A DNA stretch of 64,000 bases from an uncultured Prevotellaceae bacterium (GTDB lineage: Bacteria > Bacteroidota > Bacteroidia > Bacteroidales > Bacteroidaceae). A program made the translations under genes and the position numbers. Positions 1-64,000 of this stretch are shown one piece after another (the stretch's first letter is position 1; each line of letters starts with the position of its first letter). The notes under the pieces were generated by a model. It made no database searches. It had not been told where the DNA came from and saw only the letters and a program-made list of their open reading frames with translations. The DNA is taken from contig ONMN01000029.1 in assembly GCA_900318885.1 (NCBI GenBank), positions 1 to 64,000 of the forward strand, read 5' to 3'.

Positions 1-888
1 CCACAGTGTGTCGTGATATGAGAAGAGTCGCGAATCCAAATAGGTAGGGTTCGGCGCTTCCAGATGCTTGTGCTTGTTATAAGGCATACTCGCACCCGTT
101 GACACTGACACAGTGTTGTCACTCACATGGGTCACAGCGTCCCTGGCCCACCATTCGTGGTCGAGCTTGATGCGCTTGAAGCCGTTGGCCATCAGGTAGG
201 CTTCCATCAGGTCGCCGCCGTCGTAGTCGTAGAAGGTGTAGAGCTTGTCCACCACCATGTTCTTAATGTAGGCCGTGTCGCTCACCTGCGTGTCGCTGTT
301 GTAGCGAATCAGCTGCAGGGTATAGTCGCCATCGACGATACGGCTCTTGTCGAGCATCACCGTACGCACGGAGGCCGAACCGTAGCTGTGACTGTTGAAG
401 GTGTAGGTCTTCGCCGTCTCCTCACCCTGACCATGCGGCCATATCTTCACCTCAATCTGGTTCTCGGTGATGGGTGGCATGATGTAGGCGTAGTTATTGG
501 CGGAAAACACCTTCGTGTTGTTCAGCGAGGGGTCTGTGGTGCTCTTGATGCAGGTCACGCGGACGTAGAAAGGCCGGTTGTTCTGAGCCTTGTCCAGACG
601 CAAGACGATGTACTGGTTGTCGCGGGCGTCGTAGATCTGCTTGTAGAAACCCACCGTGTCCTTCGGAGCAGGGTCGCGGAATACCTCCTTGAGGGCATCC
701 ATCTCGGCGCCGTTGTCCTGTATGCCGTAATTGATTTCCTCCCATTGGAACTTACTTATGTCGGCCCATGAATCCAACTTGCTCAGGTTGACGGCTCGCT
801 CCACGATGAAATCGTCTGCCCATACTGCCTCGCTACCTGACAGTAGCAAAAATAATGTCGTTAATGCGGTTACTAGTAATTGTTTCAT
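1..888 (-). CDS. Secreted protein of unknown function, 3' part cut by window edge
   Basis: The minus strand is open from an ATG at 888 to base 1 with no stop, giving the first 296 residues. The start MKQLLVTALTTLFLLLSGSE is a signal peptide with likely cleavage after VWA at about residue 24, so the product leaves the cytoplasm. The rest is polar and rich in Asp, Tyr and Asn, with alternating beta-type stretches such as YIVLRLDKAQ and YTLQLIRYN, which suggests beta-sandwich or adhesin-like domains. No family is recognised. A TACATTTG promoter element lies 17 bases upstream. The following gene (ClC) ends on the same strand behind a hairpin, so this is a separate unit. Confidence 0.7.
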   Translation of the reverse strand, partial: MKQLLVTALTTLFLLLSGSEAVWADDFIVERAVNLSKLDSWADISKFQWEEINYGIQDNGAEMDALKEVFRDPAPKDTVGFYKQIYDARDNQYIVLRLDKAQNNRPFYVRVTCIKSTTDPSLNNTKVFSANNYAYIMPPITENQIEVKIWPHGQGEETAKTYTFNSHSYGSASVRTVMLDKSRIVDGDYTLQLIRYNSDTQVSDTAYIKNMVVDKLYTFYDYDGGDLMEAYLMANGFKRIKLDHEWWARDAVTHVSDNTVSVSTGASMPYNKHKHLEAPNPTYLDSRLFSYHDTLW

Positions 889-905
889 AAGGATTCAAAT
901 TTTTG

Positions 906-913
906 CAAATGTA
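906..913 (-). promoter_or_regulatory. Bacteroidetes -7 promoter element
   Basis: Reads TACATTTG on the minus strand, matching TAnnTTTG, 17 bases before the ATG of the secreted protein at 888. Confidence 0.55.
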
Positions 914-1017
914 GGAAGAATTTTTATTTAATTGATTTTGTGGTGGGTTAATCTTTGTTAATTGTAGCAAAAAGTGTTACAAATAATGATAGTGGAGGCC
1001 GCCACTTTTTCTGAAGC

Positions 1018-1049
1018 GAAGCCCTGAGTCAGCAATGACCCAGGGCTTC
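1018..1049. terminator. Hairpin downstream of the ClC gene
   Basis: Two 14-base arms (1018-1031 and 1036-1049, GAAGCCCTG...) pair with one G/A-type mismatch around the loop GCAA. It lies just after the ClC stop. A short A/T run follows on the minus strand, so it can end the operon that started at 7245. Confidence 0.65.
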
Positions 1050-1086
1050 TTTCGTATGCTATAATCCTTGATAGAGTCGTGGATGT

Positions 1087-2895
1087 TTAATCCTGACTGA
1101 AGTCGTGTACCATCTTACGGTACATATCATACATGCGTTTACGTGAGATATAACCCTTCAGATGGTTGCTTTCGTCGATGACGGGGAGCCAGTCTGCTTG
1201 TGTACGCTCGAAAATCTTCATCACCTGTGTCATGGGTGTAGAGTCGCTCAATGTGGCGTCAGGTTCAGACATCAGTTGTGATGCACGGAAATGGTTGTAC
1301 AGTTCGGTGCGGAAGACGACGTGGCGTATTTTGATGATATTGATTTCTCCGAGTAGTGTTCCTGCAGCATCGGTCACGGGCAAGACGCTGTTGTGTGAAC
1401 GGCTGATTTTATGTACCATCTGTCCTAACTCCATATCTGGGTCAACGGCTTGGAAGTCGCGCTCAATGACAGAATCGAGACTCATCAGCGTCAATACGGC
1501 ATGGTCGGTATGGTGGGTTACCAGTTTTCCCTGTTTTGCCAAGCGCAGACCATAGATGCCATTAGGTTCGAAGATGCTGATAGTGAGGTAGCTGGAAACG
1601 GCGACAATCATCAGTGGCATGAAGAGGTTATAGCCGCTGGTAATCTCGGCAATGAGGAAGATGCCTGTCAGTGGTGCGTGCATGACTCCCGACATCACCC
1701 CCGCCATGCCCAAGAGCGAGAAATTCTTTTCTGGCACATAGACACCTATCTGATGGATGTTCCATAGTCGTGAAAAGAGGAATCCCGTGAAGCATCCAAT
1801 GAATAGCGAGGGTGCGAATGTACCGCCACAGCCACCACCACCATTTGTTGCAGAAGTGGCAAAGACTTTGGTGAGCAGTACCAGTCCTATATATATAATA
1901 ATGTATTCTGAATGTCCATAGAATAGTGAACCTTCCAAGATCTGGTTCCAGTCTGCTTCTGTCTTACCGTTCAACAGCAGGTTGATAGAGTGGTAGCCTT
2001 CACCATAAAGTGACGGGAATACGAAGATGAGTGTGCTGAGGATAGCACCACCGATAGCCAAACGGACGTATGGTTTGTCTTTGAAACGTGCAAACATATC
2101 CTCACAGGCATTCATCGTGCGGATGAAATAGAGTGATACCAGTCCACATGTGACGCCTAACAGGATGGATGCCGGTATGCGTTCCACCGTCCAGTCGCTA
2201 TCGAGCTGGAAGGAGAACATGACGGCATTACCGCTGAAGATATAAGTGAAACAAGTGGCCGTCACGCACGATACGAGGATGGGTAATAGTGACGCCATCG
2301 TCAGGTCGATCATCAACACTTCGAGCGTAAAGACCAGTCCTGCAATAGGTGCTTTGAAGATTCCCGCAATAGCACCGGCAGCACCACAGCCCACGAGCGT
2401 CATCAGCGTTTTATTGTCCATGCGGAACAGTTTTCCGAGGTTTGAACCGATGGCTGACCCCGTCAGTACGATCGGTGCCTCGGCTCCCACAGAACCACCG
2501 AAGCCGATGGTGATGGCTGAAGCGATGACCGACGACCATGTGTTGTGTGCCTTTATGCGGGAACGGTTTGACGAGATGGCATAGAGGATGCGTGTAATAC
2601 CGTGCGAGATGTTATCTTTCACGATATAGCGTACGAAGAGCGACGTCAGCCAGATACCCACTACAGGATAAACCAGATAGAGCCAGTTGTATGAATCGGT
2701 GGCAAATTTACCTGTTAGCAGGGCGACGATGATGTTGATGAGTCCGTGCAGGACGTATGCAGCCACAGCAGATAACAGTCCTACGAGGAATGCCAATACG
2801 AGCAAGAACATCTTGTCGCTGACATTCTGTACGCGCCACTCATGCAGTCGTTGTAACCACTTGGGACCTATCACCTGTTCACTTTGTCGCTCCAT
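1087..2895 (-). CDS. ClC-family chloride channel or Cl-/H+ antiporter with CBS pair
   Basis: A 602-residue inner-membrane anion transporter. About ten hydrophobic segments fill residues 30-450. The selectivity-filter signature GSVGAEAP (about 134-141) keeps the glutamate that gates transport in ClC exchangers, and GGTFAPSLFIG near 350 is the second ClC signature. Two CBS domains follow at about 460-520 and 535-595 and probably sense nucleotides. Sequence alone does not separate channel from antiporter. It starts 6 bases after tsaC ends and is last in the minus-strand run from 7245, ahead of a strong hairpin. Confidence 0.9.
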   Translation of the reverse strand: MERQSEQVIGPKWLQRLHEWRVQNVSDKMFLLVLAFLVGLLSAVAAYVLHGLINIIVALLTGKFATDSYNWLYLVYPVVGIWLTSLFVRYIVKDNISHGITRILYAISSNRSRIKAHNTWSSVIASAITIGFGGSVGAEAPIVLTGSAIGSNLGKLFRMDNKTLMTLVGCGAAGAIAGIFKAPIAGLVFTLEVLMIDLTMASLLPILVSCVTATCFTYIFSGNAVMFSFQLDSDWTVERIPASILLGVTCGLVSLYFIRTMNACEDMFARFKDKPYVRLAIGGAILSTLIFVFPSLYGEGYHSINLLLNGKTEADWNQILEGSLFYGHSEYIIIYIGLVLLTKVFATSATNGGGGCGGTFAPSLFIGCFTGFLFSRLWNIHQIGVYVPEKNFSLLGMAGVMSGVMHAPLTGIFLIAEITSGYNLFMPLMIVAVSSYLTISIFEPNGIYGLRLAKQGKLVTHHTDHAVLTLMSLDSVIERDFQAVDPDMELGQMVHKISRSHNSVLPVTDAAGTLLGEINIIKIRHVVFRTELYNHFRASQLMSEPDATLSDSTPMTQVMKIFERTQADWLPVIDESNHLKGYISRKRMYDMYRKMVHDFSQD

Positions 2896-2901
2896 CGTTC
2901 T

Positions 2902-3519
2902 TTATTGTCTGATAATAGTCACTTCGCCGTTTTCACGCAGACGGATGATGCTGCTGGGCGTGTGGGGCTTATGTTCCTGACGACGGCTCCAGCAGACGTA
3001 GTCCACCTGTTCGATGATGCGGGGGTCGATGTCGCAGTAGTTCTGTGCGGCAGGTTCGCCACTGATATTAGCAGAGGTAGAGACCAGTGCTTTCTGGAAA
3101 CGATAGCACAGCTCCTTGGAGAAGGGCTCCTGCGTGATGCGAATGCCGAGACTGCCGTCCTCGGCAATGAGGTTCGGAGCAAGGTTGATGGCACCGTCAA
3201 GGATGATGGTGGTGGGTTTCGTGGGGGAGATATCCTTCGTTCCGACGACAGAATCGTCGGACACACTTTTTAGGCTATCGATAAGCTGCCAGGCGACATC
3301 GGGTATGTTACGGAAGTAGCGCTGCATACGGGCGTCGCTATCCACAAGGCAGATGAGTGCTTTTGAGTCGTCGCGCTGCTTGATGTCATACACGCGCTTC
3401 ACGGCCTCTGCATTTGTCGCATCACAGCCAATGCCCCATACGGTATCGGTAGGGTAGAGGATGACTCCGCCCTTACGTAATACCTCTACGGCTTTCTTGA
3501 TATCTTCTTCTCTCGTCAT
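2902..3519 (-). CDS. tsaC: Threonylcarbamoyl-AMP synthase (Sua5/YrdC/YwlC family)
   Basis: 205 residues. Makes threonylcarbamoyl-adenylate from threonine, bicarbonate and ATP, the first step of the t6A37 tRNA modification. The N-terminal GGVILYPTDTVWGIGCDA and the later KALVSTSANISGEP are the nucleotide- and substrate-binding signatures of the YrdC fold. It is short, without the C-terminal Sua5 domain. Compared with family members as I remember them, about 17 residues (around SVSDDSVVGTKD, residue 85-100) are extra, and that DNA carries a perfect 8-bp hairpin at 3241-3261. It lies between prfC and the ClC gene; a 9-base micro-repeat fills the 5' spacer. Confidence 0.9.
   Translation of the reverse strand: MTREEDIKKAVEVLRKGGVILYPTDTVWGIGCDATNAEAVKRVYDIKQRDDSKALICLVDSDARMQRYFRNIPDVAWQLIDSLKSVSDDSVVGTKDISPTKPTTIILDGAINLAPNLIAEDGSLGIRITQEPFSKELCYRFQKALVSTSANISGEPAAQNYCDIDPRIIEQVDYVCWSRRQEHKPHTPSSIIRLRENGEVTIIRQ
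3241..3261. repeat. Perfect hairpin inside tsaC
   Basis: Arms TCCGACGA (3241-3248) and TCGTCGGA (3254-3261) around CAGAA. It lies in the part of tsaC that looks like an in-frame insertion and resembles the hairpins found in prfC, rlmN and radA. Confidence 0.7.
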
Positions 3520-3522
3520 ATA

Positions 3523-3549
3523 AAATTCGTGAGATTCGTTAAATTCGTG
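3523..3549 (-). repeat. 9-base tandem micro-repeat in the prfC-tsaC spacer
   Basis: Three 9-base units on the plus strand: AAATTCGTG, AGATTCGTT, AAATTCGTG. They fill nearly all of the 32 bases between the prfC stop and the tsaC start. Confidence 0.8.
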
Positions 3550-3551
3550 TT

Positions 3552-5153
3552 CTAAAACTCTGATGTAAAGTGGAACTTAATGTGTTCGAAGTCCTGTTGC
3601 GCCATTGATAGCACGTAGCCCGAATCAGCAAGGAATACATCGCGTCCCTCTTTGTCCTTCGCCATGTACTGGTACTTGCGTTTCTTGAAGTTCTCCAGTT
3701 CTTTCTCGTCGTCGCTCTCAATCCAGCATGCCTTATACAGGTGTACGGGTTCCCAGCGACATTTGGCGTTGTACTCGTTCTCTAGACGGTACTGGATGAC
3801 CTCGAACTGCAGCTGACCTACGGTACCGATGATTTTGCGGTTGTTGAACTGGTTGACAAACAACTGAGCGACACCCTCGTCCATCAACTGGTCGATACCT
3901 TTTTGTAACTGCTTAGACTTCATGGGGTCGTCATTCTCGATGTACTTGAAGAGTTCAGGCGAGAAGGAAGGCAGACCACGGAAATGGAGCTGTTCACCCT
4001 CGGTGATGGTATCACCAATCTTGAACATACCCCCTGTATCGGGCAGGCCTACGATATCACCGGGCCACGCCTCGTCGATGGTACTCTTGCGCTGGGCCAT
4101 AAACTGTGTGGGACTGGAGAATCGCAATGTCTTACCCTGACGCACATGCAGATAGGGCTGGTTGCGCTGGAATTTTCCAGAGCACACTTTACAGAAGGCG
4201 ATGCACGAGCGGTGGTTGGGATCGATATTAGCGGTAATCTTAAAGATGAAACCTGTAAATTTCTGCTCTTCGGGCTGTACCATGCGCTCCTCTGCCTTCG
4301 TGGGCTTGGGACTAGGGGCTATCTCCACGAAACAATTTAAGAGTTCCTGCACACCAAAGTTGTTCAGTGCCGAACCGAAGAACACGGGAGCCACCTCAGC
4401 AGAGCGATACGTCTCGACGTCGAATTCGGGGTAGACACCGTCTACTAGTTCCAGGTCTTCGCGGAGCTTGGCGGCGTCGGTTTCCCCGACGCGTTTATCG
4501 AGGTCGGGGGAACCGACCTCCACACTGACCTTTTCAGTTACGCGCTGCTTGTCGGGCGTAAACAGGTCAAGCTTGTTTTCGTAGATATTGTACACGCCTT
4601 TGAACTTCGCACCCTGATTGATAGGCCACGACAGTGGGCGCACCTTGATTTCTAGTTCCTGTTCCAACTCGTCAAGCAAGTCGAAGGGGTCACGACCCTC
4701 ACGGTCCATCTTATTAATAAAGATGATAACGGGGGTGTTGCGCATACGACACACATTCATCAACTTACGCGTCTGCGTCTCCACGCCCTTGGCACCATCC
4801 ACCACGATAATGGCTGAGTCGACGGCCGTCAATGTGCGGTACGTATCCTCGGCAAAGTCCTGGTGACCTGGGGTATCGAGGATGTTGACCTTGTATTCGA
4901 CAGCGGGAGAACTGCCGTCCACGGGAGGCGTATAGTCGAACTCCATCACGGACGTCGACACGGAGATACCACGCTGCTTCTCGATGTCCATCCAGTCGGA
5001 AGTAGCGGTCTTCTTAATCTTGTTGTTCTTCACTGCACCAGCCACCTGTATCTGACCACCGAACAGCAGAAACTTCTCTGTCAGCGTGGTCTTACCAGCG
5101 TCTGGGTGCGAGATAATCGCAAATGTTCTTCTTCTTTCTATTTCTTGATTCAT
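3552..5153 (-). CDS. prfC: Peptide chain release factor 3 (RF3)
   Basis: 533 residues, the usual RF3 length. This GTPase recycles RF1 and RF2 from the ribosome after termination. G1 is [12 protein letters not shown] near residue 17-28, G3 is DTPGHQDF near 93, and G4 is NKMD near 146, followed by EF-Tu-like domain II and the RF3 C-terminal domain ([13 protein letters not shown]). The start overlaps the rfbD stop by 4 bases (ATGA), so translation is probably coupled. Two perfect GC-rich hairpins lie inside the coding sequence at 4474-4492 and 4500-4520; this stretch does not look longer than in relatives. Confidence 0.95.
4474..4520. repeat. Twin perfect hairpins inside prfC
   Basis: Hairpin 1: GCGTCGG (4474-4480), loop TTTCC, CCGACGC (4486-4492). 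Hairpin 2: GAGGTCGG (4500-4507), loop GGGAA, CCGACCTC (4513-4520). Seven bases separate them. Confidence 0.75.
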
Positions 5154-5998
5154 AACTTTTCAATACATTCTTTCAATGACTCCTCCCAATAAGGCACCTC
5201 GATGCCGTAGGTCTGCTTGATTTTCGTCTTGTCGAGTACGGAATAATGCGGACGGGTGGCAGGCGTCGGATATTCGGCTGTATGTAACGGACGGACGTAA
5301 CACGAGGTGATGCCCGCAAGGCGATGGATGGCCTTGGTGAAGTCGTACCACGAGATGACACCCTCGTTGGAGAAATGGTAGATACCCGGCACGATACCTT
5401 TGTTGATGGCTGTCATGATGACGCGGGCCAAATCGCGGGCGTATGTCGGTGTGCCTATCTGGTCGAAGATGACACCCAGTTCCGGTTTCTCCTTGCCCAG
5501 ACGAATCATCGTCTTTACGAAGTTGTTGCCAAAAGTCGAATACATCCATGCCGTACGGATAATCATCGAGCGCTCACACAGTTTCTGAACATTCAATTCA
5601 CCCACCAGTTTCGTCTTGCCATAGACGCTGTTGGGACAGGTGTCCTCATCCTCCGTATAGGGTGTGTGATTGGTACCATCAAACACGTAGTCAGTAGAAA
5701 TCTGAATCATCCACCCTCCACGCTTACCCATAGCATGAGCCAGATAGGCAGGTGCCTCGGCATTCAATCGCTGACAAAGTTCCTCGTTGTCCTCTGCCTT
5801 ATCGACAGCCGTATAAGCGGCACAATTGACGATGCCGTCAATGGCGTTCTCCGCTACAAAGGTCTCAATAGCAGCCTGATTGGTGATATCCAACTCAGCG
5901 ACATCCGTATTAAAATAGGTGTGCTGGGGATTCGCCTTCTCCAGCAGTTGCATCTCGTTACCTAATTGGCCGTTACAGCCAGTAATCAATATATTCAT
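5150..5998 (-). CDS. rfbD: dTDP-4-dehydrorhamnose reductase
   Basis: 282 residues. Reduces dTDP-4-keto-L-rhamnose with NADPH, the last step of dTDP-L-rhamnose synthesis for surface glycans. The N-terminal [16 protein letters not shown] is the Rossmann nucleotide-binding loop. The SDR catalytic set is visible: ISTDYVFDG with the Thr/Ser and Tyr, and VYGKTKL with the YxxxK pair near 127-131. Its stop overlaps the prfC start and its start overlaps the DUF4924 stop by one base (TAATG). rfbA lies about 17 kb away at 22824; rfbB and rfbC are not in the window. Confidence 0.93.
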
Positions 5999-6543
5999 TA
6001 TTCGAATTTCAAACCTTCTTCTTTATCCTTCTTGTAATAGTCTGAGAGCATCCCCAGAAAGGTGGTAATCTCCTTGATGGCATGCTCCGTATTGGTGCTG
6101 ATTTCCTTCTTCTGCAGGCGTAACATCATGACGCCATAGAGCGAATTGAAGCATGTCTCAATCTCGTTCTCGTCCTTATTGGCACCACGGTTGCGAAGTT
6201 CTACGATATAGGGTAACACACGGTAATATTCTGCATTGTAGAACGGAAACTTCGTCGATGCCAACAGCTGGGTATGCAGTTCGACAAGTGTCTGCATTGT
6301 TACCTTGTTGATTTGCAGGTGTCCATGTTCGCGACAGCCTTCTTGGTTCATCATACGAATAAGATGGCCATACCAGTCGGTAAGTTCTTCTTTCTGTTCG
6401 TCAGTATAGTCGAACCGCGCAATATACTCCTTACGGATGCGCGTCAGCGAACAGTCAAAAGCCCTGATGATATTCTCTACCTGCCACATATACAGCAGAT
6501 ATTCGGCAATATTGGTCTTTCGTAATTCTTGTGAGATAAACAT
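5998..6543 (-). CDS. DUF4924 family protein
   Basis: 181 residues beginning MFISQELRKTNIAEYLLYMW, which I recognise as the Bacteroidetes-specific DUF4924 family. It is predicted mostly helical, soluble, and without signal peptide or membrane segment. Function is unknown. It sits second in the minus-strand run and overlaps rfbD by one base, so it is cotranscribed with rfbD, prfC and tsaC. The 36-base spacer to the upstream exporter is made of 8-base micro-repeats. Confidence 0.75.
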   Translation of the reverse strand: MFISQELRKTNIAEYLLYMWQVENIIRAFDCSLTRIRKEYIARFDYTDEQKEELTDWYGHLIRMMNQEGCREHGHLQINKVTMQTLVELHTQLLASTKFPFYNAEYYRVLPYIVELRNRGANKDENEIETCFNSLYGVMMLRLQKKEISTNTEHAIKEITTFLGMLSDYYKKDKEEGLKFE

Positions 6544-6552
6544 TTTCCTTGG

Positions 6553-6580
6553 TCGTTATGATGTTATAACGTTGTTATGT
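6553..6580 (-). repeat. 8-base tandem micro-repeat before DUF4924
   Basis: On the minus strand the units are ACATAACA, ACGTTATA, ACATCATA and a partial ACGACC. It belongs with the CGTAATAA-type octamers at 38709, 43646 and 54246. Confidence 0.65.
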
Positions 6581-7245
6581 TAAAAGAATCTGAAAAGGTT
6601 GGTCACTGTACCGAACAGTGAAATAACAGAGAATAACGTCACCACTGCTCCGATGACCTGATTGATGATGCGGATGCCGTGGTCGTCGAAGATGGTGCGC
6701 ACTTTATCCACCAGCCATGACAGACCATACCACCACAGCAGTGCTCCTCCAATGATGCTTGCAAAGCCCACCATCATCTCGAACGGATGGTCGGGAATGA
6801 CAAAGGCAAACTGTGCAAACAGTGCCATGAAAAGGAAGATAATCAGTGGGTTGGAGAATGTGACCAAGAAGGCCGTCCAGATGTTGTACCACAGTGACCC
6901 TTTCTGTTGTCCGGACTGGTGCATGTTCTTTGTCGGGTCTATGCGCCACGTATAGATACCGAAGCCCAACAACAGCACACTACCGATAATTTGCAGATAG
7001 AACTTGTTCTGGTCATTGTTGATGAAATCCATGACAAATGCCATACCGAAGCCCGTGATGCCGGCATAGATGATGTCACTGATGGAAGCGCCAATGCCTG
7101 TGGCAAGCCCATACCAGCGTCCTTTGTTCAATGTGCGCTGTACGCAAAGGATGCCTACCGGTCCCATGGGTGCTGATGCAATCATGCCTATTAGCATGCC
7201 CTTGAATACCAAATCTACGATATTTATATGTATCGGAAATGCCAT
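6580..7245 (-). CDS. LysE/RhtB family exporter
   Basis: 221 residues with about six membrane segments. The family exports amino acids or related metabolites across the inner membrane. The N-terminal signature GMLIGMIASAPMGPVGILC is the conserved LysE/RhtB start with its Pro-Gly motif, followed by ATGIGASISDIIYAG. The substrate cannot be read from sequence. It is first in the minus-strand operon to the ClC gene. Its TACCTTTG element ends only 8 bases before the ATG, so the transcript should be almost leaderless. The start fits the family because the conserved signature begins about 15 residues in. Confidence 0.85.
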   Translation of the reverse strand: MAFPIHINIVDLVFKGMLIGMIASAPMGPVGILCVQRTLNKGRWYGLATGIGASISDIIYAGITGFGMAFVMDFINNDQNKFYLQIIGSVLLLGFGIYTWRIDPTKNMHQSGQQKGSLWYNIWTAFLVTFSNPLIIFLFMALFAQFAFVIPDHPFEMMVGFASIIGGALLWWYGLSWLVDKVRTIFDDHGIRIINQVIGAVVTLFSVISLFGTVTNLFRFF

Positions 7246-7253
7246 ATCGACTG

Positions 7254-7261
7254 CAAAGGTA
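7254..7261 (-). promoter_or_regulatory. -7 element of the LysE-to-ClC operon
   Basis: TACCTTTG on the minus strand, 8 bases before ATG at 7245. No clear -33 element at the usual distance. Confidence 0.65.
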
Positions 7262-7280
7262 CGAAATATTTTGCTAAATC

Positions 7281-7311
7281 CTTGCAGTTTCGGAATATTT
7301 TTGTACCTTTG
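7281..7311 (+). promoter_or_regulatory. Promoter of the ROK glucokinase gene
   Basis: CTTG at 7281-7284, 19 bases, then TACCTTTG at 7304-7311. It is divergent from the minus-strand promoter 43 bases away. Confidence 0.75.
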
Positions 7312-7355
7312 TAGGCAGATTCATAAAATAGACGTAACTTAAAAACATAAAAACA

Positions 7356-8336
7356 ATGGAACAACAAGGAATTAAGCCCTATGTCATCGGTTTAGACTTA
7401 GGAGGTACGAACTCAGTATTCGGCATCGTTGATGCTCGTGGTGAAATTAAAGCTACTACCGCTATCAAAACTGGTGGTTACACCAAAGTTGAAGACTATG
7501 TCAAAGCTTCTGTTGAAGCATTGCAGCCTATCATTGAACAGGTAGGCGGTATTGAAAAAATCAAGGCTATGGGTATCGGTGCGCCCAATGGCAATTACTA
7601 CAATGGCACCATCGAATTTGCTCCCAATCTGCCTTGGGCACACGACGGTATTGTCCCCCTGGCAAAACTATTCAGCGACCAACTGGACGGCATTCCCGTG
7701 GCGCTGACCAATGATGCCAATGCTGCTGCATTGGGTGAAATGGTCTATGGCGTTGCCCGTGGCATGAAGAATTTCATCGTCATCACGTTGGGAACGGGTG
7801 TCGGCTCTGGTATTGTGGTGAATGGTCAGCTGCTCTATGGTCACGACGGCTTTGCCGGTGAACTAGGTCACGTAACGATGGTTCGTGGTGCAGAGGGTCG
7901 CAGTTGCGGTTGTGGTCGTACCGGTTGTCTGGAGGCTTACTGCTCGGCAACGGGTGTGGCCCGTACAGCTCGTGAACTGCTGGCAAAGACAGACCGTCCT
8001 TCGCTGCTTCGCGAGATGAATCCGGAGGAAATCACTTCGCTCGACGTGTCTATCGCTGCGAGCAAGGGCGACGAGTTAGCCAAGGAGATTTACGAATTTA
8101 CTGGCAAGATGCTGGGTGAGGCTTGTGCCGACTTTACGGCATTCTCCAGTCCTGAGGCCTACATCTTCTTCGGTGGTATGGTAAAGGCTGGTGACCTGAT
8201 TATGGAGCCTATCAAGCGTAGCTACAATGAACACGTCATGAAGATATTCAAGGACAAGGCTCAGTTCCTGGTCAGTGGTCTCGACGGTGCGTCGGCTGCT
8301 GTATTGGGCGCTTCAGCCATTGGTTGGGAGATTTAA
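7356..8336 (+). CDS. glk: ROK family glucokinase
   Basis: 326 residues. Phosphorylates glucose to glucose-6-phosphate with ATP in the cytoplasm. The phosphate-binding loop is GLDLGGTNSVFGIVD near residue 13. The catalytic aspartate is in TNDANAAALGE near 112. The ROK zinc motif CGCGRTGCLEAYC is near 184 with its partner His in ELGHVTM. There is no N-terminal helix-turn-helix, so this is a kinase and not a ROK repressor. It has its own promoter and a strong terminator, so it is monocistronic. Other hexoses as substrate cannot be excluded. Confidence 0.88.
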   Translation: MEQQGIKPYVIGLDLGGTNSVFGIVDARGEIKATTAIKTGGYTKVEDYVKASVEALQPIIEQVGGIEKIKAMGIGAPNGNYYNGTIEFAPNLPWAHDGIVPLAKLFSDQLDGIPVALTNDANAAALGEMVYGVARGMKNFIVITLGTGVGSGIVVNGQLLYGHDGFAGELGHVTMVRGAEGRSCGCGRTGCLEAYCSATGVARTARELLAKTDRPSLLREMNPEEITSLDVSIAASKGDELAKEIYEFTGKMLGEACADFTAFSSPEAYIFFGGMVKAGDLIMEPIKRSYNEHVMKIFKDKAQFLVSGLDGASAAVLGASAIGWEI

Positions 8337-8355
8337 ACTGATGATATTTGAAAGG

Positions 8356-8378
8356 GGAGGGCATCGCCCTCCTTTTTT
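8356..8378 (+). terminator. Rho-independent terminator of glk
   Basis: GGAGGGC (8356-8362), loop ATC, GCCCTCC (8366-8372), then six T. Confidence 0.92.
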
Positions 8379-8452
8379 CTTTTATTTTGCACATTTCCTT
8401 CACCATTCCATGCAATAACTAAAACGATTGCGCTAGGAAATACCTCATTAAA

Positions 8453-8484
8453 TTTGGTACTTTGTCCGTTTTTTCGTACCTTTG
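8453..8484 (+). promoter_or_regulatory. Promoter of the GH28-GH105 gene
   Basis: TTTG (8453-8456), 20 bases, TACCTTTG (8477-8484). An exact match to the Bacteroidetes consensus, 30 bases before the chosen ATG at 8515. Confidence 0.85.
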
Positions 8485-8514
8485 CAAGCAGAACTACTAG
8501 AACAAATAAAAAAC

Positions 8515-11202
8515 ATGAAGAGATTTCTACAAATCGTGATGCTTCTCACCGTTGTGGCTGTTGCTGTACAAGCTAAAGGGTGGAACGACCAGGAGTACAA
8601 GCAGATTGAGCAGAGCATTCGTCTGCCGCAGTTTGCCGACAAGGCGTATGTGATAACCAAGTATGGTGCTAAGACCGACAATACTGCCGCAAAGAACCAA
8701 AAGGCGATACAGAAGGCCATCGACAAATGCTCGCAGAAAGGTGGCGGACGTGTTATCGTGCCTGCCGGTCAGCGGTTTCTTACGGCTGCCATTCAGCTGA
8801 AGAGTGGTGTCAACCTCGTTGTTGAGGAGGGTGCTGTATTGGAGTTCGCCTTCGAGCCCGAGCTTTACCCCATAGTGCCTACGCGCTGGGAAGGTCTTGA
8901 TTGCTGGAACCTCTCGCCGCTCATTTATGCCTATCAGGCGCGTGACATCGCCATTACAGGTAAGGGCACCATCGACGGTGGTGGTTCGAACGACACGTGG
9001 TGGCCATGGTGTGGCAGCAAGAAGTTTGGTATGAAAGAGGGTGGCATCGCTCAGAATATGGGAGCACGGGCACGACTGTTGAAGTATGCCGAGGACGGTG
9101 TGCCTATGGATGAGCGTCGCTTCGGCCCCACCGACGGATTGCGTCCGCAGATGATTAACCTCAATCAGTGCGAGGGCATCCTTATCGAGGATGTCACACT
9201 GTTGCGCTCGCCGTTCTGGGTAATTCATCCCCTGCTGTCGACGGACATCACCGTGCGTGGCGTACATATTAATAATAATGGGCCCAACGGCGATGGCTGC
9301 GATCCGGAGTCGTGCGACCGCGTGCTCATCGAGAATTGCTATTTCAACACCGGTGACGACTGCATCGCCATCAAGAGCGGCCGCAATAACGATGGTCGTG
9401 AGGGTGGTCAGGGTGCGTTTGCCGGCCGTGCGTCGAAAAATATCATTATCCGCAATTCGAAGTTCAACAATGGTCACGGTGGTGTGGTCATCGGCTCTGA
9501 GATTTCCGGTGGTTGTCAGAATGTCTATGCCCATGACTGCGAGATGGACTCTCCGTCGCTGGACCGCGTGTTGCGTATCAAGACAAACTCCTGCCGTGGA
9601 GGTGTCATCGAGAACATCAACATGCGCAACATCACTGTCGGTCAGTGTGGTGAGGCCGTGCTCAAGATCAATACCGACTACGAGCCCCGCGAGGTGTGCT
9701 GTCGTGGTTTCTATCCTACCGTCCGTAATGTGACGATGGAGAACGTTACCTGCAAGAAGTCGAAGTATGGCGTGATGATAGTAGGTTACGACGACCCTAA
9801 GCTGGCCTATACCGTCAACAACATTACTGTCAAGAACTGCCAGTTCGACGGCGTCTATAGCAAGCCCATCCATCAAATTGGTCTTGCGCAGGACGTTACC
9901 TACGACAACCTTATGATTAATGGTTCGTTGGTGCTGCAGGAGAAACCGTATAAACACTATAGCGAGTGGCTCACCTACAGCGAGATGCAGCGCGTGCCGA
10001 AGAGCTATCTGCTTGATTTCTCGACGACTCCTAAGTGGAGCTATGTCATGGGCATTGAACTTGAAGGCATGCTCGACACCTATTTGTGCTATGGTGGTGA
10101 GGCTATCCGCAAGTATTGTCAGGAGTATACTGACACGATGATTTACGCTGATGGCAACATCCGCGGATTCAATATCCTCGACTACAATCTCGACAACATC
10201 CGCACAGGCCATTTCGTCACACGCATGTATCAAAATTGGCCCGAGGCAAAGAACCTGAAGGCCATGCAGTTGATGATGAAACAATTGCAGGATCAGCCGC
10301 GTACTGTTGCCGACCGCGTGTTCTGGCACAAGGCTGTTTACGCCTATCAGGTATGGCTCGATGGCATCTTCATGGGGCTGCCATTCCGTTGTCTCACGGC
10401 TCCGATTACTGAAAAAGCACCCAAGGGCAAACGTACCAAGGGCAACCCTGTCACCAGTATCTATGATGATGCAGTGAACCAGCTGAAAATCACCTATCAG
10501 CGTACCCTCGACCCCAAGACGGGTTTGAACCGACATGCCTACGATGAGACGCGCAAGACCTTCTGGGCAGACAAGGAGACAGGTTTGTCGCAACACTGCT
10601 GGGGCCGTGCGCAGGGTTGGTATACGATGGCACTCATCGAAGTGCTTGACGCCCTGCCCGAGGACTACGCCCGCCGTTCGGAGGTCATCGACCTGCTCAA
10701 GAGCGACTTCGACGCCATCCTGAAATGGCAGGACAAGGACAGCGGTGTGTGGTATCAAGTAATGGACAGCCCCAGTCGCGAAGGGAATTATCTCGAAAGC
10801 ACGTGCTCCGCCATGTTCACGTACGCGTTGTTGAAAGCCTACCGCAAGGGCTATGTGGGTGAGAAATACCGCGACGCTGGTATCAAGGCTTATAAGGGTA
10901 TTATCAATAAGTTTATTAAGGTACATCCTGATAAAACCATTTCGCTCACCGAGTGTTGTAGTGTTGCTGGTCTCGGCCCAGCTGAGACGCCTGAGGTCAT
11001 TGCCGCTATGAAGAAAATCAATCCGAAGGGCAGTGTCAAAGAGAACCGTCGTCGTGACGGCAGCTACGCGTACTACCTCTCTGAACCTATCCGCTACAAC
11101 GACGCGAAGGGCGTGGGACCATTCATCTGGGCTTCCCTCGAAATGGAAATGCTCGGCTACGACACGGATTCCGATTACTCACTTGACGTTAAAAAGAAGT
11201 AA
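8515..11202 (+). CDS. Two-domain pectinase: GH28 polygalacturonase plus GH105 unsaturated uronyl hydrolase
   Basis: 895 residues. The ATG at 8515 gives a signal peptide (MKRFLQIVMLLTVVAVAVQA); an in-frame ATG at 8482 overlaps the promoter and is rejected. Residues about 45-480 are a GH28 right-handed beta-helix with the catalytic aspartates in GPNGDGCDPES and TGDDCIAIKSG (about 280), then NGHGGVVIGSE. Residues about 505-890 are a GH88/GH105 alpha-barrel, with WGRAQGWYTMAL and GNYLESTCSAMF. Together they could cut polygalacturonan or rhamnogalacturonan and remove the unsaturated uronic acid left by lyases, such as the PL1 encoded next. Periplasmic or surface location is inferred from the signal peptide. 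Confidence 0.88.
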   Translation: MKRFLQIVMLLTVVAVAVQAKGWNDQEYKQIEQSIRLPQFADKAYVITKYGAKTDNTAAKNQKAIQKAIDKCSQKGGGRVIVPAGQRFLTAAIQLKSGVNLVVEEGAVLEFAFEPELYPIVPTRWEGLDCWNLSPLIYAYQARDIAITGKGTIDGGGSNDTWWPWCGSKKFGMKEGGIAQNMGARARLLKYAEDGVPMDERRFGPTDGLRPQMINLNQCEGILIEDVTLLRSPFWVIHPLLSTDITVRGVHINNNGPNGDGCDPESCDRVLIENCYFNTGDDCIAIKSGRNNDGREGGQGAFAGRASKNIIIRNSKFNNGHGGVVIGSEISGGCQNVYAHDCEMDSPSLDRVLRIKTNSCRGGVIENINMRNITVGQCGEAVLKINTDYEPREVCCRGFYPTVRNVTMENVTCKKSKYGVMIVGYDDPKLAYTVNNITVKNCQFDGVYSKPIHQIGLAQDVTYDNLMINGSLVLQEKPYKHYSEWLTYSEMQRVPKSYLLDFSTTPKWSYVMGIELEGMLDTYLCYGGEAIRKYCQEYTDTMIYADGNIRGFNILDYNLDNIRTGHFVTRMYQNWPEAKNLKAMQLMMKQLQDQPRTVADRVFWHKAVYAYQVWLDGIFMGLPFRCLTAPITEKAPKGKRTKGNPVTSIYDDAVNQLKITYQRTLDPKTGLNRHAYDETRKTFWADKETGLSQHCWGRAQGWYTMALIEVLDALPEDYARRSEVIDLLKSDFDAILKWQDKDSGVWYQVMDSPSREGNYLESTCSAMFTYALLKAYRKGYVGEKYRDAGIKAYKGIINKFIKVHPDKTISLTECCSVAGLGPAETPEVIAAMKKINPKGSVKENRRRDGSYAYYLSEPIRYNDAKGVGPFIWASLEMEMLGYDTDSDYSLDVKKK

Positions 11203-11269
11203 AGAGCTAGACGTAAACGTTTTCGCTTGATTTTTATCAATTCCCGCTCCGTTTTCCGGGAATAATGCG

Positions 11270-11277
11270 TAACTTTG
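11270..11277 (+). promoter_or_regulatory. -7 element of the pectate lyase gene
   Basis: TAACTTTG 24 bases before the ATG at 11302; the -33 element is weak. The lyase therefore probably has its own promoter besides any read-through. Confidence 0.55.
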
Positions 11278-11301
11278 CCAACGAATTCAAAACAACTACT
11301 A

Positions 11302-13047
11302 ATGATTCTACTAAAAAAGTGTTTTCTAACGTTGATTGCAGCGTTGACAACAGTGATGTCGGGGGCCCAGACGGGTTCCCCGGCATTCCCTGGTGCAGAG
11401 GGACACGGCCGCTATGTTACTGGTGGACGTGAGGGAACAGTTTACCACGTAACAAACTTGAAGAACACTGGCACGGGGTCGTTTCGCGATGCTGTGAGCA
11501 AGGCTAACCGCATCGTGGTGTTCGACGTGGCTGGCGTCATCCCCTTGACATCGAACATCAGTATTAAGGACAATGTAACTATTCTCGGACAGACAGCTCC
11601 CTATCCAGGCATCACCCTGCGTTACTTTACTATTCAGCCAGGTGCGAATAATATCATCCGGTTTATCCGTAGTCGTCGTGGTCAGGAAGAGAGTGTTGAT
11701 GACGGTGCGGACGCCATTTGGCAGCGTAACAAGACGGGTATCATCCTCGATCACTGCTCTTTCTCATGGAGCATCGACGAAGTGGCTTCGTTCTACGACA
11801 ACAATAATTTCACTATGCAGTGGTGTACCATCGCTGAGAGCCTTGTAAACGCGGGTCATGGTAAGGGTGAACACGGCTATGGCGGTATCTGGGGCGGCAA
11901 ACTGGCATCCTTCCACCATAATCTTATTGCCCATGTGGCCAACCGTTCGCCGCGTTTCAATGGTGCACGCTACGAATGGACGGGTTACACCAGCAACAAA
12001 TTGTACAACGAATACAAATGGGAGAATACAGTACAGGCTGAGAACGTCGATTTCCGCAATTGTGTTATCTATAATTGTGGTGATGGCTGCTATGGAGGCC
12101 CTGGCGGTGGACAAATCAACATCGTGAACAACTATTATAAGACAGGTCCCGCTGCTTCTACCAATCGTGTGACTCAGGTGACGGTCGGGGCCAGTGGTAA
12201 TGCCAGCGGTCATCCGAACCTGTGGACGATGACCAGTCGCTACTTCATTGATGGCAATCAGATGAACAGCACCGCCAATTTCAATGGTTGGTCTAACATC
12301 AAATACGACGACGGTACTTATCTTATTGACGGTGAGCGTTGGAGTCCGGACCCCAACCATTACAATGGTGAAAACGTGACGTACAAGAAGAATTCTGCAG
12401 GTACAGACTGTGTGCGTATCCGTTTGGACGAGCCCGCACCCATTGGAGAAATTACTACCCACGTTGCTGCCATGGCTTTCGACAAGGTAACGGCACTCAG
12501 TGGTGCATCGTTGTATGCCGATGATGTGGATGCACGTTATTTCGAGGAAGCCCGCACCGGCACGGCCACCTATACAGGCAGCGTAACAAAGAAGAAGGGA
12601 CGCATCGACTTGGTATCTGATGTCAATGGTTATACTGAGGATACGTTCCCTACGGGTCAGCATCCATCTGATTACGACACCGATGGCGACGGCATCCCTG
12701 ACGCGTGGGAGATTGCCAACGGTCTGGATCCTGAGAACAAGGCCGACGGCATGAAGAAGACGATTGACGAAAAAGGTTGGTACACTAATCTGGAGGTCTT
12801 TGCTAATTCGCTGGTTGAGGACATCATGAAGGCAGGTAATGCAGATGGCGAGAGCAACTTTGAAGAATACTATCCCGCCTATAACAAACCTGTGACGGGA
12901 ATAGATACCGTCTGCACAACGGCCATTGTCGCCACAGAATACTACTCGCTGGACGGACGCAGGTTGGAAGAGCCGCAAAAAGGCGTAAACATCCGCGTGG
13001 AGCGAATGGCAAACGGAAAGACTATAACAACTAAAGTCCTTAAGTAG
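11302..13047 (+). CDS. Secreted pectate lyase, PL1 family, with TSP3-like calcium repeat and Bacteroidales C-terminal tail
   Basis: 581 residues from ATG 11302, which gives a clean signal peptide ending SGAQ; the ATG 27 bases earlier is less likely. The start of the mature protein, FPGAEGHGRYVTGGREG, is typical of Bacteroidetes PL1 enzymes. The beta-helix carries LDHCSFSWSIDE and the conserved Arg in ANRSPRFNGARYE. Near residue 457, DTDGDGIPDAWE is a thrombospondin type 3-like calcium motif. The end, YYSLDGRRLEEPQKGVNI, is a tail also found on two unrelated secreted proteins here. It would cleave polygalacturonan by beta-elimination, supplying substrate for the GH105 domain upstream. Confidence 0.9.
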   Translation: MILLKKCFLTLIAALTTVMSGAQTGSPAFPGAEGHGRYVTGGREGTVYHVTNLKNTGTGSFRDAVSKANRIVVFDVAGVIPLTSNISIKDNVTILGQTAPYPGITLRYFTIQPGANNIIRFIRSRRGQEESVDDGADAIWQRNKTGIILDHCSFSWSIDEVASFYDNNNFTMQWCTIAESLVNAGHGKGEHGYGGIWGGKLASFHHNLIAHVANRSPRFNGARYEWTGYTSNKLYNEYKWENTVQAENVDFRNCVIYNCGDGCYGGPGGGQINIVNNYYKTGPAASTNRVTQVTVGASGNASGHPNLWTMTSRYFIDGNQMNSTANFNGWSNIKYDDGTYLIDGERWSPDPNHYNGENVTYKKNSAGTDCVRIRLDEPAPIGEITTHVAAMAFDKVTALSGASLYADDVDARYFEEARTGTATYTGSVTKKKGRIDLVSDVNGYTEDTFPTGQHPSDYDTDGDGIPDAWEIANGLDPENKADGMKKTIDEKGWYTNLEVFANSLVEDIMKAGNADGESNFEEYYPAYNKPVTGIDTVCTTAIVATEYYSLDGRRLEEPQKGVNIRVERMANGKTITTKVLK

Positions 13048-13066
13048 AAAGATTGTTAGGAGAAAG

Positions 13067-13088
13067 AAGGATTCAGCGATGAATCCTT
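13067..13088. terminator. Terminator between the convergent PL1 and MATE genes
   Basis: AAGGATTCA (13067-13075), loop GCGA, TGAATCCTT (13080-13088) followed by a T run on the plus strand and preceded by A-rich sequence, so it can act in both directions. Confidence 0.85.
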
Positions 13089-13091
13089 TTT

Positions 13092-14531
13092 TTATATCAT
13101 TTTCCGCATCCATCCTCCGTGGAACAGTCGGACGAGGAACATCATGCCACGGAAGGTCAGTTCGATAGCCATCGCTGTCCACACACCTGGCAGACCATAG
13201 GTCACTGCCAGCAGGGCGGCGAGCGTCAGTCGCACGCCCCACATGGAGCCAAGGCTCATGATAGCGGGTTTCAGCGTGTCGCCAGCACCGACGAACACAC
13301 CGTTACAGACGATGGACGCAGCAAACAATGGTTCCACGAAGGCCTCAATGCGCAGACACTGTGTACCCAAGGCAATGATTTCGTCGACGGGTGTCATGAT
13401 GGCCATCAGTTCTGCTGCAAACACATACATAAACAATCCCATCAGCGTCATCACACCCATACCCAGTGCCACCGACATGTGGGCAAACTGTCGCGTGAGC
13501 AGTTTCTTGCCCGCGCCAAAGCTCTGACCTACCAGCGTCGTGGCGGCCTCGGCGATGCCAAAGCCCGGCATGTAGCAGAGGCTCTCGACGGTAATGGCCA
13601 GCGAGTGGGCGGCGATGGCGATAGTGCCCAGTGGTGCTACAATCAGTGTGCTGACAACCTGTGCCGACCCCATGAGCATGTGTTGCAGTCCCATAGGCGC
13701 ACCAATTTTGAATGCGTTGCCTACGACGTCGGCCTGCGGCTTGAACTTGTCCCATGACAGTGGCAACCTCTTGCCTTTTACCTCTTCCCGTTCACTTTTC
13801 CTTAGAATGCCCAGCATGTCCGAACGGTACAGCAGGAAGTACATCATCAGCAAGGCCGTGATGAACATGGCCAATCCGGTGCCGATGGCTGCACCCGCCA
13901 CGCCCATGCCTAACAGATAGATGAACGCATAGTTGAACACGACGTCCATCACACACATCAGAATGTTGAGCATAGATGGAATCTTCATGTTGCCCGAACA
14001 CTTTAGCATAGAGCCTGCCAGACCTTCCATCTGGAAGAAAATGCCTGCCGCACAGAAGATAGCGAAATAGAGCGTTGCGTCGTGGGCTATCTCCTCCGAA
14101 CCGCCCAACCAGTAGGGCAGGGGAATGCTGATGGCTTCGGCGATGAGCATCATGACAATGGCGTAAATGGCACAACACACCAGTGACTGGCGCAATACAC
14201 GCTGGGCGCGCTTGATGTCGTTGGCTCCGATGGCGTGCGCTACCTGCACCGAGAATCCCATATTCGCTGCCGATGCCAGTCCGCCTAAGAGCCATCCTGT
14301 GGTTTCGACGAGTCCGATGGCTGCTGAGGCTTTAGCGCCTAAGTGGCCCACCATCGAGGCATCGATGAAGAACATGACTGTTGCGGAGATCTGTGCGAGA
14401 ATAGAAGGAATACTCAGGCTGATGATCAGCCTGAGTTTCTCACCCTGCGTCATCTCGCGACCTTCGCGGATGTAGGCTAGAAGGTCTCGAGAAGCAGTAC
14501 TCTGCTTGACCAGTCGTTTTTCTTCGCCCAT
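13092..14531 (-). CDS. MATE family multidrug or metabolite efflux transporter
   Basis: 479 residues with about twelve membrane segments in two homologous halves, an inner-membrane exporter coupled to Na+ or H+. The N-terminal block LSIPSILAQISATVMFFIDASMVGHLG is the MATE opening (residues about 35-61). The start at 14531 overlaps the GH36 gene by 55 bases. I keep it because AYIREGREMT just before the first helix resembles the start region of Bacteroidales relatives; an ATG at 14453 would avoid the overlap. Last gene of the GH5-GH36-MATE run. A perfect 12-bp hairpin lies in its coding sequence at 14412-14436. Confidence 0.88.
   Translation of the reverse strand: MGEEKRLVKQSTASRDLLAYIREGREMTQGEKLRLIISLSIPSILAQISATVMFFIDASMVGHLGAKASAAIGLVETTGWLLGGLASAANMGFSVQVAHAIGANDIKRAQRVLRQSLVCCAIYAIVMMLIAEAISIPLPYWLGGSEEIAHDATLYFAIFCAAGIFFQMEGLAGSMLKCSGNMKIPSMLNILMCVMDVVFNYAFIYLLGMGVAGAAIGTGLAMFITALLMMYFLLYRSDMLGILRKSEREEVKGKRLPLSWDKFKPQADVVGNAFKIGAPMGLQHMLMGSAQVVSTLIVAPLGTIAIAAHSLAITVESLCYMPGFGIAEAATTLVGQSFGAGKKLLTRQFAHMSVALGMGVMTLMGLFMYVFAAELMAIMTPVDEIIALGTQCLRIEAFVEPLFAASIVCNGVFVGAGDTLKPAIMSLGSMWGVRLTLAALLAVTYGLPGVWTAMAIELTFRGMMFLVRLFHGGWMRKMI
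14412..14436. repeat. Perfect 12-bp palindrome at the GH36-MATE junction
   Basis: Arms ACTCAGGCTGAT (14412-14423) and ATCAGCCTGAGT (14425-14436) around one G. It encodes the LRLIISLS segment just before the first MATE helix, about 40 bases after the GH36 stop. Confidence 0.85.
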
Positions 14532-16666
14532 TCCGTTTCGTTGCGATACGGCATCTCCAGTCCGTGATTCATCAGGTAGGCACCGCTGTAACTCTTACCC
14601 TCACAATCCATCGGCTTCAGGTCAATACGGTTCAGTTCGCGTACCTTATAATATTTATTAGCGTCGAGACCGGCCATCCGTACACGTGGCAGGTGTTCGT
14701 TCTGGAACGACTCCGTTTTCCACCAGTAGAACACGGCCTTATCCTGCTGGTCGGTGACGTACATCAGCGACGCCACACCCTTGCGGTCGTAGGGAGACAC
14801 CAGGCGGTAGATATTGCCGAACTGCACGATGGGACGAATCTCCTTGTATTCGTTGATGGCCTTGCGGCAGAGTGCCTTCTCGTCGTCAGTCATATTCTTG
14901 GGTTGTATCTCCATACCCAGACGACCGCTCATAGCCACGTCGATGCGGTATTTCAGCGATGTCGTGCGGAATACGGTATGGTTGGGTGTTGCGGAGATGT
15001 GCGAGGCCATGGCGATGGCAGGGAAGAAATAGCTTGTTCCCCACTGCATGTAGATGCGCTGCAGGGCGTCGGTGTTGTCCGAAACCCAGAACTCGTCGAA
15101 GTAGGGTAGTATGCCCCAGTTGGCACGTCCGCCACCCGAGCCACACGCCTGGATGGTCAGTTCGGGATATTTCGCCCGCACGCGCTGGCACACCTTCTCC
15201 AGACCACGATGGAATTCGATGTAGAGGTGGCTCTGGTCGTTCATGGTCAGATACTGCGAACCATGATTCATAATCGGCATGTTGGCATCCCACTTGATAT
15301 AGTCTATCTCAGGATATTTCGTCATGAGCTCGTCCACCACGTTGAATACGAAGTCCTGCACCTTCGGATTTGCCATATCGAGCACCACCTGCGTGCCACC
15401 ACGTCCCAGCACGGGCTCGCGCTTCGGAGCCTTCACAATCCAGTCGGGGTGAGCCTCGTACAACTCACTGACGGTATTGGCCATTTCGGGCTCTATCCAG
15501 ATGCCGAACTTCACGCCGTTCTTCTTAGCGTCGCGCAACAGGCCTTCGATGCCTTCGGGCAATTTGTTCTTGTCAACCACCCAGTCGCCCAGGCTGGAGT
15601 TGTCCACTTTACGAGGATATTTGTCGCCAAACCATCCATCGTCCATCACAAACAATTCGCCGCCCATCGATGCGATATCGTGCATCATCTGGTCCATGCC
15701 CTTTTGGTTGATGTCGAAATAGACACCCTCCCACGAGTTCAGCAGGATCTTGCGTTCTTTGTTGCCGTTGGCGAGCATGTGGTTACGGCCCCACTTATGG
15801 AAATTGCGCGACACACCCGAGAGTCCTTTGTCTGAGAACGACAGTGCCAGCTTCGGTGTTACGAATGTCTCGCCCTTTTTCAGGTGATACTCGGAATTAT
15901 CCTCGTTGATGCCCGCAAAGAAATAGTGGTACTCTGTGTCGTCGGTGACCACCTTCAGACGGTAGTTGCCCGCATAGCACAGCGCGGCGCCGATGACCTG
16001 TCCCGCGTTCTCCCGTGCCTTGCCGTCCAGCGAGAACATCACCTCCGCGTGGCTCGTATGCGCATTGCGCGTGCCGTCCTTATTCACTATCTGCTTTTGT
16101 CCTGCCGTCAGCGGTTCCTCCACCAGCCGTGCCTCGTTGGCCCACGAACCGTAGAAACTCGACATCCACACGTCGCCCCTGCGGATGGGGACCATGGCCG
16201 AGGCAAATGTCGTCAGCGTCACCGGCTGCTTCTCAGTGTTGGTCACCTCCGACCACATCTCAATGATGTCCTCTGCCGTGTAGGCTTTATAGTTCAGTTT
16301 CACCACCGTGCCATACACGGGGTCTTTCATCGTGATGCTCACCGTGCCGTTCGCCTGTTCCCAACTGTCGCAGACCACTGCTGTCGACATGTTGCCGTCA
16401 CCGTGCTTCATGGCCAGTGCGGCCTCAGCGGGACAGTTCATGCCATACACGGGATAGGCGTCCATCCGTCCGTCGCGAGGAGTCTGCAGATGCTGCAATT
16501 CCTGCGCATCCAGTCGCAGTCCGTAATACACATACTGGGGCTGCCGGCCCTTCTCTACGTCCAATATCAGCGACGTGTTCTTTGTTTCTACGACCACTTG
16601 TGCGGCGTGGCTTGTTACCGCCGTTAGGCACACCATAGCCGTCATCATCAATAGTTTTTTCATCAT
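14477..16666 (-). CDS. Secreted alpha-galactosidase, GH36
   Basis: 729 residues with a signal peptide (MMKKLLMMTAMVCLTAVTSHA). Removes terminal alpha-galactose from raffinose-type oligosaccharides or galactomannan. The GH36 nucleophile is the Asp in DYIKWDANMP and the acid/base is the Asp in WVSDNTDALQRI. EPEMANTVSELYEAHPDW and GRGGTQVVLDM are conserved around the barrel. It starts 15 bases after the GH5 stop, so the two are cotranscribed; the pair fits attack on galactosylated beta-mannan or glucan. The MATE gene overlaps its end. Confidence 0.92.
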   Translation of the reverse strand: MMKKLLMMTAMVCLTAVTSHAAQVVVETKNTSLILDVEKGRQPQYVYYGLRLDAQELQHLQTPRDGRMDAYPVYGMNCPAEAALAMKHGDGNMSTAVVCDSWEQANGTVSITMKDPVYGTVVKLNYKAYTAEDIIEMWSEVTNTEKQPVTLTTFASAMVPIRRGDVWMSSFYGSWANEARLVEEPLTAGQKQIVNKDGTRNAHTSHAEVMFSLDGKARENAGQVIGAALCYAGNYRLKVVTDDTEYHYFFAGINEDNSEYHLKKGETFVTPKLALSFSDKGLSGVSRNFHKWGRNHMLANGNKERKILLNSWEGVYFDINQKGMDQMMHDIASMGGELFVMDDGWFGDKYPRKVDNSSLGDWVVDKNKLPEGIEGLLRDAKKNGVKFGIWIEPEMANTVSELYEAHPDWIVKAPKREPVLGRGGTQVVLDMANPKVQDFVFNVVDELMTKYPEIDYIKWDANMPIMNHGSQYLTMNDQSHLYIEFHRGLEKVCQRVRAKYPELTIQACGSGGGRANWGILPYFDEFWVSDNTDALQRIYMQWGTSYFFPAIAMASHISATPNHTVFRTTSLKYRIDVAMSGRLGMEIQPKNMTDDEKALCRKAINEYKEIRPIVQFGNIYRLVSPYDRKGVASLMYVTDQQDKAVFYWWKTESFQNEHLPRVRMAGLDANKYYKVRELNRIDLKPMDCEGKSYSGAYLMNHGLEMPYRNETEWAKKNDWSSRVLLLETF

Positions 16667-16681
16667 AGTTTGTCTTGTTTT

Positions 16682-18052
16682 TTATTTGCTTATTTTTTTA
16701 CCATTCGCAATATAGATGCCCCTCTCTGTCGGTTCACCGTCGATGCGTATGCCCTGCAGGGTGTAGAACGTCCCTTCCTGCTGACGGGAGGGGACAACCT
16801 TAGGGTTTATGCCAGTGTCGCTCGGGCGGGGATATACTTCGTTGATGCCTTCCATTGCATACGTGCCAAAGACCTCCAGCTTCTGGCGGTCGACGATGGT
16901 CATGCAACCCTTCGTGCCCTCCTGGTTGAGGTAGTTCGTGTCCCACGTCATCGGCACCATACCGCCCAACTCCTTACATAGCCGGTGCAGTTCGCGATAG
17001 TGGGCCTTGATGCTGGTGTTATGTTTCTCCTGACTCTCTTTGGACAGCGACGAGAGGTCACGCCAGTTGGCACCGAACTCACCGATGACCACGGGGTAGC
17101 CTTTGTCCACGAAGTTCGTCTTCATCATCTGCAACTGTTTTTTCATATCGGCCTCTTCGCCCCATGTGGCGTTGTGCGTCGAACCGCTCAGGTGGTTGCC
17201 CTGTCCCCAGTAGTAAAAGACCTTGCCCCACGACTCGTCCTTCTCCATTCCCCAGAATTGCCACGGGTTATAGTAGTGCACCTCGATGGCCAGCTTGCCC
17301 TCAACAACGTCCGTCGGCATCTTACCCGCCATGAAGTTACACGTATGTTCGATGTTTGTCGCCGGCCCCTGCACCACCAGCACGCGCTTTCCGTTGTTGC
17401 CGCCCGTAGCGCGAACGGCATCTACAAACGTCTGGTTATACTGTATCAGGTTGTTTGTCGCAGCCTGATTCTCCGCGTTCGGCTCGTTCAGTCCCGCAAA
17501 CAACAGGTGCTCGTCGTAGTCCTTGAAGGCCGTTGCTATCTGCGTCCACAGTGCCGTCAGCACTTCCTTGTTCTTCGCAATGGTCGCCGCGTCCGAATCT
17601 GCAATGTGGTTCTCCAGCCATCCGCCATCCCAATGGTCGTTCAACACCACATACAGACCGTCTCGTATGCAGTAGTCCACTATCTCTTTCACACGTGCCA
17701 TCCACGTAGCGTCAATCTCGTATGTCGCCGCATTGCTGATGTGGCCGTAAGCCCATGCACACGGGATGCGAATGCTCCGGAACCCCAGACTCTTCACATA
17801 GTCTATCACCTCCTGCGTGGTCTTCGTACCCTGCCAGTCGGTCTCGGCACCGAGGCCGCCCTTGTTGTTCAGAAAGTCGACTCCCCTCCACGTGGCCACA
17901 GCTTCTAGCGTATTTCCCAGATTCCAACCTGGCGTCATGTCATCAATCACTTCCCGCGCCAAACGGTCCATTCCGTCCTGCGCACTCATCTCCATTCCCA
18001 TTGTCAGCAGACATACTGCAAGGATAGTAATACGTTTTAGTTTTATCATCAT
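16682..18052 (-). CDS. Secreted GH5 endoglucanase or mannanase with Bacteroidales C-terminal tail
   Basis: 456 residues from the ATG at 18052 (or 18049); the frame is open further upstream, but that part is unlike a protein and holds the promoter. Signal peptide ends at MEMSAQ. GMDRLAREVIDDMTPGWNLGNTLEA is the GH5 opening. FAGLNEPNAE holds the acid/base Glu and PVVIGEFGANWR the nucleophile Glu. The end, FYTLQGIRIDGEP...GIYIANGKK, is the same type of tail as on the PL1 and the phosphodiesterase-like protein. First gene of the GH5-GH36-MATE operon. Its TACCTTTG ends 4 bases before ATG, predicting a leaderless mRNA. Cellulose or mannan specificity cannot be decided here. Confidence 0.87.
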   Translation of the reverse strand: MMIKLKRITILAVCLLTMGMEMSAQDGMDRLAREVIDDMTPGWNLGNTLEAVATWRGVDFLNNKGGLGAETDWQGTKTTQEVIDYVKSLGFRSIRIPCAWAYGHISNAATYEIDATWMARVKEIVDYCIRDGLYVVLNDHWDGGWLENHIADSDAATIAKNKEVLTALWTQIATAFKDYDEHLLFAGLNEPNAENQAATNNLIQYNQTFVDAVRATGGNNGKRVLVVQGPATNIEHTCNFMAGKMPTDVVEGKLAIEVHYYNPWQFWGMEKDESWGKVFYYWGQGNHLSGSTHNATWGEEADMKKQLQMMKTNFVDKGYPVVIGEFGANWRDLSSLSKESQEKHNTSIKAHYRELHRLCKELGGMVPMTWDTNYLNQEGTKGCMTIVDRQKLEVFGTYAMEGINEVYPRPSDTGINPKVVPSRQQEGTFYTLQGIRIDGEPTERGIYIANGKKISK

Positions 18053-18056
18053 GCCG

Positions 18057-18064
18057 CAAAGGTA
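18057..18064 (-). promoter_or_regulatory. -7 element of the GH5-GH36-MATE operon
   Basis: TACCTTTG on the minus strand with only CGGC between it and the first ATG. Confidence 0.75.
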
Positions 18065-18211
18065 AGGAAAAAAAGTGAACTGACCAAACATCAGCCACTT
18101 TTTTAAATCCTTTTTAGGGATAAAGTATGGGAGAATTGGAAAAAAAATTGTATCTTTGACCATAGTCAAGATAGGCTTCACCTCGGAAATAAAAGAAAAA
18201 TGCATTTTTTC

Positions 18212-18242
18212 TTTGTATTTCGCTCGGTTTGCACTATCTTTG
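18212..18242 (+). promoter_or_regulatory. Promoter of fmt
   Basis: TTTG (18212-18215), 19 bases, TATCTTTG (18235-18242). A second plus-strand TATCTTTG at 18151-18158 has no good -33 element. Confidence 0.8.
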
Positions 18243-18263
18243 CAGCATTAATCGAGAAGGACA

Positions 18264-19235
18264 ATGAAGAAGACAGACTTGAGAATTGTGTTTATGGGTA
18301 CGCCGGAGTTTGCGGTGGAGACGCTGCAGGCGCTGGTGGAGAACGAGTATAACGTGGTGGCAGTGGTGACACAGCCCGATAAACCCGTGGGACGTCACCA
18401 GACAGAGATGCAGCCGTCACAGGTGAAGCAGTATGCTGTGGCGCACGGCTTACCCGTATTGCAACCTGAGAAGATGAAGGATCCTGCGTTTGTGGAACAG
18501 CTTCGGTCGTACGAAGCCAACCTGCAGGTGGTCGTGGCGTTCAGGATGTTGCCGGAAGTAGTGTGGGCCATGCCTGAGTACGGCACGTTTAACGTCCATG
18601 CGGCCCTGCTGCCCCAGTATCGTGGTGCAGCCCCCATCAACTGGGCCGTCATCAATGGCGAGACGGAGACGGGTGTGACAACATTCTTCCTGGATCACGA
18701 TATCGACACGGGGCGTATCATCATGAAGAAACCGTTTGCCATTCCTGACGATGCCGACGTGGAGTATGTGTATGACGGACTGATGCATCTGGGTGCCGAG
18801 CTGTGTCTGGAAACGCTGGACGCCATCATCGCGGCAGACGGCCATCCCGAAACGGTGGCGCAAGACACTGTGCTCGATGGTTTAGCCATCAAGTCCGCCC
18901 CCAAGATTTTTAAGGAGACCTGCGAGATAGACTGGACGAAAAATGCCAAGCAGGTGTACGACTTCGTGCGCGGATTGAGTCCCGTGCCAGGAGCGTGGAC
19001 TACACTGGTTGCTGCCGACGGCAGGGAAACGGTGCTGAAGGTGTGGAAGACGCGCAAGACCGGTAAGCAGGGTAGGGGCGTCGGCACGATCAGTATTGAG
19101 GGAAAGACACTGTGTATCTCGGCACAGGACGAATTGCTGGAGATCGTGGAACTGCAGTTGGCAGGCAAAAAACGCATGCTGGCCCGCGACTTCCTGAACG
19201 GCATGAAGGACGTGGAATCGTGTCGCGTAAAATAA
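18264..19235 (+). CDS. fmt: Methionyl-tRNA formyltransferase
   Basis: 323 residues. Transfers a formyl group from 10-formyl-tetrahydrofolate to initiator Met-tRNA. RIVFMGTPEFAVETLQAL opens the Rossmann domain. NVHAALLPQYRGAAPINWAVINGE holds the folate-binding loop with the conserved Asn and His, and FFLDHDIDTGRI follows with the catalytic Asp region. The C-terminal OB-fold (about 210-315) binds tRNA. Length is normal. It starts 22 bases after an exact-match promoter and precedes rpe by 175 bases. Confidence 0.95.
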   Translation: MKKTDLRIVFMGTPEFAVETLQALVENEYNVVAVVTQPDKPVGRHQTEMQPSQVKQYAVAHGLPVLQPEKMKDPAFVEQLRSYEANLQVVVAFRMLPEVVWAMPEYGTFNVHAALLPQYRGAAPINWAVINGETETGVTTFFLDHDIDTGRIIMKKPFAIPDDADVEYVYDGLMHLGAELCLETLDAIIAADGHPETVAQDTVLDGLAIKSAPKIFKETCEIDWTKNAKQVYDFVRGLSPVPGAWTTLVAADGRETVLKVWKTRKTGKQGRGVGTISIEGKTLCISAQDELLEIVELQLAGKKRMLARDFLNGMKDVESCRVK

Positions 19236-19410
19236 TTTTTTGGTTTTATATAATAAATGAGAAAATGTTGCGTTTTAATAGTAGAAATAACCCCAAAAAC
19301 GATTTTGCCTATGCAGCATTTTACTCAAGACGAATTTATGCCAAACCCCGCCACCATTCTGTTCCTGAAGCAGTTTGCGCGTATGTGTAATTCAAAAAAA
19401 CAAGTGAATC
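19236..19410 (+). other. Spacer between fmt and rpe; possible small ORF
   Basis: No terminator is evident. A 45-codon frame from 19311 to 19448 (start MQHFTQDEFMPNPATILFLK) runs into rpe in another frame. Its FMPNPATILFLKQFAR stretch looks protein-like to me, but nothing else supports translation. Confidence 0.25.
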
Positions 19411-20061
19411 ATGGCTACAATGGTTTCACCGTCGCTCCTTGCAGCTGACTTCCTGCATCTGGACAGCGAACTGGAAATGATTAACCGCAGTGAGGCCGAT
19501 TGGCTTCATCTGGATGTGATGGATGGCGTGTTCGTACCCAACATCTCTTTCGGATTCCCTGTGCTTGAGGCTGTGGCCAAGAAGTGCAAGAAACCCCTCG
19601 ACGTTCATTACATGATTGTCCATCCGGAGCAGTATATCCAACAGACTGCCAAGTTGGGCGCGATGATGATGAACGTCCACGTGGAGGCTTGTACCCATCT
19701 GCATCGTACCGTGCAGGAGATTCATCAGGCAGGCATGAAGGCCGGCGTGACGCTGAATCCTGCGTCGCCTGTGTCATTGCTGGAAGATATCATCTGTGAC
19801 GTCGATATGGTGTTGCTGATGAGTGTGAATCCCGGTTTTGGTGGACAGAAGTTCATCGAGAACACCATTCAGAAGGCACAGCGACTGCGGAAACTCATCG
19901 ACGAAAGCGGCTCGAAGGCACTGATAGAGGTGGACGGCGGCGTACAGAACGAGACGGCCCCACGATTGGTTAAGGCCGGTGTAGACGTGCTGGTGGCAGG
20001 AAGCTATGTGTTTCATAGCCCCACGCCAGAGCAGACTATCCACGAACTCAGGGCTCTCTAG
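19411..20061 (+). CDS. rpe: Ribulose-phosphate 3-epimerase
   Basis: 216 residues, the usual size. Interconverts ribulose-5-phosphate and xylulose-5-phosphate in the pentose phosphate pathway, and would feed pentoses from arabinan or xylan into glycolysis. VSPSLLAADFLHL opens the TIM barrel. HLDVMDGVFVPNISFG carries the metal-binding His and catalytic Asp, HYMIVHPEQYI the second metal His, and SVNPGFGGQKF the phosphate loop. IEVDGGVQ has the second catalytic Asp. Its TAG stop lies inside a 9-base micro-repeat. Confidence 0.95.
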   Translation: MATMVSPSLLAADFLHLDSELEMINRSEADWLHLDVMDGVFVPNISFGFPVLEAVAKKCKKPLDVHYMIVHPEQYIQQTAKLGAMMMNVHVEACTHLHRTVQEIHQAGMKAGVTLNPASPVSLLEDIICDVDMVLLMSVNPGFGGQKFIENTIQKAQRLRKLIDESGSKALIEVDGGVQNETAPRLVKAGVDVLVAGSYVFHSPTPEQTIHELRAL

Positions 20062-20081
20062 ATACTCTAGATGTTCTAGAG
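20056..20081. repeat. 9-base micro-repeat holding the stops of two convergent genes
   Basis: CTCTAGATA, CTCTAGATG, TTCTAGAG. The TAG of rpe (20059-20061) and, on the other strand, the TAG of the sigma factor (20076-20078) both lie in it. The outer arms can pair, so it may also act as a weak terminator. Confidence 0.7.
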
Positions 20082-20675
20082 TTCCATGCTTAGCTGGATT
20101 TCGTGTTCTTTGGCCATACGGCGCATGTTGATGAGGGCATAGCGCATACGGCCAAGGGATGTGTTGATACTGACACCAGTGGTCTCAGCAATCTCTTTGA
20201 ACGACATTTCCTGATAATAGCGCATATGTACCACTTCGCGTTGTGGAGCGGGCAGCGAGTCCATGATATGGCGTACGTCGCGAAGAATCTGGTCGTTGAC
20301 AAACTCGTTCTCGCGATTGAGGTCCATCACGCCGTCACTCTTCAGCTTACTCAGGTCGTTGTCGATGGTAGGTTCTATGACATGAACGTTCTTTTGCTGA
20401 CGATAGGTGTCCATGATGATGTTATGGGCAATACGCGTCAGCCAGAACGCGAACTTGCCGGAGTCGGTGTACTTGCCTTCCTGCAATTTGGTGATAGCCT
20501 TGACAAACGTCTCTTGGAACACGTCGTTAGCTTGCTCGGGGTCGCGGACCACGAACAAAATGTAATCGTAGAGCTTTTTTTGATTGCGAGCTAATAACTC
20601 ATCAAATGCCCTATTGTCTCCTCCTGCATACTGCAAGGCCAACTTTTCGTCGGTCATGCTTGCATAATTCTTCAT
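20076..20675 (-). CDS. ECF-type RNA polymerase sigma factor
   Basis: 199 residues from the ATG at 20675 (MKNYASMTDEKLALQYAGG); a longer in-frame reading upstream is leader sequence. Region 2 includes YDYILFVVRDPEQANDVFQETF and FAFWLTRIAHNIIMD. Region 4 includes LPAPQREVVHMRYYQEMSFKEIAE, an HTH that binds the -35 region. No adjacent anti-sigma factor (FecR-type) is seen, so it is not a classic SusC-coupled sigma. It resembles stand-alone Bacteroidetes sigma factors. Its promoter element TACTTTTG lies about 90 bases upstream. Confidence 0.88.
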   Translation of the reverse strand: MKNYASMTDEKLALQYAGGDNRAFDELLARNQKKLYDYILFVVRDPEQANDVFQETFVKAITKLQEGKYTDSGKFAFWLTRIAHNIIMDTYRQQKNVHVIEPTIDNDLSKLKSDGVMDLNRENEFVNDQILRDVRHIMDSLPAPQREVVHMRYYQEMSFKEIAETTGVSINTSLGRMRYALINMRRMAKEHEIQLSMEL

Positions 20676-20764
20676 ATTTTCTTCAATTTTTATGAAGTAG
20701 AGTTCTGTCGATAGGCAGTAGAATTTTGATGTTTGGTTATTAACTTTTTTTACTTTATCGCCTG

Positions 20765-20772
20765 CAAAAGTA
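20765..20772 (-). promoter_or_regulatory. -7 element of the sigma factor gene
   Basis: TACTTTTG on the minus strand, giving a leader of roughly 85 bases before ATG 20675. Confidence 0.5.
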
Positions 20773-20811
20773 TATATTTTTATCAAAACTGCCAAATATT
20801 TTGCTTAAAAA

Positions 20812-20842
20812 TTGTCATTTTGCTAAATTTTTCGTACCTTTG
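20812..20842 (+). promoter_or_regulatory. Promoter of the kinase/nucleotidyltransferase fusion
   Basis: TTG (20812-20814), 20 bases, TACCTTTG (20835-20842), ATG at 20874. Confidence 0.75.
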
Positions 20843-20873
20843 TGCATAAATATTGCACATATAAACAGAAAAT

Positions 20874-22808
20874 ATGCTAAAACTTTTCGTTCCAGGCCGT
20901 CTGTGCCTGTTTGGAGAACATACTGACTGGGCAGGTCACTATCGCACGATGAATGCCGACATTTTGCCGGGTGCTTCAATTGTGACGGGTATTGAACAAG
21001 GTATTTATGCCGAAGTGGAGAAATCTACCATCTTCGAGATGCATAGTGATGCCCCAGAATTGTCTGACGTGTGGCGCGATTTTTCCTGTCGGATGAGCGA
21101 ACAGGAATTGAAACGCGTGGCTAAGTCGGGTTCGTTCTTCAGTTATTGTGCTGGCGTGGCCAGCTACATGTTGGAGTGGTATAAGGTTGGTGGTGTGCGC
21201 ATTCGCATAACCGAGATGACACTGCCCATGAAAAGCGGTCTGTCGTCGAGCGCAGCCATTTGTGTGCTTGTCGCGCGCGCGTTCAATTTATTATATAATC
21301 TCAACCTTAATACGCTGGGTGAGATGAATATTGCCTATTTGGGCGAGTTGCGCACGTCGAGTCGTTGCGGACGTCTGGACCAGGCTTGTGCCTTTGGCGT
21401 GAAACCCAACCTGATGACTTTCGATGGTGACGAGATTGAGGTGAAACCGCTGAACGTGAAGAAGACACTATATTGGGTGTTTGCCGACCTGTGTGCCGAG
21501 AAGGACACCATCAGGATTCTGTCGGACCTGAACAAGGCCTACCCCTTTGCCTCGACAGAACCCGAACAGAACCTCCATAAGGCATTGGGTGAGTGGAACC
21601 ACGATATTGTGAACAAGGCCATCAAGTATATGGCTTCCGGCGATGCAGAGGGGCTGGGTCAGCTCATGACTCATGCAGAGGAGATGTTCGACCAGCATAT
21701 TGCTCCTATGTCACCTGCATTGTGGGCTCCGAAGTTGCACGAGGTGTTGCATGACCCGCAGATCCAGCCTATGGTCTGGGGCGGCAAGGGCGTCGGTTCG
21801 CATGGCGATGGCTCTGTGCAATTCTTAGCACGTAGCGAGGAGGACCAGCAACGTTTGCATGATTATCTGAATGCGCAGGGTATGAAGGCATATACACTGA
21901 CGTTGCATCCTGTGCATACCGTCCGTAAGGCTATTATCCCTGTGGCAGGCTTCGGCACGCGCCTCTATCCTGCTACCCGTTCGTTGAAGAAGGATTTCTT
22001 CCCCATTCCCTGTTCCGATGGTATGGTTCGTCCCGTCATCCTGATTCTGTTGGAAGAACTTGTAAAGAGCGGTGTGGAGGAAATCTGTCTGGTATTGGGT
22101 TCAGAGGAGGAGCGTATCCAGTATACTGAGTTCTTCGAGCGTCCTCTGAGCGATGAGCACCTGGGTAAATTGAACAAAGAGGCGCAGGAATATGAAAACC
22201 GTATTCTCGATATTGGCAAGCGTCTGCATTACGTCTACCAGCGCGAGAAGCGCGGTTTCGGACATGCGGTGTTCCAGGCTGTTGAGTTTGCCAACAACGA
22301 GCCCGTACTGTTGCTGTTGGGTGACACGCTCTATCGTAGCCAGTCGAACAAACCCTGTGCCCTGCAGTTGATAGAGCAGTATGAGCGTTACAATCGTCTG
22401 ATGGTCAGTATCCATCCTATTCCACTGGCAGAGGTGAGCCATTACGGTATCCTAAGCGGTGTGTGGGAGGACAAGGATCATACACAACTGACCGTCTCCG
22501 TGATGCACGAAAAACCCAAGGCATCGTATGCAGAGGAGTTCCTGGGTGTGCGCAACAAGGAGGGTGAGAAAGAGTACTACTCCGTTTTCGGACAGTATAT
22601 CCTGACGCCAGAGGTTTTTGCACAGCTCGACGCGGATATTCAGAAAGCCGATGAAGAGGGCGATATGACGCGTGAGATAGAACTGACTGCCGCCCTTGAG
22701 GCTGTTCGCCAGAAGAGCGGCATGATGGGTATCCGACTGAAGGGTACGATGTACGATATGGGTAATCCCACAGCCCTTCGCAACTGCGTGCGATATTTCT
22801 CGAAATAA
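20874..22808 (+). CDS. Fusion of a GHMP sugar kinase and a sugar-1-phosphate nucleotidyltransferase
   Basis: 644 residues, two domains. Residues 1-345 are a GHMP kinase: motif 1 PGRLCLFGEHTDWAG, motif 2 LPMKSGLSSSAAICV near 120, motif 3 GGKGVGSHGDGSVQF near 305. Residues about 350-644 are a GalU-like nucleotidyltransferase: IIPVAGFGTRLYPATRSLKKDFFPI and LLLLGDTLY. The combination would phosphorylate a free sugar at C1 and then activate it as a nucleotide sugar. This resembles the logic of the Bacteroides FKP fucose enzyme, but the domains are in the opposite order and the kinase is closer to galactokinase. Galactose or a related sugar giving a UDP-sugar is a guess. Alone behind its own promoter. 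Confidence 0.82.
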   Translation: MLKLFVPGRLCLFGEHTDWAGHYRTMNADILPGASIVTGIEQGIYAEVEKSTIFEMHSDAPELSDVWRDFSCRMSEQELKRVAKSGSFFSYCAGVASYMLEWYKVGGVRIRITEMTLPMKSGLSSSAAICVLVARAFNLLYNLNLNTLGEMNIAYLGELRTSSRCGRLDQACAFGVKPNLMTFDGDEIEVKPLNVKKTLYWVFADLCAEKDTIRILSDLNKAYPFASTEPEQNLHKALGEWNHDIVNKAIKYMASGDAEGLGQLMTHAEEMFDQHIAPMSPALWAPKLHEVLHDPQIQPMVWGGKGVGSHGDGSVQFLARSEEDQQRLHDYLNAQGMKAYTLTLHPVHTVRKAIIPVAGFGTRLYPATRSLKKDFFPIPCSDGMVRPVILILLEELVKSGVEEICLVLGSEEERIQYTEFFERPLSDEHLGKLNKEAQEYENRILDIGKRLHYVYQREKRGFGHAVFQAVEFANNEPVLLLLGDTLYRSQSNKPCALQLIEQYERYNRLMVSIHPIPLAEVSHYGILSGVWEDKDHTQLTVSVMHEKPKASYAEEFLGVRNKEGEKEYYSVFGQYILTPEVFAQLDADIQKADEEGDMTREIELTAALEAVRQKSGMMGIRLKGTMYDMGNPTALRNCVRYFSK

Positions 22809-22823
22809 GGATTATCTGACGTA

Positions 22824-23699
22824 TTATTCCTCTGCGCGACGCATGAGATACTGGCCGTAGTCATTCTTAATCATTGGCTCGGCCAGTTTCTTTAACTGCT
22901 CCTTGCTAATCCAGCCGCGCTTGTAGGCAATCTCCTCGAGACAGGCAACTTTCAGTCCCTGGCGTTTCTCAATGACCTCAATGAACGTTGAGGCTTCGCT
23001 GAGTGAGTCGTGCGTACCGGTATCCAACCAAGCGAAACCACGTTGGAGTGTCTGTACCAGCAGGTTCTTGTCCTCCAGATACATTTGGTTGACGGTGGTG
23101 ATCTCCAGCTCGCCACGTGCTGAAGGCTTGATGTTCTTGGCAATCTCCACCACGCTGTTGGGATAGAAATACAGTCCTACGACGGCATAGTTCGACTTGG
23201 GCTTGGCAGGTTTCTCCTCAATGCTCAGACAGTTGCCGTTTTCGTCGAATTCTGCTACGCCATAGCGCTCAGGGTCGTTGACGTAATAGCCGAAGACGGT
23301 AGCCTGACCATTCTCTTCTGCGTTGGCAACAGCCTGTTTCAGCATACCTGTAAAGCCACTGCCATAGAAGATGTTGTCACCAAGGACAAGGCAGGCGCAG
23401 TCGTTGCCAATGAACTTCTCACCGATGATAAAAGCCTGTGCCAGACCGTCGGGAGATGGTTGCTCGGCATATTCGAAGCGTACGCCCAGGTCTGAACCGT
23501 CGCCCAACAGGCGCTTGAAGGCAGGCAGGTCATATGGTGTCGAGATAATGAGAATCTCGCGGATGCCTGCCAGCATCAGTGTTGAGATAGGGTAGTAAAT
23601 CATGGGTTTGTCGAAGATTGGCAGCATCTGCTTCGATACGCCTTTTGTGATGGGGTAGAGGCGCGTTCCACTGCCTCCGGCTAATACGATACCTTTCAT
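22824..23699 (-). CDS. rfbA: Glucose-1-phosphate thymidylyltransferase
   Basis: 291 residues. Makes dTDP-glucose from dTTP and glucose-1-phosphate, the first step to dTDP-rhamnose. [28 protein letters not shown] is the nucleotidyltransferase signature, followed by [16 protein letters not shown] and [11 protein letters not shown] with the metal-binding Asp. Length and end match RmlA. It is convergent with the kinase fusion (15 bases between stops) and has its own TATCTTTG promoter element. The other pathway gene present, rfbD, is at 5150. Confidence 0.95.
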
Positions 23700-23731
23700 A
23701 TAATGAACTTTTAGTTGTGACTAATTGGTGG

Positions 23732-23739
23732 CAAAGATA
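23732..23739 (-). promoter_or_regulatory. -7 element of rfbA
   Basis: TATCTTTG on the minus strand, 32 bases before the ATG. Confidence 0.65.
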
Positions 23740-23781
23740 CAAAATATTCTCTAAACATTTGGTAGATTTCGCAAAAATATC

Positions 23782-23789
23782 TAATTTTG
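23782..23789 (+). promoter_or_regulatory. -7 element of the 23.8-28.9 kb gene run
   Basis: TAATTTTG, 40 bases before the ATG at 23830. Confidence 0.6.
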
Positions 23790-23829
23790 TAGGCGATAAT
23801 TAAGATATTTAACAATAAAGGAATAATAA

Positions 23830-24990
23830 ATGAAGAATTATTTACGCGCCCTAACGCTGGTATTACTGGTTTCGTGGATACATGGGATTAGTGCTCAGGA
23901 GAGTGAGCGGTTTAGTGTCGCCACGCTGAATATTGATGGTCTTCCTCAGAAGATTTGGTTTGTCAAGGTAAATGCCGATGGTCCTGGTGATGCAGGAACA
24001 GCCCGCATCGGCAAATATCTGTTGAAGAAAAACTACGATATCATTTGCACGCAAGAGGATTTCAATTACCACGAAGTGTTGGCCACGTGGCTGGAGGATG
24101 ACTATAAACTCGACACATGGCTTGGTGGAGTGGGCATCGACATCCCTGGCAAGAAGATTGACTTCCTGCACCTGCAGAACGAAGACTTTGATACTGATGG
24201 TCTGGGTGCCTGCTGGAAGAATAACATCACGATGACCAGTACCGAGCGGGTGCTTTGGAAGAAAAACTTCGGCAAGTTCAGCCATGCTGCTGACGAGCTG
24301 ATCCGCAAGGGCTTCCGTCGTAGTGAACTGACCTTGGCCAACGGCACACGCATCCTTGTCTATAATATGCACATGGATGCTGGCGATCTGGCTGACGAGA
24401 AGGAAGGTGTCGATACGCTTGACCGTGCGGCCCGTCTGAGTCAGTGGCAGCAACTCAAGGACGATGTGCTGGAGCATCTGGACACCCGTCCCATTATTGT
24501 TGTTGGCGATATGAACAGTTACTATTGTCGTGATCAAATCAAGGCCAAGTTCATTGATGTCATTGCCGATTCTGGCAAAGGTACTGCTTCTGACGTATGG
24601 GTAGAACTGGAGAAGGGTGGCAAATATCCTGATCCCGTGAATGGCATTGTCGCTTGTGAGGATGAGGCCAACATGCTCGAAAACGGTGAGGTGTTGGATA
24701 AGATTATCTATATCAATCCTACGACTGGTACGAAGATTAAACCTGTATCGTTCGTCTACGATACGGAAGGCTACAAACACGATGGCAAGCCATTAGGCGA
24801 CCACTATCCTGTAGCAGCAACCTTCGAGGTGACAGGCGGCAAAACGTCTATTCAGGATGTTGACTTCAACGAGGCCGACCAGCCCTCTGCTGTCTATTAC
24901 AATATGAATGGTCAGCGTGTCAGCCAGCCTGTTAATGGCCTGTTTATTGAACAGAATGGCCAGACTGCTCGCAAGCGCATTATCAAATAA
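23830..24990 (+). CDS. Secreted endonuclease/exonuclease/phosphatase-fold enzyme
   Basis: 386 residues with signal peptide MKNYLRALTLVLLVSWIHG...SAQ. The fold signatures are in order: FSVATLNIDGLPQ (metal Asn), ICTQEDFNYHEV (metal Glu), VYNMHMDAG, VVGDMNSYYCRDQ (Asp and Asn) and LGDHYPVAATF (catalytic Asp-His). Such secreted members cleave phosphodiesters in nucleic acids, sphingomyelin or inositol lipids; the substrate cannot be told. The end, YYNMNGQRVSQPVNGLFI, is the Bacteroidales tail shared with the PL1 and GH5 proteins. It leads a run with two lipase-like genes (12-base gap), which hints at lipid or phosphodiester scavenging. Confidence 0.82.
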   Translation: MKNYLRALTLVLLVSWIHGISAQESERFSVATLNIDGLPQKIWFVKVNADGPGDAGTARIGKYLLKKNYDIICTQEDFNYHEVLATWLEDDYKLDTWLGGVGIDIPGKKIDFLHLQNEDFDTDGLGACWKNNITMTSTERVLWKKNFGKFSHAADELIRKGFRRSELTLANGTRILVYNMHMDAGDLADEKEGVDTLDRAARLSQWQQLKDDVLEHLDTRPIIVVGDMNSYYCRDQIKAKFIDVIADSGKGTASDVWVELEKGGKYPDPVNGIVACEDEANMLENGEVLDKIIYINPTTGTKIKPVSFVYDTEGYKHDGKPLGDHYPVAATFEVTGGKTSIQDVDFNEADQPSAVYYNMNGQRVSQPVNGLFIEQNGQTARKRIIK

Positions 24991-25002
24991 ATATCCGATG
25001 CT

Positions 25003-26676
25003 ATGAAGAAAATAGTACTTATGATGCTGTTGATGCTGTCATGCGTCTTGATGACAGTAGCACAGGAAGCATCCTATAAAATCATCATAGACAAGGATTC
25101 TACCCTCAAGTATAAGCTCAATGGTATTACGCTGGGTACGCGTGAGGTGCGCTATATTGTCTATGAATATCAGTCGAAGGATCCTAAGGGCAACCCAGCA
25201 ACTATCAGCGGTGTCATTCTCGCGCCATTGGACATTGTCAAAGGGGCTGTACCCTCCGATGGTATATTGCTCTATAACCATTATACCATATCTGCGCTTG
25301 ACGAGGCTCCCTCTTCCGAGATAGACAGATTGTCAGGTGCCTTCATATGTAATCCCCTGAAACCCAATTACGTGCTCGTCATGAGTGACTATATCGGTTT
25401 CGGCTCTTCCAAGGACAAGCCTCAGGCCTACCTTTGTGGTGACACCAACGCCCGTAACTCGCTTGACGGATTGTTGGCAGCCAAGGCTCTGATGAAGGAA
25501 AAGGGCATCCCCGAGGGACGTTTCCTGTTCAATATGGGCTATTCGCAGGGAGGCACAGAGTCGATGTTTGTCGCCAAGTTGTGCGATATGGAGTACAAGG
25601 ACAAAGGTATTACCATCACCAAGACCTTTTCAGGCGGTGGCCCCCTCGACATCGAGAAGGCCTATACCGAGTATGTGAGTATCGGCTATTGTGATTTCGT
25701 GGGCGCCATAGCACAGTTGATTATAGCCTATAACGAGTGGTATGGTTTGGGTCTCAACTACCATGACGCTTTCCAGGAACCGTTGGCATCACATGTTCAG
25801 GAATGGTTCCTCGACAAGAAGCTTCACATGCCGCAGATTACCAAGAATATTGGTTCCGATTCGCTTAGCCACATGCTCACACCGACCTATTTCAATGTCG
25901 AGAGCGAGGCTGCAAAGACTCTCCGCAAGATGCTGCGCGAAAAGTCGCTGATGGATACATGGACGAATCCCGATACTACCCAGAAGTACTTCCTCTTACA
26001 TTCACGTCACGACCGCTATGTACCTGTTCAGACTGGGCGTGTCATCATTCCCTGGATGAAGGAAAAAGGCTTCAAACCCAGCATCGTGCCAGGAAAGACC
26101 AATCTGCAGACCAATACGGTGGTGTTCAAACTCAACCACGACCCAGCTGCCATCGTGTGGCTTATACAGACGGCTGTCGCCATTCAGCTTTGGCCCGCAC
26201 TCTACTACGAGGGTGGTCAGAACCGTTATTACCACAACGTGGTGAAGGACCTCAACATCATGAAGGTCATCAAGACACTGGAGAGCTGGGGCATCGACCT
26301 GCGCAAGTTAATCAATATCAAATTGGCTCCCCAGCAGATTGAGACACATCGTGCCAATAGGGCTGGCATCCTGGCTACGCTCATGAACCTTGTTCCGAGT
26401 ATCAAGGACGCGCTGGCTAAGGTTGACCTCACTCCTGAGGATGCCGAGGAGATGCTGGAAGATGCAGGCATAACCGTTGAAGATGTAATGCAGGTGGTTG
26501 CTTATCTTATGTCATCACCCTCGTCGGCACAGGAGGCAGACAGCGTATTGTCTATCTATCCGTTCAGCGAGGATGTTGAGGCTCCTGTACAACTCATGCA
26601 ACTCTACGAGCAGACGCTTGCCAGCTGGTTTATGCTGGGAGGCATCAATGTCGAGTACGAGAATTGGGGATGGTAA
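25003..26676 (+). CDS. Secreted alpha/beta hydrolase, secretory-lipase type (copy 1)
   Basis: 557 residues with a signal peptide ending TVAQ. The nucleophile elbow is GYSQGGTES near residue 185. The acid is probably the Asp in HSRHDRYVPV near 340 and the base the His in FKLNHDPAAIVW near 375. SDYIGFGSSKDKP near 130 is typical of secretory lipases. A helical stretch, LTPEDAEEMLEDAGI near 475, is an unusual C-terminal addition. It is a tandem duplicate of the next gene (18-base gap); the C-terminal thirds are nearly identical in DNA. The substrate, a lipid or other ester, is inferred from family only. Confidence 0.8.
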   Translation: MKKIVLMMLLMLSCVLMTVAQEASYKIIIDKDSTLKYKLNGITLGTREVRYIVYEYQSKDPKGNPATISGVILAPLDIVKGAVPSDGILLYNHYTISALDEAPSSEIDRLSGAFICNPLKPNYVLVMSDYIGFGSSKDKPQAYLCGDTNARNSLDGLLAAKALMKEKGIPEGRFLFNMGYSQGGTESMFVAKLCDMEYKDKGITITKTFSGGGPLDIEKAYTEYVSIGYCDFVGAIAQLIIAYNEWYGLGLNYHDAFQEPLASHVQEWFLDKKLHMPQITKNIGSDSLSHMLTPTYFNVESEAAKTLRKMLREKSLMDTWTNPDTTQKYFLLHSRHDRYVPVQTGRVIIPWMKEKGFKPSIVPGKTNLQTNTVVFKLNHDPAAIVWLIQTAVAIQLWPALYYEGGQNRYYHNVVKDLNIMKVIKTLESWGIDLRKLINIKLAPQQIETHRANRAGILATLMNLVPSIKDALAKVDLTPEDAEEMLEDAGITVEDVMQVVAYLMSSPSSAQEADSVLSIYPFSEDVEAPVQLMQLYEQTLASWFMLGGINVEYENWGW

Positions 26677-26694
26677 TATAAAAATGAGAAGACA

Positions 26695-28326
26695 ATGAAA
26701 CGCTTAATATTATTCCTACTGGTTATTGTCAACGTTGTGTTGACAGCTGTAGCTCAGTCTGCAGACTATAAAATTATTTTAGAGAGAGACACGACGGTGA
26801 AGACGCGTGCTGGTGGAGTCACTTTGAGTACGCGTGCCGTGCGCCGCTACGTCTACGAATATCCCTCTAAGGATGCTGACGGCAAGCCCGTCACTATCAG
26901 CGGAGTCATCATGATACCTTCCAACGTCGTAGATGGTTCGGCGCCCTGCGACGGTATCTTGCTTTTCAATCGCGCCACGCTGGGCTCACCCGAGGATGCG
27001 CCTTCGACGGGTAATTCAGAATTGATTAACGGACTGATTGTCAATCCGTTGAAGCCTAACTATATCCTCATTATGAGCGATTTCATAGGCTACGGTTCAA
27101 GCATCGACAAACCCTCGTTCTGTCTAGTGGCAGCACGTAAGTTGCTTACCGACAAGCAGATACCCATGGGTAAATACCTCTTCAACCTGGGTTTCTCGCA
27201 GGGTGGTTCAGAGACGCTCTATGTGGCCAAGTTGCGCGATATGGAATACAAGGACAAGGGTATTACCATCACCAAGACCTTTGCCGGTGGTGGTCCTACC
27301 GACTATGTCATAGCCTATAAGGAGTATGTCAAGCGCGACTGGTGTGAGGATTGCAAGGACGTCGTCATGATGCTCATTTCGGCCGTTGAGAACTTACACC
27401 TGAACATCGACTACAAGGACTTGTTCAAGGAACCTCTGGCTACTGGTGCAAAGGAATATGTCAAGACCAAGAAGAAGGAGACGCTCGGAGACTATGGTGT
27501 CAGCATGCAGGACTCGCTGCACAACCTCATTCAGCCTGCCTATATGGACGTGGAAAGCGATCAGGCCAAGGCCTTCATGGCAGCGTTGGAGAAAATCAAC
27601 CTCATGAAAGATTGGGACATTGACACCACGCAGCGTTACTTCATCGAACACAGTCGTCACGACAACTACGTGCCTATCCAGTGTGTCCGAGCCATCATCC
27701 CCTGGATGAGAGAAAAGGGCTTCACGCCCAGCCTCGTGCCAGGAAAAACCAACCTGCAGACTAACACACTGGTATTCAAGGCCAACCATAGCGTATCGGC
27801 TATCATATGGCTCATCCAGACTGTTGCCGCCATTGAGGTTTGGCCCGTACTCTACTACGAGGGTGGTCAGAACCGCTATTACCACAACGTGGTGAAGGAC
27901 CTCAACCTCATGAAGGTCATCAAGACACTGGAGAGCTGGGGCATCGACCTGCGTAAGATTGTCAAGGGTGACAATGCCCCACAGCTAGTAGCATCCCATC
28001 GTGCCAACAGATCCGGCGCTTTGGCTGCGATTATGGATTTTATTCCTGGTATCAAGGACGCGCTGGCCAAGGTTGATCTCACTCCTGAAGATGCCGAGGA
28101 AATGCTGGAAGATGCCGGCATAACTCTTGAGGATGTTTTGCAGGTGGCTGCTTACCTTTTCTTGTCACCTTCTTCAGTACCAGAGACCGACAGCGTTTTG
28201 TCTGTCTATCCGTTCAGCGAGGATGTGGAAGCTCCTGTACAGCTCATGCAACTCTATGAGCAGACGCTGGCCAACTGGTATATGCAGGGCGGCATCAATG
28301 TCGAGTATGAGAATTGGGGATGGTAA
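26695..28326 (+). CDS. Secreted alpha/beta hydrolase, secretory-lipase type (copy 2, with internal deletion)
   Basis: 543 residues, paralogue of the preceding gene, with its own signal peptide (MKRLILFLLVIVNVVLTAVAQ). The nucleophile elbow GFSQGGSET, acid region HSRHDNYVPI and His in FKANHSVSAII are kept. Between DKP near residue 142 and the next conserved Ile-Pro it has 15 residues where copy 1 has 28, so about 13 residues (39 bases) are missing in frame just before the nucleophile strand. Whether it is still active is unclear. The helical stretch LTPEDAEEMLEDAGI and the end NVEYENWGW match copy 1. Confidence 0.78.
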   Translation: MKRLILFLLVIVNVVLTAVAQSADYKIILERDTTVKTRAGGVTLSTRAVRRYVYEYPSKDADGKPVTISGVIMIPSNVVDGSAPCDGILLFNRATLGSPEDAPSTGNSELINGLIVNPLKPNYILIMSDFIGYGSSIDKPSFCLVAARKLLTDKQIPMGKYLFNLGFSQGGSETLYVAKLRDMEYKDKGITITKTFAGGGPTDYVIAYKEYVKRDWCEDCKDVVMMLISAVENLHLNIDYKDLFKEPLATGAKEYVKTKKKETLGDYGVSMQDSLHNLIQPAYMDVESDQAKAFMAALEKINLMKDWDIDTTQRYFIEHSRHDNYVPIQCVRAIIPWMREKGFTPSLVPGKTNLQTNTLVFKANHSVSAIIWLIQTVAAIEVWPVLYYEGGQNRYYHNVVKDLNLMKVIKTLESWGIDLRKIVKGDNAPQLVASHRANRSGALAAIMDFIPGIKDALAKVDLTPEDAEEMLEDAGITLEDVLQVAAYLFLSPSSVPETDSVLSVYPFSEDVEAPVQLMQLYEQTLANWYMQGGINVEYENWGW

Positions 28327-28363
28327 ACAAATAGTTAATTAATACAATAGCAAAATATAAGAT

Positions 28364-28978
28364 ATGGGATTTTTATCAAATTTATTCGGAAAAAAGGAAG
28401 GACAACAGAAAGCAGGAGGCATGGAAGACTTCATGACCTTGATTCGTGTATATTTTCAGGCGGTGATGGCTGCCGATTTGGGCATCACCAATATGGCTGC
28501 ACTGCCTGACTTGCGCGTGTTCAAGGCAACGCTGAAGGTGCCTACACAAAACAATAAACTGGGATTGGCCGAAAAGACGAAGTGTAAGAAAATGCTGAAG
28601 GAACTCTACGGCATGGACGAAGACTTTACGAAGGAAATCGACCAGAGCATCCGCAAGCGCTGCAAGAAACCACAGGACATACAGACCTACATGTATCAGT
28701 TCTCGGGCTTCACGCAGGACCTGATGATGCTCACGGGCAATCTGATGAAATTCAAGCTCCGTGTGCCCAGCATCTTCAAGAGTGCCATCCGTACGATGAC
28801 GGAAAAGACCGTCAACGATATCTTCACGAAGAACGACTTCTCGGACGCTGGTGTCATGAAGACCGTAGTGGCTATTCGACAGTATGCGCAGAAGCTTGGA
28901 TTCTCGCAGCAGTGGACCACTAATTTCGTGTATAAAGTGGTGATGCTGGCTAAGAAAGAGCCCAAACCGAAGGAATAA
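28364..28978 (+). CDS. Conserved-looking helical protein of unknown function
   Basis: 204 residues, not recognised. It begins MGFLSNLFGKKEGQQKAGG, a short amphipathic start rather than a signal peptide, followed by a helical body rich in Lys and Met (MEDFMTLIRVYFQAVMAADLG; LRVPSIFKSAIRTMTEK). No catalytic motif and no membrane segment. It starts 37 bases after the second hydrolase and may be the last gene of that run. The FGKKE start is common in Bacteroidetes cytosolic proteins that associate with membranes, but this gives no function. Confidence 0.65.
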   Translation: MGFLSNLFGKKEGQQKAGGMEDFMTLIRVYFQAVMAADLGITNMAALPDLRVFKATLKVPTQNNKLGLAEKTKCKKMLKELYGMDEDFTKEIDQSIRKRCKKPQDIQTYMYQFSGFTQDLMMLTGNLMKFKLRVPSIFKSAIRTMTEKTVNDIFTKNDFSDAGVMKTVVAIRQYAQKLGFSQQWTTNFVYKVVMLAKKEPKPKE

Positions 28979-29009
28979 GAGTTAAAAATTATTAATTCTC
29001 AATTTGACA

Positions 29010-29042
29010 TTTGTCAATTGTCAATTATATTTTCTACCTTTG
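29010..29042 (+). promoter_or_regulatory. Promoter of the zapA-rny operon
   Basis: TTTG (29010-29013), 21 bases, TACCTTTG (29035-29042), 19 bases before ATG 29062. The upstream stretch repeats TTGTCAATT-like heptamers. Confidence 0.75.
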
Positions 29043-29061
29043 TAGGATAAAGTGAATAAGT

Positions 29062-29361
29062 ATGACCGCTAACGAGAAAGCTTTGGCGACGTTTGAGACG
29101 CGCATCCGACAGATGATTCTCCGCTTTCAAGAGTTGAAAAAGGAGAATAAGAGTCTGTATGATATGCTGCAAAAGAACGAACAGGATATGAATCAGTTAC
29201 GCCAGCAGTTGGAACAGCAGCAGTCGGACTACAATTCACTGAAAATGGCGAAGATGATTGAGATTACCGATGGCGACCTGACAGGAGCCAAGGATCGGTT
29301 GTCGAAGCTGATTCGCGATGTCAATAAATGCATTGCTATCCTCAGCGATGAAAATCAATAA
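29062..29361 (+). CDS. Small coiled-coil protein upstream of zapA
   Basis: 99 residues. Residues about 10-60 form a heptad coiled coil (IRQMILRFQELKKENKSLYDML...QLRQQLEQQQ), and the end is helical (RLSKLIRDVNKCIAIL). No signal or membrane segment. It is 12 bases before zapA and shares its promoter. Size, coiled coil and position suggest a ZapB-like partner of ZapA in division-ring assembly, but sequence similarity to E. coli ZapB is not claimed. Confidence 0.7.
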   Translation: MTANEKALATFETRIRQMILRFQELKKENKSLYDMLQKNEQDMNQLRQQLEQQQSDYNSLKMAKMIEITDGDLTGAKDRLSKLIRDVNKCIAILSDENQ

Positions 29362-29373
29362 GGAATTGATGCT

Positions 29374-29682
29374 ATGCCAGAACAGAAAAAGGACAGATTA
29401 CATATCAGGTTGCACGTCTACGACGAAGAGATAGAAGTCGTCATCAATCGTGAGGACGAAGAATACTATCGCTCTGCAGCCAAGCTCATCACCGAGCGCT
29501 ACAATGCCTATGCACAGGCGTACAAGGGGCGCAAAAGTGATCATACAGTGGCACTGATGACGTTAATCGACATCACGCTGATGTATCAGAAAGAGCGTGC
29601 CAATAACGATACCTCGCCCTATGATAATGTTCTCGCTAAGTTGACAAGTGAAATCGAGGAAGCCCTCGGTGATGAAAAGTAG
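29374..29682 (+). CDS. zapA: Cell division protein ZapA
   Basis: 102 residues, the family size. Binds FtsZ and cross-links protofilaments in the division ring. LHIRLHVYDEEIEVVINREDEEYYRSAAKLI is the N-terminal beta-alpha ZapA head, and the C-terminal half (VALMTLIDITLMYQKE...LAKLTSEIEEAL) is the dimerising coiled coil. It sits between the small coiled-coil gene and rny. The 37-base gap to rny leaves no room for a 6S RNA, which follows zapA in many other bacteria. Confidence 0.85.
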   Translation: MPEQKKDRLHIRLHVYDEEIEVVINREDEEYYRSAAKLITERYNAYAQAYKGRKSDHTVALMTLIDITLMYQKERANNDTSPYDNVLAKLTSEIEEALGDEK

Positions 29683-29719
29683 AGATCATTAACATATATA
29701 TATAAGACTTAGAACGTTT

Positions 29720-31261
29720 ATGAACATTATTGTTGGTATTATTCTGATTGCTGCAGCCCTCATTGTAGGTGGTTTCTGCGGCTTTATGATTTTCCGCTTC
29801 GTCGCGAAGGGAAAATATAATGAAATGCTGAATGCCGCCAAGAAGGAGGCAGAGGTAATCAAAGAAAAGAAACTGCTCGAGGTGAAGGAGAAATTCCTGA
29901 ACAAGAAGGCAGAACTGGAAAAGGAAGTGCAACAGCGCAACCAGCACATCCAGCAGAGCGAGAACAAGCTGAAGCAGCGTGAGATATCGCTGAACCAGCG
30001 TCAGGAGGAATTGGGACGTCGCAAGAATGACCTCGACAACCAGCAGACGCGTATCGACAACGAGAAAAAGGTGCTGACGCTGAAGCAGGAGGAACTCGAG
30101 AAGATGCAGATGCAGGAGCGCGCCAAACTGGAGGAACTCTCCGGACTCTCTGCCGACGAGGCCAAGGCCCGTCTGGTGGAATCGCTGAAGGATGAGGCCA
30201 AGACCGATGCTGCTGCCTACATCAATGAAATTATGGACGAGGCCAAGCTCAATGCCAATGCCCAGGCCAAGAAAATCATTATCCAGACCATCCAGCGTGT
30301 GGCTACTGAGACCGCTGTCGAAAACTCCGTCAGCGTGTTCCACATCGACAATGACGACGTCAAGGGTCGTGTCATTGGTCGTGAGGGTCGTAACATCCGT
30401 GCTTTGGAGGCTGCCTGCGGTGTTGAAATCGTCGTCGACGACACTCCTGAGGCCATCGTCATTTCCGCCTTCGATCCCATCCGTCGCGAGACCTGTCGTC
30501 TGGCCCTCCACCAGTTGGTGGCCGACGGACGTATCCATCCCGCACGTATCGAGGAGGTCGTTGCCAAGGTGAAGAAACAGTTGGAGAACGAGATTATCGA
30601 GACGGGTAAGCGCACCACCATCGACCTTGGTATTCATGGTCTGCACCCTGAACTTATCCGAATCATCGGTAAGATGAAGTATCGTTCCAGCTATGGTCAG
30701 AACCTGTTACAGCACGCCCGCGAGACGGCTAACCTCTGTGCCGTGATGGCTGCTGAGCTGGGTCTGAATCCCAAGAAGGCTAAGCGCGCCGGTCTGTTGC
30801 ACGATATCGGTAAGGTGCCTGACGAGGATACTGACGATCCACACGCTATCTATGGTGCCAAGATTGCCGAGAAATTCAAGGAGAAGCCCGATATCTGCAA
30901 TGCCATCGGCGCCCACCATGACGAGATGGAGATGCAGACCCTGCTGGCTCCTATCGTACAGATTTGTGACGCCATCTCTGGTGCACGTCCTGGTGCACGT
31001 CGTGAGATTGTCGAGGCTTACATCAAGCGTCTGAACGACCTCGAGGCCATCGCCATGAGCTATCCTGGTGTCACTAAGACCTACGCCATCCAGGCTGGTC
31101 GCGAACTCCGTGTCATTGTCGGTGCCGACAAGATGGACGATGCCGAGACCGAGGCACTCAGCGGACAGATTGCATCGAAGATCCAGAACGAGATGACCTA
31201 TCCCGGTCAGGTGAAGATTACCGTCATCCGCGAGACCCGCTCCGTCGCTTACGCGAAGTAA
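29720..31261 (+). CDS. rny: Ribonuclease Y
   Basis: 513 residues, the typical length. Membrane-bound endoribonuclease that starts mRNA decay. One N-terminal transmembrane helix ([20 protein letters not shown]), a long coiled coil (about 35-180), a KH RNA-binding domain around [17 protein letters not shown] (about 213) and an HD domain with LLHDIGK (about 355) carrying the metal-binding His-Asp pair. The stop codon shares its last base with the ATG of a GH28-GH43 gene (TAATG), so an unusual secreted enzyme may be coupled to it. Confidence 0.95.
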
Positions 31262-34077
31262 TGAATCCTTTTTTAATTTTAGTCTTTACGCTGGCAATGA
31301 TGTCAGCGACTGTTCAGTCGCGCGACTATAACATCATGGACTATGGTGCGCGACAAGATACTACTGTGCTCAGCACTGAGGCTTTGCAGCGGGCCATAGA
31401 CGACTGTTCGAGGGCAGGCGGGGGCAGGGTAGTGGTTCCTACGGGTTCCTACAAAATCGGTTCGATTATCCTGAAGTCGGATGTGCACTTGTATCTGGAA
31501 CATGGAGCGACGCTCTATGGCAGCACTGACCTGAAAGACTACCTGCCCGTGAAGCCCGACTATGTCTCGCTGCGTACACAGGTGAAAACCATTCAGTTGC
31601 TGTATGCTGACAGGGTGAGGAATGTGGTCATCAGCGGTTATGGAACCATCGACGGACGTGGTCGGGCTTTTAAGAAGCTGACATGGAACGACGAGGGAAT
31701 CACCCGTCCGCACCTGTTGCGCTTTGTCGAGAGCGAGGATGTCGTCATCAAGGATATCACGCTGAAGAATTCAGGTTGCTGGATGCAACATTATCTGGCC
31801 TGTGACCGCCTGAAGATAGAAGGCATCAAGGTTTTCAATCGCAACAACTACAATAATGATGCGCTCGACCTTGACGGCTGTCATGATGTTGTCGTTCAGG
31901 GCATGATAGCCGACTCCGACGACGATGGTATCACGCTGAAGAGTACGTCGCCCCGTCTGTGTGAGAATATCCGTATCAGCGACTGCGTGGTGTCGAGTCA
32001 TTGTAATGCGGTGAAACTGGGCACTGAGACGAATGGCGGGTTCCGTAACATCAATATCTCGGGCATCGTCGTGAAGCCGAGCAGCGACCAAAAGGAAAAG
32101 TTCTTCGGCCAGTGGATAGGCTCGTCGGCCATCTCGTTGGAAATCGTCGATGGAGGCGTGTTGGAAAATGTCAGCGTCTCCGACTTTACCGTTGAAGGCA
32201 CAGAGTCGCCCATTTTCATCCGTCTGGGCAATCGCGGCAGGGGCTGGTTGTATGAGAATCCCAACGTTGAGGACCTGCAGTCGGCAAAGTTGGTGCCGAT
32301 AGACCATGTGGGCAGCATCGATGGCGTACGCCTTGACAATATCCAGATACGAAATGCTGGTTCCATGGGTTGTTCGATAACGGGACTGCCTGGCCATTGT
32401 GTGCGTAATGTGTGGCTCTCGAACATCTCGATACACCACAAGGGCGGTGTGAAAGCCAGTGAGCTTTCGGCCATCAACGACACGATAGCCAACGAAAAGC
32501 AGAAGGACTATCCCGAGTCGACCATGTGGGGCAATCTGCCTGCCAAGGGATTCTTTGTCCGTCATGCCCGCAACATCCGTTTCAGCAATGTGGAGATTCA
32601 GACGGCAGCGTCTGACGCACGTCCCGACTTTGTGAACATCGACACGGAAGGGTGGGGCGACCAAGGCGACGGCACATACAGGAATCCGGTGCTGAATGCC
32701 GATTTCTCCGATCCTGATGTCATACGCGTGGGCAATCATTATTATATGGTGGCATCGGACTTCCATTTTATGGGTATGCAGGTGTTGGAGTCGGACGACA
32801 TGGTAAACTGGCAGTACATCAGTCAGATATACCGTCGCATCGATGAGCCGGGCTGGGACTTCAACCAACATTATGCCGGAGGTTCGTGGGCACCGGCCAT
32901 CCGCTATCACGACGGACTTTTCTACGTGTATTTCTGTACGCCCGACGAGGGGTTGTATATGAGTACCGCCAAAGACCCGCACGGCTCTTGGGCACCGCTT
33001 CATCTGGTGAAACGTGTGGAGAAATGGGAAGACCCTTGTCCTTTCTGGGATGACGACGGGCAGGCCTATCTGGGGCGTAGCCGACATGGTGCCGGACCTA
33101 TCATCGTCCATCGGATGTCGCCTGACGGAAAACAGTTGCTGGATGAGGGCGTAACGGTCTATGAAGGTCCTGTCGCTGAGGGTACGAAATTGATGAAGCG
33201 TAACGGTTGGTATTATCTCATTATTCCTGAGGGTGGTGTCGGACGAGGTTGGCAGACGGTATTGCGTTCCAAGAATATCTATGGTCCGTACGAACGCAAG
33301 ATTGTGCTTGAGCAGGGCTCTACCATGATCAACGGTCCCCATCAGGGCGCGCTGGTCGATACGCCCGATGGCTCTTGGTGGTTCTATCATTTCCAGGAGA
33401 CGCCCGTCCTGGGCCGTGTAGTCCATCTGCAGCCTGTCCGTTGGGAGAATGGCTGGCCGCTGATGGGTGTCGACTACGATAGAAATGGCATTGGCGAACC
33501 CGTGGCAGCATGGCAGAAACCGATAGCCTCCGAATCATCCTTCCTTCCTCAGGCCGACGATGATTTCTCAAGTCCCACCCTGGGCCTGCAATGGCAGTGG
33601 AACCACAATCCCGTTGACAGTCATTGGAGCCTGACCGAGCGCAAGGGTTGGCTGACGCTTACGGCGATGCCTGCCGACAGCTTGAAGTCCTGTCGCAATA
33701 TGCTCACGCAGAAGGTTGTGGGCAATCAGAGCGAGAGCACCACCATGCTGACGGCATCAGGCGACTGCTTTGCTGGACTGTTTTGTTCGGGCAAGACTTT
33801 TCGTGGCATTGGACTCTGCAAAGAAGGCGTTTTCGTCGAGGCTCATGGCAAACGGCAGATTGTCAAAGCGGGGAAATTCCCGCAACTTTGGCTTCGCATC
33901 ACCAACGACTGCCAGCAGAATCGCCACCAGTTCTCCTATAGCACCGACGGCATCAACTATACCGCGACCGAAGCCTTCCCCATGAAAGGTGGTTACTGGA
34001 AAGGCATCCGCGTCGGCCTTTTCTGTTACGGCAAAAAGGGTCACGCGCAGTTTGATTCCTTCATAGTGAGAAGGTAG
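31261..34077 (+). CDS. Two-domain enzyme: GH28 pectinase plus GH43 arabinofuranosidase/xylosidase
   Basis: 938 residues with a signal peptide ([20 protein letters not shown]). Residues about 20-460 are a GH28 beta-helix: YNNDALDLDGCHDV and DSDDDGITLKS carry the catalytic aspartates and SSHCNAVKLGTE follows. Residues about 475-760 are a GH43 five-bladed propeller: NADFSDPDVIRVG (base Asp), WEDPCPFWDDDG (pKa-modulating Asp), GPVAEGTKLMKR (acid Glu). The last 180 residues form the beta-sandwich seen on GH43 enzymes. It could cut the pectin backbone and remove arabinose or xylose branches. The ATG overlaps the rny stop by one base; no separate promoter is visible. Confidence 0.87.
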   Translation: MNPFLILVFTLAMMSATVQSRDYNIMDYGARQDTTVLSTEALQRAIDDCSRAGGGRVVVPTGSYKIGSIILKSDVHLYLEHGATLYGSTDLKDYLPVKPDYVSLRTQVKTIQLLYADRVRNVVISGYGTIDGRGRAFKKLTWNDEGITRPHLLRFVESEDVVIKDITLKNSGCWMQHYLACDRLKIEGIKVFNRNNYNNDALDLDGCHDVVVQGMIADSDDDGITLKSTSPRLCENIRISDCVVSSHCNAVKLGTETNGGFRNINISGIVVKPSSDQKEKFFGQWIGSSAISLEIVDGGVLENVSVSDFTVEGTESPIFIRLGNRGRGWLYENPNVEDLQSAKLVPIDHVGSIDGVRLDNIQIRNAGSMGCSITGLPGHCVRNVWLSNISIHHKGGVKASELSAINDTIANEKQKDYPESTMWGNLPAKGFFVRHARNIRFSNVEIQTAASDARPDFVNIDTEGWGDQGDGTYRNPVLNADFSDPDVIRVGNHYYMVASDFHFMGMQVLESDDMVNWQYISQIYRRIDEPGWDFNQHYAGGSWAPAIRYHDGLFYVYFCTPDEGLYMSTAKDPHGSWAPLHLVKRVEKWEDPCPFWDDDGQAYLGRSRHGAGPIIVHRMSPDGKQLLDEGVTVYEGPVAEGTKLMKRNGWYYLIIPEGGVGRGWQTVLRSKNIYGPYERKIVLEQGSTMINGPHQGALVDTPDGSWWFYHFQETPVLGRVVHLQPVRWENGWPLMGVDYDRNGIGEPVAAWQKPIASESSFLPQADDDFSSPTLGLQWQWNHNPVDSHWSLTERKGWLTLTAMPADSLKSCRNMLTQKVVGNQSESTTMLTASGDCFAGLFCSGKTFRGIGLCKEGVFVEAHGKRQIVKAGKFPQLWLRITNDCQQNRHQFSYSTDGINYTATEAFPMKGGYWKGIRVGLFCYGKKGHAQFDSFIVRR

Positions 34078-34140
34078 TTCTACACTTTTAGTGCCAAGAC
34101 CGATACGACTTTCAGAATTAGGAAAGGTATCGGGATTAAT

Positions 34141-34224
34141 ACTCTCGGAGTAATTGAAATTACTCTTGGAGTAATCAAAATTGCATTCGGAGTATTGCAT
34201 TTTAGTGCCGGTAAACACTGAGTT
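34141..34224. repeat. 21-base-period array downstream of the GH28-GH43 gene
   Basis: Four units of exactly 21 bases starting at 34141, 34162, 34183 and 34204. Positions 6-8 (CGG, TGG, CGG, CGG) and the final TT are constant. Units 1 and 2 contain small dyads such as ACTC-TCG-GAGT; unit 4 has AGTG...CACT. The array begins 63 bases after the stop. Confidence 0.75.
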
Positions 34225-34244
34225 TAGTGGTACTAAAATAGGAA

Positions 34245-34273
34245 AAAAAGAGACCTTTTGCGGGTCTCTTTTT
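34245..34273. terminator. Bidirectional terminator between GH28-GH43 and tRNA-Val
   Basis: AAAAAGAGACC (34245-34255) pairs with GGTCTCTTTTT (34263-34273) around TTTTGCG. Confidence 0.88.
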
Positions 34274-34279
34274 GATTTG

Positions 34280-34354
34280 TAGGGACGGCCGGGCTCGAAC
34301 CGGCGACCTCTTCAATGTGACTGAAGCGCTCTAAACCAACTGGGCTACGCCCCT
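34280..34354 (-). tRNA. tRNA-Val(CAC)
   Basis: A 75-base cloverleaf on the minus strand. The acceptor stem AGGGGCG pairs with CGTCCCT and the discriminator is A. The D-arm has GTTGGTTTA, with one D-stem mismatch. The anticodon stem is CTTCA/TGAAG with loop GTCACAT, so the anticodon is CAC (valine, GUG). The T-arm is GCCGG-TTCGAGC-CCGGC. CCA is not encoded. G at position 32 is unusual. A terminator follows. Confidence 0.88.
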
Positions 34355-34436
34355 TCGTTACAAAATCGGATGCAAAATTACTAAAATTGTTTCATTCCTG
34401 CAAACTTTTACCCATCTTTTTACTTTTTAGGCAAGA

Positions 34437-34470
34437 AAAAAGGTTCCAACGAACAGACGTGGAACCTTTT
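34437..34470 (-). terminator. Terminator of the secG operon
   Basis: AAAAAGGTTCCA (34437-34448) and TGGAACCTTTT (34460-34470) with an 11-base loop, just after the secG stop; it ends in a T run on the minus strand. Confidence 0.88.
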
Positions 34471-34491
34471 ATCTTTGTAAACAGGCGATGC

Positions 34492-34911
34492 TTACTCGGC
34501 CTTTGCCTTGTCGTCAGCGGGAGCCTCAGCAGCAGGAGCCTCAGCAGCAGGAGCCTCAGCGGCGGGAGCGGCAGCGTCCTTAGCAGGAGCAGCAGCGTCC
34601 TTCTGCTGGCTGGCACCGAATCCAGGCAGATTGTTCGGATTGGTGACGGGGTTCTCGATACCCTCCATCACTGAGCTGTCAGCGGTAGCGGTGGGAGCAA
34701 CCCATGCGCAAACGACGCTGATGATGACCATAGCGGCAGCCAGTGCCCATGTGGCCTTCTCGATGAAATCGGTGGTCTTGCGAACACCGGCAACTTGGTT
34801 GTAGCCAGCGAAACTTGACGACAGACCACCACCCTTAGACTCTTGAATCAGCACGATACCAATCATCAGTATGGCTGCAATCACGATAAGAATTACAAAT
34901 AATGTGTACAT
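34492..34911 (-). CDS. secG: Protein translocase subunit SecG
   Basis: 139 residues. Small membrane partner of SecYE. Two transmembrane helices (about 2-22 and 54-73) flank the conserved loop VLIQESKGGGLSSSFAGYNQ. After residue 100 there is a long low-complexity cytoplasmic or periplasmic tail (AAPAKDAAAPAAEAPAAEAP...), longer than in E. coli SecG. It is encoded by near-perfect 15-base repeats at about 34523-34567, which could change length. Last gene of the sigma-54 activator-lptE-TPR-secG operon. Confidence 0.92.
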   Translation of the reverse strand: MYTLFVILIVIAAILMIGIVLIQESKGGGLSSSFAGYNQVAGVRKTTDFIEKATWALAAAMVIISVVCAWVAPTATADSSVMEGIENPVTNPNNLPGFGASQQKDAAAPAKDAAAPAAEAPAAEAPAAEAPADDKAKAE

Positions 34912-34928
34912 AATGTTTTGATTTTAAA

Positions 34929-35684
34929 TTATTTAATTTTTGAATTATTCTTGCTGTTTATTATTAATTTCTCGAGGAAACGTATCTGGTCGGTGAAGTA
35001 GGCGTTCTTTTTCGGATAGCGTTCCGCCAGTCGGCCTATGATGTCGAGTGCCTTCTGATAGCGTCCCTGTTTGATGTAGATGCGCGCCAGGGTCTCGGTG
35101 AAGTATTCCTCTTCCACGTCCTCTGTATTCTCTGACGTCTGTGCCTCTTCCGGTTCCTGAGGCAGATCGTTGAGAAGGATGCGTCCCTGTTCCTGCTCGA
35201 GGAAGGTGTCGATGAGGTCTTGTCCCTTCATTTGTGGAGCATTGTCTTCCTTCGCCATTGCGCCCTCGGTGGCCAACAGGTAGCTGACGTAGTCGACTGA
35301 TGCGTCGGCTGGGGTAGGCTTGCGGTCCTGCTTCTCTGCCGTACTGTCTTCCTGTGGCAGTGCGTCGAGGAAAGTGTCGATGAGGTCGATGGTGCGCGAG
35401 GACGAGCTGTCTGTCATCGGCTTCTGGCTGTTGTCCGTCAGCTGTTGACGTATCTGATAGTGGGCAGCCTCTATCATCTGGAAGATGACCTTACGGTCTG
35501 TGACATAGATGGCAGCACGGCGGAGTTCCTCGTCGAACGACGGGTCGTGCAGCAGATAAAGATTCTGCAGCATGAGTAGGCGTGCCGTCTGGAAATACGG
35601 ATGCAGCGCCAGCATGGAGCGCAGCTCGTAGAGCGTGTCGCGATCCATCAGCTCGGGGTGGTCAATGAGTTCCGTTATTTCCAT
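34929..35684 (-). CDS. TPR-like helical protein of unknown function
   Basis: 251 residues. The N-terminus (MEITELIDHPELMDRDTLYELRSML) and middle are helical. Residues about 195-240 look like a tetratricopeptide pair (YFTETLARIYIKQGRYQKALDI and RLAERYPKKNAYFTDQI). A Ser/Asp-rich linker lies between (about 90-190), where the motif DLIDTFL occurs twice. No signal peptide. Its place between lptE and secG suggests a role connected with the envelope or secretion, but this is inference. The 5' spacer is a 7-base micro-repeat running into ATG. Confidence 0.7.
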   Translation of the reverse strand: MEITELIDHPELMDRDTLYELRSMLALHPYFQTARLLMLQNLYLLHDPSFDEELRRAAIYVTDRKVIFQMIEAAHYQIRQQLTDNSQKPMTDSSSSRTIDLIDTFLDALPQEDSTAEKQDRKPTPADASVDYVSYLLATEGAMAKEDNAPQMKGQDLIDTFLEQEQGRILLNDLPQEPEEAQTSENTEDVEEEYFTETLARIYIKQGRYQKALDIIGRLAERYPKKNAYFTDQIRFLEKLIINSKNNSKIK

Positions 35685-35715
35685 ATCTTATATCTTACCT
35701 TTTATTTCTTACCTC
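35685..35715 (-). repeat. 7-base tandem micro-repeat between lptE and the TPR gene
   Basis: Minus strand: AGAGGTA, AGAAATA, AAAGGTA, AGATATA, AGAT then ATGG. The last unit merges with the start codon at 35684. Confidence 0.8.
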
Positions 35716-35719
35716 TATA

Positions 35720-36238
35720 TTACCAGTTCGCCACAGTGGCATTAAATATCTCTTCGCAGATACTCTTACACATCTGTGAGACCAGTTCTTCCTGTACGGA
35801 GTTCAGCGAACGTGTGGTCTCGTAACTCTGGCTGGCTGAGAATGTACGCTCAAAGTCCTCGTTGTGATTGGCATTGTTGGTAAAGCGTACGTTGACAGTC
35901 ATCGTCAACTCCGTCTGAGCCGAGTAGCCTTCTGAGCTGACCGATTTGTTGCGTTGCGTGTATTGCGTAATCTCGCCCTCAATCTTCATGTCTCCGTTAC
36001 GTTTGACTTGCGTGAGACGAGTGTGGTTGGCAAACTGATCCTTCAACTCGTTGTTGAACATGGGACCCATCGGACCCCATACGTAACTGGCGCGGATGGG
36101 GAAATCGGCAATCTGGATGGTCTTCGTCTTGGCGTAGTCGATGCTGGCACCGTTGAACTTATAGCTCACAGAGCAACCTGACAGCACAGCCATTACTGCA
36201 ACGCAGACGATGATGCGTATTTTACTTGTCCAGTCCAT
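35720..36238 (-). CDS. lptE: LPS assembly lipoprotein LptE
   Basis: 172 residues. Outer-membrane lipoprotein that plugs the LptD barrel for lipopolysaccharide export. The signal peptide ends at lipobox LSGC near residue 20-23. CSVSYKFNGASIDYAKTKTIQIADFPIRA followed by LKDQFANHTRL is the Bacteroidetes LptE pattern. The start overlaps the end of the sigma-54 activator by 17 bases, an arrangement I know from other Bacteroidetes. The ATG at 36238 is the only one that gives an intact signal peptide. Confidence 0.87.
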   Translation of the reverse strand: MDWTSKIRIIVCVAVMAVLSGCSVSYKFNGASIDYAKTKTIQIADFPIRASYVWGPMGPMFNNELKDQFANHTRLTQVKRNGDMKIEGEITQYTQRNKSVSSEGYSAQTELTMTVNVRFTNNANHNEDFERTFSASQSYETTRSLNSVQEELVSQMCKSICEEIFNATVANW

Positions 36239-37454
36239 ATTGTTTTAATCTCCTATATAGCGTCCTGTCACTGATGCCCAGCTCCTGCGCTGCTTTCTTA
36301 CGATTGCCGCCATTACGGTTGAGGGCTTTCTCGAGTGCCTGCCTGCTCCAGTCGTTGACGTTCAGGTTCTCCACCTCAGGCGACGGTTCTACATACTCTT
36401 CTGCCTCAGCCACTTCAGCCACAGGATGTGTAATGGGCTGAATGGGCTGTATGGGTGCGAGCTGTGTTGTCGGTAACTGCGACGGAGCCTGCACAGGCGT
36501 TGTACCCTGCACGTCTTCAATCTGTTTCTTCAGCGATGTCATCTCACGTCGCATGTCGTTGACGTTTGAGCGCAGTTCGAAGAGAATCTTATAGAGAATC
36601 TCACGTTCGTTTTCAAACGAATGGTCTCCCTCTCTGTGGATAGTAGCCAGTTGGGTGGTCTCCAGGTCCTGCGGAATAAACTGCATGAGGATGTCGGGCG
36701 TGATGGTGCGTTCTGTACTGAGAATCGACAGCTGTTCGGTGATGCTTTTCAGCTGACGGATGTTGCCCGGCCACTTATAGCGCATCAGCATCTGCTTGGC
36801 CTCGTCGGTCAGAACAATCTTGTCCATGCGATATTTCTCTGCCATCTGAAGGGCAAAGAGGCGGAACAGCAGTACGATGTCCTCACCACGGTCGCGCAAG
36901 GCAGGAATTTGTATCTGCACTTGGTTCAGACGGTAGTAGAGGTCCTCGCGGAAACGGCCTTCGCTGATGGCTTTCTGGATGTTGACATTCGTGGCAGCCA
37001 CGATGCGCACGTCGGTCTTACGAATCTCCGTACCACCAACAGGGATGTATTCGCCATTCTCCAACACACGCAACAGGCGGGCCTGTGTAGCCATCGGCAG
37101 TTCGCCTACCTCGTCGAGGAACAGCGTGCCCTTGTTGGCCACGCCGAAGTAACCTTGCGAGTCGTTGACGGCACCTGTGAACGAGCCCTTGACGTGTCCG
37201 AAGAGTTCAGAATCGATCGTGCCTTCAGGGATGGCTCCGCAGTTGATGGCGAAATATTTTTCGCGACGACGGGGCGAATTGTCGTGAATGATGCGTGGCA
37301 GGATGTCCTTACCGACACCGCTCTCACCGATGATCAGCACACTAAGGTCAATGGGCGCCACCTTGAGGGCGACGTCCAGCGCGTTGTTCAATGCCTCGCA
37401 GTTGCCTACGATGCTGTAACGCTGCTTAATGTTCTGAAGTTCGGAAGTCTTCAT
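36222..37454 (-). CDS. Sigma-54-dependent activator (AAA+ and Fis-type HTH)
   Basis: 410 residues. Activates sigma-54 RNA polymerase at remote sites using ATP. Walker A is GESGVGKD (about 44), the sigma-54 contact loop reads GSFTGA (usual GAFTGA) near 91, Walker B is GTLFLDEVGELP, and sensor II includes KWPGNIRQLKS. The last 45 residues form a Fis HTH (ALEKALNRNGGNRKKAAQELGIS). There is no N-terminal receiver or PAS domain, so its signal is unknown. It heads the operon with lptE, the TPR gene and secG, so envelope targets are plausible. Confidence 0.92.
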   Translation of the reverse strand: MKTSELQNIKQRYSIVGNCEALNNALDVALKVAPIDLSVLIIGESGVGKDILPRIIHDNSPRRREKYFAINCGAIPEGTIDSELFGHVKGSFTGAVNDSQGYFGVANKGTLFLDEVGELPMATQARLLRVLENGEYIPVGGTEIRKTDVRIVAATNVNIQKAISEGRFREDLYYRLNQVQIQIPALRDRGEDIVLLFRLFALQMAEKYRMDKIVLTDEAKQMLMRYKWPGNIRQLKSITEQLSILSTERTITPDILMQFIPQDLETTQLATIHREGDHSFENEREILYKILFELRSNVNDMRREMTSLKKQIEDVQGTTPVQAPSQLPTTQLAPIQPIQPITHPVAEVAEAEEYVEPSPEVENLNVNDWSRQALEKALNRNGGNRKKAAQELGISDRTLYRRLKQYGLDK

Positions 37455-37480
37455 TCAACCGTTTTTTACGCAATTGGCTG

Positions 37481-37488
37481 CAAAGGTA
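37481..37488 (-). promoter_or_regulatory. -7 element of the sigma-54 activator operon
   Basis: TACCTTTG on the minus strand, 26 bases before ATG 37454. Confidence 0.7.
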
Positions 37489-37527
37489 CAAAGAAAATCT
37501 GACATAATGGCATACTTTGGCAGAAAT

Positions 37528-38700
37528 TTAACTTTCCGCTGCCGTTTCATGTTCTGTTTCTTTCTTTTCGTCGTCACCATCGGCAGGTTTGTCCTTGCGG
37601 AACTGGTCTTTAGGACGAACGGCAAAGCGAGCCTTCTCGCCATCTTCGCGCTTCTCGTGGAACAGCTTGGGAAGTGGATTCTTTAGCGGCTCGTCATAGT
37701 TTTTGCGATTGCGGAAGACGTCGATGGCGGTGTAGATAGCCTGACGCATGGATTGTTCGTCGGCCTTGCCTTGTCCGGCTATGTCGTAGGCGGTGCCATG
37801 ATCGGGCGATGTACGTACGATAGGCAGTCCGGCAGTATAGTTGACACCGTTTTCCAGCGCGATGGTCTTGAACGGAGCCAGTCCCTGGTCGTGATACATG
37901 GCCAGCACACCATCGAAACGGTCGTAGTTGCCTGAACCAAAGAAGCCGTCGGCAGGGTAGGGACCAAATGCCTGAATGCCCTTCTTTGCCAGTTCCTCGA
38001 TGGCCGGTGCGATGATGTCTTTCTCCTCAGAACCCAGCAGTCCGTCGTCGCCGGCATGGGGATTCAGTGCCAGCACGGCAATGCGTGGACATGAGATGCG
38101 GAAGTCGCGTTTCAGCGTCGTATGGAAAATGGTCGCTTTCTCCATGATACTTTCTTTGGTGATGGCACGAGCCACATCCTTAATAGCCAGATGCGTCGTG
38201 ACGAGGGCCACACGCAGGGTCTCGTTCATTAGTATCATCAAGGTTTTCTGTCCGTCGCCTACGCTGGTCTCGATATATTCCGTATGACCAGGGAAGTGGA
38301 AACCAGGACTTTGGATGGTCGCTTTGTTGATGGGGGCGGTCACCAGCACGTCGTATAGCCCTTTGCGGAAGTCGGTCATGGCGCGGTCCAATGCCTTGAA
38401 GGCTGCTTCGCCAGCCTCTGCAGAGGGTGTTCCCAGCTCTATCTTTATTTCTTTATCGAAGCAATTCAGCATGTTTAAGCGTCCGTCGCGAGCGTCCTCT
38501 GCCGAATTGATGATGGTGTAGTTCGTCTCCAGATTGAGTGCCTTCTTGTGGTAGGCAGCAATTTTGGGCGAGCCATAGACGATCGGTGTGCAAAGTTCGA
38601 GTATGGTTGGGTCAGCGAAGACCTTCAGAATCACCTCGTAACCGACACCGTTGGTATCTCCTTGCGTGATAGCCACGCGAATTTTTCTTTCTTGTTCCAT
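37528..38700 (-). CDS. pdxA: 4-hydroxythreonine-4-phosphate dehydrogenase
   Basis: 390 residues, with a charged tail after about 345 beyond the usual PdxA length of about 330. Oxidises 4-phosphohydroxy-threonine in DXP-dependent pyridoxal phosphate synthesis. IAITQGDTNGVGYE-type opening, FPGHTEYI (metal His), LALNPHAGDDGLLG (metal His and Asp) and AMYHDQGLAPFK are the PdxA signatures. The tail (KDKPADGDDEKKETEHETAAES) is low complexity. It is cotranscribed with rlmN; the 37-base spacer is an octamer repeat that also encodes the last residues of RlmN. Confidence 0.93.
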   Translation of the reverse strand: MEQERKIRVAITQGDTNGVGYEVILKVFADPTILELCTPIVYGSPKIAAYHKKALNLETNYTIINSAEDARDGRLNMLNCFDKEIKIELGTPSAEAGEAAFKALDRAMTDFRKGLYDVLVTAPINKATIQSPGFHFPGHTEYIETSVGDGQKTLMILMNETLRVALVTTHLAIKDVARAITKESIMEKATIFHTTLKRDFRISCPRIAVLALNPHAGDDGLLGSEEKDIIAPAIEELAKKGIQAFGPYPADGFFGSGNYDRFDGVLAMYHDQGLAPFKTIALENGVNYTAGLPIVRTSPDHGTAYDIAGQGKADEQSMRQAIYTAIDVFRNRKNYDEPLKNPLPKLFHEKREDGEKARFAVRPKDQFRKDKPADGDDEKKETEHETAAES

Positions 38701-38708
38701 AATTATGT

Positions 38709-38755
38709 TGATGTTTCGTTATTTCGTTATAACGGGATTACGTTATTTCGTTATT
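38709..38755 (-). repeat. 8-base tandem micro-repeat between rlmN and pdxA
   Basis: Minus strand: CGAAATAA, CGTAATCC, CGTTATAA, CGAAATAA, CGAAACAT. The first units code the RlmN end NNEIT and its stop codon. Confidence 0.85.
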
Positions 38756-39832
38756 CTTTTTGGCTGTGGACAATAGTCCGCAGGCCGCGAAGATGTCCTG
38801 TCCGCGAGAGGCCCTGATGGTAGTGGTGATGCCGTGAGCAGTCAGGTAGTCGCGCAATGCCTCCATACGTTTCTCGTCTGATGCGGGTAGGTCGACATTG
38901 GGAATCTCGTGGAAACGAATCAGATTCACGCGACACTCCAGTCCCTCCAGCAGTTTCGTGATTTCGCGACCATAGAGCGGCGTATCGTTCAGTCCGCCAA
39001 AGCAGATGTATTCGAACGAGCATCGGCGCTGGTGTGTGAAGTCGTATTGCTTCAGCAGGGCGATGGTGTCGGCCAAGGGCATGGCCTTCTCGGCAGGCAT
39101 CAGTTGGAGACGCTGTTCGTGCAGGGGTGAGTGCATGGAGATAGCCACGTGGCATTCGCTTTCGTCGAGGAATCGTTTCAGCTTATTTTTCACACCCACG
39201 CTGCTCACCGTGATCCGTTTGGGGCTCCACTGCCAACCCCATTCTGCTGTCATGATGTCACACGTCTGTAGTACGGCATCGAGGTTGTCCATAGGTTCGC
39301 CTTGTCCCATGAACACGATATTCGTCAGGCGGTCCACCTCAGGCAGTGCATAGATTTGGTTGAGGATGTCCGCTGTTGTCAGATCACCTTGCCATCCCTG
39401 CTTGCCCGTCTGACAGAACAGGCAGTTCATCTTGCATCCCACCTGACACGATACGCACAGCGTCGCACGGTCCTTGTCAGGGATGAACACCGTCTCGACG
39501 AAAAGCCCTTCAGGGTGTGTTGCGACTGAGTCGCATTGCGTGCCACACTTCGACTTGTTAGTCGAAGAACAGACGGGAAAGAGGTACTTGATGGTGCCGT
39601 CTTTCGAACGTTGGCAATCGATGGGAGCCATAGCGCCGACCTCGTATTCCTCGTTCAGCCGCTCACGGTTCTGCTTCGAAATATTCGTCATTTCATCGAT
39701 GCTCTTCACGTGCTTCACGTAAAGCCACTGTGCTATCTGCCTCGCTGTAAAAGCAGGCATGCCTAAACTACCGACGATAGCCTTTAACTCCGTCGATGTC
39801 AGCCCCAAAAGTCGTTTCTTTTGTGGTATCAT
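38738..39832 (-). CDS. rlmN: 23S rRNA (adenine-2503-C2)/tRNA methyltransferase RlmN
   Basis: 364 residues from ATG 39832; the frame is open upstream, but that part is promoter and repeat. Radical SAM enzyme methylating A2503 of 23S rRNA. The cluster motif CVSCQVGCKMNCLFC and VFMGQGEPMDN are diagnostic. Compared with the family, about 20 residues are extra before VETVFIPDKDRATLC (CSSTNKSKCGTQCDSVATHP, about residues 86-105), and this DNA is two perfect hairpins (39521-39567). The promoter TACCTTTG ends 5 bases before ATG, predicting a leaderless mRNA. The last codons lie in an octamer repeat. Confidence 0.93.
   Translation of the reverse strand: MIPQKKRLLGLTSTELKAIVGSLGMPAFTARQIAQWLYVKHVKSIDEMTNISKQNRERLNEEYEVGAMAPIDCQRSKDGTIKYLFPVCSSTNKSKCGTQCDSVATHPEGLFVETVFIPDKDRATLCVSCQVGCKMNCLFCQTGKQGWQGDLTTADILNQIYALPEVDRLTNIVFMGQGEPMDNLDAVLQTCDIMTAEWGWQWSPKRITVSSVGVKNKLKRFLDESECHVAISMHSPLHEQRLQLMPAEKAMPLADTIALLKQYDFTHQRRCSFEYICFGGLNDTPLYGREITKLLEGLECRVNLIRFHEIPNVDLPASDEKRMEALRDYLTAHGITTTIRASRGQDIFAACGLLSTAKKNNEIT
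39521..39567. repeat. Twin perfect hairpins forming an in-frame insertion in rlmN
   Basis: Hairpin 1: TGCGACT (39521-39527), G, AGTCGCA (39529-39535). Hairpin 2: CTTCGACT (39548-39555), loop TGTT, AGTCGAAG (39560-39567). They code the Cys/Ser/Thr-rich stretch that has no counterpart in RlmN proteins I remember. Confidence 0.8.
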
Positions 39833-39837
39833 GGGTG

Positions 39838-39845
39838 CAAAGGTA
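39838..39845 (-). promoter_or_regulatory. -7 element of rlmN-pdxA
   Basis: TACCTTTG on the minus strand, 5 bases before ATG 39832; the element lies at the edge of the 40-base direct repeat. Confidence 0.72.
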
Positions 39846-39952
39846 CGAATAAGTGAGCGAAAAACCAAATTTATTTGGGTTTTTCCGAACGGAAGTGCCT
39901 TCACCAAGGGAGAAAGGTACGAATAAGTGAGCGAAAAACCAAATTTATTTGG
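39839..39952. repeat. Two 40-base direct copies of a hairpin-bearing promoter element
   Basis: Identical 40-base blocks at 39839-39878 and 39913-39952 (74-base period). Each holds AAAGGTACGAATAAGTGAGC followed by a dyad, CCAAAT-TTATTTGG. The first copy supplies part of the rlmN promoter; the right arm of the second supplies the TTTG of the plus-strand promoter. Confidence 0.9.
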
Positions 39953-39979
39953 TGTTTCGTAGAAAAAATAGTATCTTTG
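39948..39979 (+). promoter_or_regulatory. Promoter of the giant fusion gene
   Basis: TTTG (39948-39951, inside the repeat hairpin), 20 bases, TATCTTTG (39972-39979), ATG 40007. Confidence 0.8.
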
Positions 39980-40006
39980 CACCTAAAATTAGCAAAAGAT
40001 AAAGTA

Positions 40007-43000
40007 ATGATACAGAAAACAGATTGCTTTTTAGCCTGTCACGACGAGCAACAGACCGCATCTTTGGCCAGTCGGTTGCAGCAAAATGCGTCGGTGAAAG
40101 GTGTTTTCTTCCTCCAGGATATTCCTATGTTGAGCAGTGCCATGCTGATGCATATTGCCGAGAAGGCTACTGCCGACTATGTGTTACTCCAACTCAAGCC
40201 TGTTGCCATCACGCTTGGTGCAGGAGCTTTGGAGCGTATGATGGCTGCTGCTGCCGATACGGGTGCCGTGATGGCGTATGCAGACAGGTTTGAGGTGAAA
40301 AATGGTGTCGTGGAACGTCATCCCGTGATTGACTATCAGGAAGGTTCGTTGCGCGATGATTTCGATTTCGGCTCGCTGGTGCTTATCCGTACGTCGCTCA
40401 TCCATAAGTATGCTACCACCGATCGTGATGCCGATTATCGCTATGCCGGCTTCTACGATTTTCGTCTCTTCCTGAGTCGCGAGGGCAGCCTCTTTCATCT
40501 GAATGAATATCTCTATACCGAAGAGGAACTCGACCTTCGCGCCTCTGGTGAGAAACAGTTTGATTACGTGAATCCAGCCAATCGCGAGGTGCAAATCGAG
40601 ATGGAACAAGCCTGTACGGCCCATCTGCGTGAGGTGGGTGCACTGGTGGATACTACTCAGTATCAAGAGATAGACTTCAACGAGCAGGAGTTCGACGTCG
40701 AGGCTTCCGTTGTCATTCCCGTCTTCAATCGTGCCAAAACCATCAAGGATGCTGTCGAGAGTGCCCTGTCGCAGAAGGCTTCGTTCAAGTATAATGTCAT
40801 CGTGGTGGATAACCACTCTACGGACGGCACCTCCGACATCTTGTCCAGTATGTTGCTAAGCCACGGCGACAAGCTCCATGTCATTACCCCTGAACGCACA
40901 GACCTTGGTATTGGCGGATGCTGGAACGAAGCCATCTATAGCGAGCATTGTGGACGCTTTGCCGTTCAGCTTGATTCTGACGACCTCTATTCCTCGCCCA
41001 AGACATTGCAGACCGTTGTCGATGCCTTCTACAAACAGAAGGCTGCGATGGTTATCGGCTCTTACCGTATGTGCGATTTTGAATTGAACACCCTGCCTCC
41101 AGGACTCATTGCGCATAAGGAATGGACTGACGAGAACGGACCTAATAATGCGTTAAGAATCAATGGTTTGGGTGCTCCTCGTGCATTCTTTACTCCAATT
41201 CTGAGAAGCATCGGTTTTCCCAATACGTCGTATGGCGAGGACTATGCTTTGGGCTTGCAATTTTCGCGTCATTATCGCATCGGCCGTATCTTTACGGAGC
41301 TCTATCTCTGTCGCCGTTGGGGAGGCAATTCAGATGCAGCTTTGTCTGTCGAAAAGGTCAATGCCAACAACCTTTATAAAGACCGTCTGCGTACCATCGA
41401 ACTGAAAGCTCGTCAGCGCGTACTGCAAGGGAAGGACGATTCCCTGACGCTTTCACCCATTGTCCGCTTCTTCCATCGTCAGTTGCAGACATGGCCTGAG
41501 GTGCAACAGCGTTATCGCGACCTGCAACAGGTGGAGACGCGCGAACTCATGACTGATACGATTACCCTACAGGTGCAGTGGAATCCTGCCCGTATAGGTT
41601 CTACGGGAGCAAAAATTGACCCCAAATCCATCGCCGAGCGTCCTTGTTTCCTGTGTGCCAAGAATCGACCTCAGGAGCAGATGCATCGTGTGGTTGACGG
41701 CAAATACGAACTGCTGGTCAATCCGTTCCCCATTCTGCCTGTTCATTTTACGGTGCCCACGCTGAAACACCAGCCCCAGCGCATCCTGCCCATGTTTGGC
41801 GAGATGCTCAATGTGGCAGAAAAGGAACCTGCTGTTACCATATTATATAATGGTCCGCATTGCGGCGCGTCGGCTCCTGATCATGCTCATCTGCAGTCTG
41901 TGAGTACGGGTCATCTGCCCTTACAGAAGGCTTGGCAACGGTTGAGCCGTAACCTTGTCGAAGTGGTAAAAGACGGCGACGATGATGGTATTTTCCAAGT
42001 TGTAGATTATCCTGCTGCAGCCTTCGTGATTGTCAGTCATAGCCAAAGTGTTGGTGAGCGTTTGTTCCGTCGTCTCTACGATGCGCTACCGCCTGCCGAC
42101 GACGGTACAGAGCCCATGATGAATGTCATCGTATGGCGTTCTGACGATGTGTTGCTCAGCGTGGTGCTGCCTCGTCGCAAGCATCGTCCTGCGTGTTATA
42201 CCGCTGAGGGTGACAACCAATACATCATAAGTCCTGGAGCAGTCGATATGGGTGGACTCATCATCACTCCTCGTGAACAGGATTTCCGTCGCGTGACTCC
42301 CGAATTGATTCTCGATATCTATCGCGAACTGTCGCTGACCCCAGAACAGATGCAGCAGGTCGTCGAGCGTGTAAAGAGTGAAGCCTTTAACGTTCAACGT
42401 TCAATGTTCAACGTTCAACGTCTCAAGGCCCAGCCGAATGTCTGTGTTGGCATTGTCAGCGGTCAGAAGATTGAGTTCTCGCTCAATGCACCCTATACCG
42501 CTAAGGGCGAGACCCTTGAAGGAAGGCAGGTGGTGGAGTTTTCCGAGGGTGGCATTCTCTGGCGTGGCAATCAGTATCGTGAACTCACCTTCACGCCCTC
42601 CAGTGCCGACGCTTCGTTCTCGCTGTTCGACGTCACCATTGGTGTCAATTTCCATTGGGAACGTAAGGAAACGCAGACCTTCCTGGGTACCCTGCGACTT
42701 GTGGTAGAGTCCGACCAGATTACGGCCATCAATGAATTGCCCGTCGAGAAGTATCTCGCCTCCGTCATTTCCAGTGAGATGAAGGCTACGGCGGGTCTTG
42801 AACTGTTGAAGGCCCATGCCGTCATCAGTCGTTCGTGGCTTCTGGCACAGATGCGTCGTCGTGAACAGGCTAGTGAACATAAGGACGGTTTCTTCTCGTT
42901 TATCAAGAAGGATGACGAACTCATCCGCTGGTACGACCGCGAGGATCATACCATTTTTGATGTCTGTGCCGATGACCATTGCCAGCGCTATCAGGGTATT

Positions 43001-43642
43001 ACCAAACAGACCAGCAAGAATGTGGAGCAGGCGTTGAAGGCCACGCGTGGACAGATTCTCTGCTATGGCGACGACATCTGTGACGCACGCTTTTCGAAGT
43101 GTTGTGGAGGCATCACCGAGGAGTTCCAGTATTGCTGGGAGGACACCCCCAAACCCTATCTCGTCAGTGTTGTCGACCCCTATTGCAACACCAATGACAA
43201 GGCCATTCTCTCGCAGGTGCTCAACGATTACGACCAGGAAACCAACGATTTCTATCGCTGGACGGTAGAATACACAGTGGACGAGATTTCCGATCTCATC
43301 AACGAAAAACTCAAGGACGACTTCGGACGTATCACTGACCTCATCCCGTTGGAGCGTGGCAAGAGCGGTCGCATCTGGAAACTGAAGATCGTGGGTACAA
43401 AAAAGACCTTCACCATCGGTAAGGAACTCGAAATCCGCCGTGCCCTCAGTGAGAGCCACCTCTACAGCTCCGCTTTCGACGTTGAAAAGACGGCTAATGG
43501 TTTCCGTCTTCATGGCAAGGGCTGGGGCCACGGTGTAGGTCTCTGCCAAATTGGTGCAGCCGTCATGGGCCAGCAAGGTTTCAAGTACGACGAAATCCTA
43601 CTCCATTATTATCGCAACGCAGAAATTAAACGTATTTACTAA
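40007..43642 (+). CDS. Giant fusion: glycosyltransferase GT2, DUF4922 nucleotidyltransferase-like domain, SpoIID/LytB domain
   Basis: 1211 residues from ATG 40007; a longer upstream reading runs through the promoter. Residues 1-220: a degenerate GT2-like half. About 230-470: a complete GT2 domain with [12 protein letters not shown] and the DxD motif in [11 protein letters not shown]. About 515-800: DUF4922, a HIT/GalT-like fold with [12 protein letters not shown] and the H-x-H-x-Q motif in PDHAHLQSV. About 810-1211: SpoIID/LytB with [15 protein letters not shown] and [17 protein letters not shown] linker of 7-base repeats ([12 protein letters not shown]) joins the last two. No signal peptide, so probably cytosolic. 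The next gene is AmpG-like; a cell-wall glycan or sugar-nucleotide pathway is inferred, not shown. Confidence 0.83.
42391..42421 (+). repeat. 7-base tandem repeat encoding the linker of the fusion protein
   Basis: CGTTCAA, CGTTCAA, TGTTCAA, CGTTCAA, then CGT. It is read in frame between the DUF4922 and SpoIID domains and looks like the micro-repeats that elsewhere fill intergenic spacers. Confidence 0.88.
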
Positions 43643-43645
43643 TGT

Positions 43646-43677
43646 CGTCATAACGGTATCACGTTATAACGTAATAA
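43646..43677 (+). repeat. 8-base tandem micro-repeat before ampG-like gene
   Basis: CGTCATAA, CGGTATCA, CGTTATAA, CGTAATAA. It begins 3 bases after the stop of the fusion gene and ends 13 bases before the next ATG. Confidence 0.88.
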
Positions 43678-43690
43678 GAAAAAAGAGAAA

Positions 43691-44977
43691 ATGAACAAAC
43701 GAAATCCCTGGGCTTGGGTGCCCACACTTTATTTCGCCGAAGGCGTACCCTACGTCGCTGTGATGACCATCTCGCTCATCATGTACAAACGCTTGGGCCT
43801 CAGCAATACCGACATCACGCTCTACACCTCGTGGCTCTATCTGCCGTGGGTCATCAAACCCCTGTGGAGTCCCTTTGTCGATATGCTCCGCACCAAACGC
43901 TGGTGGATTATCACCATGCAACTGCTCATCGGTGCAGCTCTCGCTGGTGTGGCTTTCACCATTCCTGGGCCATGGTGGTTGCAGGGCTCGTTATGTTTCT
44001 TCTGGTTGATGGCGTTCTCCAGTGCCACCCACGACATCGCTGCAGACGGTTTCTATATGCTAGGCCTCGACCAGCACGAACAAGCGTATTTCGTAGGTAT
44101 CCGCTCCACGTTCTATCGTATTGCTACTATCTTCTCCTCAGGACTGCTTGTCGGTTTGGCAGGTGCCTTGCAGGTCATCACGCGCAACATCCGCTACTCG
44201 TGGAGCCTTGTGTTCTACCTGATGGCAGGACTCTTTATTGCCCTGTGGCTATACCACAGCTGGGCACTGCCACGTCCCTCTGAGGATGGAGAAAAGATGC
44301 AGAAAACGGTGAGCGGCATCCTCAACGAATTCCGCCAGACGCTGGTCACCTTCTTCCAGAAGCCACAGGTCTGGGCGGGCATCTGTTTTATGCTGTTCTA
44401 TCGTATGCCAGAGGGACTGTTGGCAAAGGTCAGTGCTCTCTTCCTCGTCGATGCAGGTCATAATGGTGGTCTTGGACTCTCAGATGGCGAATATGGTCTC
44501 GTTCAGGGTACTGTAGGTGTCATCGGACTGACGCTGGGTGGCATCCTCGGTGGTATTGCTGCCAGCCGCGACGGACTCAAACGCTGGTTGTGGCCTATGG
44601 TGTTGGCAATCACGTTGCCTGACCTCGTCTATGTCTACCTATCATATGTCCTGCCCAATAGTCTGTTTGTCATCAACGTCTGCGTCTTCATCGAGCAGTT
44701 CGGCTATGGCTTTGGATTCTCAGCCTATATGCTCTACCTTATTTATTATAGTCAGGGCGAGCACAAGACTTCCCACTATGCCCTCTGCACGGCTTTCATG
44801 GCACTGTCGATGATGATTCCTGGTCTCTTTGCCGGAGCCCTGCAGGAGTCCGTGGGTTATCGGGCTTTCTTCCTCATTGTCGTTGCAGCCTGCACGCTGA
44901 CTTACATAGTCACGTGGTTCCTCAATATTGATCCCGAGTTTGGCAAGAAGGCAGAGGAGGATTCCTCTCAAGAATAG
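43691..44977 (+). CDS. AmpG-like MFS transporter
   Basis: 428 residues with about twelve membrane helices. The opening PWAWVPTLYFAEGVPYVAV and the motif SWLYLPWVIKPLWSPFVD are typical of AmpG-type MFS permeases, which import GlcNAc-anhydroMurNAc muropeptides. HDIAADGFYMLGL near residue 115 is also AmpG-like. It is cotranscribed with the fusion gene (octamer-repeat spacer). This pairs a muropeptide-type importer with a SpoIID domain, which acts on peptidoglycan glycan in spore formers. The true substrate is inferred; MurNAc, anhydro-muropeptides or another disaccharide are possible. Confidence 0.8.
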   Translation: MNKRNPWAWVPTLYFAEGVPYVAVMTISLIMYKRLGLSNTDITLYTSWLYLPWVIKPLWSPFVDMLRTKRWWIITMQLLIGAALAGVAFTIPGPWWLQGSLCFFWLMAFSSATHDIAADGFYMLGLDQHEQAYFVGIRSTFYRIATIFSSGLLVGLAGALQVITRNIRYSWSLVFYLMAGLFIALWLYHSWALPRPSEDGEKMQKTVSGILNEFRQTLVTFFQKPQVWAGICFMLFYRMPEGLLAKVSALFLVDAGHNGGLGLSDGEYGLVQGTVGVIGLTLGGILGGIAASRDGLKRWLWPMVLAITLPDLVYVYLSYVLPNSLFVINVCVFIEQFGYGFGFSAYMLYLIYYSQGEHKTSHYALCTAFMALSMMIPGLFAGALQESVGYRAFFLIVVAACTLTYIVTWFLNIDPEFGKKAEEDSSQE

Positions 44978-45009
44978 GAATTTCCCTACGCCGAAATAGG
45001 AAAATCAAC

Positions 45010-45040
45010 TTGTTTCACATGCAAATAATACCTACCTTTG
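45010..45040 (+). promoter_or_regulatory. Promoter of the Tyr/Asp-rich lipoprotein gene
   Basis: TTG (45010-45012), 20 bases, TACCTTTG (45033-45040), ATG 45083. Confidence 0.78.
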
Positions 45041-45082
45041 CAGTGTGAAAATAAAAGTTGAACCCTTTAATAGCATACGATT

Positions 45083-45628
45083 ATGAAGAAGTTGTTTACC
45101 TATCTGACAATGGCCCTCGTGACAGTAACGATGTTTACCAGCTGCGACAAACTCTGGCGCGACAGTGAGGACCGCGAAGAAGCCTACACCCTCGAAGGCA
45201 CCTGGACGGGATATATCGACACCTACATCTACGACCGTTACGGACTCTCGGGCGACAGCTATCGCACCACCATGTATTTCGAGCGTGAAAATAGCTACGG
45301 AGGCTGGGGCTACGAAGTTGACTATGACATGTATAGCCGCTACGACGACTATTACTACTGCGAGTTCACGTGGGAGGTTTACGGTGGCGAAATCCGCATC
45401 CGCTATGCCGACAGTTGGAACGATGTCTATATCTATGACTATTCCCTTAGCGACTACCACTTCTCTGGTTACATGGATGACGGCACCTCACGCGATATCC
45501 ACTTCAGCCTGAGTTACGACGACCGCTTCGACTGGGGTTACTGGACACGCTCCTTCACCCGCAGCGCCGATCACAAAAATGTTAAGGCCAGCGGCAAGTT
45601 CGCCGAAGCTCTCAAAAACAAGGAATAA
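45083..45628 (+). CDS. Tyr/Asp-rich lipoprotein of unknown function
   Basis: 181 residues. Signal peptide with lipobox FTSC (Cys about residue 20), so it is anchored in a membrane. The body is very rich in Tyr and Asp (YIDTYIYDRYGLSGDSYR; DYDMYSRYDDYYY) with a pattern of beta strands, like a small lipocalin-type or beta-barrel domain. YTLEGTWTGYI resembles the start of Bacteroidetes lipocalin-like proteins. Function unknown. It has its own promoter and a strong terminator. Confidence 0.72.
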   Translation: MKKLFTYLTMALVTVTMFTSCDKLWRDSEDREEAYTLEGTWTGYIDTYIYDRYGLSGDSYRTTMYFERENSYGGWGYEVDYDMYSRYDDYYYCEFTWEVYGGEIRIRYADSWNDVYIYDYSLSDYHFSGYMDDGTSRDIHFSLSYDDRFDWGYWTRSFTRSADHKNVKASGKFAEALKNKE

Positions 45629-45653
45629 GCTTCCGATATAACATAATAGCAAT

Positions 45654-45682
45654 AGAGGCCTCCCTGCAGGGAAGCCTCTTTC
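45654..45682. terminator. Bidirectional terminator between the lipoprotein and cysE genes
   Basis: AGAGGC (45654-45659) and GCCTCT (45674-45679) enclose an inner dyad TCCCTGCAGGGA, followed by a pyrimidine run. Confidence 0.82.
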
Positions 45683-45691
45683 CTTTGCCTG

Positions 45692-46600
45692 TTATATCCC
45701 GAGACCGCCGTCGAAGGACGTCTCGACGGCTTTCGACTGCTGGATGCGAGAGTAGGGGGGCACGTTGTTGGTAACCCAGATGTTGCCTCCGATGACAGAG
45801 TGGTGGCCGATGGTGATGCGGCCGAGGATGGAAGCATTGGAATATACCGTGACGTAATCCTCGATGATGGGGTGACGCGGTACGTTGAGAATATTGCCGT
45901 TCTCATCGTACTTGAAACTCTTGGCACCAAGGGTAACGCCCTGATAGAGCGTGACGTGATTGCCAATGATACACGTCTCGCCAATGACGACGCCAGTGCC
46001 GTGGTCGATGGCGAAATATTCGCCAATCTGTGCACCCGGATGAATGTCGATGCCCGTCTTGGAATGGGCCTGCTCGGTGATGATACGCGGTATGACGGGC
46101 ACTTTCAGTTCATGCAGTTTGTGGGCAATGCGGTAGTGCGTCATCGTGTTGACGACGGGATAGCAGAAGATGACCTCACCGTAGTTAGGTGCGGCAGGGT
46201 CGTTGTCGAACATGGCCTGAACGTCAGTATAGAGCAGACGTTTGATTTCAGGCAATGCGTCGATGAACTCCAGTGTCAGCCGTTCTGCTTCTTCGTAAAT
46301 CTGCTGCTTGGTCTTGATGGCCTCGCAGTCCTCACAGAATTGTAGTCCGTGGGCTATCTCCTTGCGGAGCAGACGGGAGAGTTCCTGCATGTGTACACCG
46401 ATGTAGTACGAGCGTATGTTCTCGTCGGATTGGCGCTTGTTGAAATAGTCTGGGAAGATGATATTCTTCACGAGACTGACTATCTGCCTGACCTGTTCGA
46501 CGGAGGGTAGGGGCGCATCGATAGCGGGCATCATGCTCACCTCCTCCTCAGTCATCTTGGACAGCAGACTGACATTCTTTAATAGTATGTCGTTATTCAT
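45692..46600 (-). CDS. cysE: Serine O-acetyltransferase
   Basis: 302 residues. Acetylates serine with acetyl-CoA, the first step of cysteine synthesis. The N-terminal helical domain (1-170) precedes a left-handed beta-helix of hexapeptide repeats: GIDIHPGAQIGEYFAIDHGTGVVIGET with the catalytic Asp-His and GNHVTLYQGVTLGAKSF. The long helical N-terminus matches the EpsC/plant-like serine acetyltransferases. It is 35 bases after the LytTR regulator, so it may be the last gene of the efflux operon; a role linked to thiols or oxidative stress is speculative. Confidence 0.92.
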   Translation of the reverse strand: MNNDILLKNVSLLSKMTEEEVSMMPAIDAPLPSVEQVRQIVSLVKNIIFPDYFNKRQSDENIRSYYIGVHMQELSRLLRKEIAHGLQFCEDCEAIKTKQQIYEEAERLTLEFIDALPEIKRLLYTDVQAMFDNDPAAPNYGEVIFCYPVVNTMTHYRIAHKLHELKVPVIPRIITEQAHSKTGIDIHPGAQIGEYFAIDHGTGVVIGETCIIGNHVTLYQGVTLGAKSFKYDENGNILNVPRHPIIEDYVTVYSNASILGRITIGHHSVIGGNIWVTNNVPPYSRIQQSKAVETSFDGGLGI

Positions 46601-46635
46601 TTTATTTGTTATTTATTATTTAGGTCACAGGCCGC

Positions 46636-47346
46636 TTATGCCAGCGTGTGATTGTCAAAATACTCCTGGACGTCTTCCTTGTAGGAATCGGAGATGGGGA
46701 TGTGCTCGTCGCCGAAAACAATGCGGAAACGGTCTATCTGCTGGGCTTTCGTCATGTGGACAATGTAGCTGCGATGGGTGCGCTGGAACTCAGGACGCGG
46801 AAGATAGTCCTCGAGTTTCTTCATGTTCATCAGACTCATGATTTTCGTACCGTCCTCCAGATAGAAGCGGACATAGTCCTTGAGACCTTCGATGTAGAGG
46901 ATGTCGTCGAGTGAGATGCGAATGAGTTTGTAGTCGCTCTTGACAAACATGAAACGGTCCTGGGCGGTAGCCATCTGGCGTTGGGTGACGCTAAACCAGT
47001 CAAGGGCCTTGTTGGCAGCCTTCAGGAAGTCGTCGTACGAGATGGGTTTCATGAGATAGTCGAGTGCCGACACCTTGTAGCCTTCGATGGCATACTGCTG
47101 GAAGGCGGTGGTGAAGATAATCTTTGTTCCTGAAGGCAGGATCTTGGCAAACTCGATGCCGCTGAGTTCAGGCATCTGGATGTCGAGGAACAGCAGCTGT
47201 GCAGGATGGTCGCGCAGCTCCTTCATGGCCTCGAGAGCCGAGCCATAGGTGCCTATGAGGTTGAGGAACGGAGTCTTCTCTGTGTAGCTCTTGAGCAGTC
47301 CTGCTGCCAAGGGCTCGTCGTCGATAATGGCGCAATTAATCGTCAT
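46636..47346 (-). CDS. LytTR-type response regulator
   Basis: 236 residues. The receiver domain (1-120) has the acidic pair in AIIDDEP, the phospho-acceptor Asp in LLFLDIQMPELSG (about 55), the Thr in IIFTTAF and the Lys in LMKPIS. The C-terminal LytTR DNA-binding domain begins near 140 (RFMFVKSDYKLIRISLDDILYIEGL) and ends with RTHRSYIVH. It is 19 bases after its LytS-type kinase and in the same operon as the efflux genes, so autoregulation of efflux is likely. Confidence 0.93.
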   Translation of the reverse strand: MTINCAIIDDEPLAAGLLKSYTEKTPFLNLIGTYGSALEAMKELRDHPAQLLFLDIQMPELSGIEFAKILPSGTKIIFTTAFQQYAIEGYKVSALDYLMKPISYDDFLKAANKALDWFSVTQRQMATAQDRFMFVKSDYKLIRISLDDILYIEGLKDYVRFYLEDGTKIMSLMNMKKLEDYLPRPEFQRTHRSYIVHMTKAQQIDRFRIVFGDEHIPISDSYKEDVQEYFDNHTLA

Positions 47347-47365
47347 AATGTTTTCGTATAAAATG

Positions 47366-48433
47366 TTAAATTCTTAATTTACTGTTTGATTCTTTCCAAT
47401 CGGTGATTTTTATGTGCGCACGATACTCCTTGCCGTCGGCAGAAGGACCCTTCTCCCACGTATGGTGTTTGAAATAGGCCAGCTCCAAACGGCGCTGCAC
47501 CTGCTGGAGTCCGATGCCGTGACCGCTGTGGTCGCCGGCAGCCTTGGGGTGGTTGGAGTTGACAATGTCGCACGTAATCTGATGTTCGTCGGCATCAATG
47601 TTGATATGGATGAACGACGGCTCGGTGGGGCTGACCCCATGCTTGAAGGCATTCTCGACGAGCGAGATGAAAATCATGGGGGCAATATCAATCTGCGCGG
47701 TACGGATGGCGTACTGGAACTTGATATCGACGTTCTGTGGCAGACGGATGCGCATGAGGTTGACATAGTTCTGCAGGAATTCCACCTCGTCCTTCAACGG
47801 CACGGTAGGTTGCTGATAGTCGTACAGAATATGGCGCAGCATCTTTGACAGTTCCTGGATGGCCTCCTGTGCCTTGGGTGTGTCAAAGGCCGTCAGCGCG
47901 TAGATATTATTCAGCGTGTTGAGCAGGAAGTGGGGATTGATCTGGTTGCGCAGATTGCTCAGTTCGGCCGTAGCCCTTGCCGTCTCGGCGGCTTTGCGGG
48001 CTTGGTCTGCCCACATCCATTGCTGTGCGAGTTTGATGCATGTGGCTGCGGTGGCGAAGATGATGAAGTTGATGCTGTCGCGGATGATGAACAGGATGGC
48101 GTCGAGCATATCAGGCTCTCGTCGTGCGGTGTGGAACAGGTCGTTGGTGAAGTCCATCCAGTATTGCTGGAAGGCAACGAACACAATGATCATCACCAGG
48201 TTGATGAGCAGGAAGTAACGGTGCTTTCCTTCTACGAAGTAACGTGGTGTGAGCCACATGTAGTTGGCGTAGAACACCACCATGAGCAACAGCGACGGCA
48301 TGCAGTTCATGACATACAGCAACATGGGCATGCCTGTACCCCTCATATACTGCATGGGTGATAAGAACATGTAGGCCCAGAACACCACATGCAAGAATAC
48401 CTTCATCCGTCGGTCCAATATCGCTTTTCCCAT
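47366..48433 (-). CDS. LytS/YehU-type sensor histidine kinase
   Basis: 355 residues. Four membrane helices fill residues about 10-150 with no large outside domain. The phospho-acceptor box is QINPHFLLNTLNNIYAL (about 168), typical of the His_kinase (PF06580) family, and the C-terminal ATPase domain carries the N-box SLVENAFKHGV and the G-box DHSGHGIGLQQVQRRL. It starts 4 bases after the ABC permease ends, so kinase and transporter are made together and may form a sensing module for envelope stress or peptides. Confidence 0.92.
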   Translation of the reverse strand: MGKAILDRRMKVFLHVVFWAYMFLSPMQYMRGTGMPMLLYVMNCMPSLLLMVVFYANYMWLTPRYFVEGKHRYFLLINLVMIIVFVAFQQYWMDFTNDLFHTARREPDMLDAILFIIRDSINFIIFATAATCIKLAQQWMWADQARKAAETARATAELSNLRNQINPHFLLNTLNNIYALTAFDTPKAQEAIQELSKMLRHILYDYQQPTVPLKDEVEFLQNYVNLMRIRLPQNVDIKFQYAIRTAQIDIAPMIFISLVENAFKHGVSPTEPSFIHINIDADEHQITCDIVNSNHPKAAGDHSGHGIGLQQVQRRLELAYFKHHTWEKGPSADGKEYRAHIKITDWKESNSKLRI

Positions 48434-48437
48434 CTTG

Positions 48438-49652
48438 TTATTCGTGTCTGATAGCTTCTATAGGATCCATATTTGCTGCCTTCTGGGCAGGGATGTAACC
48501 AAAGAGTACGCCTATGAATACACAGACGAGGAACGAGACGTAGATGGACCACGCAGGGACGCTCGACGGCATGCCGACGATGGCAAGCCCGGCACTGGCC
48601 GAACAACCTACGAGAATGCCGATGAGTCCGCCTGTGACGGAGATGAGCACCGACTCAATAAGGAACTGCAGCGAGATGACGGGTCCTGTGGCTCCCACGG
48701 CCATACGCAAACCAATCTCCTTGGTGCGCTCCGTTACTGACACCAGCATGATGTTCATGATGCCGATACCAGCCACGAGTAGTGAGAATGCCGCTGCGAC
48801 GACGAGAATCAGCGTGACGGTATCCATCGTCGACGACATCGTCTCCATCATCTCCGCCTGTGAGCGGATGGTGAAGTCGTCAGCAGCCTCGCCCTTCAGT
48901 TTGTGATTGTCGCGCAGCATCTGAGTCAGTTCCTCGATGGCTGCATCGGAGAGTTCCTCGGTGAGTGCCGAGCAGACGATGCTCGAGAAATAGGTCTGTG
49001 CAACGATACGCTTCATGACGGTGGTATAGGGGGCAATGATGACGTTGTCCTGGTCCATACCCCACGAGTTGTAACCCTTCGACTTCAGCACACCGATGAC
49101 GCGCATGGGAATGCTCTTGAAGCGGATGGTCTTGCCAATGGGGTCGTGACCGTTGAACAGCTCCTTAACGATGGTGGCACCAACGACGCACACCTTCGCG
49201 GCCTTGCGGATGTCTTCCTCGGTGAAGCAGTCGCCCTGTTCGACAGGCCATTGCTTGATGTCGAGGTAATCGATGGATTCACCGTACATCGAGGCGTTGG
49301 TATTGTTGTTACCGTAGATGGCCTGACCGGAAGCGGTGACCTCAGGAGACACTTTGGTCACAAATTTCTTCTCGCGCATGATGCGTTCGTAGTCGGCCAT
49401 CTTCAATGTCTGCATGGCTGACGGGTCCTGACGCACACCACCACGCATGTCGGCTCCCGGACGGATGGTCAGCAGGTTGGTACCCATCGTCGAAAGTTCC
49501 TGACGGATGCTCTCCTTCGAGCCCTGTCCGATGGACATCATGATGATGACCGCTGCCACACCGATGATGATACCTAGCATCGAGAGGAACGACCGCATCT
49601 TGTTGTTGGCCACGGCCTTCAGGCTTACCTTGAATAAATTCGATATGTTCAT
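48438..49652 (-). CDS. MacB-type ABC transporter permease
   Basis: 404 residues from ATG 49652. Translation could begin upstream at 49739, but that stretch is a repeat hairpin. One N-terminal helix (LSMLGIIIGVAAVIIMMSIG), a large periplasmic domain (about 45-275) and three C-terminal helices (VTLILVVAAAFSLLVAGIGIMN; ESVLISVTGGLIGILVG; VSFLVCVFIGVLFGY) match MacB and FtsX folds. VTERTKEIGLRMAVGA is the family signature next to the membrane. It works with the ATPase encoded just upstream; in E. coli these two parts are one protein. Confidence 0.9.
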   Translation of the reverse strand: MNISNLFKVSLKAVANNKMRSFLSMLGIIIGVAAVIIMMSIGQGSKESIRQELSTMGTNLLTIRPGADMRGGVRQDPSAMQTLKMADYERIMREKKFVTKVSPEVTASGQAIYGNNNTNASMYGESIDYLDIKQWPVEQGDCFTEEDIRKAAKVCVVGATIVKELFNGHDPIGKTIRFKSIPMRVIGVLKSKGYNSWGMDQDNVIIAPYTTVMKRIVAQTYFSSIVCSALTEELSDAAIEELTQMLRDNHKLKGEAADDFTIRSQAEMMETMSSTMDTVTLILVVAAAFSLLVAGIGIMNIMLVSVTERTKEIGLRMAVGATGPVISLQFLIESVLISVTGGLIGILVGCSASAGLAIVGMPSSVPAWSIYVSFLVCVFIGVLFGYIPAQKAANMDPIEAIRHE

Positions 49653-49742
49653 AATTTCACTACGTTCATTATGACTTTTGTCACGACTCGGCAAAATTCG
49701 AACAAGTTCGATTTTGCTCTCGCTGTTCCAAAAGTTCATTTT
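49653..49742 (-). repeat. Hairpin element in the spacer between ABC ATPase and permease
   Basis: Plus strand GCAAAATTCGAAC (49691-49703), AA, GTTCGATTTTGC (49706-49717), one bulge. On the minus strand it is preceded by GCGAGA and followed by CCGAGTCG, like the frames of the elements at 39855 and 55634. Confidence 0.7.
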
Positions 49743-50498
49743 TTAATCATCCTGTGGAATGGGCAGGGCGGCGAGGGCCTCGGCTGCCGACTTGATATTC
49801 GTATTGATGGTGTCTTCGCGAATCTTGCCGTCGCGCAGATTGATGTTACGCGAGGAAAACTCGGCAATTTCAGGATTGTGGGTCACGAAAATGATGGTGT
49901 GGCCCTTACGGTAGAGTTCCTGAAACAGTACCAGCATCTCAAACGATGTACGCGTGTCTAGGTTACCAGTGGCCTCGTCAGCCAACAGCACGGCGGGTTC
50001 GTTGACCAGCGCACGGGCAATGGCCACGCGCTGCATCTGACCACCCGACATCTCGTTGGACTTATGTTCCAGACGGTCACCAAGACCTACGGCCTGCAGG
50101 GCTTTGATGGCGGCCTCGCGACGTTGCTGGGCATTGTATTTCGAGTTATACATCAGAGGCAACTCCACATTCTCTACGGCTGTGGTCTTCGCCAGCAGGT
50201 TGTAGTTCTGGAATACGAAGCCGATCTTCTGGTTGCGCAGGTGGGCACGCTGGGTTTTCGACATCGTGCGAACGCTGATGCCGTCCAGAAAGTATTCGCC
50301 CGACGTAGGCGTATCCAGACAGCCCAATTGGTTGAGCAGCGTCGACTTGCCTGAGCCCGAAGTTCCCTGGATGGTGACAAACTCGCCCTCGTAGATTTTG
50401 AACGAGACACCACGCAGCGCCTTCACCGTCTCAGAGCCTACCTGGAAGTAGCGCTTGACGTTCTGCAACTCGATGACTACTTTTCTTTCTTCATTCAT
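49743..50498 (-). CDS. MacB-type ABC transporter ATPase
   Basis: 251 residues from ATG 50498; a GTG 9 bases earlier is possible. Walker A is GTSGSGKSTLLNQLG, the Q-loop is FVFQNYNLL, the signature is MSGGQMQRVAIARAL and Walker B is AVLLADEAT, followed by the H-loop FVTHNPE. It belongs to the LolD/MacB group. It lies between the adaptor and permease genes; the 40-base 5' spacer consists of 7-base repeats that run into the start codon. Confidence 0.93.
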   Translation of the reverse strand: MNEERKVVIELQNVKRYFQVGSETVKALRGVSFKIYEGEFVTIQGTSGSGKSTLLNQLGCLDTPTSGEYFLDGISVRTMSKTQRAHLRNQKIGFVFQNYNLLAKTTAVENVELPLMYNSKYNAQQRREAAIKALQAVGLGDRLEHKSNEMSGGQMQRVAIARALVNEPAVLLADEATGNLDTRTSFEMLVLFQELYRKGHTIIFVTHNPEIAEFSSRNINLRDGKIREDTINTNIKSAAEALAALPIPQDD

Positions 50499-50547
50499 AC
50501 ATCTCACTTCTTACATCTAACATCTTACATCAGCCTTCTTACTTCTT
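50497..50547 (-). repeat. 7-base tandem micro-repeat between adaptor and ABC ATPase genes
   Basis: Minus strand: GAAGTAA (holding the adaptor stop codon), GAAGGCT, GATGTAA, GATGTTA, GATGTAA, GAAGTGA, GATGTATG. The final unit contains the ATG at 50498. Confidence 0.87.
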
Positions 50548-51735
50548 CGGCTGCTGATTACCGCCCTGTTGGTTTCTGTTGTTACGCGGACGTGGCATGA
50601 AGGGGTTCTGGGCCTGCTGGCCTGCTTCCTCTTCACCACCGCTCAGTGTGAAGTCGACAAGCACCTCGGTGCCTTCGCTGATGCCACTGATAATCTCGGT
50701 GAGCATGCCGTTGGTGGTTCCTACCTGTACGGCATGAGCCTTGAAGACGTTACCCTCCAATGTCCATACCTTCGTGGGCGCTTCGACATCCTCAATGCTC
50801 TGACCCTCTGAGAGCAGGGCCTCGGTGGGCATGAATCGCAGCGCCTTGGCAGGAGCGGCGAGCACGTCGTTCTTCTCAAGGGTGAAGATAGTAACGTTGG
50901 CTGTGAGACCGGGCTTCAGCTTCAGGTCGTTGTTGGGGGCAGAGATGACCACCTCGTAGGTCACCACGTTGCTCTCCGTCGTTGCCTGCTGGCGTACTTG
51001 CGTCACCTGACCCTCAAACTTATCGTCAGGATAAGCATCGACGGTGAACGACACGCGCTGACCTTCCTTCACACCACCGATGTCGGCCTCGTCGATATCG
51101 GCAATGACGCGCATGTCTGTCAGGTCTTGGGCGATGGTGAACAGCTCAGGGGTGTTGAACGACGCAGCAACGGTCTGACCTTCCTCAACGCTCTTCGACA
51201 GCACGACGCCGTCGATAGGCGAGGTGATGGTGGCGTAGCCCAAATTGGTCTGTGCCTTCTGCACGTTCTCACGGCTCGAACGTACCGTCTGCTGGGCTTT
51301 GTCGAACGACAGGCGGGCATTCTCGTAGTCGTTGGCCGATATGAGACCCTTGTCGAACAATGTCTTGTAACGGTTGTAATTGGCGGTCTCGTAGTTCAGC
51401 GTGCTCTGCGCACTCGACAGGTCGGCCTTGGCACGGTTCAGCTCGCTGATGAGGTTGGTCTTGTCGAGTTCGGCAATAATCTGACCTTTCTTCACGATGG
51501 AGTTGTAGTCGACATAGAGTTTCGACACGATACCTGACACCTGTGTACCTACGGTGACGGAGGTAACGGGCTCGATGGTTCCCGTAGCAGTAATCGACGT
51601 GCTGATGTTCTGCTTCTCTACCTTGGCAGTAGAAAACTCTGCCTTTTGTTCTTTTTTGCCGCCTGAACACATCCGGACGACGAGGGCTACGACCACTACG
51701 GCGGCTATGCCCATCCAAACTTTCTTGTTCTTCAT
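50539..51735 (-). CDS. MacA-type periplasmic adaptor (HlyD/RND family)
   Basis: 398 residues. One N-terminal membrane helix (VWMGIAAVVVVALVVRMCSG), then the lipoyl half-motifs GTIEPVTSVTVGTQVSGIV and GYATITSPIDGVVLSKSV around a coiled-coil hairpin (about 90-165), then the beta-barrel and membrane-proximal domains. The end (RPRNNRNQQGGNQQPKK) is a Gln/Asn-rich tail. It links the MacB-type transporter to TolC. It lies 22 bases after the TolC gene and is followed by the ATPase. Confidence 0.92.
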   Translation of the reverse strand: MKNKKVWMGIAAVVVVALVVRMCSGGKKEQKAEFSTAKVEKQNISTSITATGTIEPVTSVTVGTQVSGIVSKLYVDYNSIVKKGQIIAELDKTNLISELNRAKADLSSAQSTLNYETANYNRYKTLFDKGLISANDYENARLSFDKAQQTVRSSRENVQKAQTNLGYATITSPIDGVVLSKSVEEGQTVAASFNTPELFTIAQDLTDMRVIADIDEADIGGVKEGQRVSFTVDAYPDDKFEGQVTQVRQQATTESNVVTYEVVISAPNNDLKLKPGLTANVTIFTLEKNDVLAAPAKALRFMPTEALLSEGQSIEDVEAPTKVWTLEGNVFKAHAVQVGTTNGMLTEIISGISEGTEVLVDFTLSGGEEEAGQQAQNPFMPRPRNNRNQQGGNQQPKK

Positions 51736-51757
51736 ATCTTTGTTTTATTTTTACTTC

Positions 51758-53056
51758 TTACAACTTCATCGTCTCTCCTTCGTAGAATTTCAGCAGCTGC
51801 AGGTTGACGATAGTCATATATTTCGACTGCAACTTGTTCTGCTGGGCTTGCAACAGCTTGTCCTTGCCTGCCAACAGCTCGACGATGTTCTTCATACCCA
51901 GGTTAAACTGTTCCTGCAGGAGGTTGTACGACTCCTGCTCGCTCTCTACCGATGCAGACGACGAACGGAACTTCTCTTGGTTGTTGATGGCATTGAGCCA
52001 GTATTGCTCGATGGTCTCAAACAGGTCAGCTTCCTCATTCTTCAACGTCAGACGTGCCTGCTCTTGGGCGATGAGCGCCTTCTGGACATTGGTCTTGGTC
52101 TTACGTCCGTCAAACAGGGGAATCGATATGCCCACACCTGCCGATGTGCCGAAATTGGTCTTCATCTGTTTGCCCCAGGAGGTCGATGACGACGAGAAGG
52201 TGGATGTGCCTGCGCTACCGGTCATACTGACGGTGGGCATCCAGCCGGCTTTCGCTATCTTTAGCTGTAGCTTGCTCGATTCAATCCCCAGCTGGGCACT
52301 TTGAATCTCAGGCCGTTGCAGAAGTGCGGTCTCGTAAACCTTTTGCAAGGAGGGAACTTCTTCCAATGCCTGCGTGTCGGTAGATGATGGACTGGCAATG
52401 TCGAATTCCATGACACCAGTCAGTTGTAGCAGTTTCTTCAGTTGCAGCTTGTAGTTCGACAACTGCGTTTCCGCCTCCACGACGTTGTATTCGCTGGAAG
52501 CACGCTGGGCAGTAAGCTGCGCAAGGTCGGCCTTCGACATTTGACCGACTTCGACCATCTGCTGACCGCGTTCCTCGTTCTTCTTGCTGGTTTCCAGACT
52601 CTGACGGTTCACCTCGATAGCCTCCTTCTGATAGAGAATCTGCACATACAGCTTGGCAATGGCTTCCTGAACGCTGTTCGACGACTCCAGTACCGTGAGC
52701 TCTGAGTCCTGCTCCTTGAGCTTGTTCAGTTTCAGCTGGTTAGTGTTCTGACCGCCATTCCATACGGTCCACTGGGCATTCACTGTGTAAGTGCCGCTAT
52801 ACGACACCTTATCCGTAAGCAGATCGTCCCACGGGTCGTAGTTGACGCCTTGATTAGTCGATGCCGACACAGTAGGGAGTAGGGCGGCTTTCGACTGCTT
52901 GACATCCTCCGCAGCACTTTTCTGTGTCAGTCTGATTTGCTGCAAATCGATGTTGTTCTCCATAGCGTAGTTGATGCAGTCCTCCAAGGTCCATTGTTTT
53001 TGGGCATGGACACCAAGACTCACCAGCGCGGTCATCAATAAAAATGTTTTCTTCAT
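51758..53056 (-). CDS. TolC-family outer membrane efflux protein
   Basis: 432 residues from ATG 53056 (MKKTFLLMTALVSLGVHAQ, a signal peptide); the longer frame covers the leader. Two repeats of the TolC pattern are seen: WTLEDCINYAMENNIDLQQIR at the mature start and the second half with LQRPEIQSAQLGIESSKLQLKIAKAG. Coiled-coil helices with the usual LTAQRASSEYNVVEAETQL follow. It forms the outer-membrane channel. First gene of the tolC-adaptor-ATPase-permease-kinase-regulator-cysE operon. Confidence 0.92.
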   Translation of the reverse strand: MKKTFLLMTALVSLGVHAQKQWTLEDCINYAMENNIDLQQIRLTQKSAAEDVKQSKAALLPTVSASTNQGVNYDPWDDLLTDKVSYSGTYTVNAQWTVWNGGQNTNQLKLNKLKEQDSELTVLESSNSVQEAIAKLYVQILYQKEAIEVNRQSLETSKKNEERGQQMVEVGQMSKADLAQLTAQRASSEYNVVEAETQLSNYKLQLKKLLQLTGVMEFDIASPSSTDTQALEEVPSLQKVYETALLQRPEIQSAQLGIESSKLQLKIAKAGWMPTVSMTGSAGTSTFSSSSTSWGKQMKTNFGTSAGVGISIPLFDGRKTKTNVQKALIAQEQARLTLKNEEADLFETIEQYWLNAINNQEKFRSSSASVESEQESYNLLQEQFNLGMKNIVELLAGKDKLLQAQQNKLQSKYMTIVNLQLLKFYEGETMKL

Positions 53057-53119
53057 TTTCTTTACCTTATTATATATATATTGTCTCTTCGAGTAATGGA
53101 ATAATTCATTTTGCCGATG

Positions 53120-53127
53120 CAAAAGTA
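53120..53127 (-). promoter_or_regulatory. -7 element of the efflux operon
   Basis: TACTTTTG on the minus strand, 63 bases before ATG 53056. Confidence 0.6.
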
Positions 53128-53232
53128 TAGAATATCGACGAAATAACCAAAAATATTAGATGCAATTTTTCTTTTAGTAGGAATAATTATATAATTCTTC
53201 TATGATATTATCCAAATTAACGATATTTTAAC

Positions 53233-53475
53233 GCATGTCGAGCCCTGCAACAACAAAAGAAGTCCGACAAAAATCGGACTTCGTTGTTGCGGAGGCAGGA
53301 CTTGTCATCGTTTGCTTGCAAACGCTTTGACCTTGGTCAAAGAACTGCGACCGGGAGCATGTCGAGCCCTGCAACAACAAAAGAAGTCCGACAAAAATCG
53401 GACTTCGTTGTTGCGGAGGCAGGACTCGAACATGCGACCTCCAGGTTATGAGCCTGGCGAGCTACCAACTGCGAC
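53233..53475. repeat. Tandem 119-base repeat built on a tRNA 3' end and hairpin terminator
   Basis: Two copies (53233-53351 and 53357-53475). Each has an identical 70-base block (53233-53302, 53357-53426), then a different 40-base cassette, then AACTGCGAC. The block is itself an imperfect inverted repeat centred on AAGTCCGA-CAAAAA-TCGGACTT. In copy 2 the cassette is the anticodon arm and part of the T-arm of a tRNA-Met; in copy 1 it includes two perfect hairpins with TT centres (53309-53324 and 53325-53342). Confidence 0.9.
53411..53473 (-). pseudogene. Truncated tRNA-Met(CAT)
   Basis: The minus strand shows CCAGG-CTCATAA-CCTGG (anticodon CAT), D-loop AGTTGGTA with GCTC, T-loop TTCGAGT and the 3' acceptor strand CTCCGCA plus A. 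The matching 5' acceptor strand is absent; the sequence before GCAGTTGG is AAAAATAGTC. Half of the D-stem and one T-stem pair are also broken. It is therefore a 3' fragment, not a working tRNA. Confidence 0.7.
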
Positions 53476-53484
53476 TATTTTTTG

Positions 53485-53562
53485 AAATAGCCAAATATTT
53501 CACCATATTTTCGCATATTTTTCCTCTTTTCAAACATTTTACGTCGAAAAGTTTGGCTATTT
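53485..53562. promoter_or_regulatory. Inverted repeat upstream of tetR, candidate operator
   Basis: AAATAGCCAAA (53485-53495) and its exact complement TTTGGCTATTT (53552-53562), 56 bases apart. The right arm overlaps the TTTG of the tetR promoter. Between them lie A/T tracts. It could bind the TetR protein and control both tetR and the divergent efflux operon. Confidence 0.45.
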
Positions 53563-53583
53563 GCGAAGTATTTTTTAATTTTG
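53552..53583 (+). promoter_or_regulatory. Promoter of tetR-fabG-queC
   Basis: TTTG (53552-53555), 20 bases, TAATTTTG (53576-53583), ATG 53637. Confidence 0.75.
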
Positions 53584-53636
53584 CACACGATATGAGTACT
53601 GTGCAATCATAAAACTGGTACAGGAGGACTGATAAT

Positions 53637-54227
53637 ATGTCAATATCGAAGACAAGACAAAAGTTGGTTGACGTGGCTCGTCAGTTGTTCGCAAAGAACG
53701 GACTTGAAAATACGACGATGAACGATATTGCCCAGGCTTCGGGCAAGGGTCGCCGCACGTTGTACACGTATTTTAAGTCGAAGGAAGACATCTATTACGC
53801 GGTGATAGAAAGTGAGCTGGAACGTCTTTCCGACCAGCTTGACGAGGTGGCAGCCAAGCGTATCCCCCCTCAGGAGAAAATCATCGAACTGATTTACATG
53901 CATCTGAGCATGATTCGCGAGACGGTGGTGCGCAATGGTAATCTGCGTGCCGAGTTCTTCCGTAACATCTGGATGGTCGAAAAGGTGCGCCGTAATTTCG
54001 ACGATGCCGAGATAGAACTGTTCCGCAAGGTGTTCCGCGAGGGTAAGGAGGACGGTGAGTTCGACATCGACAATGTCGATCTGGTGGCCGACATCACCCA
54101 CTATTGTATCAAGGGCCTCGAGGTGCCTTACATCTATGGTCGCATTGCCCACGGTATGACCGCTGAGGCTACGAAGCCGCAGGTGGCCAAGATTGTGTAT
54201 AGCGCCCTGGGAAAGAGACGGATGTAA
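53637..54227 (+). CDS. TetR/AcrR family regulator
   Basis: 196 residues. N-terminal HTH: RQKLVDVARQLFAKNGLENTTMNDIAQASGKGRRTLYTYFKSKEDIY, the TetR signature. The C-terminal ligand-binding domain (about 60-190) is helical, with RAEFFRNIWMVEKVRR. It is followed by fabG on the same strand and faces the divergent efflux operon. The neighbour fabG suggests an acyl-lipid ligand; the efflux genes suggest a drug ligand. An inverted repeat overlapping its promoter is a possible operator. Confidence 0.9.
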   Translation: MSISKTRQKLVDVARQLFAKNGLENTTMNDIAQASGKGRRTLYTYFKSKEDIYYAVIESELERLSDQLDEVAAKRIPPQEKIIELIYMHLSMIRETVVRNGNLRAEFFRNIWMVEKVRRNFDDAEIELFRKVFREGKEDGEFDIDNVDLVADITHYCIKGLEVPYIYGRIAHGMTAEATKPQVAKIVYSALGKRRM

Positions 54228-54245
54228 AATCTCGGAATATAATGT

Positions 54246-54277
54246 CGTAATAACGTAATACCGAAATAACGTAATAA
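54246..54277 (+). repeat. 8-base tandem micro-repeat before fabG
   Basis: CGTAATAA, CGTAATAC, CGAAATAA, CGTAATAA, in the 74-base spacer between tetR and fabG. Confidence 0.9.
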
Positions 54278-54301
54278 CAAATAATAAATTAAAGTAAAAT
54301 T

Positions 54302-54955
54302 ATGGGATTATTAGAAGGAAAGACAGCGCTGATTACTGGTGCTGCACGCGGTATCGGAAAGGCTATCGCACTGAAGTATGCCTCTGAGGGCTGTAACATC
54401 GCATTCACCGACCTCGAGATCAACCTCGACACGGAGAAGGAAATCGCTGCTGACCGAAGAGGTGGTGAAGGCCGTAAAGGAGGAGTTTGGAAGCATCGAT
54501 ATTCTGGTGAATAACGCCGGTATCACCAAGGACGGACTGATGCTCCGTATGACCGAGCAGCAGTGGGACGCTGTTATCGCCGTCAATCTTAAATCGGCAT
54601 TCAACTTCATCCATGCTTGCGTGCCTGTTATGATGCGTCAGCGTGGCGGTAGCATCATCAATATGGCCTCTGTCGTAGGTGTTCACGGTAATGCCGGTCA
54701 GGCTAACTACGCCGCTTCGAAGGCTGGTCTCATTGCCCTCGCCAAGAGTATCGCTCAGGAGATGGGTCCCAAGGGCAGACCGCTATGACTGCAGCACTGC
54801 CTGAGGAGGTTCGCAACGAGTGGAAGCAGAAGATTCCCCTCCGTCGCGGTGGTCAGGTCGAGGATATCGCTAACGTTGCCACTTTCCTGGCTTCCGACCT
54901 CTCGAGCTATGTCAGCGGACAGGTCATCCAGGTTGATGGCGGCATGAACATGTAA
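54302..54955 (+). pseudogene. fabG: 3-oxoacyl-ACP reductase FabG, broken by two internal deletions
   Basis: The frame opens normally with MGLLEGKTALITGAARGIGKAI (Rossmann GxxxGxG). After about DTEKEIAA (54450) homology jumps to another frame at EEVVKAVKEEFGSIDILVNNAG, so residues before it are missing (about 59 bases if the gene was 248 codons). It continues through the catalytic region (SIINMASVVG; NYAASKAG) to EMGPKG near 54776. There a second loss of about 34 bases restores the original frame for TAALPEEVR...DGGMNM. The Ser-Tyr-Lys residues remain, but no single frame gives the protein. Either a real pseudogene or an assembly error; fabG is normally essential. Confidence 0.82.
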
Positions 54956-54959
54956 CACG

Positions 54960-55613
54960 ATGAAAGATTCGGTATTAATACTAAGTGGTGGGGTTGACTC
55001 CACCACTTTGCTATATGATGAGCAGGAGCGCATTGCCCTCGCCATCTCCTTCGACTACGGCTCGAAGCATAACAAGCGCGAGATTCCCTTTGCACAGCTG
55101 CATTGTCAGCGTCTGGGCATTCGCCATATCGTCATCCCCCTCGACTTCATGACCAAGTATTTCGTTAGTTCCCTGCTCGAAGGCGGCGAGGACATCCCTG
55201 AGGGCCACTATGCCGACGACAACATGAAGTCCACCGTCGTGCCCTTCCGCAATGGCATCATGCTCTCCATTGCCGTGGGCATTGCCGAGAGCAACGGACT
55301 CCGCTATGTCATGATGGCCAATCACGGTGGCGACCATACCATCTATCCCGACTGCCGCCCCGAGTTCGTCGACGCCTTCGACCAGGCGGCCTCCGCAGGC
55401 ACCTTCGTCAATGTCCGTCTGCGTTCGCCATATACCCACATCACCAAGGCCGACATCGCCCGTCGCGGCAAGGCTTTGGGCATCGACTACAGCGAGACAT
55501 GGTCATGCTACAAGGGTGGGGAACACCACTGCGGCCGTTGCGGCACCTGCGTCGAGCGCCGCGAGGCCTTCGCCCAAGCCGACATCGACGACAAAACTAT
55601 CTACGACAAATAG
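54960..55613 (+). CDS. queC: 7-cyano-7-deazaguanine synthase
   Basis: 217 residues. Converts 7-carboxy-7-deazaguanine to preQ0 with ATP and ammonia, in the queuosine tRNA modification pathway. LSGGVDSTTLL is the PP-loop; the C-terminal CYKGGEHHCGRCGTCVER supplies the four zinc cysteines. Length is normal. It starts 4 bases after the fabG stop. No queD or queE is in the window. Confidence 0.95.
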   Translation: MKDSVLILSGGVDSTTLLYDEQERIALAISFDYGSKHNKREIPFAQLHCQRLGIRHIVIPLDFMTKYFVSSLLEGGEDIPEGHYADDNMKSTVVPFRNGIMLSIAVGIAESNGLRYVMMANHGGDHTIYPDCRPEFVDAFDQAASAGTFVNVRLRSPYTHITKADIARRGKALGIDYSETWSCYKGGEHHCGRCGTCVERREAFAQADIDDKTIYDK

Positions 55614-55626
55614 CGCTAAGGTTACG

Positions 55627-55793
55627 GAAAGTCGAGCGAAAAAACCAAATTAATTTGTGTTTTTCCGAGACGAAGTAAGCTCGCCGATTTATCGGCAACG
55701 CCCAGAAAAGAGCGTAAAGCGCTTTGAAGAATCCTGCTCCGAGGAGAAAATGCTTTACTGCCGTGCAAAAAGGTTTTTTGTACGGCAGTAAAG
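55627..55793. repeat. Chain of hairpins between convergent queC and radA
   Basis: In order: the GAGCGA-framed dyad (55634-55672, AACCAAATTAATTTGTGTT core); GCCGAT-TT-ATCGGC (55683-55696); AAAGCGCTTT (55716-55725); and the long arm pair CTTTACTGCCGTGCAAAAA (55753-55771) with TTTTTTGTACGGCAGTAAAG (55774-55793). The last is a probable bidirectional terminator. Confidence 0.85.
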
Positions 55794-55817
55794 GTTTGTT
55801 AGGGGCAAGGTAAAGTT

Positions 55818-55901
55818 AAAACTGCGTCGATGTTTGTTAAAACAACGACGCAGTTTGATAAAACAAAGGCGTTGTTTAATAAAACTGCGACAATGATTAA
55901 T
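55818..55901. repeat. 21-base-period array downstream of radA
   Basis: Four units of exactly 21 bases at 55818, 55839, 55860 and 55881, each starting AAAAC and ending in T. Units 1 and 2 also pair as AAACTGCGTCG (55819-55829) with CGACGCAGTTT (55846-55856). It lies 28 bases after the radA stop. Confidence 0.88.
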
Positions 55902-55929
55902 GTTTTTGCAACCGCCCGTAAGGAGTTCT

Positions 55930-57366
55930 TTAGCCGAAGAGGGCGCGGAGGGCTTCTTCGACCTTGCGGACGGGAACGAGTTCGATGTGGAACTTCTTGC
56001 GGTTGAGGGCCGCGAGGTTGTATTTGGGGATGATGATATGCTGGAATCCCAGCTTCTCGGCCTCGCTGATGCGCTGTTCGATGCGGGCGACAGGGCGAAC
56101 TTCGCCACTGAGTCCGACCTCGCCAGCCATGCACCAGCCTTCGTCGATGGGCGTATCGACATTGCTCGACAGGACGGCGGCAATGACGGAGAGATCCATA
56201 GCCATATCGGTGACGCGCAGACCGCCGGCGATGTTGAGGAAGACGTCCTTCTGCATGAGTTTGAAGCCGACGCGTTTTTCGAGTACGGCCAGCAGCATGT
56301 TTAAGCGGCGCTGGTCGAAACCCGTAGCAGAGCGTTGGGGTGTACCGTAAGCGGCAGAAGAAACGAGTGCCTGCGTCTCGACGAGGAACGGCCGGACGCC
56401 CTCGATGGCGCTGGAGATGGCGACGCCCGAGAGTCCGTCGTGATTATCCGTCAGCAGCAGTTCCGAGGGGTTTGAGACCTGTCGCAGACCGGTCTGCTGC
56501 ATTTCGTAGATGCCGAGTTCGGAGGTAGAGCCGAAGCGGTTTTTGATGCTGCGCAGGATGCGGTACATATAGTGCTGGTCACCCTCGAACTGGATGACGG
56601 TATCGACGATGTGTTCGAGGATTTTCGGACCGGCGAGGGTGCCTTCCTTCGTGATATGACCAATGAGGATGACGGGGACGCCGCTGGTCTTGGCAAAGCG
56701 GAGCAGGGCAGAGGCACACTCGCGAACCTGGGCGATGGAGCCGGCAGAGGATTCGACGTCCTCGGTGGAGATGGTCTGGATGGAATCGACGACGACGAGG
56801 TCGGGCTGGACTTCCTTGATGTGGTCGAAGATGGCCTCGAGGGAGTTTTCGGTGAGAATGAGGAAGTTATCAGCGGCGGAGATGTCGGCGGGAGAACCGC
56901 CGACCGCGCTGGCTGTGGGGGGACCGCCAGCCGCAGCGAGGCGTTCGGCGCGCATCTTGAGCTGGTGGGCGCTTTCCTCACCGCTGACGTAGAGCACGCG
57001 CTTGTCCGTCAGAGCGAGCATGGTCTGGAGGGTGAGCGTCGACTTGCCGATGCCCGGTTCACCGCCAAGGAGCACGATGCTGCCAGGCACGAGTCCGCCA
57101 CCTAAGACGCGATTCAGTTCGTCGTCGTGCATATCGATGCGCGGGTCGTCCTTGGCTGAAATATCTTTTAGTCGCAGCACCTTGTTTTCACGCAGTTGAT
57201 GGCCTGCTGAGGCAGCAGCCGACGTAGCCACAATCTTCTTCTTGGTGTCGGCGACCTTGATTTCCTTGAACGTATTCCACTGGCCACAGGCAGGGCATTT
57301 GCCTATCCATTTGGCCGACTCCTGTCCGCAATTATCGCAGACGTACATGATTTTATCCTTTGCCAT
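55930..57366 (-). CDS. radA: DNA repair protein RadA
   Basis: 478 residues from ATG 57366. RecA-like branch-migration helicase. The N-terminal zinc finger is YVCDNCGQ...CPACGQW. Walker A is GGEPGIGKSTL (about 105), Walker B is DLVVVDSIQT, and the KNRFGS motif appears as IKNRFGSTSELGIYEM. The Lon-like C-terminal domain follows (about 290-478). An extra low-complexity piece, GGPPTASAVGGSPADISA (near residue 140), sits between the family blocks MRAERL and NFLILTENS; its DNA is a hairpin pair (56884-56931). Promoter TAATTTTG ends 8 bases before ATG. Confidence 0.93.
   Translation of the reverse strand: MAKDKIMYVCDNCGQESAKWIGKCPACGQWNTFKEIKVADTKKKIVATSAAASAGHQLRENKVLRLKDISAKDDPRIDMHDDELNRVLGGGLVPGSIVLLGGEPGIGKSTLTLQTMLALTDKRVLYVSGEESAHQLKMRAERLAAAGGPPTASAVGGSPADISAADNFLILTENSLEAIFDHIKEVQPDLVVVDSIQTISTEDVESSAGSIAQVRECASALLRFAKTSGVPVILIGHITKEGTLAGPKILEHIVDTVIQFEGDQHYMYRILRSIKNRFGSTSELGIYEMQQTGLRQVSNPSELLLTDNHDGLSGVAISSAIEGVRPFLVETQALVSSAAYGTPQRSATGFDQRRLNMLLAVLEKRVGFKLMQKDVFLNIAGGLRVTDMAMDLSVIAAVLSSNVDTPIDEGWCMAGEVGLSGEVRPVARIEQRISEAEKLGFQHIIIPKYNLAALNRKKFHIELVPVRKVEEALRALFG
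56884..56931. repeat. Twin hairpins forming an in-frame insertion in radA
   Basis: Hairpin 1: GTCGGCGG (56884-56891), loop GAGAA, CCGCCGAC (56897-56904), perfect. Hairpin 2: GCTGGC (56908-56913) with GCCAGC (56926-56931), extended by a bulged GG/CC pair. Confidence 0.75.
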
Positions 57367-57374
57367 AGTGGGTA

Positions 57375-57382
57375 CAAAATTA
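57375..57382 (-). promoter_or_regulatory. -7 element of radA
   Basis: TAATTTTG on the minus strand, 8 bases before ATG 57366. Confidence 0.6.
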
Positions 57383-57414
57383 CGCAAAATCTTGCAAAAC
57401 TGCAAATTATTTCG

Positions 57415-57422
57415 TAATTTTG
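57415..57422 (+). promoter_or_regulatory. -7 element of the lipoprotein-TPR gene pair
   Basis: TAATTTTG, 10 bases before ATG 57433; divergent from the radA promoter 33 bases away. Confidence 0.6.
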
Positions 57423-57432
57423 CAAGCGAATT

Positions 57433-58398
57433 ATGAAGAAATCGACGATAATCATGATAGTCTGCGTGCTGTTGATGGCAGCATGCGGACAGTCGTATGA
57501 AGAAACCAAGCGTCAGAAAGGGTTGAGTCAGCGCGAGGCGATGAGGAAGGATTCGGCTGCCCTGAAGGTGGCTGTGATGCCGACGCTGGACTGTCTGCCG
57601 CTGTATGTGGCGGAGCATTACCAGCTGTTTGACACGCTGCGCGGTGGTGTGCGCCTGAAATTCTATATGGCACAGATGGACTGTGACACGGCGTTGCAGC
57701 GTGGTAGGGTAGAGGGTGCGATGACCGACTTGGTAAGGGCCAAACGCATGGAGCGGCAAGGTATGAAGCTGCGCTATCCTGCCGTTACCGGTGCCTACTG
57801 GCAACTGATAGCCAACCGTAATGCCCGTGTGAAGCAGCTGAAGCAGCTGGACGACAAGATGGTGGCCATGACGCGTTTCTCGGCCACCGACTTGCTAACC
57901 GACCGCATGATAGACTCGGTGAAGTTGGATAAGGACCGCGTGTATAAGGTACAGATAAACGATGTCAGTGTGCGTCTGCTGATGTTGCAGAACAACGAGA
58001 TGGACGTGCTCTGGATGATGGAACCTCAGGCCACTGCTGCGCGTATGATGAAGAACGGCGTGGTGTATGACAGCCGGAAGGATAGTTTGCAGCTGGGTGT
58101 GCTCGTCTTCCGTGAACAGGAGATGCGGCATCCGGAACGTGCCGAGCAACTGAAACTCTTTATGCAGGCCTATGACCAGGCTTGCGACAGCATCAACAAA
58201 TATGGTGTGCGCCACTATCGCGACATCATTGTCGAGCGGTGTCAGGTGAAGAAGAATATGCTGGACTCGTTGCCCGATAAAATAAAATATGAACGCGCGC
58301 GAGGACCACGCGAACGGGATATTGCCCTCGTGGAAAAATGGCTGGGCGTGAAGAAAGAGGTGAGTGGTAAGAAGCAAGAGGTAAGAGGCAAGAAGTAG
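57433..58398 (+). CDS. Lipoprotein resembling ABC substrate-binding proteins (NMT1/SsuA type)
   Basis: 321 residues. Lipobox MAAC near residue 16-19. The body looks like a periplasmic binding protein fold: LKVAVMPTLDCLPLYVAEHYQLFDTL, GRVEGAMTDLVRAKRM and DKMVAMTRFSATDLLTDRMI have the order of NMT1/THI5-type binding proteins. No ABC permease or ATPase is nearby, so it may act as a sensor or belong to a distant transporter. Its last residues (KKEVSGKKQEVRGKK) are written by a 7-base repeat that ends 2 bases before the next gene. Confidence 0.72.
   Translation: MKKSTIIMIVCVLLMAACGQSYEETKRQKGLSQREAMRKDSAALKVAVMPTLDCLPLYVAEHYQLFDTLRGGVRLKFYMAQMDCDTALQRGRVEGAMTDLVRAKRMERQGMKLRYPAVTGAYWQLIANRNARVKQLKQLDDKMVAMTRFSATDLLTDRMIDSVKLDKDRVYKVQINDVSVRLLMLQNNEMDVLWMMEPQATAARMMKNGVVYDSRKDSLQLGVLVFREQEMRHPERAEQLKLFMQAYDQACDSINKYGVRHYRDIIVERCQVKKNMLDSLPDKIKYERARGPRERDIALVEKWLGVKKEVSGKKQEVRGKK
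58356..58397 (+). repeat. 7-base tandem micro-repeat at the junction of two genes
   Basis: AGAGGTG, AGTGGTA, AGAAGCA, AGAGGTA, AGAGGCA, AGAAGTA, then GG and ATG. It codes the C-terminus and stop of the lipoprotein and ends directly before the start codon at 58400. Confidence 0.92.
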
Positions 58399-58399
58399 G

Positions 58400-60541
58400 A
58401 TGAAGACATTGGATCACTCACTGGAACGCATCTACGCGCAACTCTGCTACGGGAACTGTGGCATGGCTATTGCCGAACTGGAAACCTATCTGGCTGCGTG
58501 GCCCGATGGACAGACGACGGAGGCCTTGCGCGTCATCAAGGAGGAGTATAGCCTGATGGCTGACTATTGGCGGAAAGGTGTCGTCGACGAGCAGCGCCAG
58601 CAGTTGTACCAGCGTTTGTTGCAACAGGTGTATCAACTGTTTGCCAATATTGCCGTCTATCGCCGTCTGCAGGCGTCGTCGTTTCTGACGGGCTTGTATC
58701 AGGGTGCCCGCCAGCAGTCGTACGACCGGTCGTTGTCGGCCATTCGTGGTGAGATGGAGAATTTCGTCAGCGAGATTGCCATGCTTGAGTTTGAGCCTGA
58801 GAACAAGCGCGACGAGAAGAGCCGAATGCTTTACAAGGCACACCAGCAGCACATGAACACGCTGTTCAATTACATCGTCACGTCGCGTATGTGGTCGGAG
58901 GGTGTCGGCAGCGGATTTACCGATTTGCTGCTGTCGCCGACGGTCGACAGTAACGACCAGCAGTTGATTGTCGCTGCTATCATGCTTGCGCTGATGAGTC
59001 AGTTTGATATGGTGAAGTTCCGTCTGCTGACGGATGTCTATCGCCAGTCGCAGGACGAGCATGTGCGCCAGCGAGCCTTGGTGGGGTGGGTGTTCTCGCT
59101 GGACCGTCATCTGATAAATGTTTTCCCTGAGCAGAAGGCCATCATTGATGAAATGTTGGAGTCCGACGAGGTGTGTCAGGAACTGACGGAACTGCAGATG
59201 CAGCTGATACTGACGCTGAATGCCGAGAAGGACAACGATATCATCAGCAGGGAGATCATGCCCGATTTGCTCAAGAACAACTCGTTTCAAATTACCCGTA
59301 ACGGCATTGAGGAAACGGAGGAAGACTCGCTTGAGGAAATCCTGCATCCTGATATTGCCGAGCAGCGGATGGAGAAGCTGGAAGCCAGTATGCAGCGCAT
59401 TATCGACATGCAGAAACAGGGCGTGGACGTCTATTTTGCAGGTTTTGCACAGATGAAGCGCTATCCGTTCTTCTACGATATCTCCAACTGGTTTGTGCCG
59501 TTCTTCATGCAGCATCCCGATGTTGCGCAGTTTGTAGAACGGATGGAATGTCTGCGCTTCGTAGAGTCGATACTCACAAGGGGACCCTTCTGTAATAGTG
59601 ACAAATATTCGTTTCTGATAGCAGCCAATGACGTCCTCAGCCGTTTTCCGGCTTCTATGCGTGAGGTGATGATGAATAACGAGGCGTCGCTGGGAGAAAT
59701 GGAGATTGGTGAAAACCAGACGGCAGCCTATATCCGTCGTCTCTATCTGATGGATATCTACCGTTTCTTCCGTTTGTTCCCCAACCGCAACGCGATGAAC
59801 AATCCGTTTGAGGGTAATCATTCGGATGAGGACATCCTGAACGTCTTCGAATCAGAGTTGTTTATGCAGACTCCGCTCGACGGCTATAAGGCCAGTGTTG
59901 TCCGAATGATGAAGAAACATCATTTCGACAAGATGGCGCGCGGGGTATTGAACACCTTCCCGGAAAGCATGCGTGATGCGCAGTATTATATATGGACCAA
60001 CAGCTACGAGAAAGCGCTGGAGATAGAACCTGATAATGTGCGTGCGTTGGCCGGTGCAGCCCGCTGGCAGTTCTCGCGTGGCAATTATGCTCAGGCTGAT
60101 GATTATTACGACCGCTTGTTGTTGCTGCAACCAGACAAGGTGAGCTATAAGTTGAATAAAGCCGTCTGTCTGGTGAAGATGGAGGATAACGAAGAAGCGC
60201 TGAAACTGCTTTATCAGTTGGATTACGAACATGCCGAAGATGCGAATATCCAGCGGGTCTTTGCCTGGGCGTTAACGTGTGACGGTAAGTTGGAACAGGC
60301 GGAGAAAGTCTTTGTCCAATTGTTGGCCGACCATCACGCAACGGGTGAAGACTACTTGAACTACGGCTATTGTCTGTGGTTGATGAATCGCATTGATGAT
60401 GCTGCCGCGAATTTCCGTAAATACATGGAAATGACGCCTGCCGAACAGCGTAACGACCCGCTTTTTGACTTCTGGTGGCTCAAGAAACGAGGCGTCGACA
60501 TCATCCAGTATCGGATGATGGAAACGTTGGTGCAGTCGTAA
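58400..60541 (+). CDS. Large TPR protein of unknown function
   Basis: 713 residues, no signal peptide or membrane helix. Helical throughout. At the start, MAIAELETYLAAWPDGQTTE looks like a TPR helix pair. From about residue 530 on there are at least four tetratricopeptide-like repeats (YYIWTNSYEKALEIEPDNVRAL; GNYAQADDYYDRLLLLQPDKV; EEALKLLYQL; GKLEQAEKVFVQLLADH). The middle is unrecognised. TPR proteins scaffold complexes. Its partner is the lipoprotein one base upstream of its start. I recognise the type as common in Bacteroidales but know no function. Confidence 0.78.
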   Translation: MKTLDHSLERIYAQLCYGNCGMAIAELETYLAAWPDGQTTEALRVIKEEYSLMADYWRKGVVDEQRQQLYQRLLQQVYQLFANIAVYRRLQASSFLTGLYQGARQQSYDRSLSAIRGEMENFVSEIAMLEFEPENKRDEKSRMLYKAHQQHMNTLFNYIVTSRMWSEGVGSGFTDLLLSPTVDSNDQQLIVAAIMLALMSQFDMVKFRLLTDVYRQSQDEHVRQRALVGWVFSLDRHLINVFPEQKAIIDEMLESDEVCQELTELQMQLILTLNAEKDNDIISREIMPDLLKNNSFQITRNGIEETEEDSLEEILHPDIAEQRMEKLEASMQRIIDMQKQGVDVYFAGFAQMKRYPFFYDISNWFVPFFMQHPDVAQFVERMECLRFVESILTRGPFCNSDKYSFLIAANDVLSRFPASMREVMMNNEASLGEMEIGENQTAAYIRRLYLMDIYRFFRLFPNRNAMNNPFEGNHSDEDILNVFESELFMQTPLDGYKASVVRMMKKHHFDKMARGVLNTFPESMRDAQYYIWTNSYEKALEIEPDNVRALAGAARWQFSRGNYAQADDYYDRLLLLQPDKVSYKLNKAVCLVKMEDNEEALKLLYQLDYEHAEDANIQRVFAWALTCDGKLEQAEKVFVQLLADHHATGEDYLNYGYCLWLMNRIDDAAANFRKYMEMTPAEQRNDPLFDFWWLKKRGVDIIQYRMMETLVQS

Positions 60542-60556
60542 AGTACAAATGTGATG

Positions 60557-61816
60557 TTATAGGAACGGCTGTAGCAGGTGGGCAAACCATCCGCGGAATT
60601 TCTGCCATCCGGTGCGGAACTCATCCCACGTCTCGTCGGTCAGTTCGAAGCTTTTCTGCTTATCACGCCAGAACATGTCGTCCAGTTCCTTCGTCGTGGC
60701 CTTGTCCACAATGACGGCATTCTCCTCGAAGTCGCACTTCAGGCTGCGCGCATCCAGGTTCGTGCTGCCCACGGTGCAGTAGAGTCCGTCGACCATCATG
60801 ATTTTCGAGTGATGGAAGCCCGGTTTGTAGAGCCAGACCTTTGCGCCACGCTTCATCAGTTTATGTGCTTGGTAGAGGGCGCAGTCGGGGGTCAGGGGAA
60901 TATCGCTCTTTGACGACAGCATGATTTCCACCTTCACACCACGACGGATAGCACGTGTCAGCGCTTTTGTCACCGAGGGTATCAGCGTGAAGTAGGGATT
61001 GATGATGTGGATGGAGTCCTTGGCCTGATTGATGGCATTGATATAGAATGTGCGCATGATTTTCGGCGTCACATGCGGTTCGCGATTGATGATGCCCACC
61101 ATCTTCGTGCCCTTCGTGCTGGTGGTGTCAGGCTTCAGGCCTTCGAAGACTGTCGGAGTTCCGCCACGATAGTATTTCATGCCGCTGACGTTTTCACCAG
61201 TCGTACGATTCCAAATGCGGAAGAAGATGGCCTGCAGTTCGTTGACGGCATCACCCTCGATACGGCAGTGCATATCGCGCCATTCGCCTACTTGCTCAGT
61301 GCCTTTGATGTAGTAGTCGGCTACATTCATGCCACCCGTGTAGGCTATCTTTCCGTCGATGACCACGATTTTGCGGTGGTCGCGTCCGAAGATGTGGTTC
61401 ACCCAGGGAAATCGGATGGGGGAGTACTCCACGATATCGATACTATCCTCGCGCAGGGACTCCAGGTGATATTTCTTCAATGGCTGGTTGTTCGAGTCGT
61501 TGCCGAAACCGTCGAACATCGCGCGAACTTCTACGCCTTCCTTGCGCTTTTCGCGCAACAGGTCGAACAGCAGTGAGGCTATGGAGTCGTTGCGGAAATT
61601 GAAGTATTCCAGATGGATGCTGCTCTTGGCCTGACGGATGGCACGGAACATATCGTCGAACTTCTCCTGTCCTGACATGAGCAGTGTGACGCTGTTGTCG
61701 TTTGAAAAGCGTATGTTGCTCTCGCGTAGTGTCTGAACTATCAGCGAGTCGCTTGTCTGGGCGCTCGCTGACAATAGTAATGTAGCAAAAACGGAGGCTA
61801 AAATCGTACGAACCAT
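60557..61816 (-). CDS. Secreted phospholipase D/cardiolipin synthase-like protein
   Basis: 419 residues with a signal peptide (MVRTILASVFATLLLSASA). Two HKD motifs: FGRDHRKIVVIDGKIAYTGG near 150 and FHHSKIMMVDGLYCTVGSTN near 345. It looks like a ClsA/ClsB-type enzyme but has a cleavable signal instead of two membrane helices, so it probably acts in the periplasm on phospholipids. Phospholipase D or cardiolipin synthase activity cannot be separated by sequence. It is 3 bases after the hybrid regulator, so the two are cotranscribed. Confidence 0.85.
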   Translation of the reverse strand: MVRTILASVFATLLLSASAQTSDSLIVQTLRESNIRFSNDNSVTLLMSGQEKFDDMFRAIRQAKSSIHLEYFNFRNDSIASLLFDLLREKRKEGVEVRAMFDGFGNDSNNQPLKKYHLESLREDSIDIVEYSPIRFPWVNHIFGRDHRKIVVIDGKIAYTGGMNVADYYIKGTEQVGEWRDMHCRIEGDAVNELQAIFFRIWNRTTGENVSGMKYYRGGTPTVFEGLKPDTTSTKGTKMVGIINREPHVTPKIMRTFYINAINQAKDSIHIINPYFTLIPSVTKALTRAIRRGVKVEIMLSSKSDIPLTPDCALYQAHKLMKRGAKVWLYKPGFHHSKIMMVDGLYCTVGSTNLDARSLKCDFEENAVIVDKATTKELDDMFWRDKQKSFELTDETWDEFRTGWQKFRGWFAHLLQPFL

Positions 61817-61819
61817 TGA

Positions 61820-64000
61820 TTACTTCTTGTATTTCATACGATACTCCAGCGGTGTCATGCCAAACTTGTCCTTAAAGATATTGGAGAAGTTTTCGGCTGT
61901 CATGAAACCGACGTTGATGGCCAGCTCGCTCATGTTGATATTCGTGTTGACAAGCAGCGTGCAAGCGTGTTTCAGACGCAGGTCGCGTACAATTTCTGCA
62001 GGCGTCTTGGTCGTGATGGCACGAACCTTATGGTAGAACGGCACGCGACCCATACCCATTGCCGTAGCCATCTCCTCCAGACTGATCTGACCGCGGCTCA
62101 TGTTCTGCAGCACGAACTGCTCGATGTTGCGCATCAATTGCTGGTCCATAGCGTCGCTCATTGAATAGTCACCGATTGTATTCTCGCCATAGTACTGGCG
62201 CATCAGTTCGCCACCGATGTTCTGAGGAGTCTCCTGTTGCTCGTGAGGAGCCTGTTCCTGCTCGTGAGGAGCAACGTTCTCTGCGCTTTCTCCTTCTGGG
62301 CGCTGAACATCCTGCTGGTCGTCGTCGTAACTGAATGTAGCCGTCGTCATACTTGCGTTGCGGCTCTCCAGTCGGCGTGTCTCGCCACCTTCGATGGTGT
62401 TGCTCTCCATCTCGATAGGTCCGAGACCCATCAGTTTGTTGAAGCGCATCACGGCCTCCTGGATATTGAACGGCTTGGCCAGATAGTCGTCGGCGGCAAG
62501 TGTGATGTTCTGGTCGGTCATATCCTGTTGTGACAGTACGCCGTCGGTCAGCAACACAAACTTTGTCTTCCTTCTGCGCGAATCCATCTTAAACTGGTTG
62601 CACAGTTCACTACCGGTCATCATGTCCATATCCTGCTTGCAGACGACGAGGTCGGCGTTCAGCATTTCTATATCGGGCAGTGCGTCCTTGATGTTGTCGT
62701 AAGTATGGAAGTCGTATACGTCGCGCAAATGGGCATTGACGAAGTTCAGGAATTCGTGGTTCGAATCGATGAATACCACGCTGAACTTCTTGCTCTGTGC
62801 GTCGAATTTGAACGGCTTGATTTCGGCCGTCAGTTCCTTTTGTGAAGAACCGATGTAGGCCACTTCGCCGCGGTCGTTCAACTCCATGCGGTCCTTTGCC
62901 GTAGACTCGGCCTTCTTCTCCGGATTCTCCAGCGTCGATTGCATCTCGGAGATGCGCGTGATGACTTGTAGCAGTTGGAAGTGCAGCGAGTTCAGCTGTT
63001 CGCGGCCTTCCATCGACTGTTCCTTCTCGGCCAGTGAGCCGATGATGGTCGTCATACGAGCCATGGGTTGGCGCAGGTCCTCACTGGTGTTCTTAATCTC
63101 TTCGCGCTGGCGTTTCAGCTCGTCTATCACGGTACGCTTGCTACGCCATATCTTCCTGATTTTCTTGATACCGTAGCGCCAAATGGCCAATATCAGGATG
63201 GCAATGATGACATACACCGTCAGTGCCCACCAAGATATCCACCACGGACGGTCGATGGTGATTTCCAATGTACGTTCCTGATTGCTGACAGCACCGTCGG
63301 CACTGACCGCCTTGACGTGTAGCGTGTATGTGCCGCTGCTCAGATTGTTAAACCTTACGCCATGCAGCAGTGCATCACCGTTGCGCCAGTCGTTCTCCAA
63401 TCCTTCCATCCAGTACATAAACTGCAGTCGTTCGCCCTGGTTGTAGTTACCAGCAGCAAACTTGATGGTTAGTGTGTTCTGGCTGTTGCCAAGCTCTATC
63501 TTGCTGATTTCGTTCAGTGCTGATGTCAAGATTATGCGACCGTCATACTCGTGCCCCGTCAGAATCTCCTCTTCGCCGATGAACAACTGTGTCAGCATCA
63601 CACGAGGCAGAGATTCCTGATCGTCCTTCGATGTTTTGCGTACCCAGTTGACACCATACAGGCCACCAAACAGCACGTGTCCGTCGGTCTTAGCCAGAAT
63701 GGAACCCATATTGAATTCGTTACTCTGCAGTCCATCGTAAACACTGTAATTGTATAGTCCGAAAATGAATGTTCCGTCCTCGTGGTTGCGTTGTGTTACT
63801 ACACGGCTCAGTCCATTGCTCGTAGTTACCCACATATTGTGGCGTCCATCCTCGGCAATACCGCATATCGAGTTGTTGCAAAGACCGTCTTTCTCCGTCA
63901 GGTAGTTCAGCTCGTCTTTCACTGGGTTCAAAATGTTAAGACCCTCACGTGTTCCAATCCAAATCAGTCCGCGCGAATCTTCGAATATCTGTGTGATATA
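61820..64000 (-). CDS. Hybrid one-polypeptide regulator (HTCS-like) with degenerate kinase and receiver, 5' end outside window
   Basis: The last 726 residues; the frame is open at 64000. In order: end of a Reg_prop beta-propeller (IFEDSRGLIWIGTREGLN; IAEDGRHNMWVTTSNGLS), a Y_Y_Y domain with RLQFMYWMEGLENDW, one membrane helix (WALTVYVIIAILILAIW), a coiled coil with SEDLRQPMARM where a histidine box should be, a receiver-like domain, and an AraC HTH. The usual His is absent, no HATPase domain is present, and the receiver has VVCKQDMDMMTG where the phospho-Asp is expected. It may act by conformational signalling. Located upstream of the phospholipase D-like gene. Confidence 0.87.
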   Translation of the reverse strand, partial: YITQIFEDSRGLIWIGTREGLNILNPVKDELNYLTEKDGLCNNSICGIAEDGRHNMWVTTSNGLSRVVTQRNHEDGTFIFGLYNYSVYDGLQSNEFNMGSILAKTDGHVLFGGLYGVNWVRKTSKDDQESLPRVMLTQLFIGEEEILTGHEYDGRIILTSALNEISKIELGNSQNTLTIKFAAGNYNQGERLQFMYWMEGLENDWRNGDALLHGVRFNNLSSGTYTLHVKAVSADGAVSNQERTLEITIDRPWWISWWALTVYVIIAILILAIWRYGIKKIRKIWRSKRTVIDELKRQREEIKNTSEDLRQPMARMTTIIGSLAEKEQSMEGREQLNSLHFQLLQVITRISEMQSTLENPEKKAESTAKDRMELNDRGEVAYIGSSQKELTAEIKPFKFDAQSKKFSVVFIDSNHEFLNFVNAHLRDVYDFHTYDNIKDALPDIEMLNADLVVCKQDMDMMTGSELCNQFKMDSRRRKTKFVLLTDGVLSQQDMTDQNITLAADDYLAKPFNIQEAVMRFNKLMGLGPIEMESNTIEGGETRRLESRNASMTTATFSYDDDQQDVQRPEGESAENVAPHEQEQAPHEQQETPQNIGGELMRQYYGENTIGDYSMSDAMDQQLMRNIEQFVLQNMSRGQISLEEMATAMGMGRVPFYHKVRAITTKTPAEIVRDLRLKHACTLLVNTNINMSELAINVGFMTAENFSNIFKDKFGMTPLEYRMKYKK

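What the first reader, a model, noticed from the sequence alone, without database searches (positions are those of the whole stretch)
3523..58397. Operon spacers are built from 7-, 8- or 9-base tandem micro-repeats that run into the next start codon
Seen in the sequence: octamers of CGTAATAA type at 54246, 43646, 38709 and 6553; heptamers of AGAGGTA/GATGTAA type at 58356, 50497 and 35685; nonamers at 3523 and 20056. All but the 20056 site lie between two genes on the same strand, right before the downstream start. The heptamers end at or in the ATG. Units vary in sequence but keep exact period and phase. This suggests a lineage-wide process (slippage or selection) that writes spacers, or a purine-rich ribosome loading or standby site in a phylum that hardly uses Shine-Dalgarno pairing. 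I know of no named element of this kind.
Basis: seen in the sequence. Interest (0 to 1): 0.78.

Follow-up and report, generated by a model that had tools for sequence, protein, structure and literature searches.

The report
Shifting seven-letter repeats after genes
In this bacterium many short gaps between genes are filled with tandem copies of a 7- or 8-letter DNA word that often sits right at the end of the upstream gene, and close relatives can carry different words in the same gap, which looks more like fast-changing filler DNA than a start signal for translation.

Summary
In 826 kb sampled from this Prevotella-like genome, 308 same-strand spacers hold 32 heptamer, 10 octamer and 3 nonamer arrays (shuffle means 0.0); two same-genus genomes (G016, G040) hold none of periods 7-9 in 200 kb each.

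Arrays are not anchored to start codons. Where the spacer leaves room, 24 of 52 abut the upstream stop (10.9 expected), 4 of 52 the start (11.5 expected), 24 neither. Convergent spacers carry them too.

Orthologous junctions tell most. prfC->tsaC has no gap (-1 or 0 nt) in 7 of 15 genomes with both genes in place, yet holds nonamers here, ATTTATC in G007 and TTAAGAA in G056. Identical units recur at unrelated loci more than gene-end seeds predict (4.7% of pairs, null 0.36%), so unit families seem to spread within genomes.

Best reading: dispersed, turning-over heptamer/octamer satellites, tolerated at gene ends, mostly in the orientation rich in stop codons. Heptamer repeats upstream of starts are published (TAACTGA, PMC4679880): a new variant of a known kind. 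The ribosome standby-site reading is not supported.

The parts
3520..3551 (-). prfC -> tsaC spacer, nonamer units (ACGAATTTA type), array 3523-3549
   Evidence: 14/2000 shuffles; the orthologous junction carries ATTTATC (G007), TTAAGAA (G056), or no gap at all
6544..6579 (-). degenerate octamer-like spacer (CATAACAA/CGTTATAA) after the LysE/RhtB-type exporter gene 6580-7245
   Evidence: not significant alone (283/2000), not reported by TRF; G007 has a 3-nt spacer here
20056..20080 (.). nonamer CTCTAGATA, 2.8 copies, over the 14-bp gap between convergent genes 19420-20061 (+) and 20076-20675 (-)
   Evidence: 1/2000
35685..35719 (-). heptamer spacer (AGAGGTA/AGATATA type)
   Evidence: 166/2000 alone; ortholog in G007 carries AGTGAAA heptamers, G056 and G067 show no array
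38701..38755 (-). rlmN -> pdxA spacer, octamers (CGTTATAA/CGAAATAA), running into the last codons of rlmN
   Evidence: 14/2000
43646..43677 (+). octamers (CGTTATAA type) between gene 40007-43642 and the AmpG-like gene 43691-44977
   Evidence: 69/2000; octamer-like also in G007 and G056, genes overlap in G067
50498..50538 (-). HlyD-like -> ABC ATPase spacer, heptamers (GATGTAA type) ending at the ATG
   Evidence: orthologous junction in 30 genomes, own included; 12/2000
54246..54278 (+). octamers CGTAATAA
   Evidence: 3/2000; no octamers at the orthologous junction in G007 or G056
58355..58397 (+). heptamers AAGAGGT inside the C-terminal coding end of 57454-58398, reaching the stop codon
   Evidence: 66/2000
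   Evidence: searches (score 60; shared with G007, different in G056, absent in G067), domains

Best explanation
These are dispersed, turning-over heptamer/octamer satellite arrays. A small set of unit families per genome (here AAGANGT, AACRTTG, AGTGAAN, AATTGAN and the octamer CGNAATAA) grows by unit slippage and is copied to many loci. Copies persist mainly where they do little harm: at or after a stop codon, between tightly packed same-strand genes or convergent genes, less often upstream of promoters, mostly in the orientation that puts stop codons on the mRNA strand. The array adds to or replaces the spacer, sometimes supplies the upstream gene's last codons and stop, and can later be lost or overwritten by another family. 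Shown: excess, period 7/8, preference for stops over starts, unit sharing between loci, different families at orthologous junctions. Inferred: growth by slippage, copying between loci, purifying selection as the filter, order of gain and loss. The copying mechanism is not identified.
For: Excess and period: intergenic heptamers 52 in 90 kb against 38 deep inside called genes in 737 kb; octamers 17 intergenic, 0 inside. Stop preference: 24 of 52 (10.9 expected); with one array per spacer 20 of 43 (9.5 expected), start 4 of 43 (10.1 expected). Sense units carry a stop codon in 41 of 52 arrays, antisense 17 of 52; for arrays starting after the upstream stop 25 of 34 against 11 of 34. Stop density in arrays 112/kb sense, 47/kb antisense; in array-free spacers of G000 54 and 47. 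Dispersal: identical-unit pairs 5.1% among 40 heptamer arrays, or 31 of 666 pairs (4.7%) with one array per spacer, gene-end seed null mean 0.36%, maximum 2.1% of 200 draws. Different families at orthologous junctions. Variants propagate: 147 of 257 mismatches fall in one column per array, null 97.6, maximum 112 of 2000. Also in G061, a one-contig 99%-complete assembly.
Against: No donor-recipient pair, target duplication or enzyme was found. Few arrays share flanking DNA (GCTACCGC-type words near 4 of 118). Units of neighbouring arrays are not significantly more alike than expected (21 of 157 pairs, permutation mean 16.4, p = 0.14). Near-identical sharing (at most one difference) is as high between G000 and G007 as within G000 (21.9% and 16.5%), so families may be old and common to close species rather than recently spread. 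The hlyD->ABC heptamers resemble the native gene end AAGAAGTAA, which fits local seeding there. Nearly half of the roomy arrays (24 of 52) abut neither stop nor start; convergent stop anchoring is weak (10 of 16, 6.7 expected). No strain-level data. Octamers at two junctions are shared by three species.
Confidence: 0.6

Rival explanations
1. Purely local slippage: each array grows from the 7-8 nt around its own stop codon, and families look alike only because gene ends look alike.
For: hlyD->ABC: the native end AAGAAGTAA resembles the array unit in G000/G007; arrays often include the last sense codon and stop; heptamer preference is reported for many bacteria (PMC4679880 passage).
Against: Unit sharing is about 13 times what gene-end seeds give. 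At prfC->tsaC the units (ATTTATC, TTAAGAA, ACGAATTTA) do not resemble, by eye, the gap-free junction of relatives.
Confidence: 0.2
2. Ribosome loading or standby site: purine-rich periodic spacers recruit ribosomes to the downstream gene in a phylum that rarely uses Shine-Dalgarno pairing.
For: Many arrays in short spacers end 0-7 nt before the ATG; mean sense purine fraction 0.63 against 0.55 in array-free spacers; two of three heptamer stretches folded are predicted unstructured, the third has a weak stem; a translational role was proposed for TAACTGA repeats (PMC4679880).
Against: No start anchoring where room exists (4 of 52, 11.5 expected); present in convergent spacers; absent or different in many orthologs; none in the G016 and G040 samples.
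Confidence: 0.07
3. All-frame stop cassette: units of 7 or 8 with one stop codon close all three frames after a gene, protecting against read-through or stopping run-on ribosomes before the next start.
For: Sense-strand stop bias; periods that are not multiples of 3 dominate in spacers.
Against: Periods 10 and 11 would serve equally but are rare; not conserved at orthologous junctions; the bias is also expected if arrays must not extend the upstream protein, an argument MacGregor made for TAACTGA.
Confidence: 0.1
4. Remnants of a miniature transposable or palindromic element whose ends are the arrays.
For: Inverted or paired arrays around a core (L241, L256, L347) and arrays abutting ATTTGCTACCGC or GCAACGCCACAC elements.
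Against: GCTACCGC-type words near only 4 of 118 arrays, a broader form near 7, GCAACGCCAC near 2; many arrays run directly from stop to start with no core.
Confidence: 0.08

Closest known systems
TAACTGA direct repeats of marine Beggiatoaceae, Cyanobacteria and five Bacteroidetes (MacGregor 2015, PMC4679880; abstract, passages, sections 9 and 24 read)
   Same: Tandem heptamers in intergenic regions, mostly just upstream of start codons, stop codon in the forward unit, able to overlap the end of the upstream coding sequence, patchy among relatives.
   Different: There one fixed unit, related heptamers rarely or never repeated; here several unit families plus octamers per genome. A direct TAACTGA pair occurs in 1 of 358 fetched loci, not of the window's genome. 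Here the stop is favoured over the start when room exists, and the family differs between orthologous junctions.
Long simple sequence repeats with 5-11 nt units (Mrazek et al. 2007; not read, seen only as described in PMC4679880 and PMC4692102)
   Same: Heptamers the most abundant long-unit class in most genomes; polymerase-slippage origin proposed.
   Different: Unit families shared among many loci, orientation and stop preference are not in the descriptions I saw.
GGGAATC / GGGGAYT heptamers of Xanthomonas and Nostoc (PMC4692102, passages read)
   Same: Dispersed intergenic heptamer arrays, varying in length and sequence between relatives, some as inverted repeats.
   Different: Those are G-rich quadruplex formers; here the main units are A/T-rich.

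Membership tests
Long-unit simple sequence repeats (heptamer SSR) | Head-to-tail units of 5-11 nt in excess of chance | tested here: met
   32 heptamer arrays in 308 co-directional spacers, shuffle mean 0.0
Long-unit simple sequence repeats (heptamer SSR) | Heptamers the commonest class | tested here: met
   lag 7 is 101 of 155 arrays at lags 5-12 in the G000 sample, lag 8 is 17, lag 9 is 16
Long-unit simple sequence repeats (heptamer SSR) | Copy number changes by whole units between strains | not testable with these tools
   one genome per species held; between species, G000 and G007 have 40 and 26 nt at hlyD->ABC, a difference of two heptamers
TAACTGA repeats | Unit TAACTGA | tested here: not met
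   direct pair in 1 of 358 loci (L061, another genome)
TAACTGA repeats | Located just upstream of start codons | tested here: inconclusive
   true of many arrays in short spacers, not where the spacer leaves room
Miniature inverted-repeat transposable element | Defined ends with terminal inverted repeats shared by copies | tested here: not met
   no 9-letter flank word beside more than 5 of 118 arrays, the commonest being promoter-like; only 25 nt on each side examined, target duplications not tested
Ribosome standby/loading site | Fixed position relative to start codons | tested here: not met
   4 of 52 near the start, 11.5 expected

The most novel reading that the evidence does not exclude
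This genus has an active, non-transposon system that writes 7- or 8-nt unit arrays into stop/start junctions genome-wide, copying units between unrelated loci, so that operon spacing is continuously created and overwritten with species-specific words.
Probability: 0.15. Interest if true: 0.8.

Novelty: new variant of a known kind. Interest (0 to 1): 0.5.

Why it matters
It suggests that spacing inside bacterial operons can be made from satellite DNA and can change between species while gene order stays. A gene pair without a gap in some relatives has a 30-40 nt repeat gap in others, which bears on how far translational coupling matters in Bacteroidales. It offers a natural system, including a single-contig genome (G061), for asking why slippage favours 7-nt units and how a unit comes to lie at unrelated loci. 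It also warns that C-terminal tails and intergenic 'motifs' in such genomes may be repeat DNA rather than functional sequence.

Tried and rejected
Hypervariable single position per unit (a '6 templated + 1 untemplated base' writer): mismatches concentrate in one column, but that column does not hold three or more bases more often than chance (20 of 53, null 24.6), so propagation of one variant is enough.

Local spreading between neighbouring spacers: not supported (p = 0.14).

Strict clade restriction: the AATTGAN family is patchy on a pdxA tree of 30 genomes (8 changes, 92 of 500 shuffles as low); the octamer family is clustered (3 changes, 0 of 500). The thresholds of 10 and 5 hits were mine, hits were not corrected for the backward control, and it is one gene tree.

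Backward controls: the backward-read word is itself common in some genomes (G008 1 hit against 132 control, G004 20 against 90, G015 58 against 141, G022 15 against 65; G061 0 against 73, G059 1 against 67). I read that as other words being in use there; it means these patterns do not measure total array load.

RNA structure: 3 of 4 octamer spacers fold into a small hairpin better than most shuffles (6, 11 and 12 of 200 as good), the fourth does not (113 of 200). Of three heptamer stretches two are flat at 0 kcal/mol and one has a weak stem (30 of 200); the nonamer spacer is flat. No common structure.

Census limits: gene calls are home-made (hexamer model), thresholds were chosen by me, spacers limited to 10-600 nt (15-600), samples of 71-826 kb per genome; no genome was read whole. 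Lag-5 counts come from runs of N and are not used; one search's 129 arrays included N runs, so the flank count was redone on 118 N-free arrays. In one search the neighbour gene was not found next to prfC in 15 of 30 loci and not next to pdxA in 13 of 30 (loci carry about 1.5 kb of flank); these were left out of the junction counts. Readings by eye are marked.

Papers: PMC4679880 abstract, passages, sections 9 and 24; PMC4692102 and PMC4060949 passages only; all others only as search listings. That I found no report for Prevotella rests on the searches (open-licence PMC only).
Full report
Where it is. The window is contig C67 of a 3.34-Mb, 132-contig assembly, 85.7% complete. Its pdxA is closest to assemblies titled Prevotellaceae, Bacteroidales or Prevotella (84% to RUG11543, 79% to RUG10553, 81-82% to roe-deer abomasum Prevotella), so I call it Prevotella-like. 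Gene calls come from a home-made hexamer caller. Gene names rest on Pfam/NCBIfam: prfC (3552-5153), tsaC (2902-3519), rlmN (38738-39832), pdxA (37528-38700), an HlyD-type gene (50539-51735), an ABC ATPase (49743-50498), an AmpG-type transporter (43691-44977).

The sites. All nine are present. Taken singly they are modest: 7 of 9 are matched by 69 or fewer of 2000 shuffles, while 35685 (166) and 6553 (283, best lag 11 rather than 8) are not significant on their own. It encodes [12 protein letters not shown] between annotated domains, is shared with G007, differs in G056 and is absent in G067.

Genome-wide excess. In 41 sequences (450 kb), at a stricter threshold, 146 co-directional spacers hold 11 heptamer, 3 octamer and 2 nonamer arrays, with shuffle means of 0.0. 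In 826 kb, 308 co-directional spacers hold 32, 10 and 3; 54 convergent ones 5, 1 and 0; 64 divergent ones 3, 0 and 0. Counting all places, heptamers number 101: 52 intergenic, 7 across gene edges, 3 inside genes within 45 nt of the start, 1 within 45 nt of the stop, 38 deeper inside called genes. Octamers number 17, all intergenic; nonamers 16, 5 of them intergenic. Per kb, heptamers are about eleven times denser between genes than deep inside them. The excess is not confined to co-directional spacers: heptamers per kb are 0.96 co-directional, 0.58 convergent, 0.20 divergent.

Relatives. Samples of G007, G056, G067 and G061 have the arrays; G010 has a few; G016 and G040 have none at lags 7-9 in 200 kb each. 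Eight Pedobacter/Mucilaginibacter/Daejeonella loci have a few (co-directional: 2 heptamer, 2 octamer), four Bacteroides/Parabacteroides loci none in 42 co-directional spacers. Pattern counts suggest different words in different species. (AAGARGT)3 with up to 3 mismatches gives 251 hits in G000 against 58 for the backward control, 391 against 67 in G006, 0 against 2 in G002; in G008, G004, G015, G022 and G001 the control exceeds the word. AATTGAN has at least one hit in 41 of 60 genus members, the octamer CGNAATAA in 24 of 60. G061 is a single-contig, 99%-complete assembly, so binning artefacts do not explain the arrays.

Anchor. In short operon gaps an array necessarily comes near both stop and start. 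Where at least 30 nt of slack exists (six genomes, co-directional, lags 7-9), 24 of 52 arrays abut the stop (10.9 expected under uniform placement), 4 of 52 abut the start (11.5 expected), 24 abut neither, and 14 of 52 overlap the stop codon itself. With one array per spacer it is 20 of 43 (9.5 expected) and 4 of 43 (10.1 expected); G000 alone 12 of 23 (5.5) and 2 of 23 (5.8); G061 alone 5 of 14 (2.4) and 1 of 14 (2.6). Of 16 arrays in roomy convergent spacers, 10 abut a stop (6.7 expected), a weak excess. Avoidance of promoters and leaders can explain the shortage near starts; that is inference.

Orientation. Consensus units carry a stop codon on the sense strand in 41 of 52 co-directional 7/8-mer arrays of G000 and on the antisense strand in 17 of 52. 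For arrays that begin after the upstream stop it is 25 of 34 and 11 of 34 (four genomes). Stop triplets run at 112/kb sense and 47/kb antisense in arrays, 54 and 47 in array-free spacers of G000. Sense purine excess is not special: 39 of 52 arrays and 150 of 213 array-free spacers exceed one half.

Orthologous junctions. HlyD -> ABC in 30 genomes (own included): 20 of 30 have gaps of -6 to 17 nt, measured to the position homologous to the own start. By eye 4 of 30 carry arrays: G000 and G007 (GATGTAA), G071 (AGTTGAN around a core) and G067 (ACGAATTAT with an inverted half). prfC -> tsaC: the neighbour was found in 15 of 30 loci (own included). Seven of 15 have gaps of -1 or 0. Arrays were called in G000 (9-mer), G056 (TTAAGAA), G007 (ATTTATC) and, in a 366-nt spacer, G048; G022 looks octameric by eye but was not called. 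rlmN -> pdxA: the neighbour was found in 17 of 30; arrays called in 5 of 17 (four octamer, one heptamer), with octamers by eye in G049 and G071, and rlmN's last codons made of repeat in several. At window junctions 38700 and 43642, G000, G007 and G056 share degenerate octamers (partly by eye) that G067 lacks, so some arrays are older than these species.

Not locally seeded as a rule. Among 40 co-directional heptamer arrays of G000, 5.1% of pairs have identical units (rotation and strand allowed) and 16.5% differ by at most one base. With one array per spacer (37), 31 of 666 pairs (4.7%) are identical and 108 (16.2%) differ by at most one; random 7-mers around stop codons of the same genome give means of 0.36% and 5.2%, maxima of 2.1% and 10.8% in 200 draws. 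Against G061 identical pairs are 0; against G007 they are 4.0%, and near-identical ones 21.9%, as high as within G000. So families are shared between unrelated loci, within this genome and with a close species. Neighbouring arrays are not significantly more alike than expected. Some arrays stand beside recurrent DNA: AACRTTG arrays beside a GCAACGCCACAC palindrome, AGTGAAN arrays beside ATTTGCTACCGC, but GCTACCGC-type words lie near only 4 of 118 arrays, a broader form near 7, GCAACGCCAC near 2. How units spread is open.

Known kind. MacGregor (PMC4679880) described TAACTGA heptamers upstream of starts in Beggiatoaceae, some Cyanobacteria and five Bacteroidetes. She noted that the forward unit contains stops, so that repeats can overlap gene ends only briefly, and suggested a translational role. 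[quoted passage not shown] Rehm et al. (PMC4692102, passages) describe G-rich heptamers in Xanthomonas and Nostoc. I found no report of multi-family, stop-abutting arrays that differ between species in Prevotella in the searches, which cover open-licence PMC papers only.

Verdict. A real and strong genome feature, best read as dispersed heptamer/octamer satellites filtered by selection and found preferentially at stop codons; a new variant of a known kind. The standby-site reading is not supported.

Noticed in passing
L038 6858, 9118, 10247, 13577; L042 10608, 10676, 11575, 12249, 13918; L248 13254; L251 15222 and others (own genome, outside the window): A dispersed palindromic element, ATTGCAACGCCACAC-TCT[variable loop]AGAGAA: 17 exact copies of its 12-letter core in 826 kb, 7 of 17 inside called genes, recalling Rickettsia palindromic elements (recalled, not tested); some copies abut AACRTTG heptamer arrays.
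   Followed up: partly
window about 39832-39960 and 18140-18275: Stretches in and beside divergent spacers, about 35-120 bp of which hit tens of places in G007, G056 and G067; promoter-like TACCTTTGCA words are the commonest 12-mers of spacers.
   Followed up: no
L224 (G067) and L141 (G066) spacers: C-rich inverted repeats (CCCCAACCCCTCCC ... GGGAGGGGTTGGGG type) at operon junctions that are tight in several relatives.
   Followed up: no
L241 18329-18525, L256 9705-9845, L033 345-564, L347: Pairs of arrays around a core of roughly 60-180 bp, the first three in opposite orientation, at least one with a promoter-like word inside.
   Followed up: partly
window 54302-54788: The gene after the 54246 octamers is called as two overlapping short frames (54302-54514 and 54462-54788), while its first part is 94% identical in G007; the reading frame looks interrupted in this assembly.
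   Followed up: no
window 42389-42426: Strong heptamer array inside a multidomain gene (glycosyltransferase/DUF4922/SpoIID domains), kept in frame and shared with G007.
   Followed up: partly
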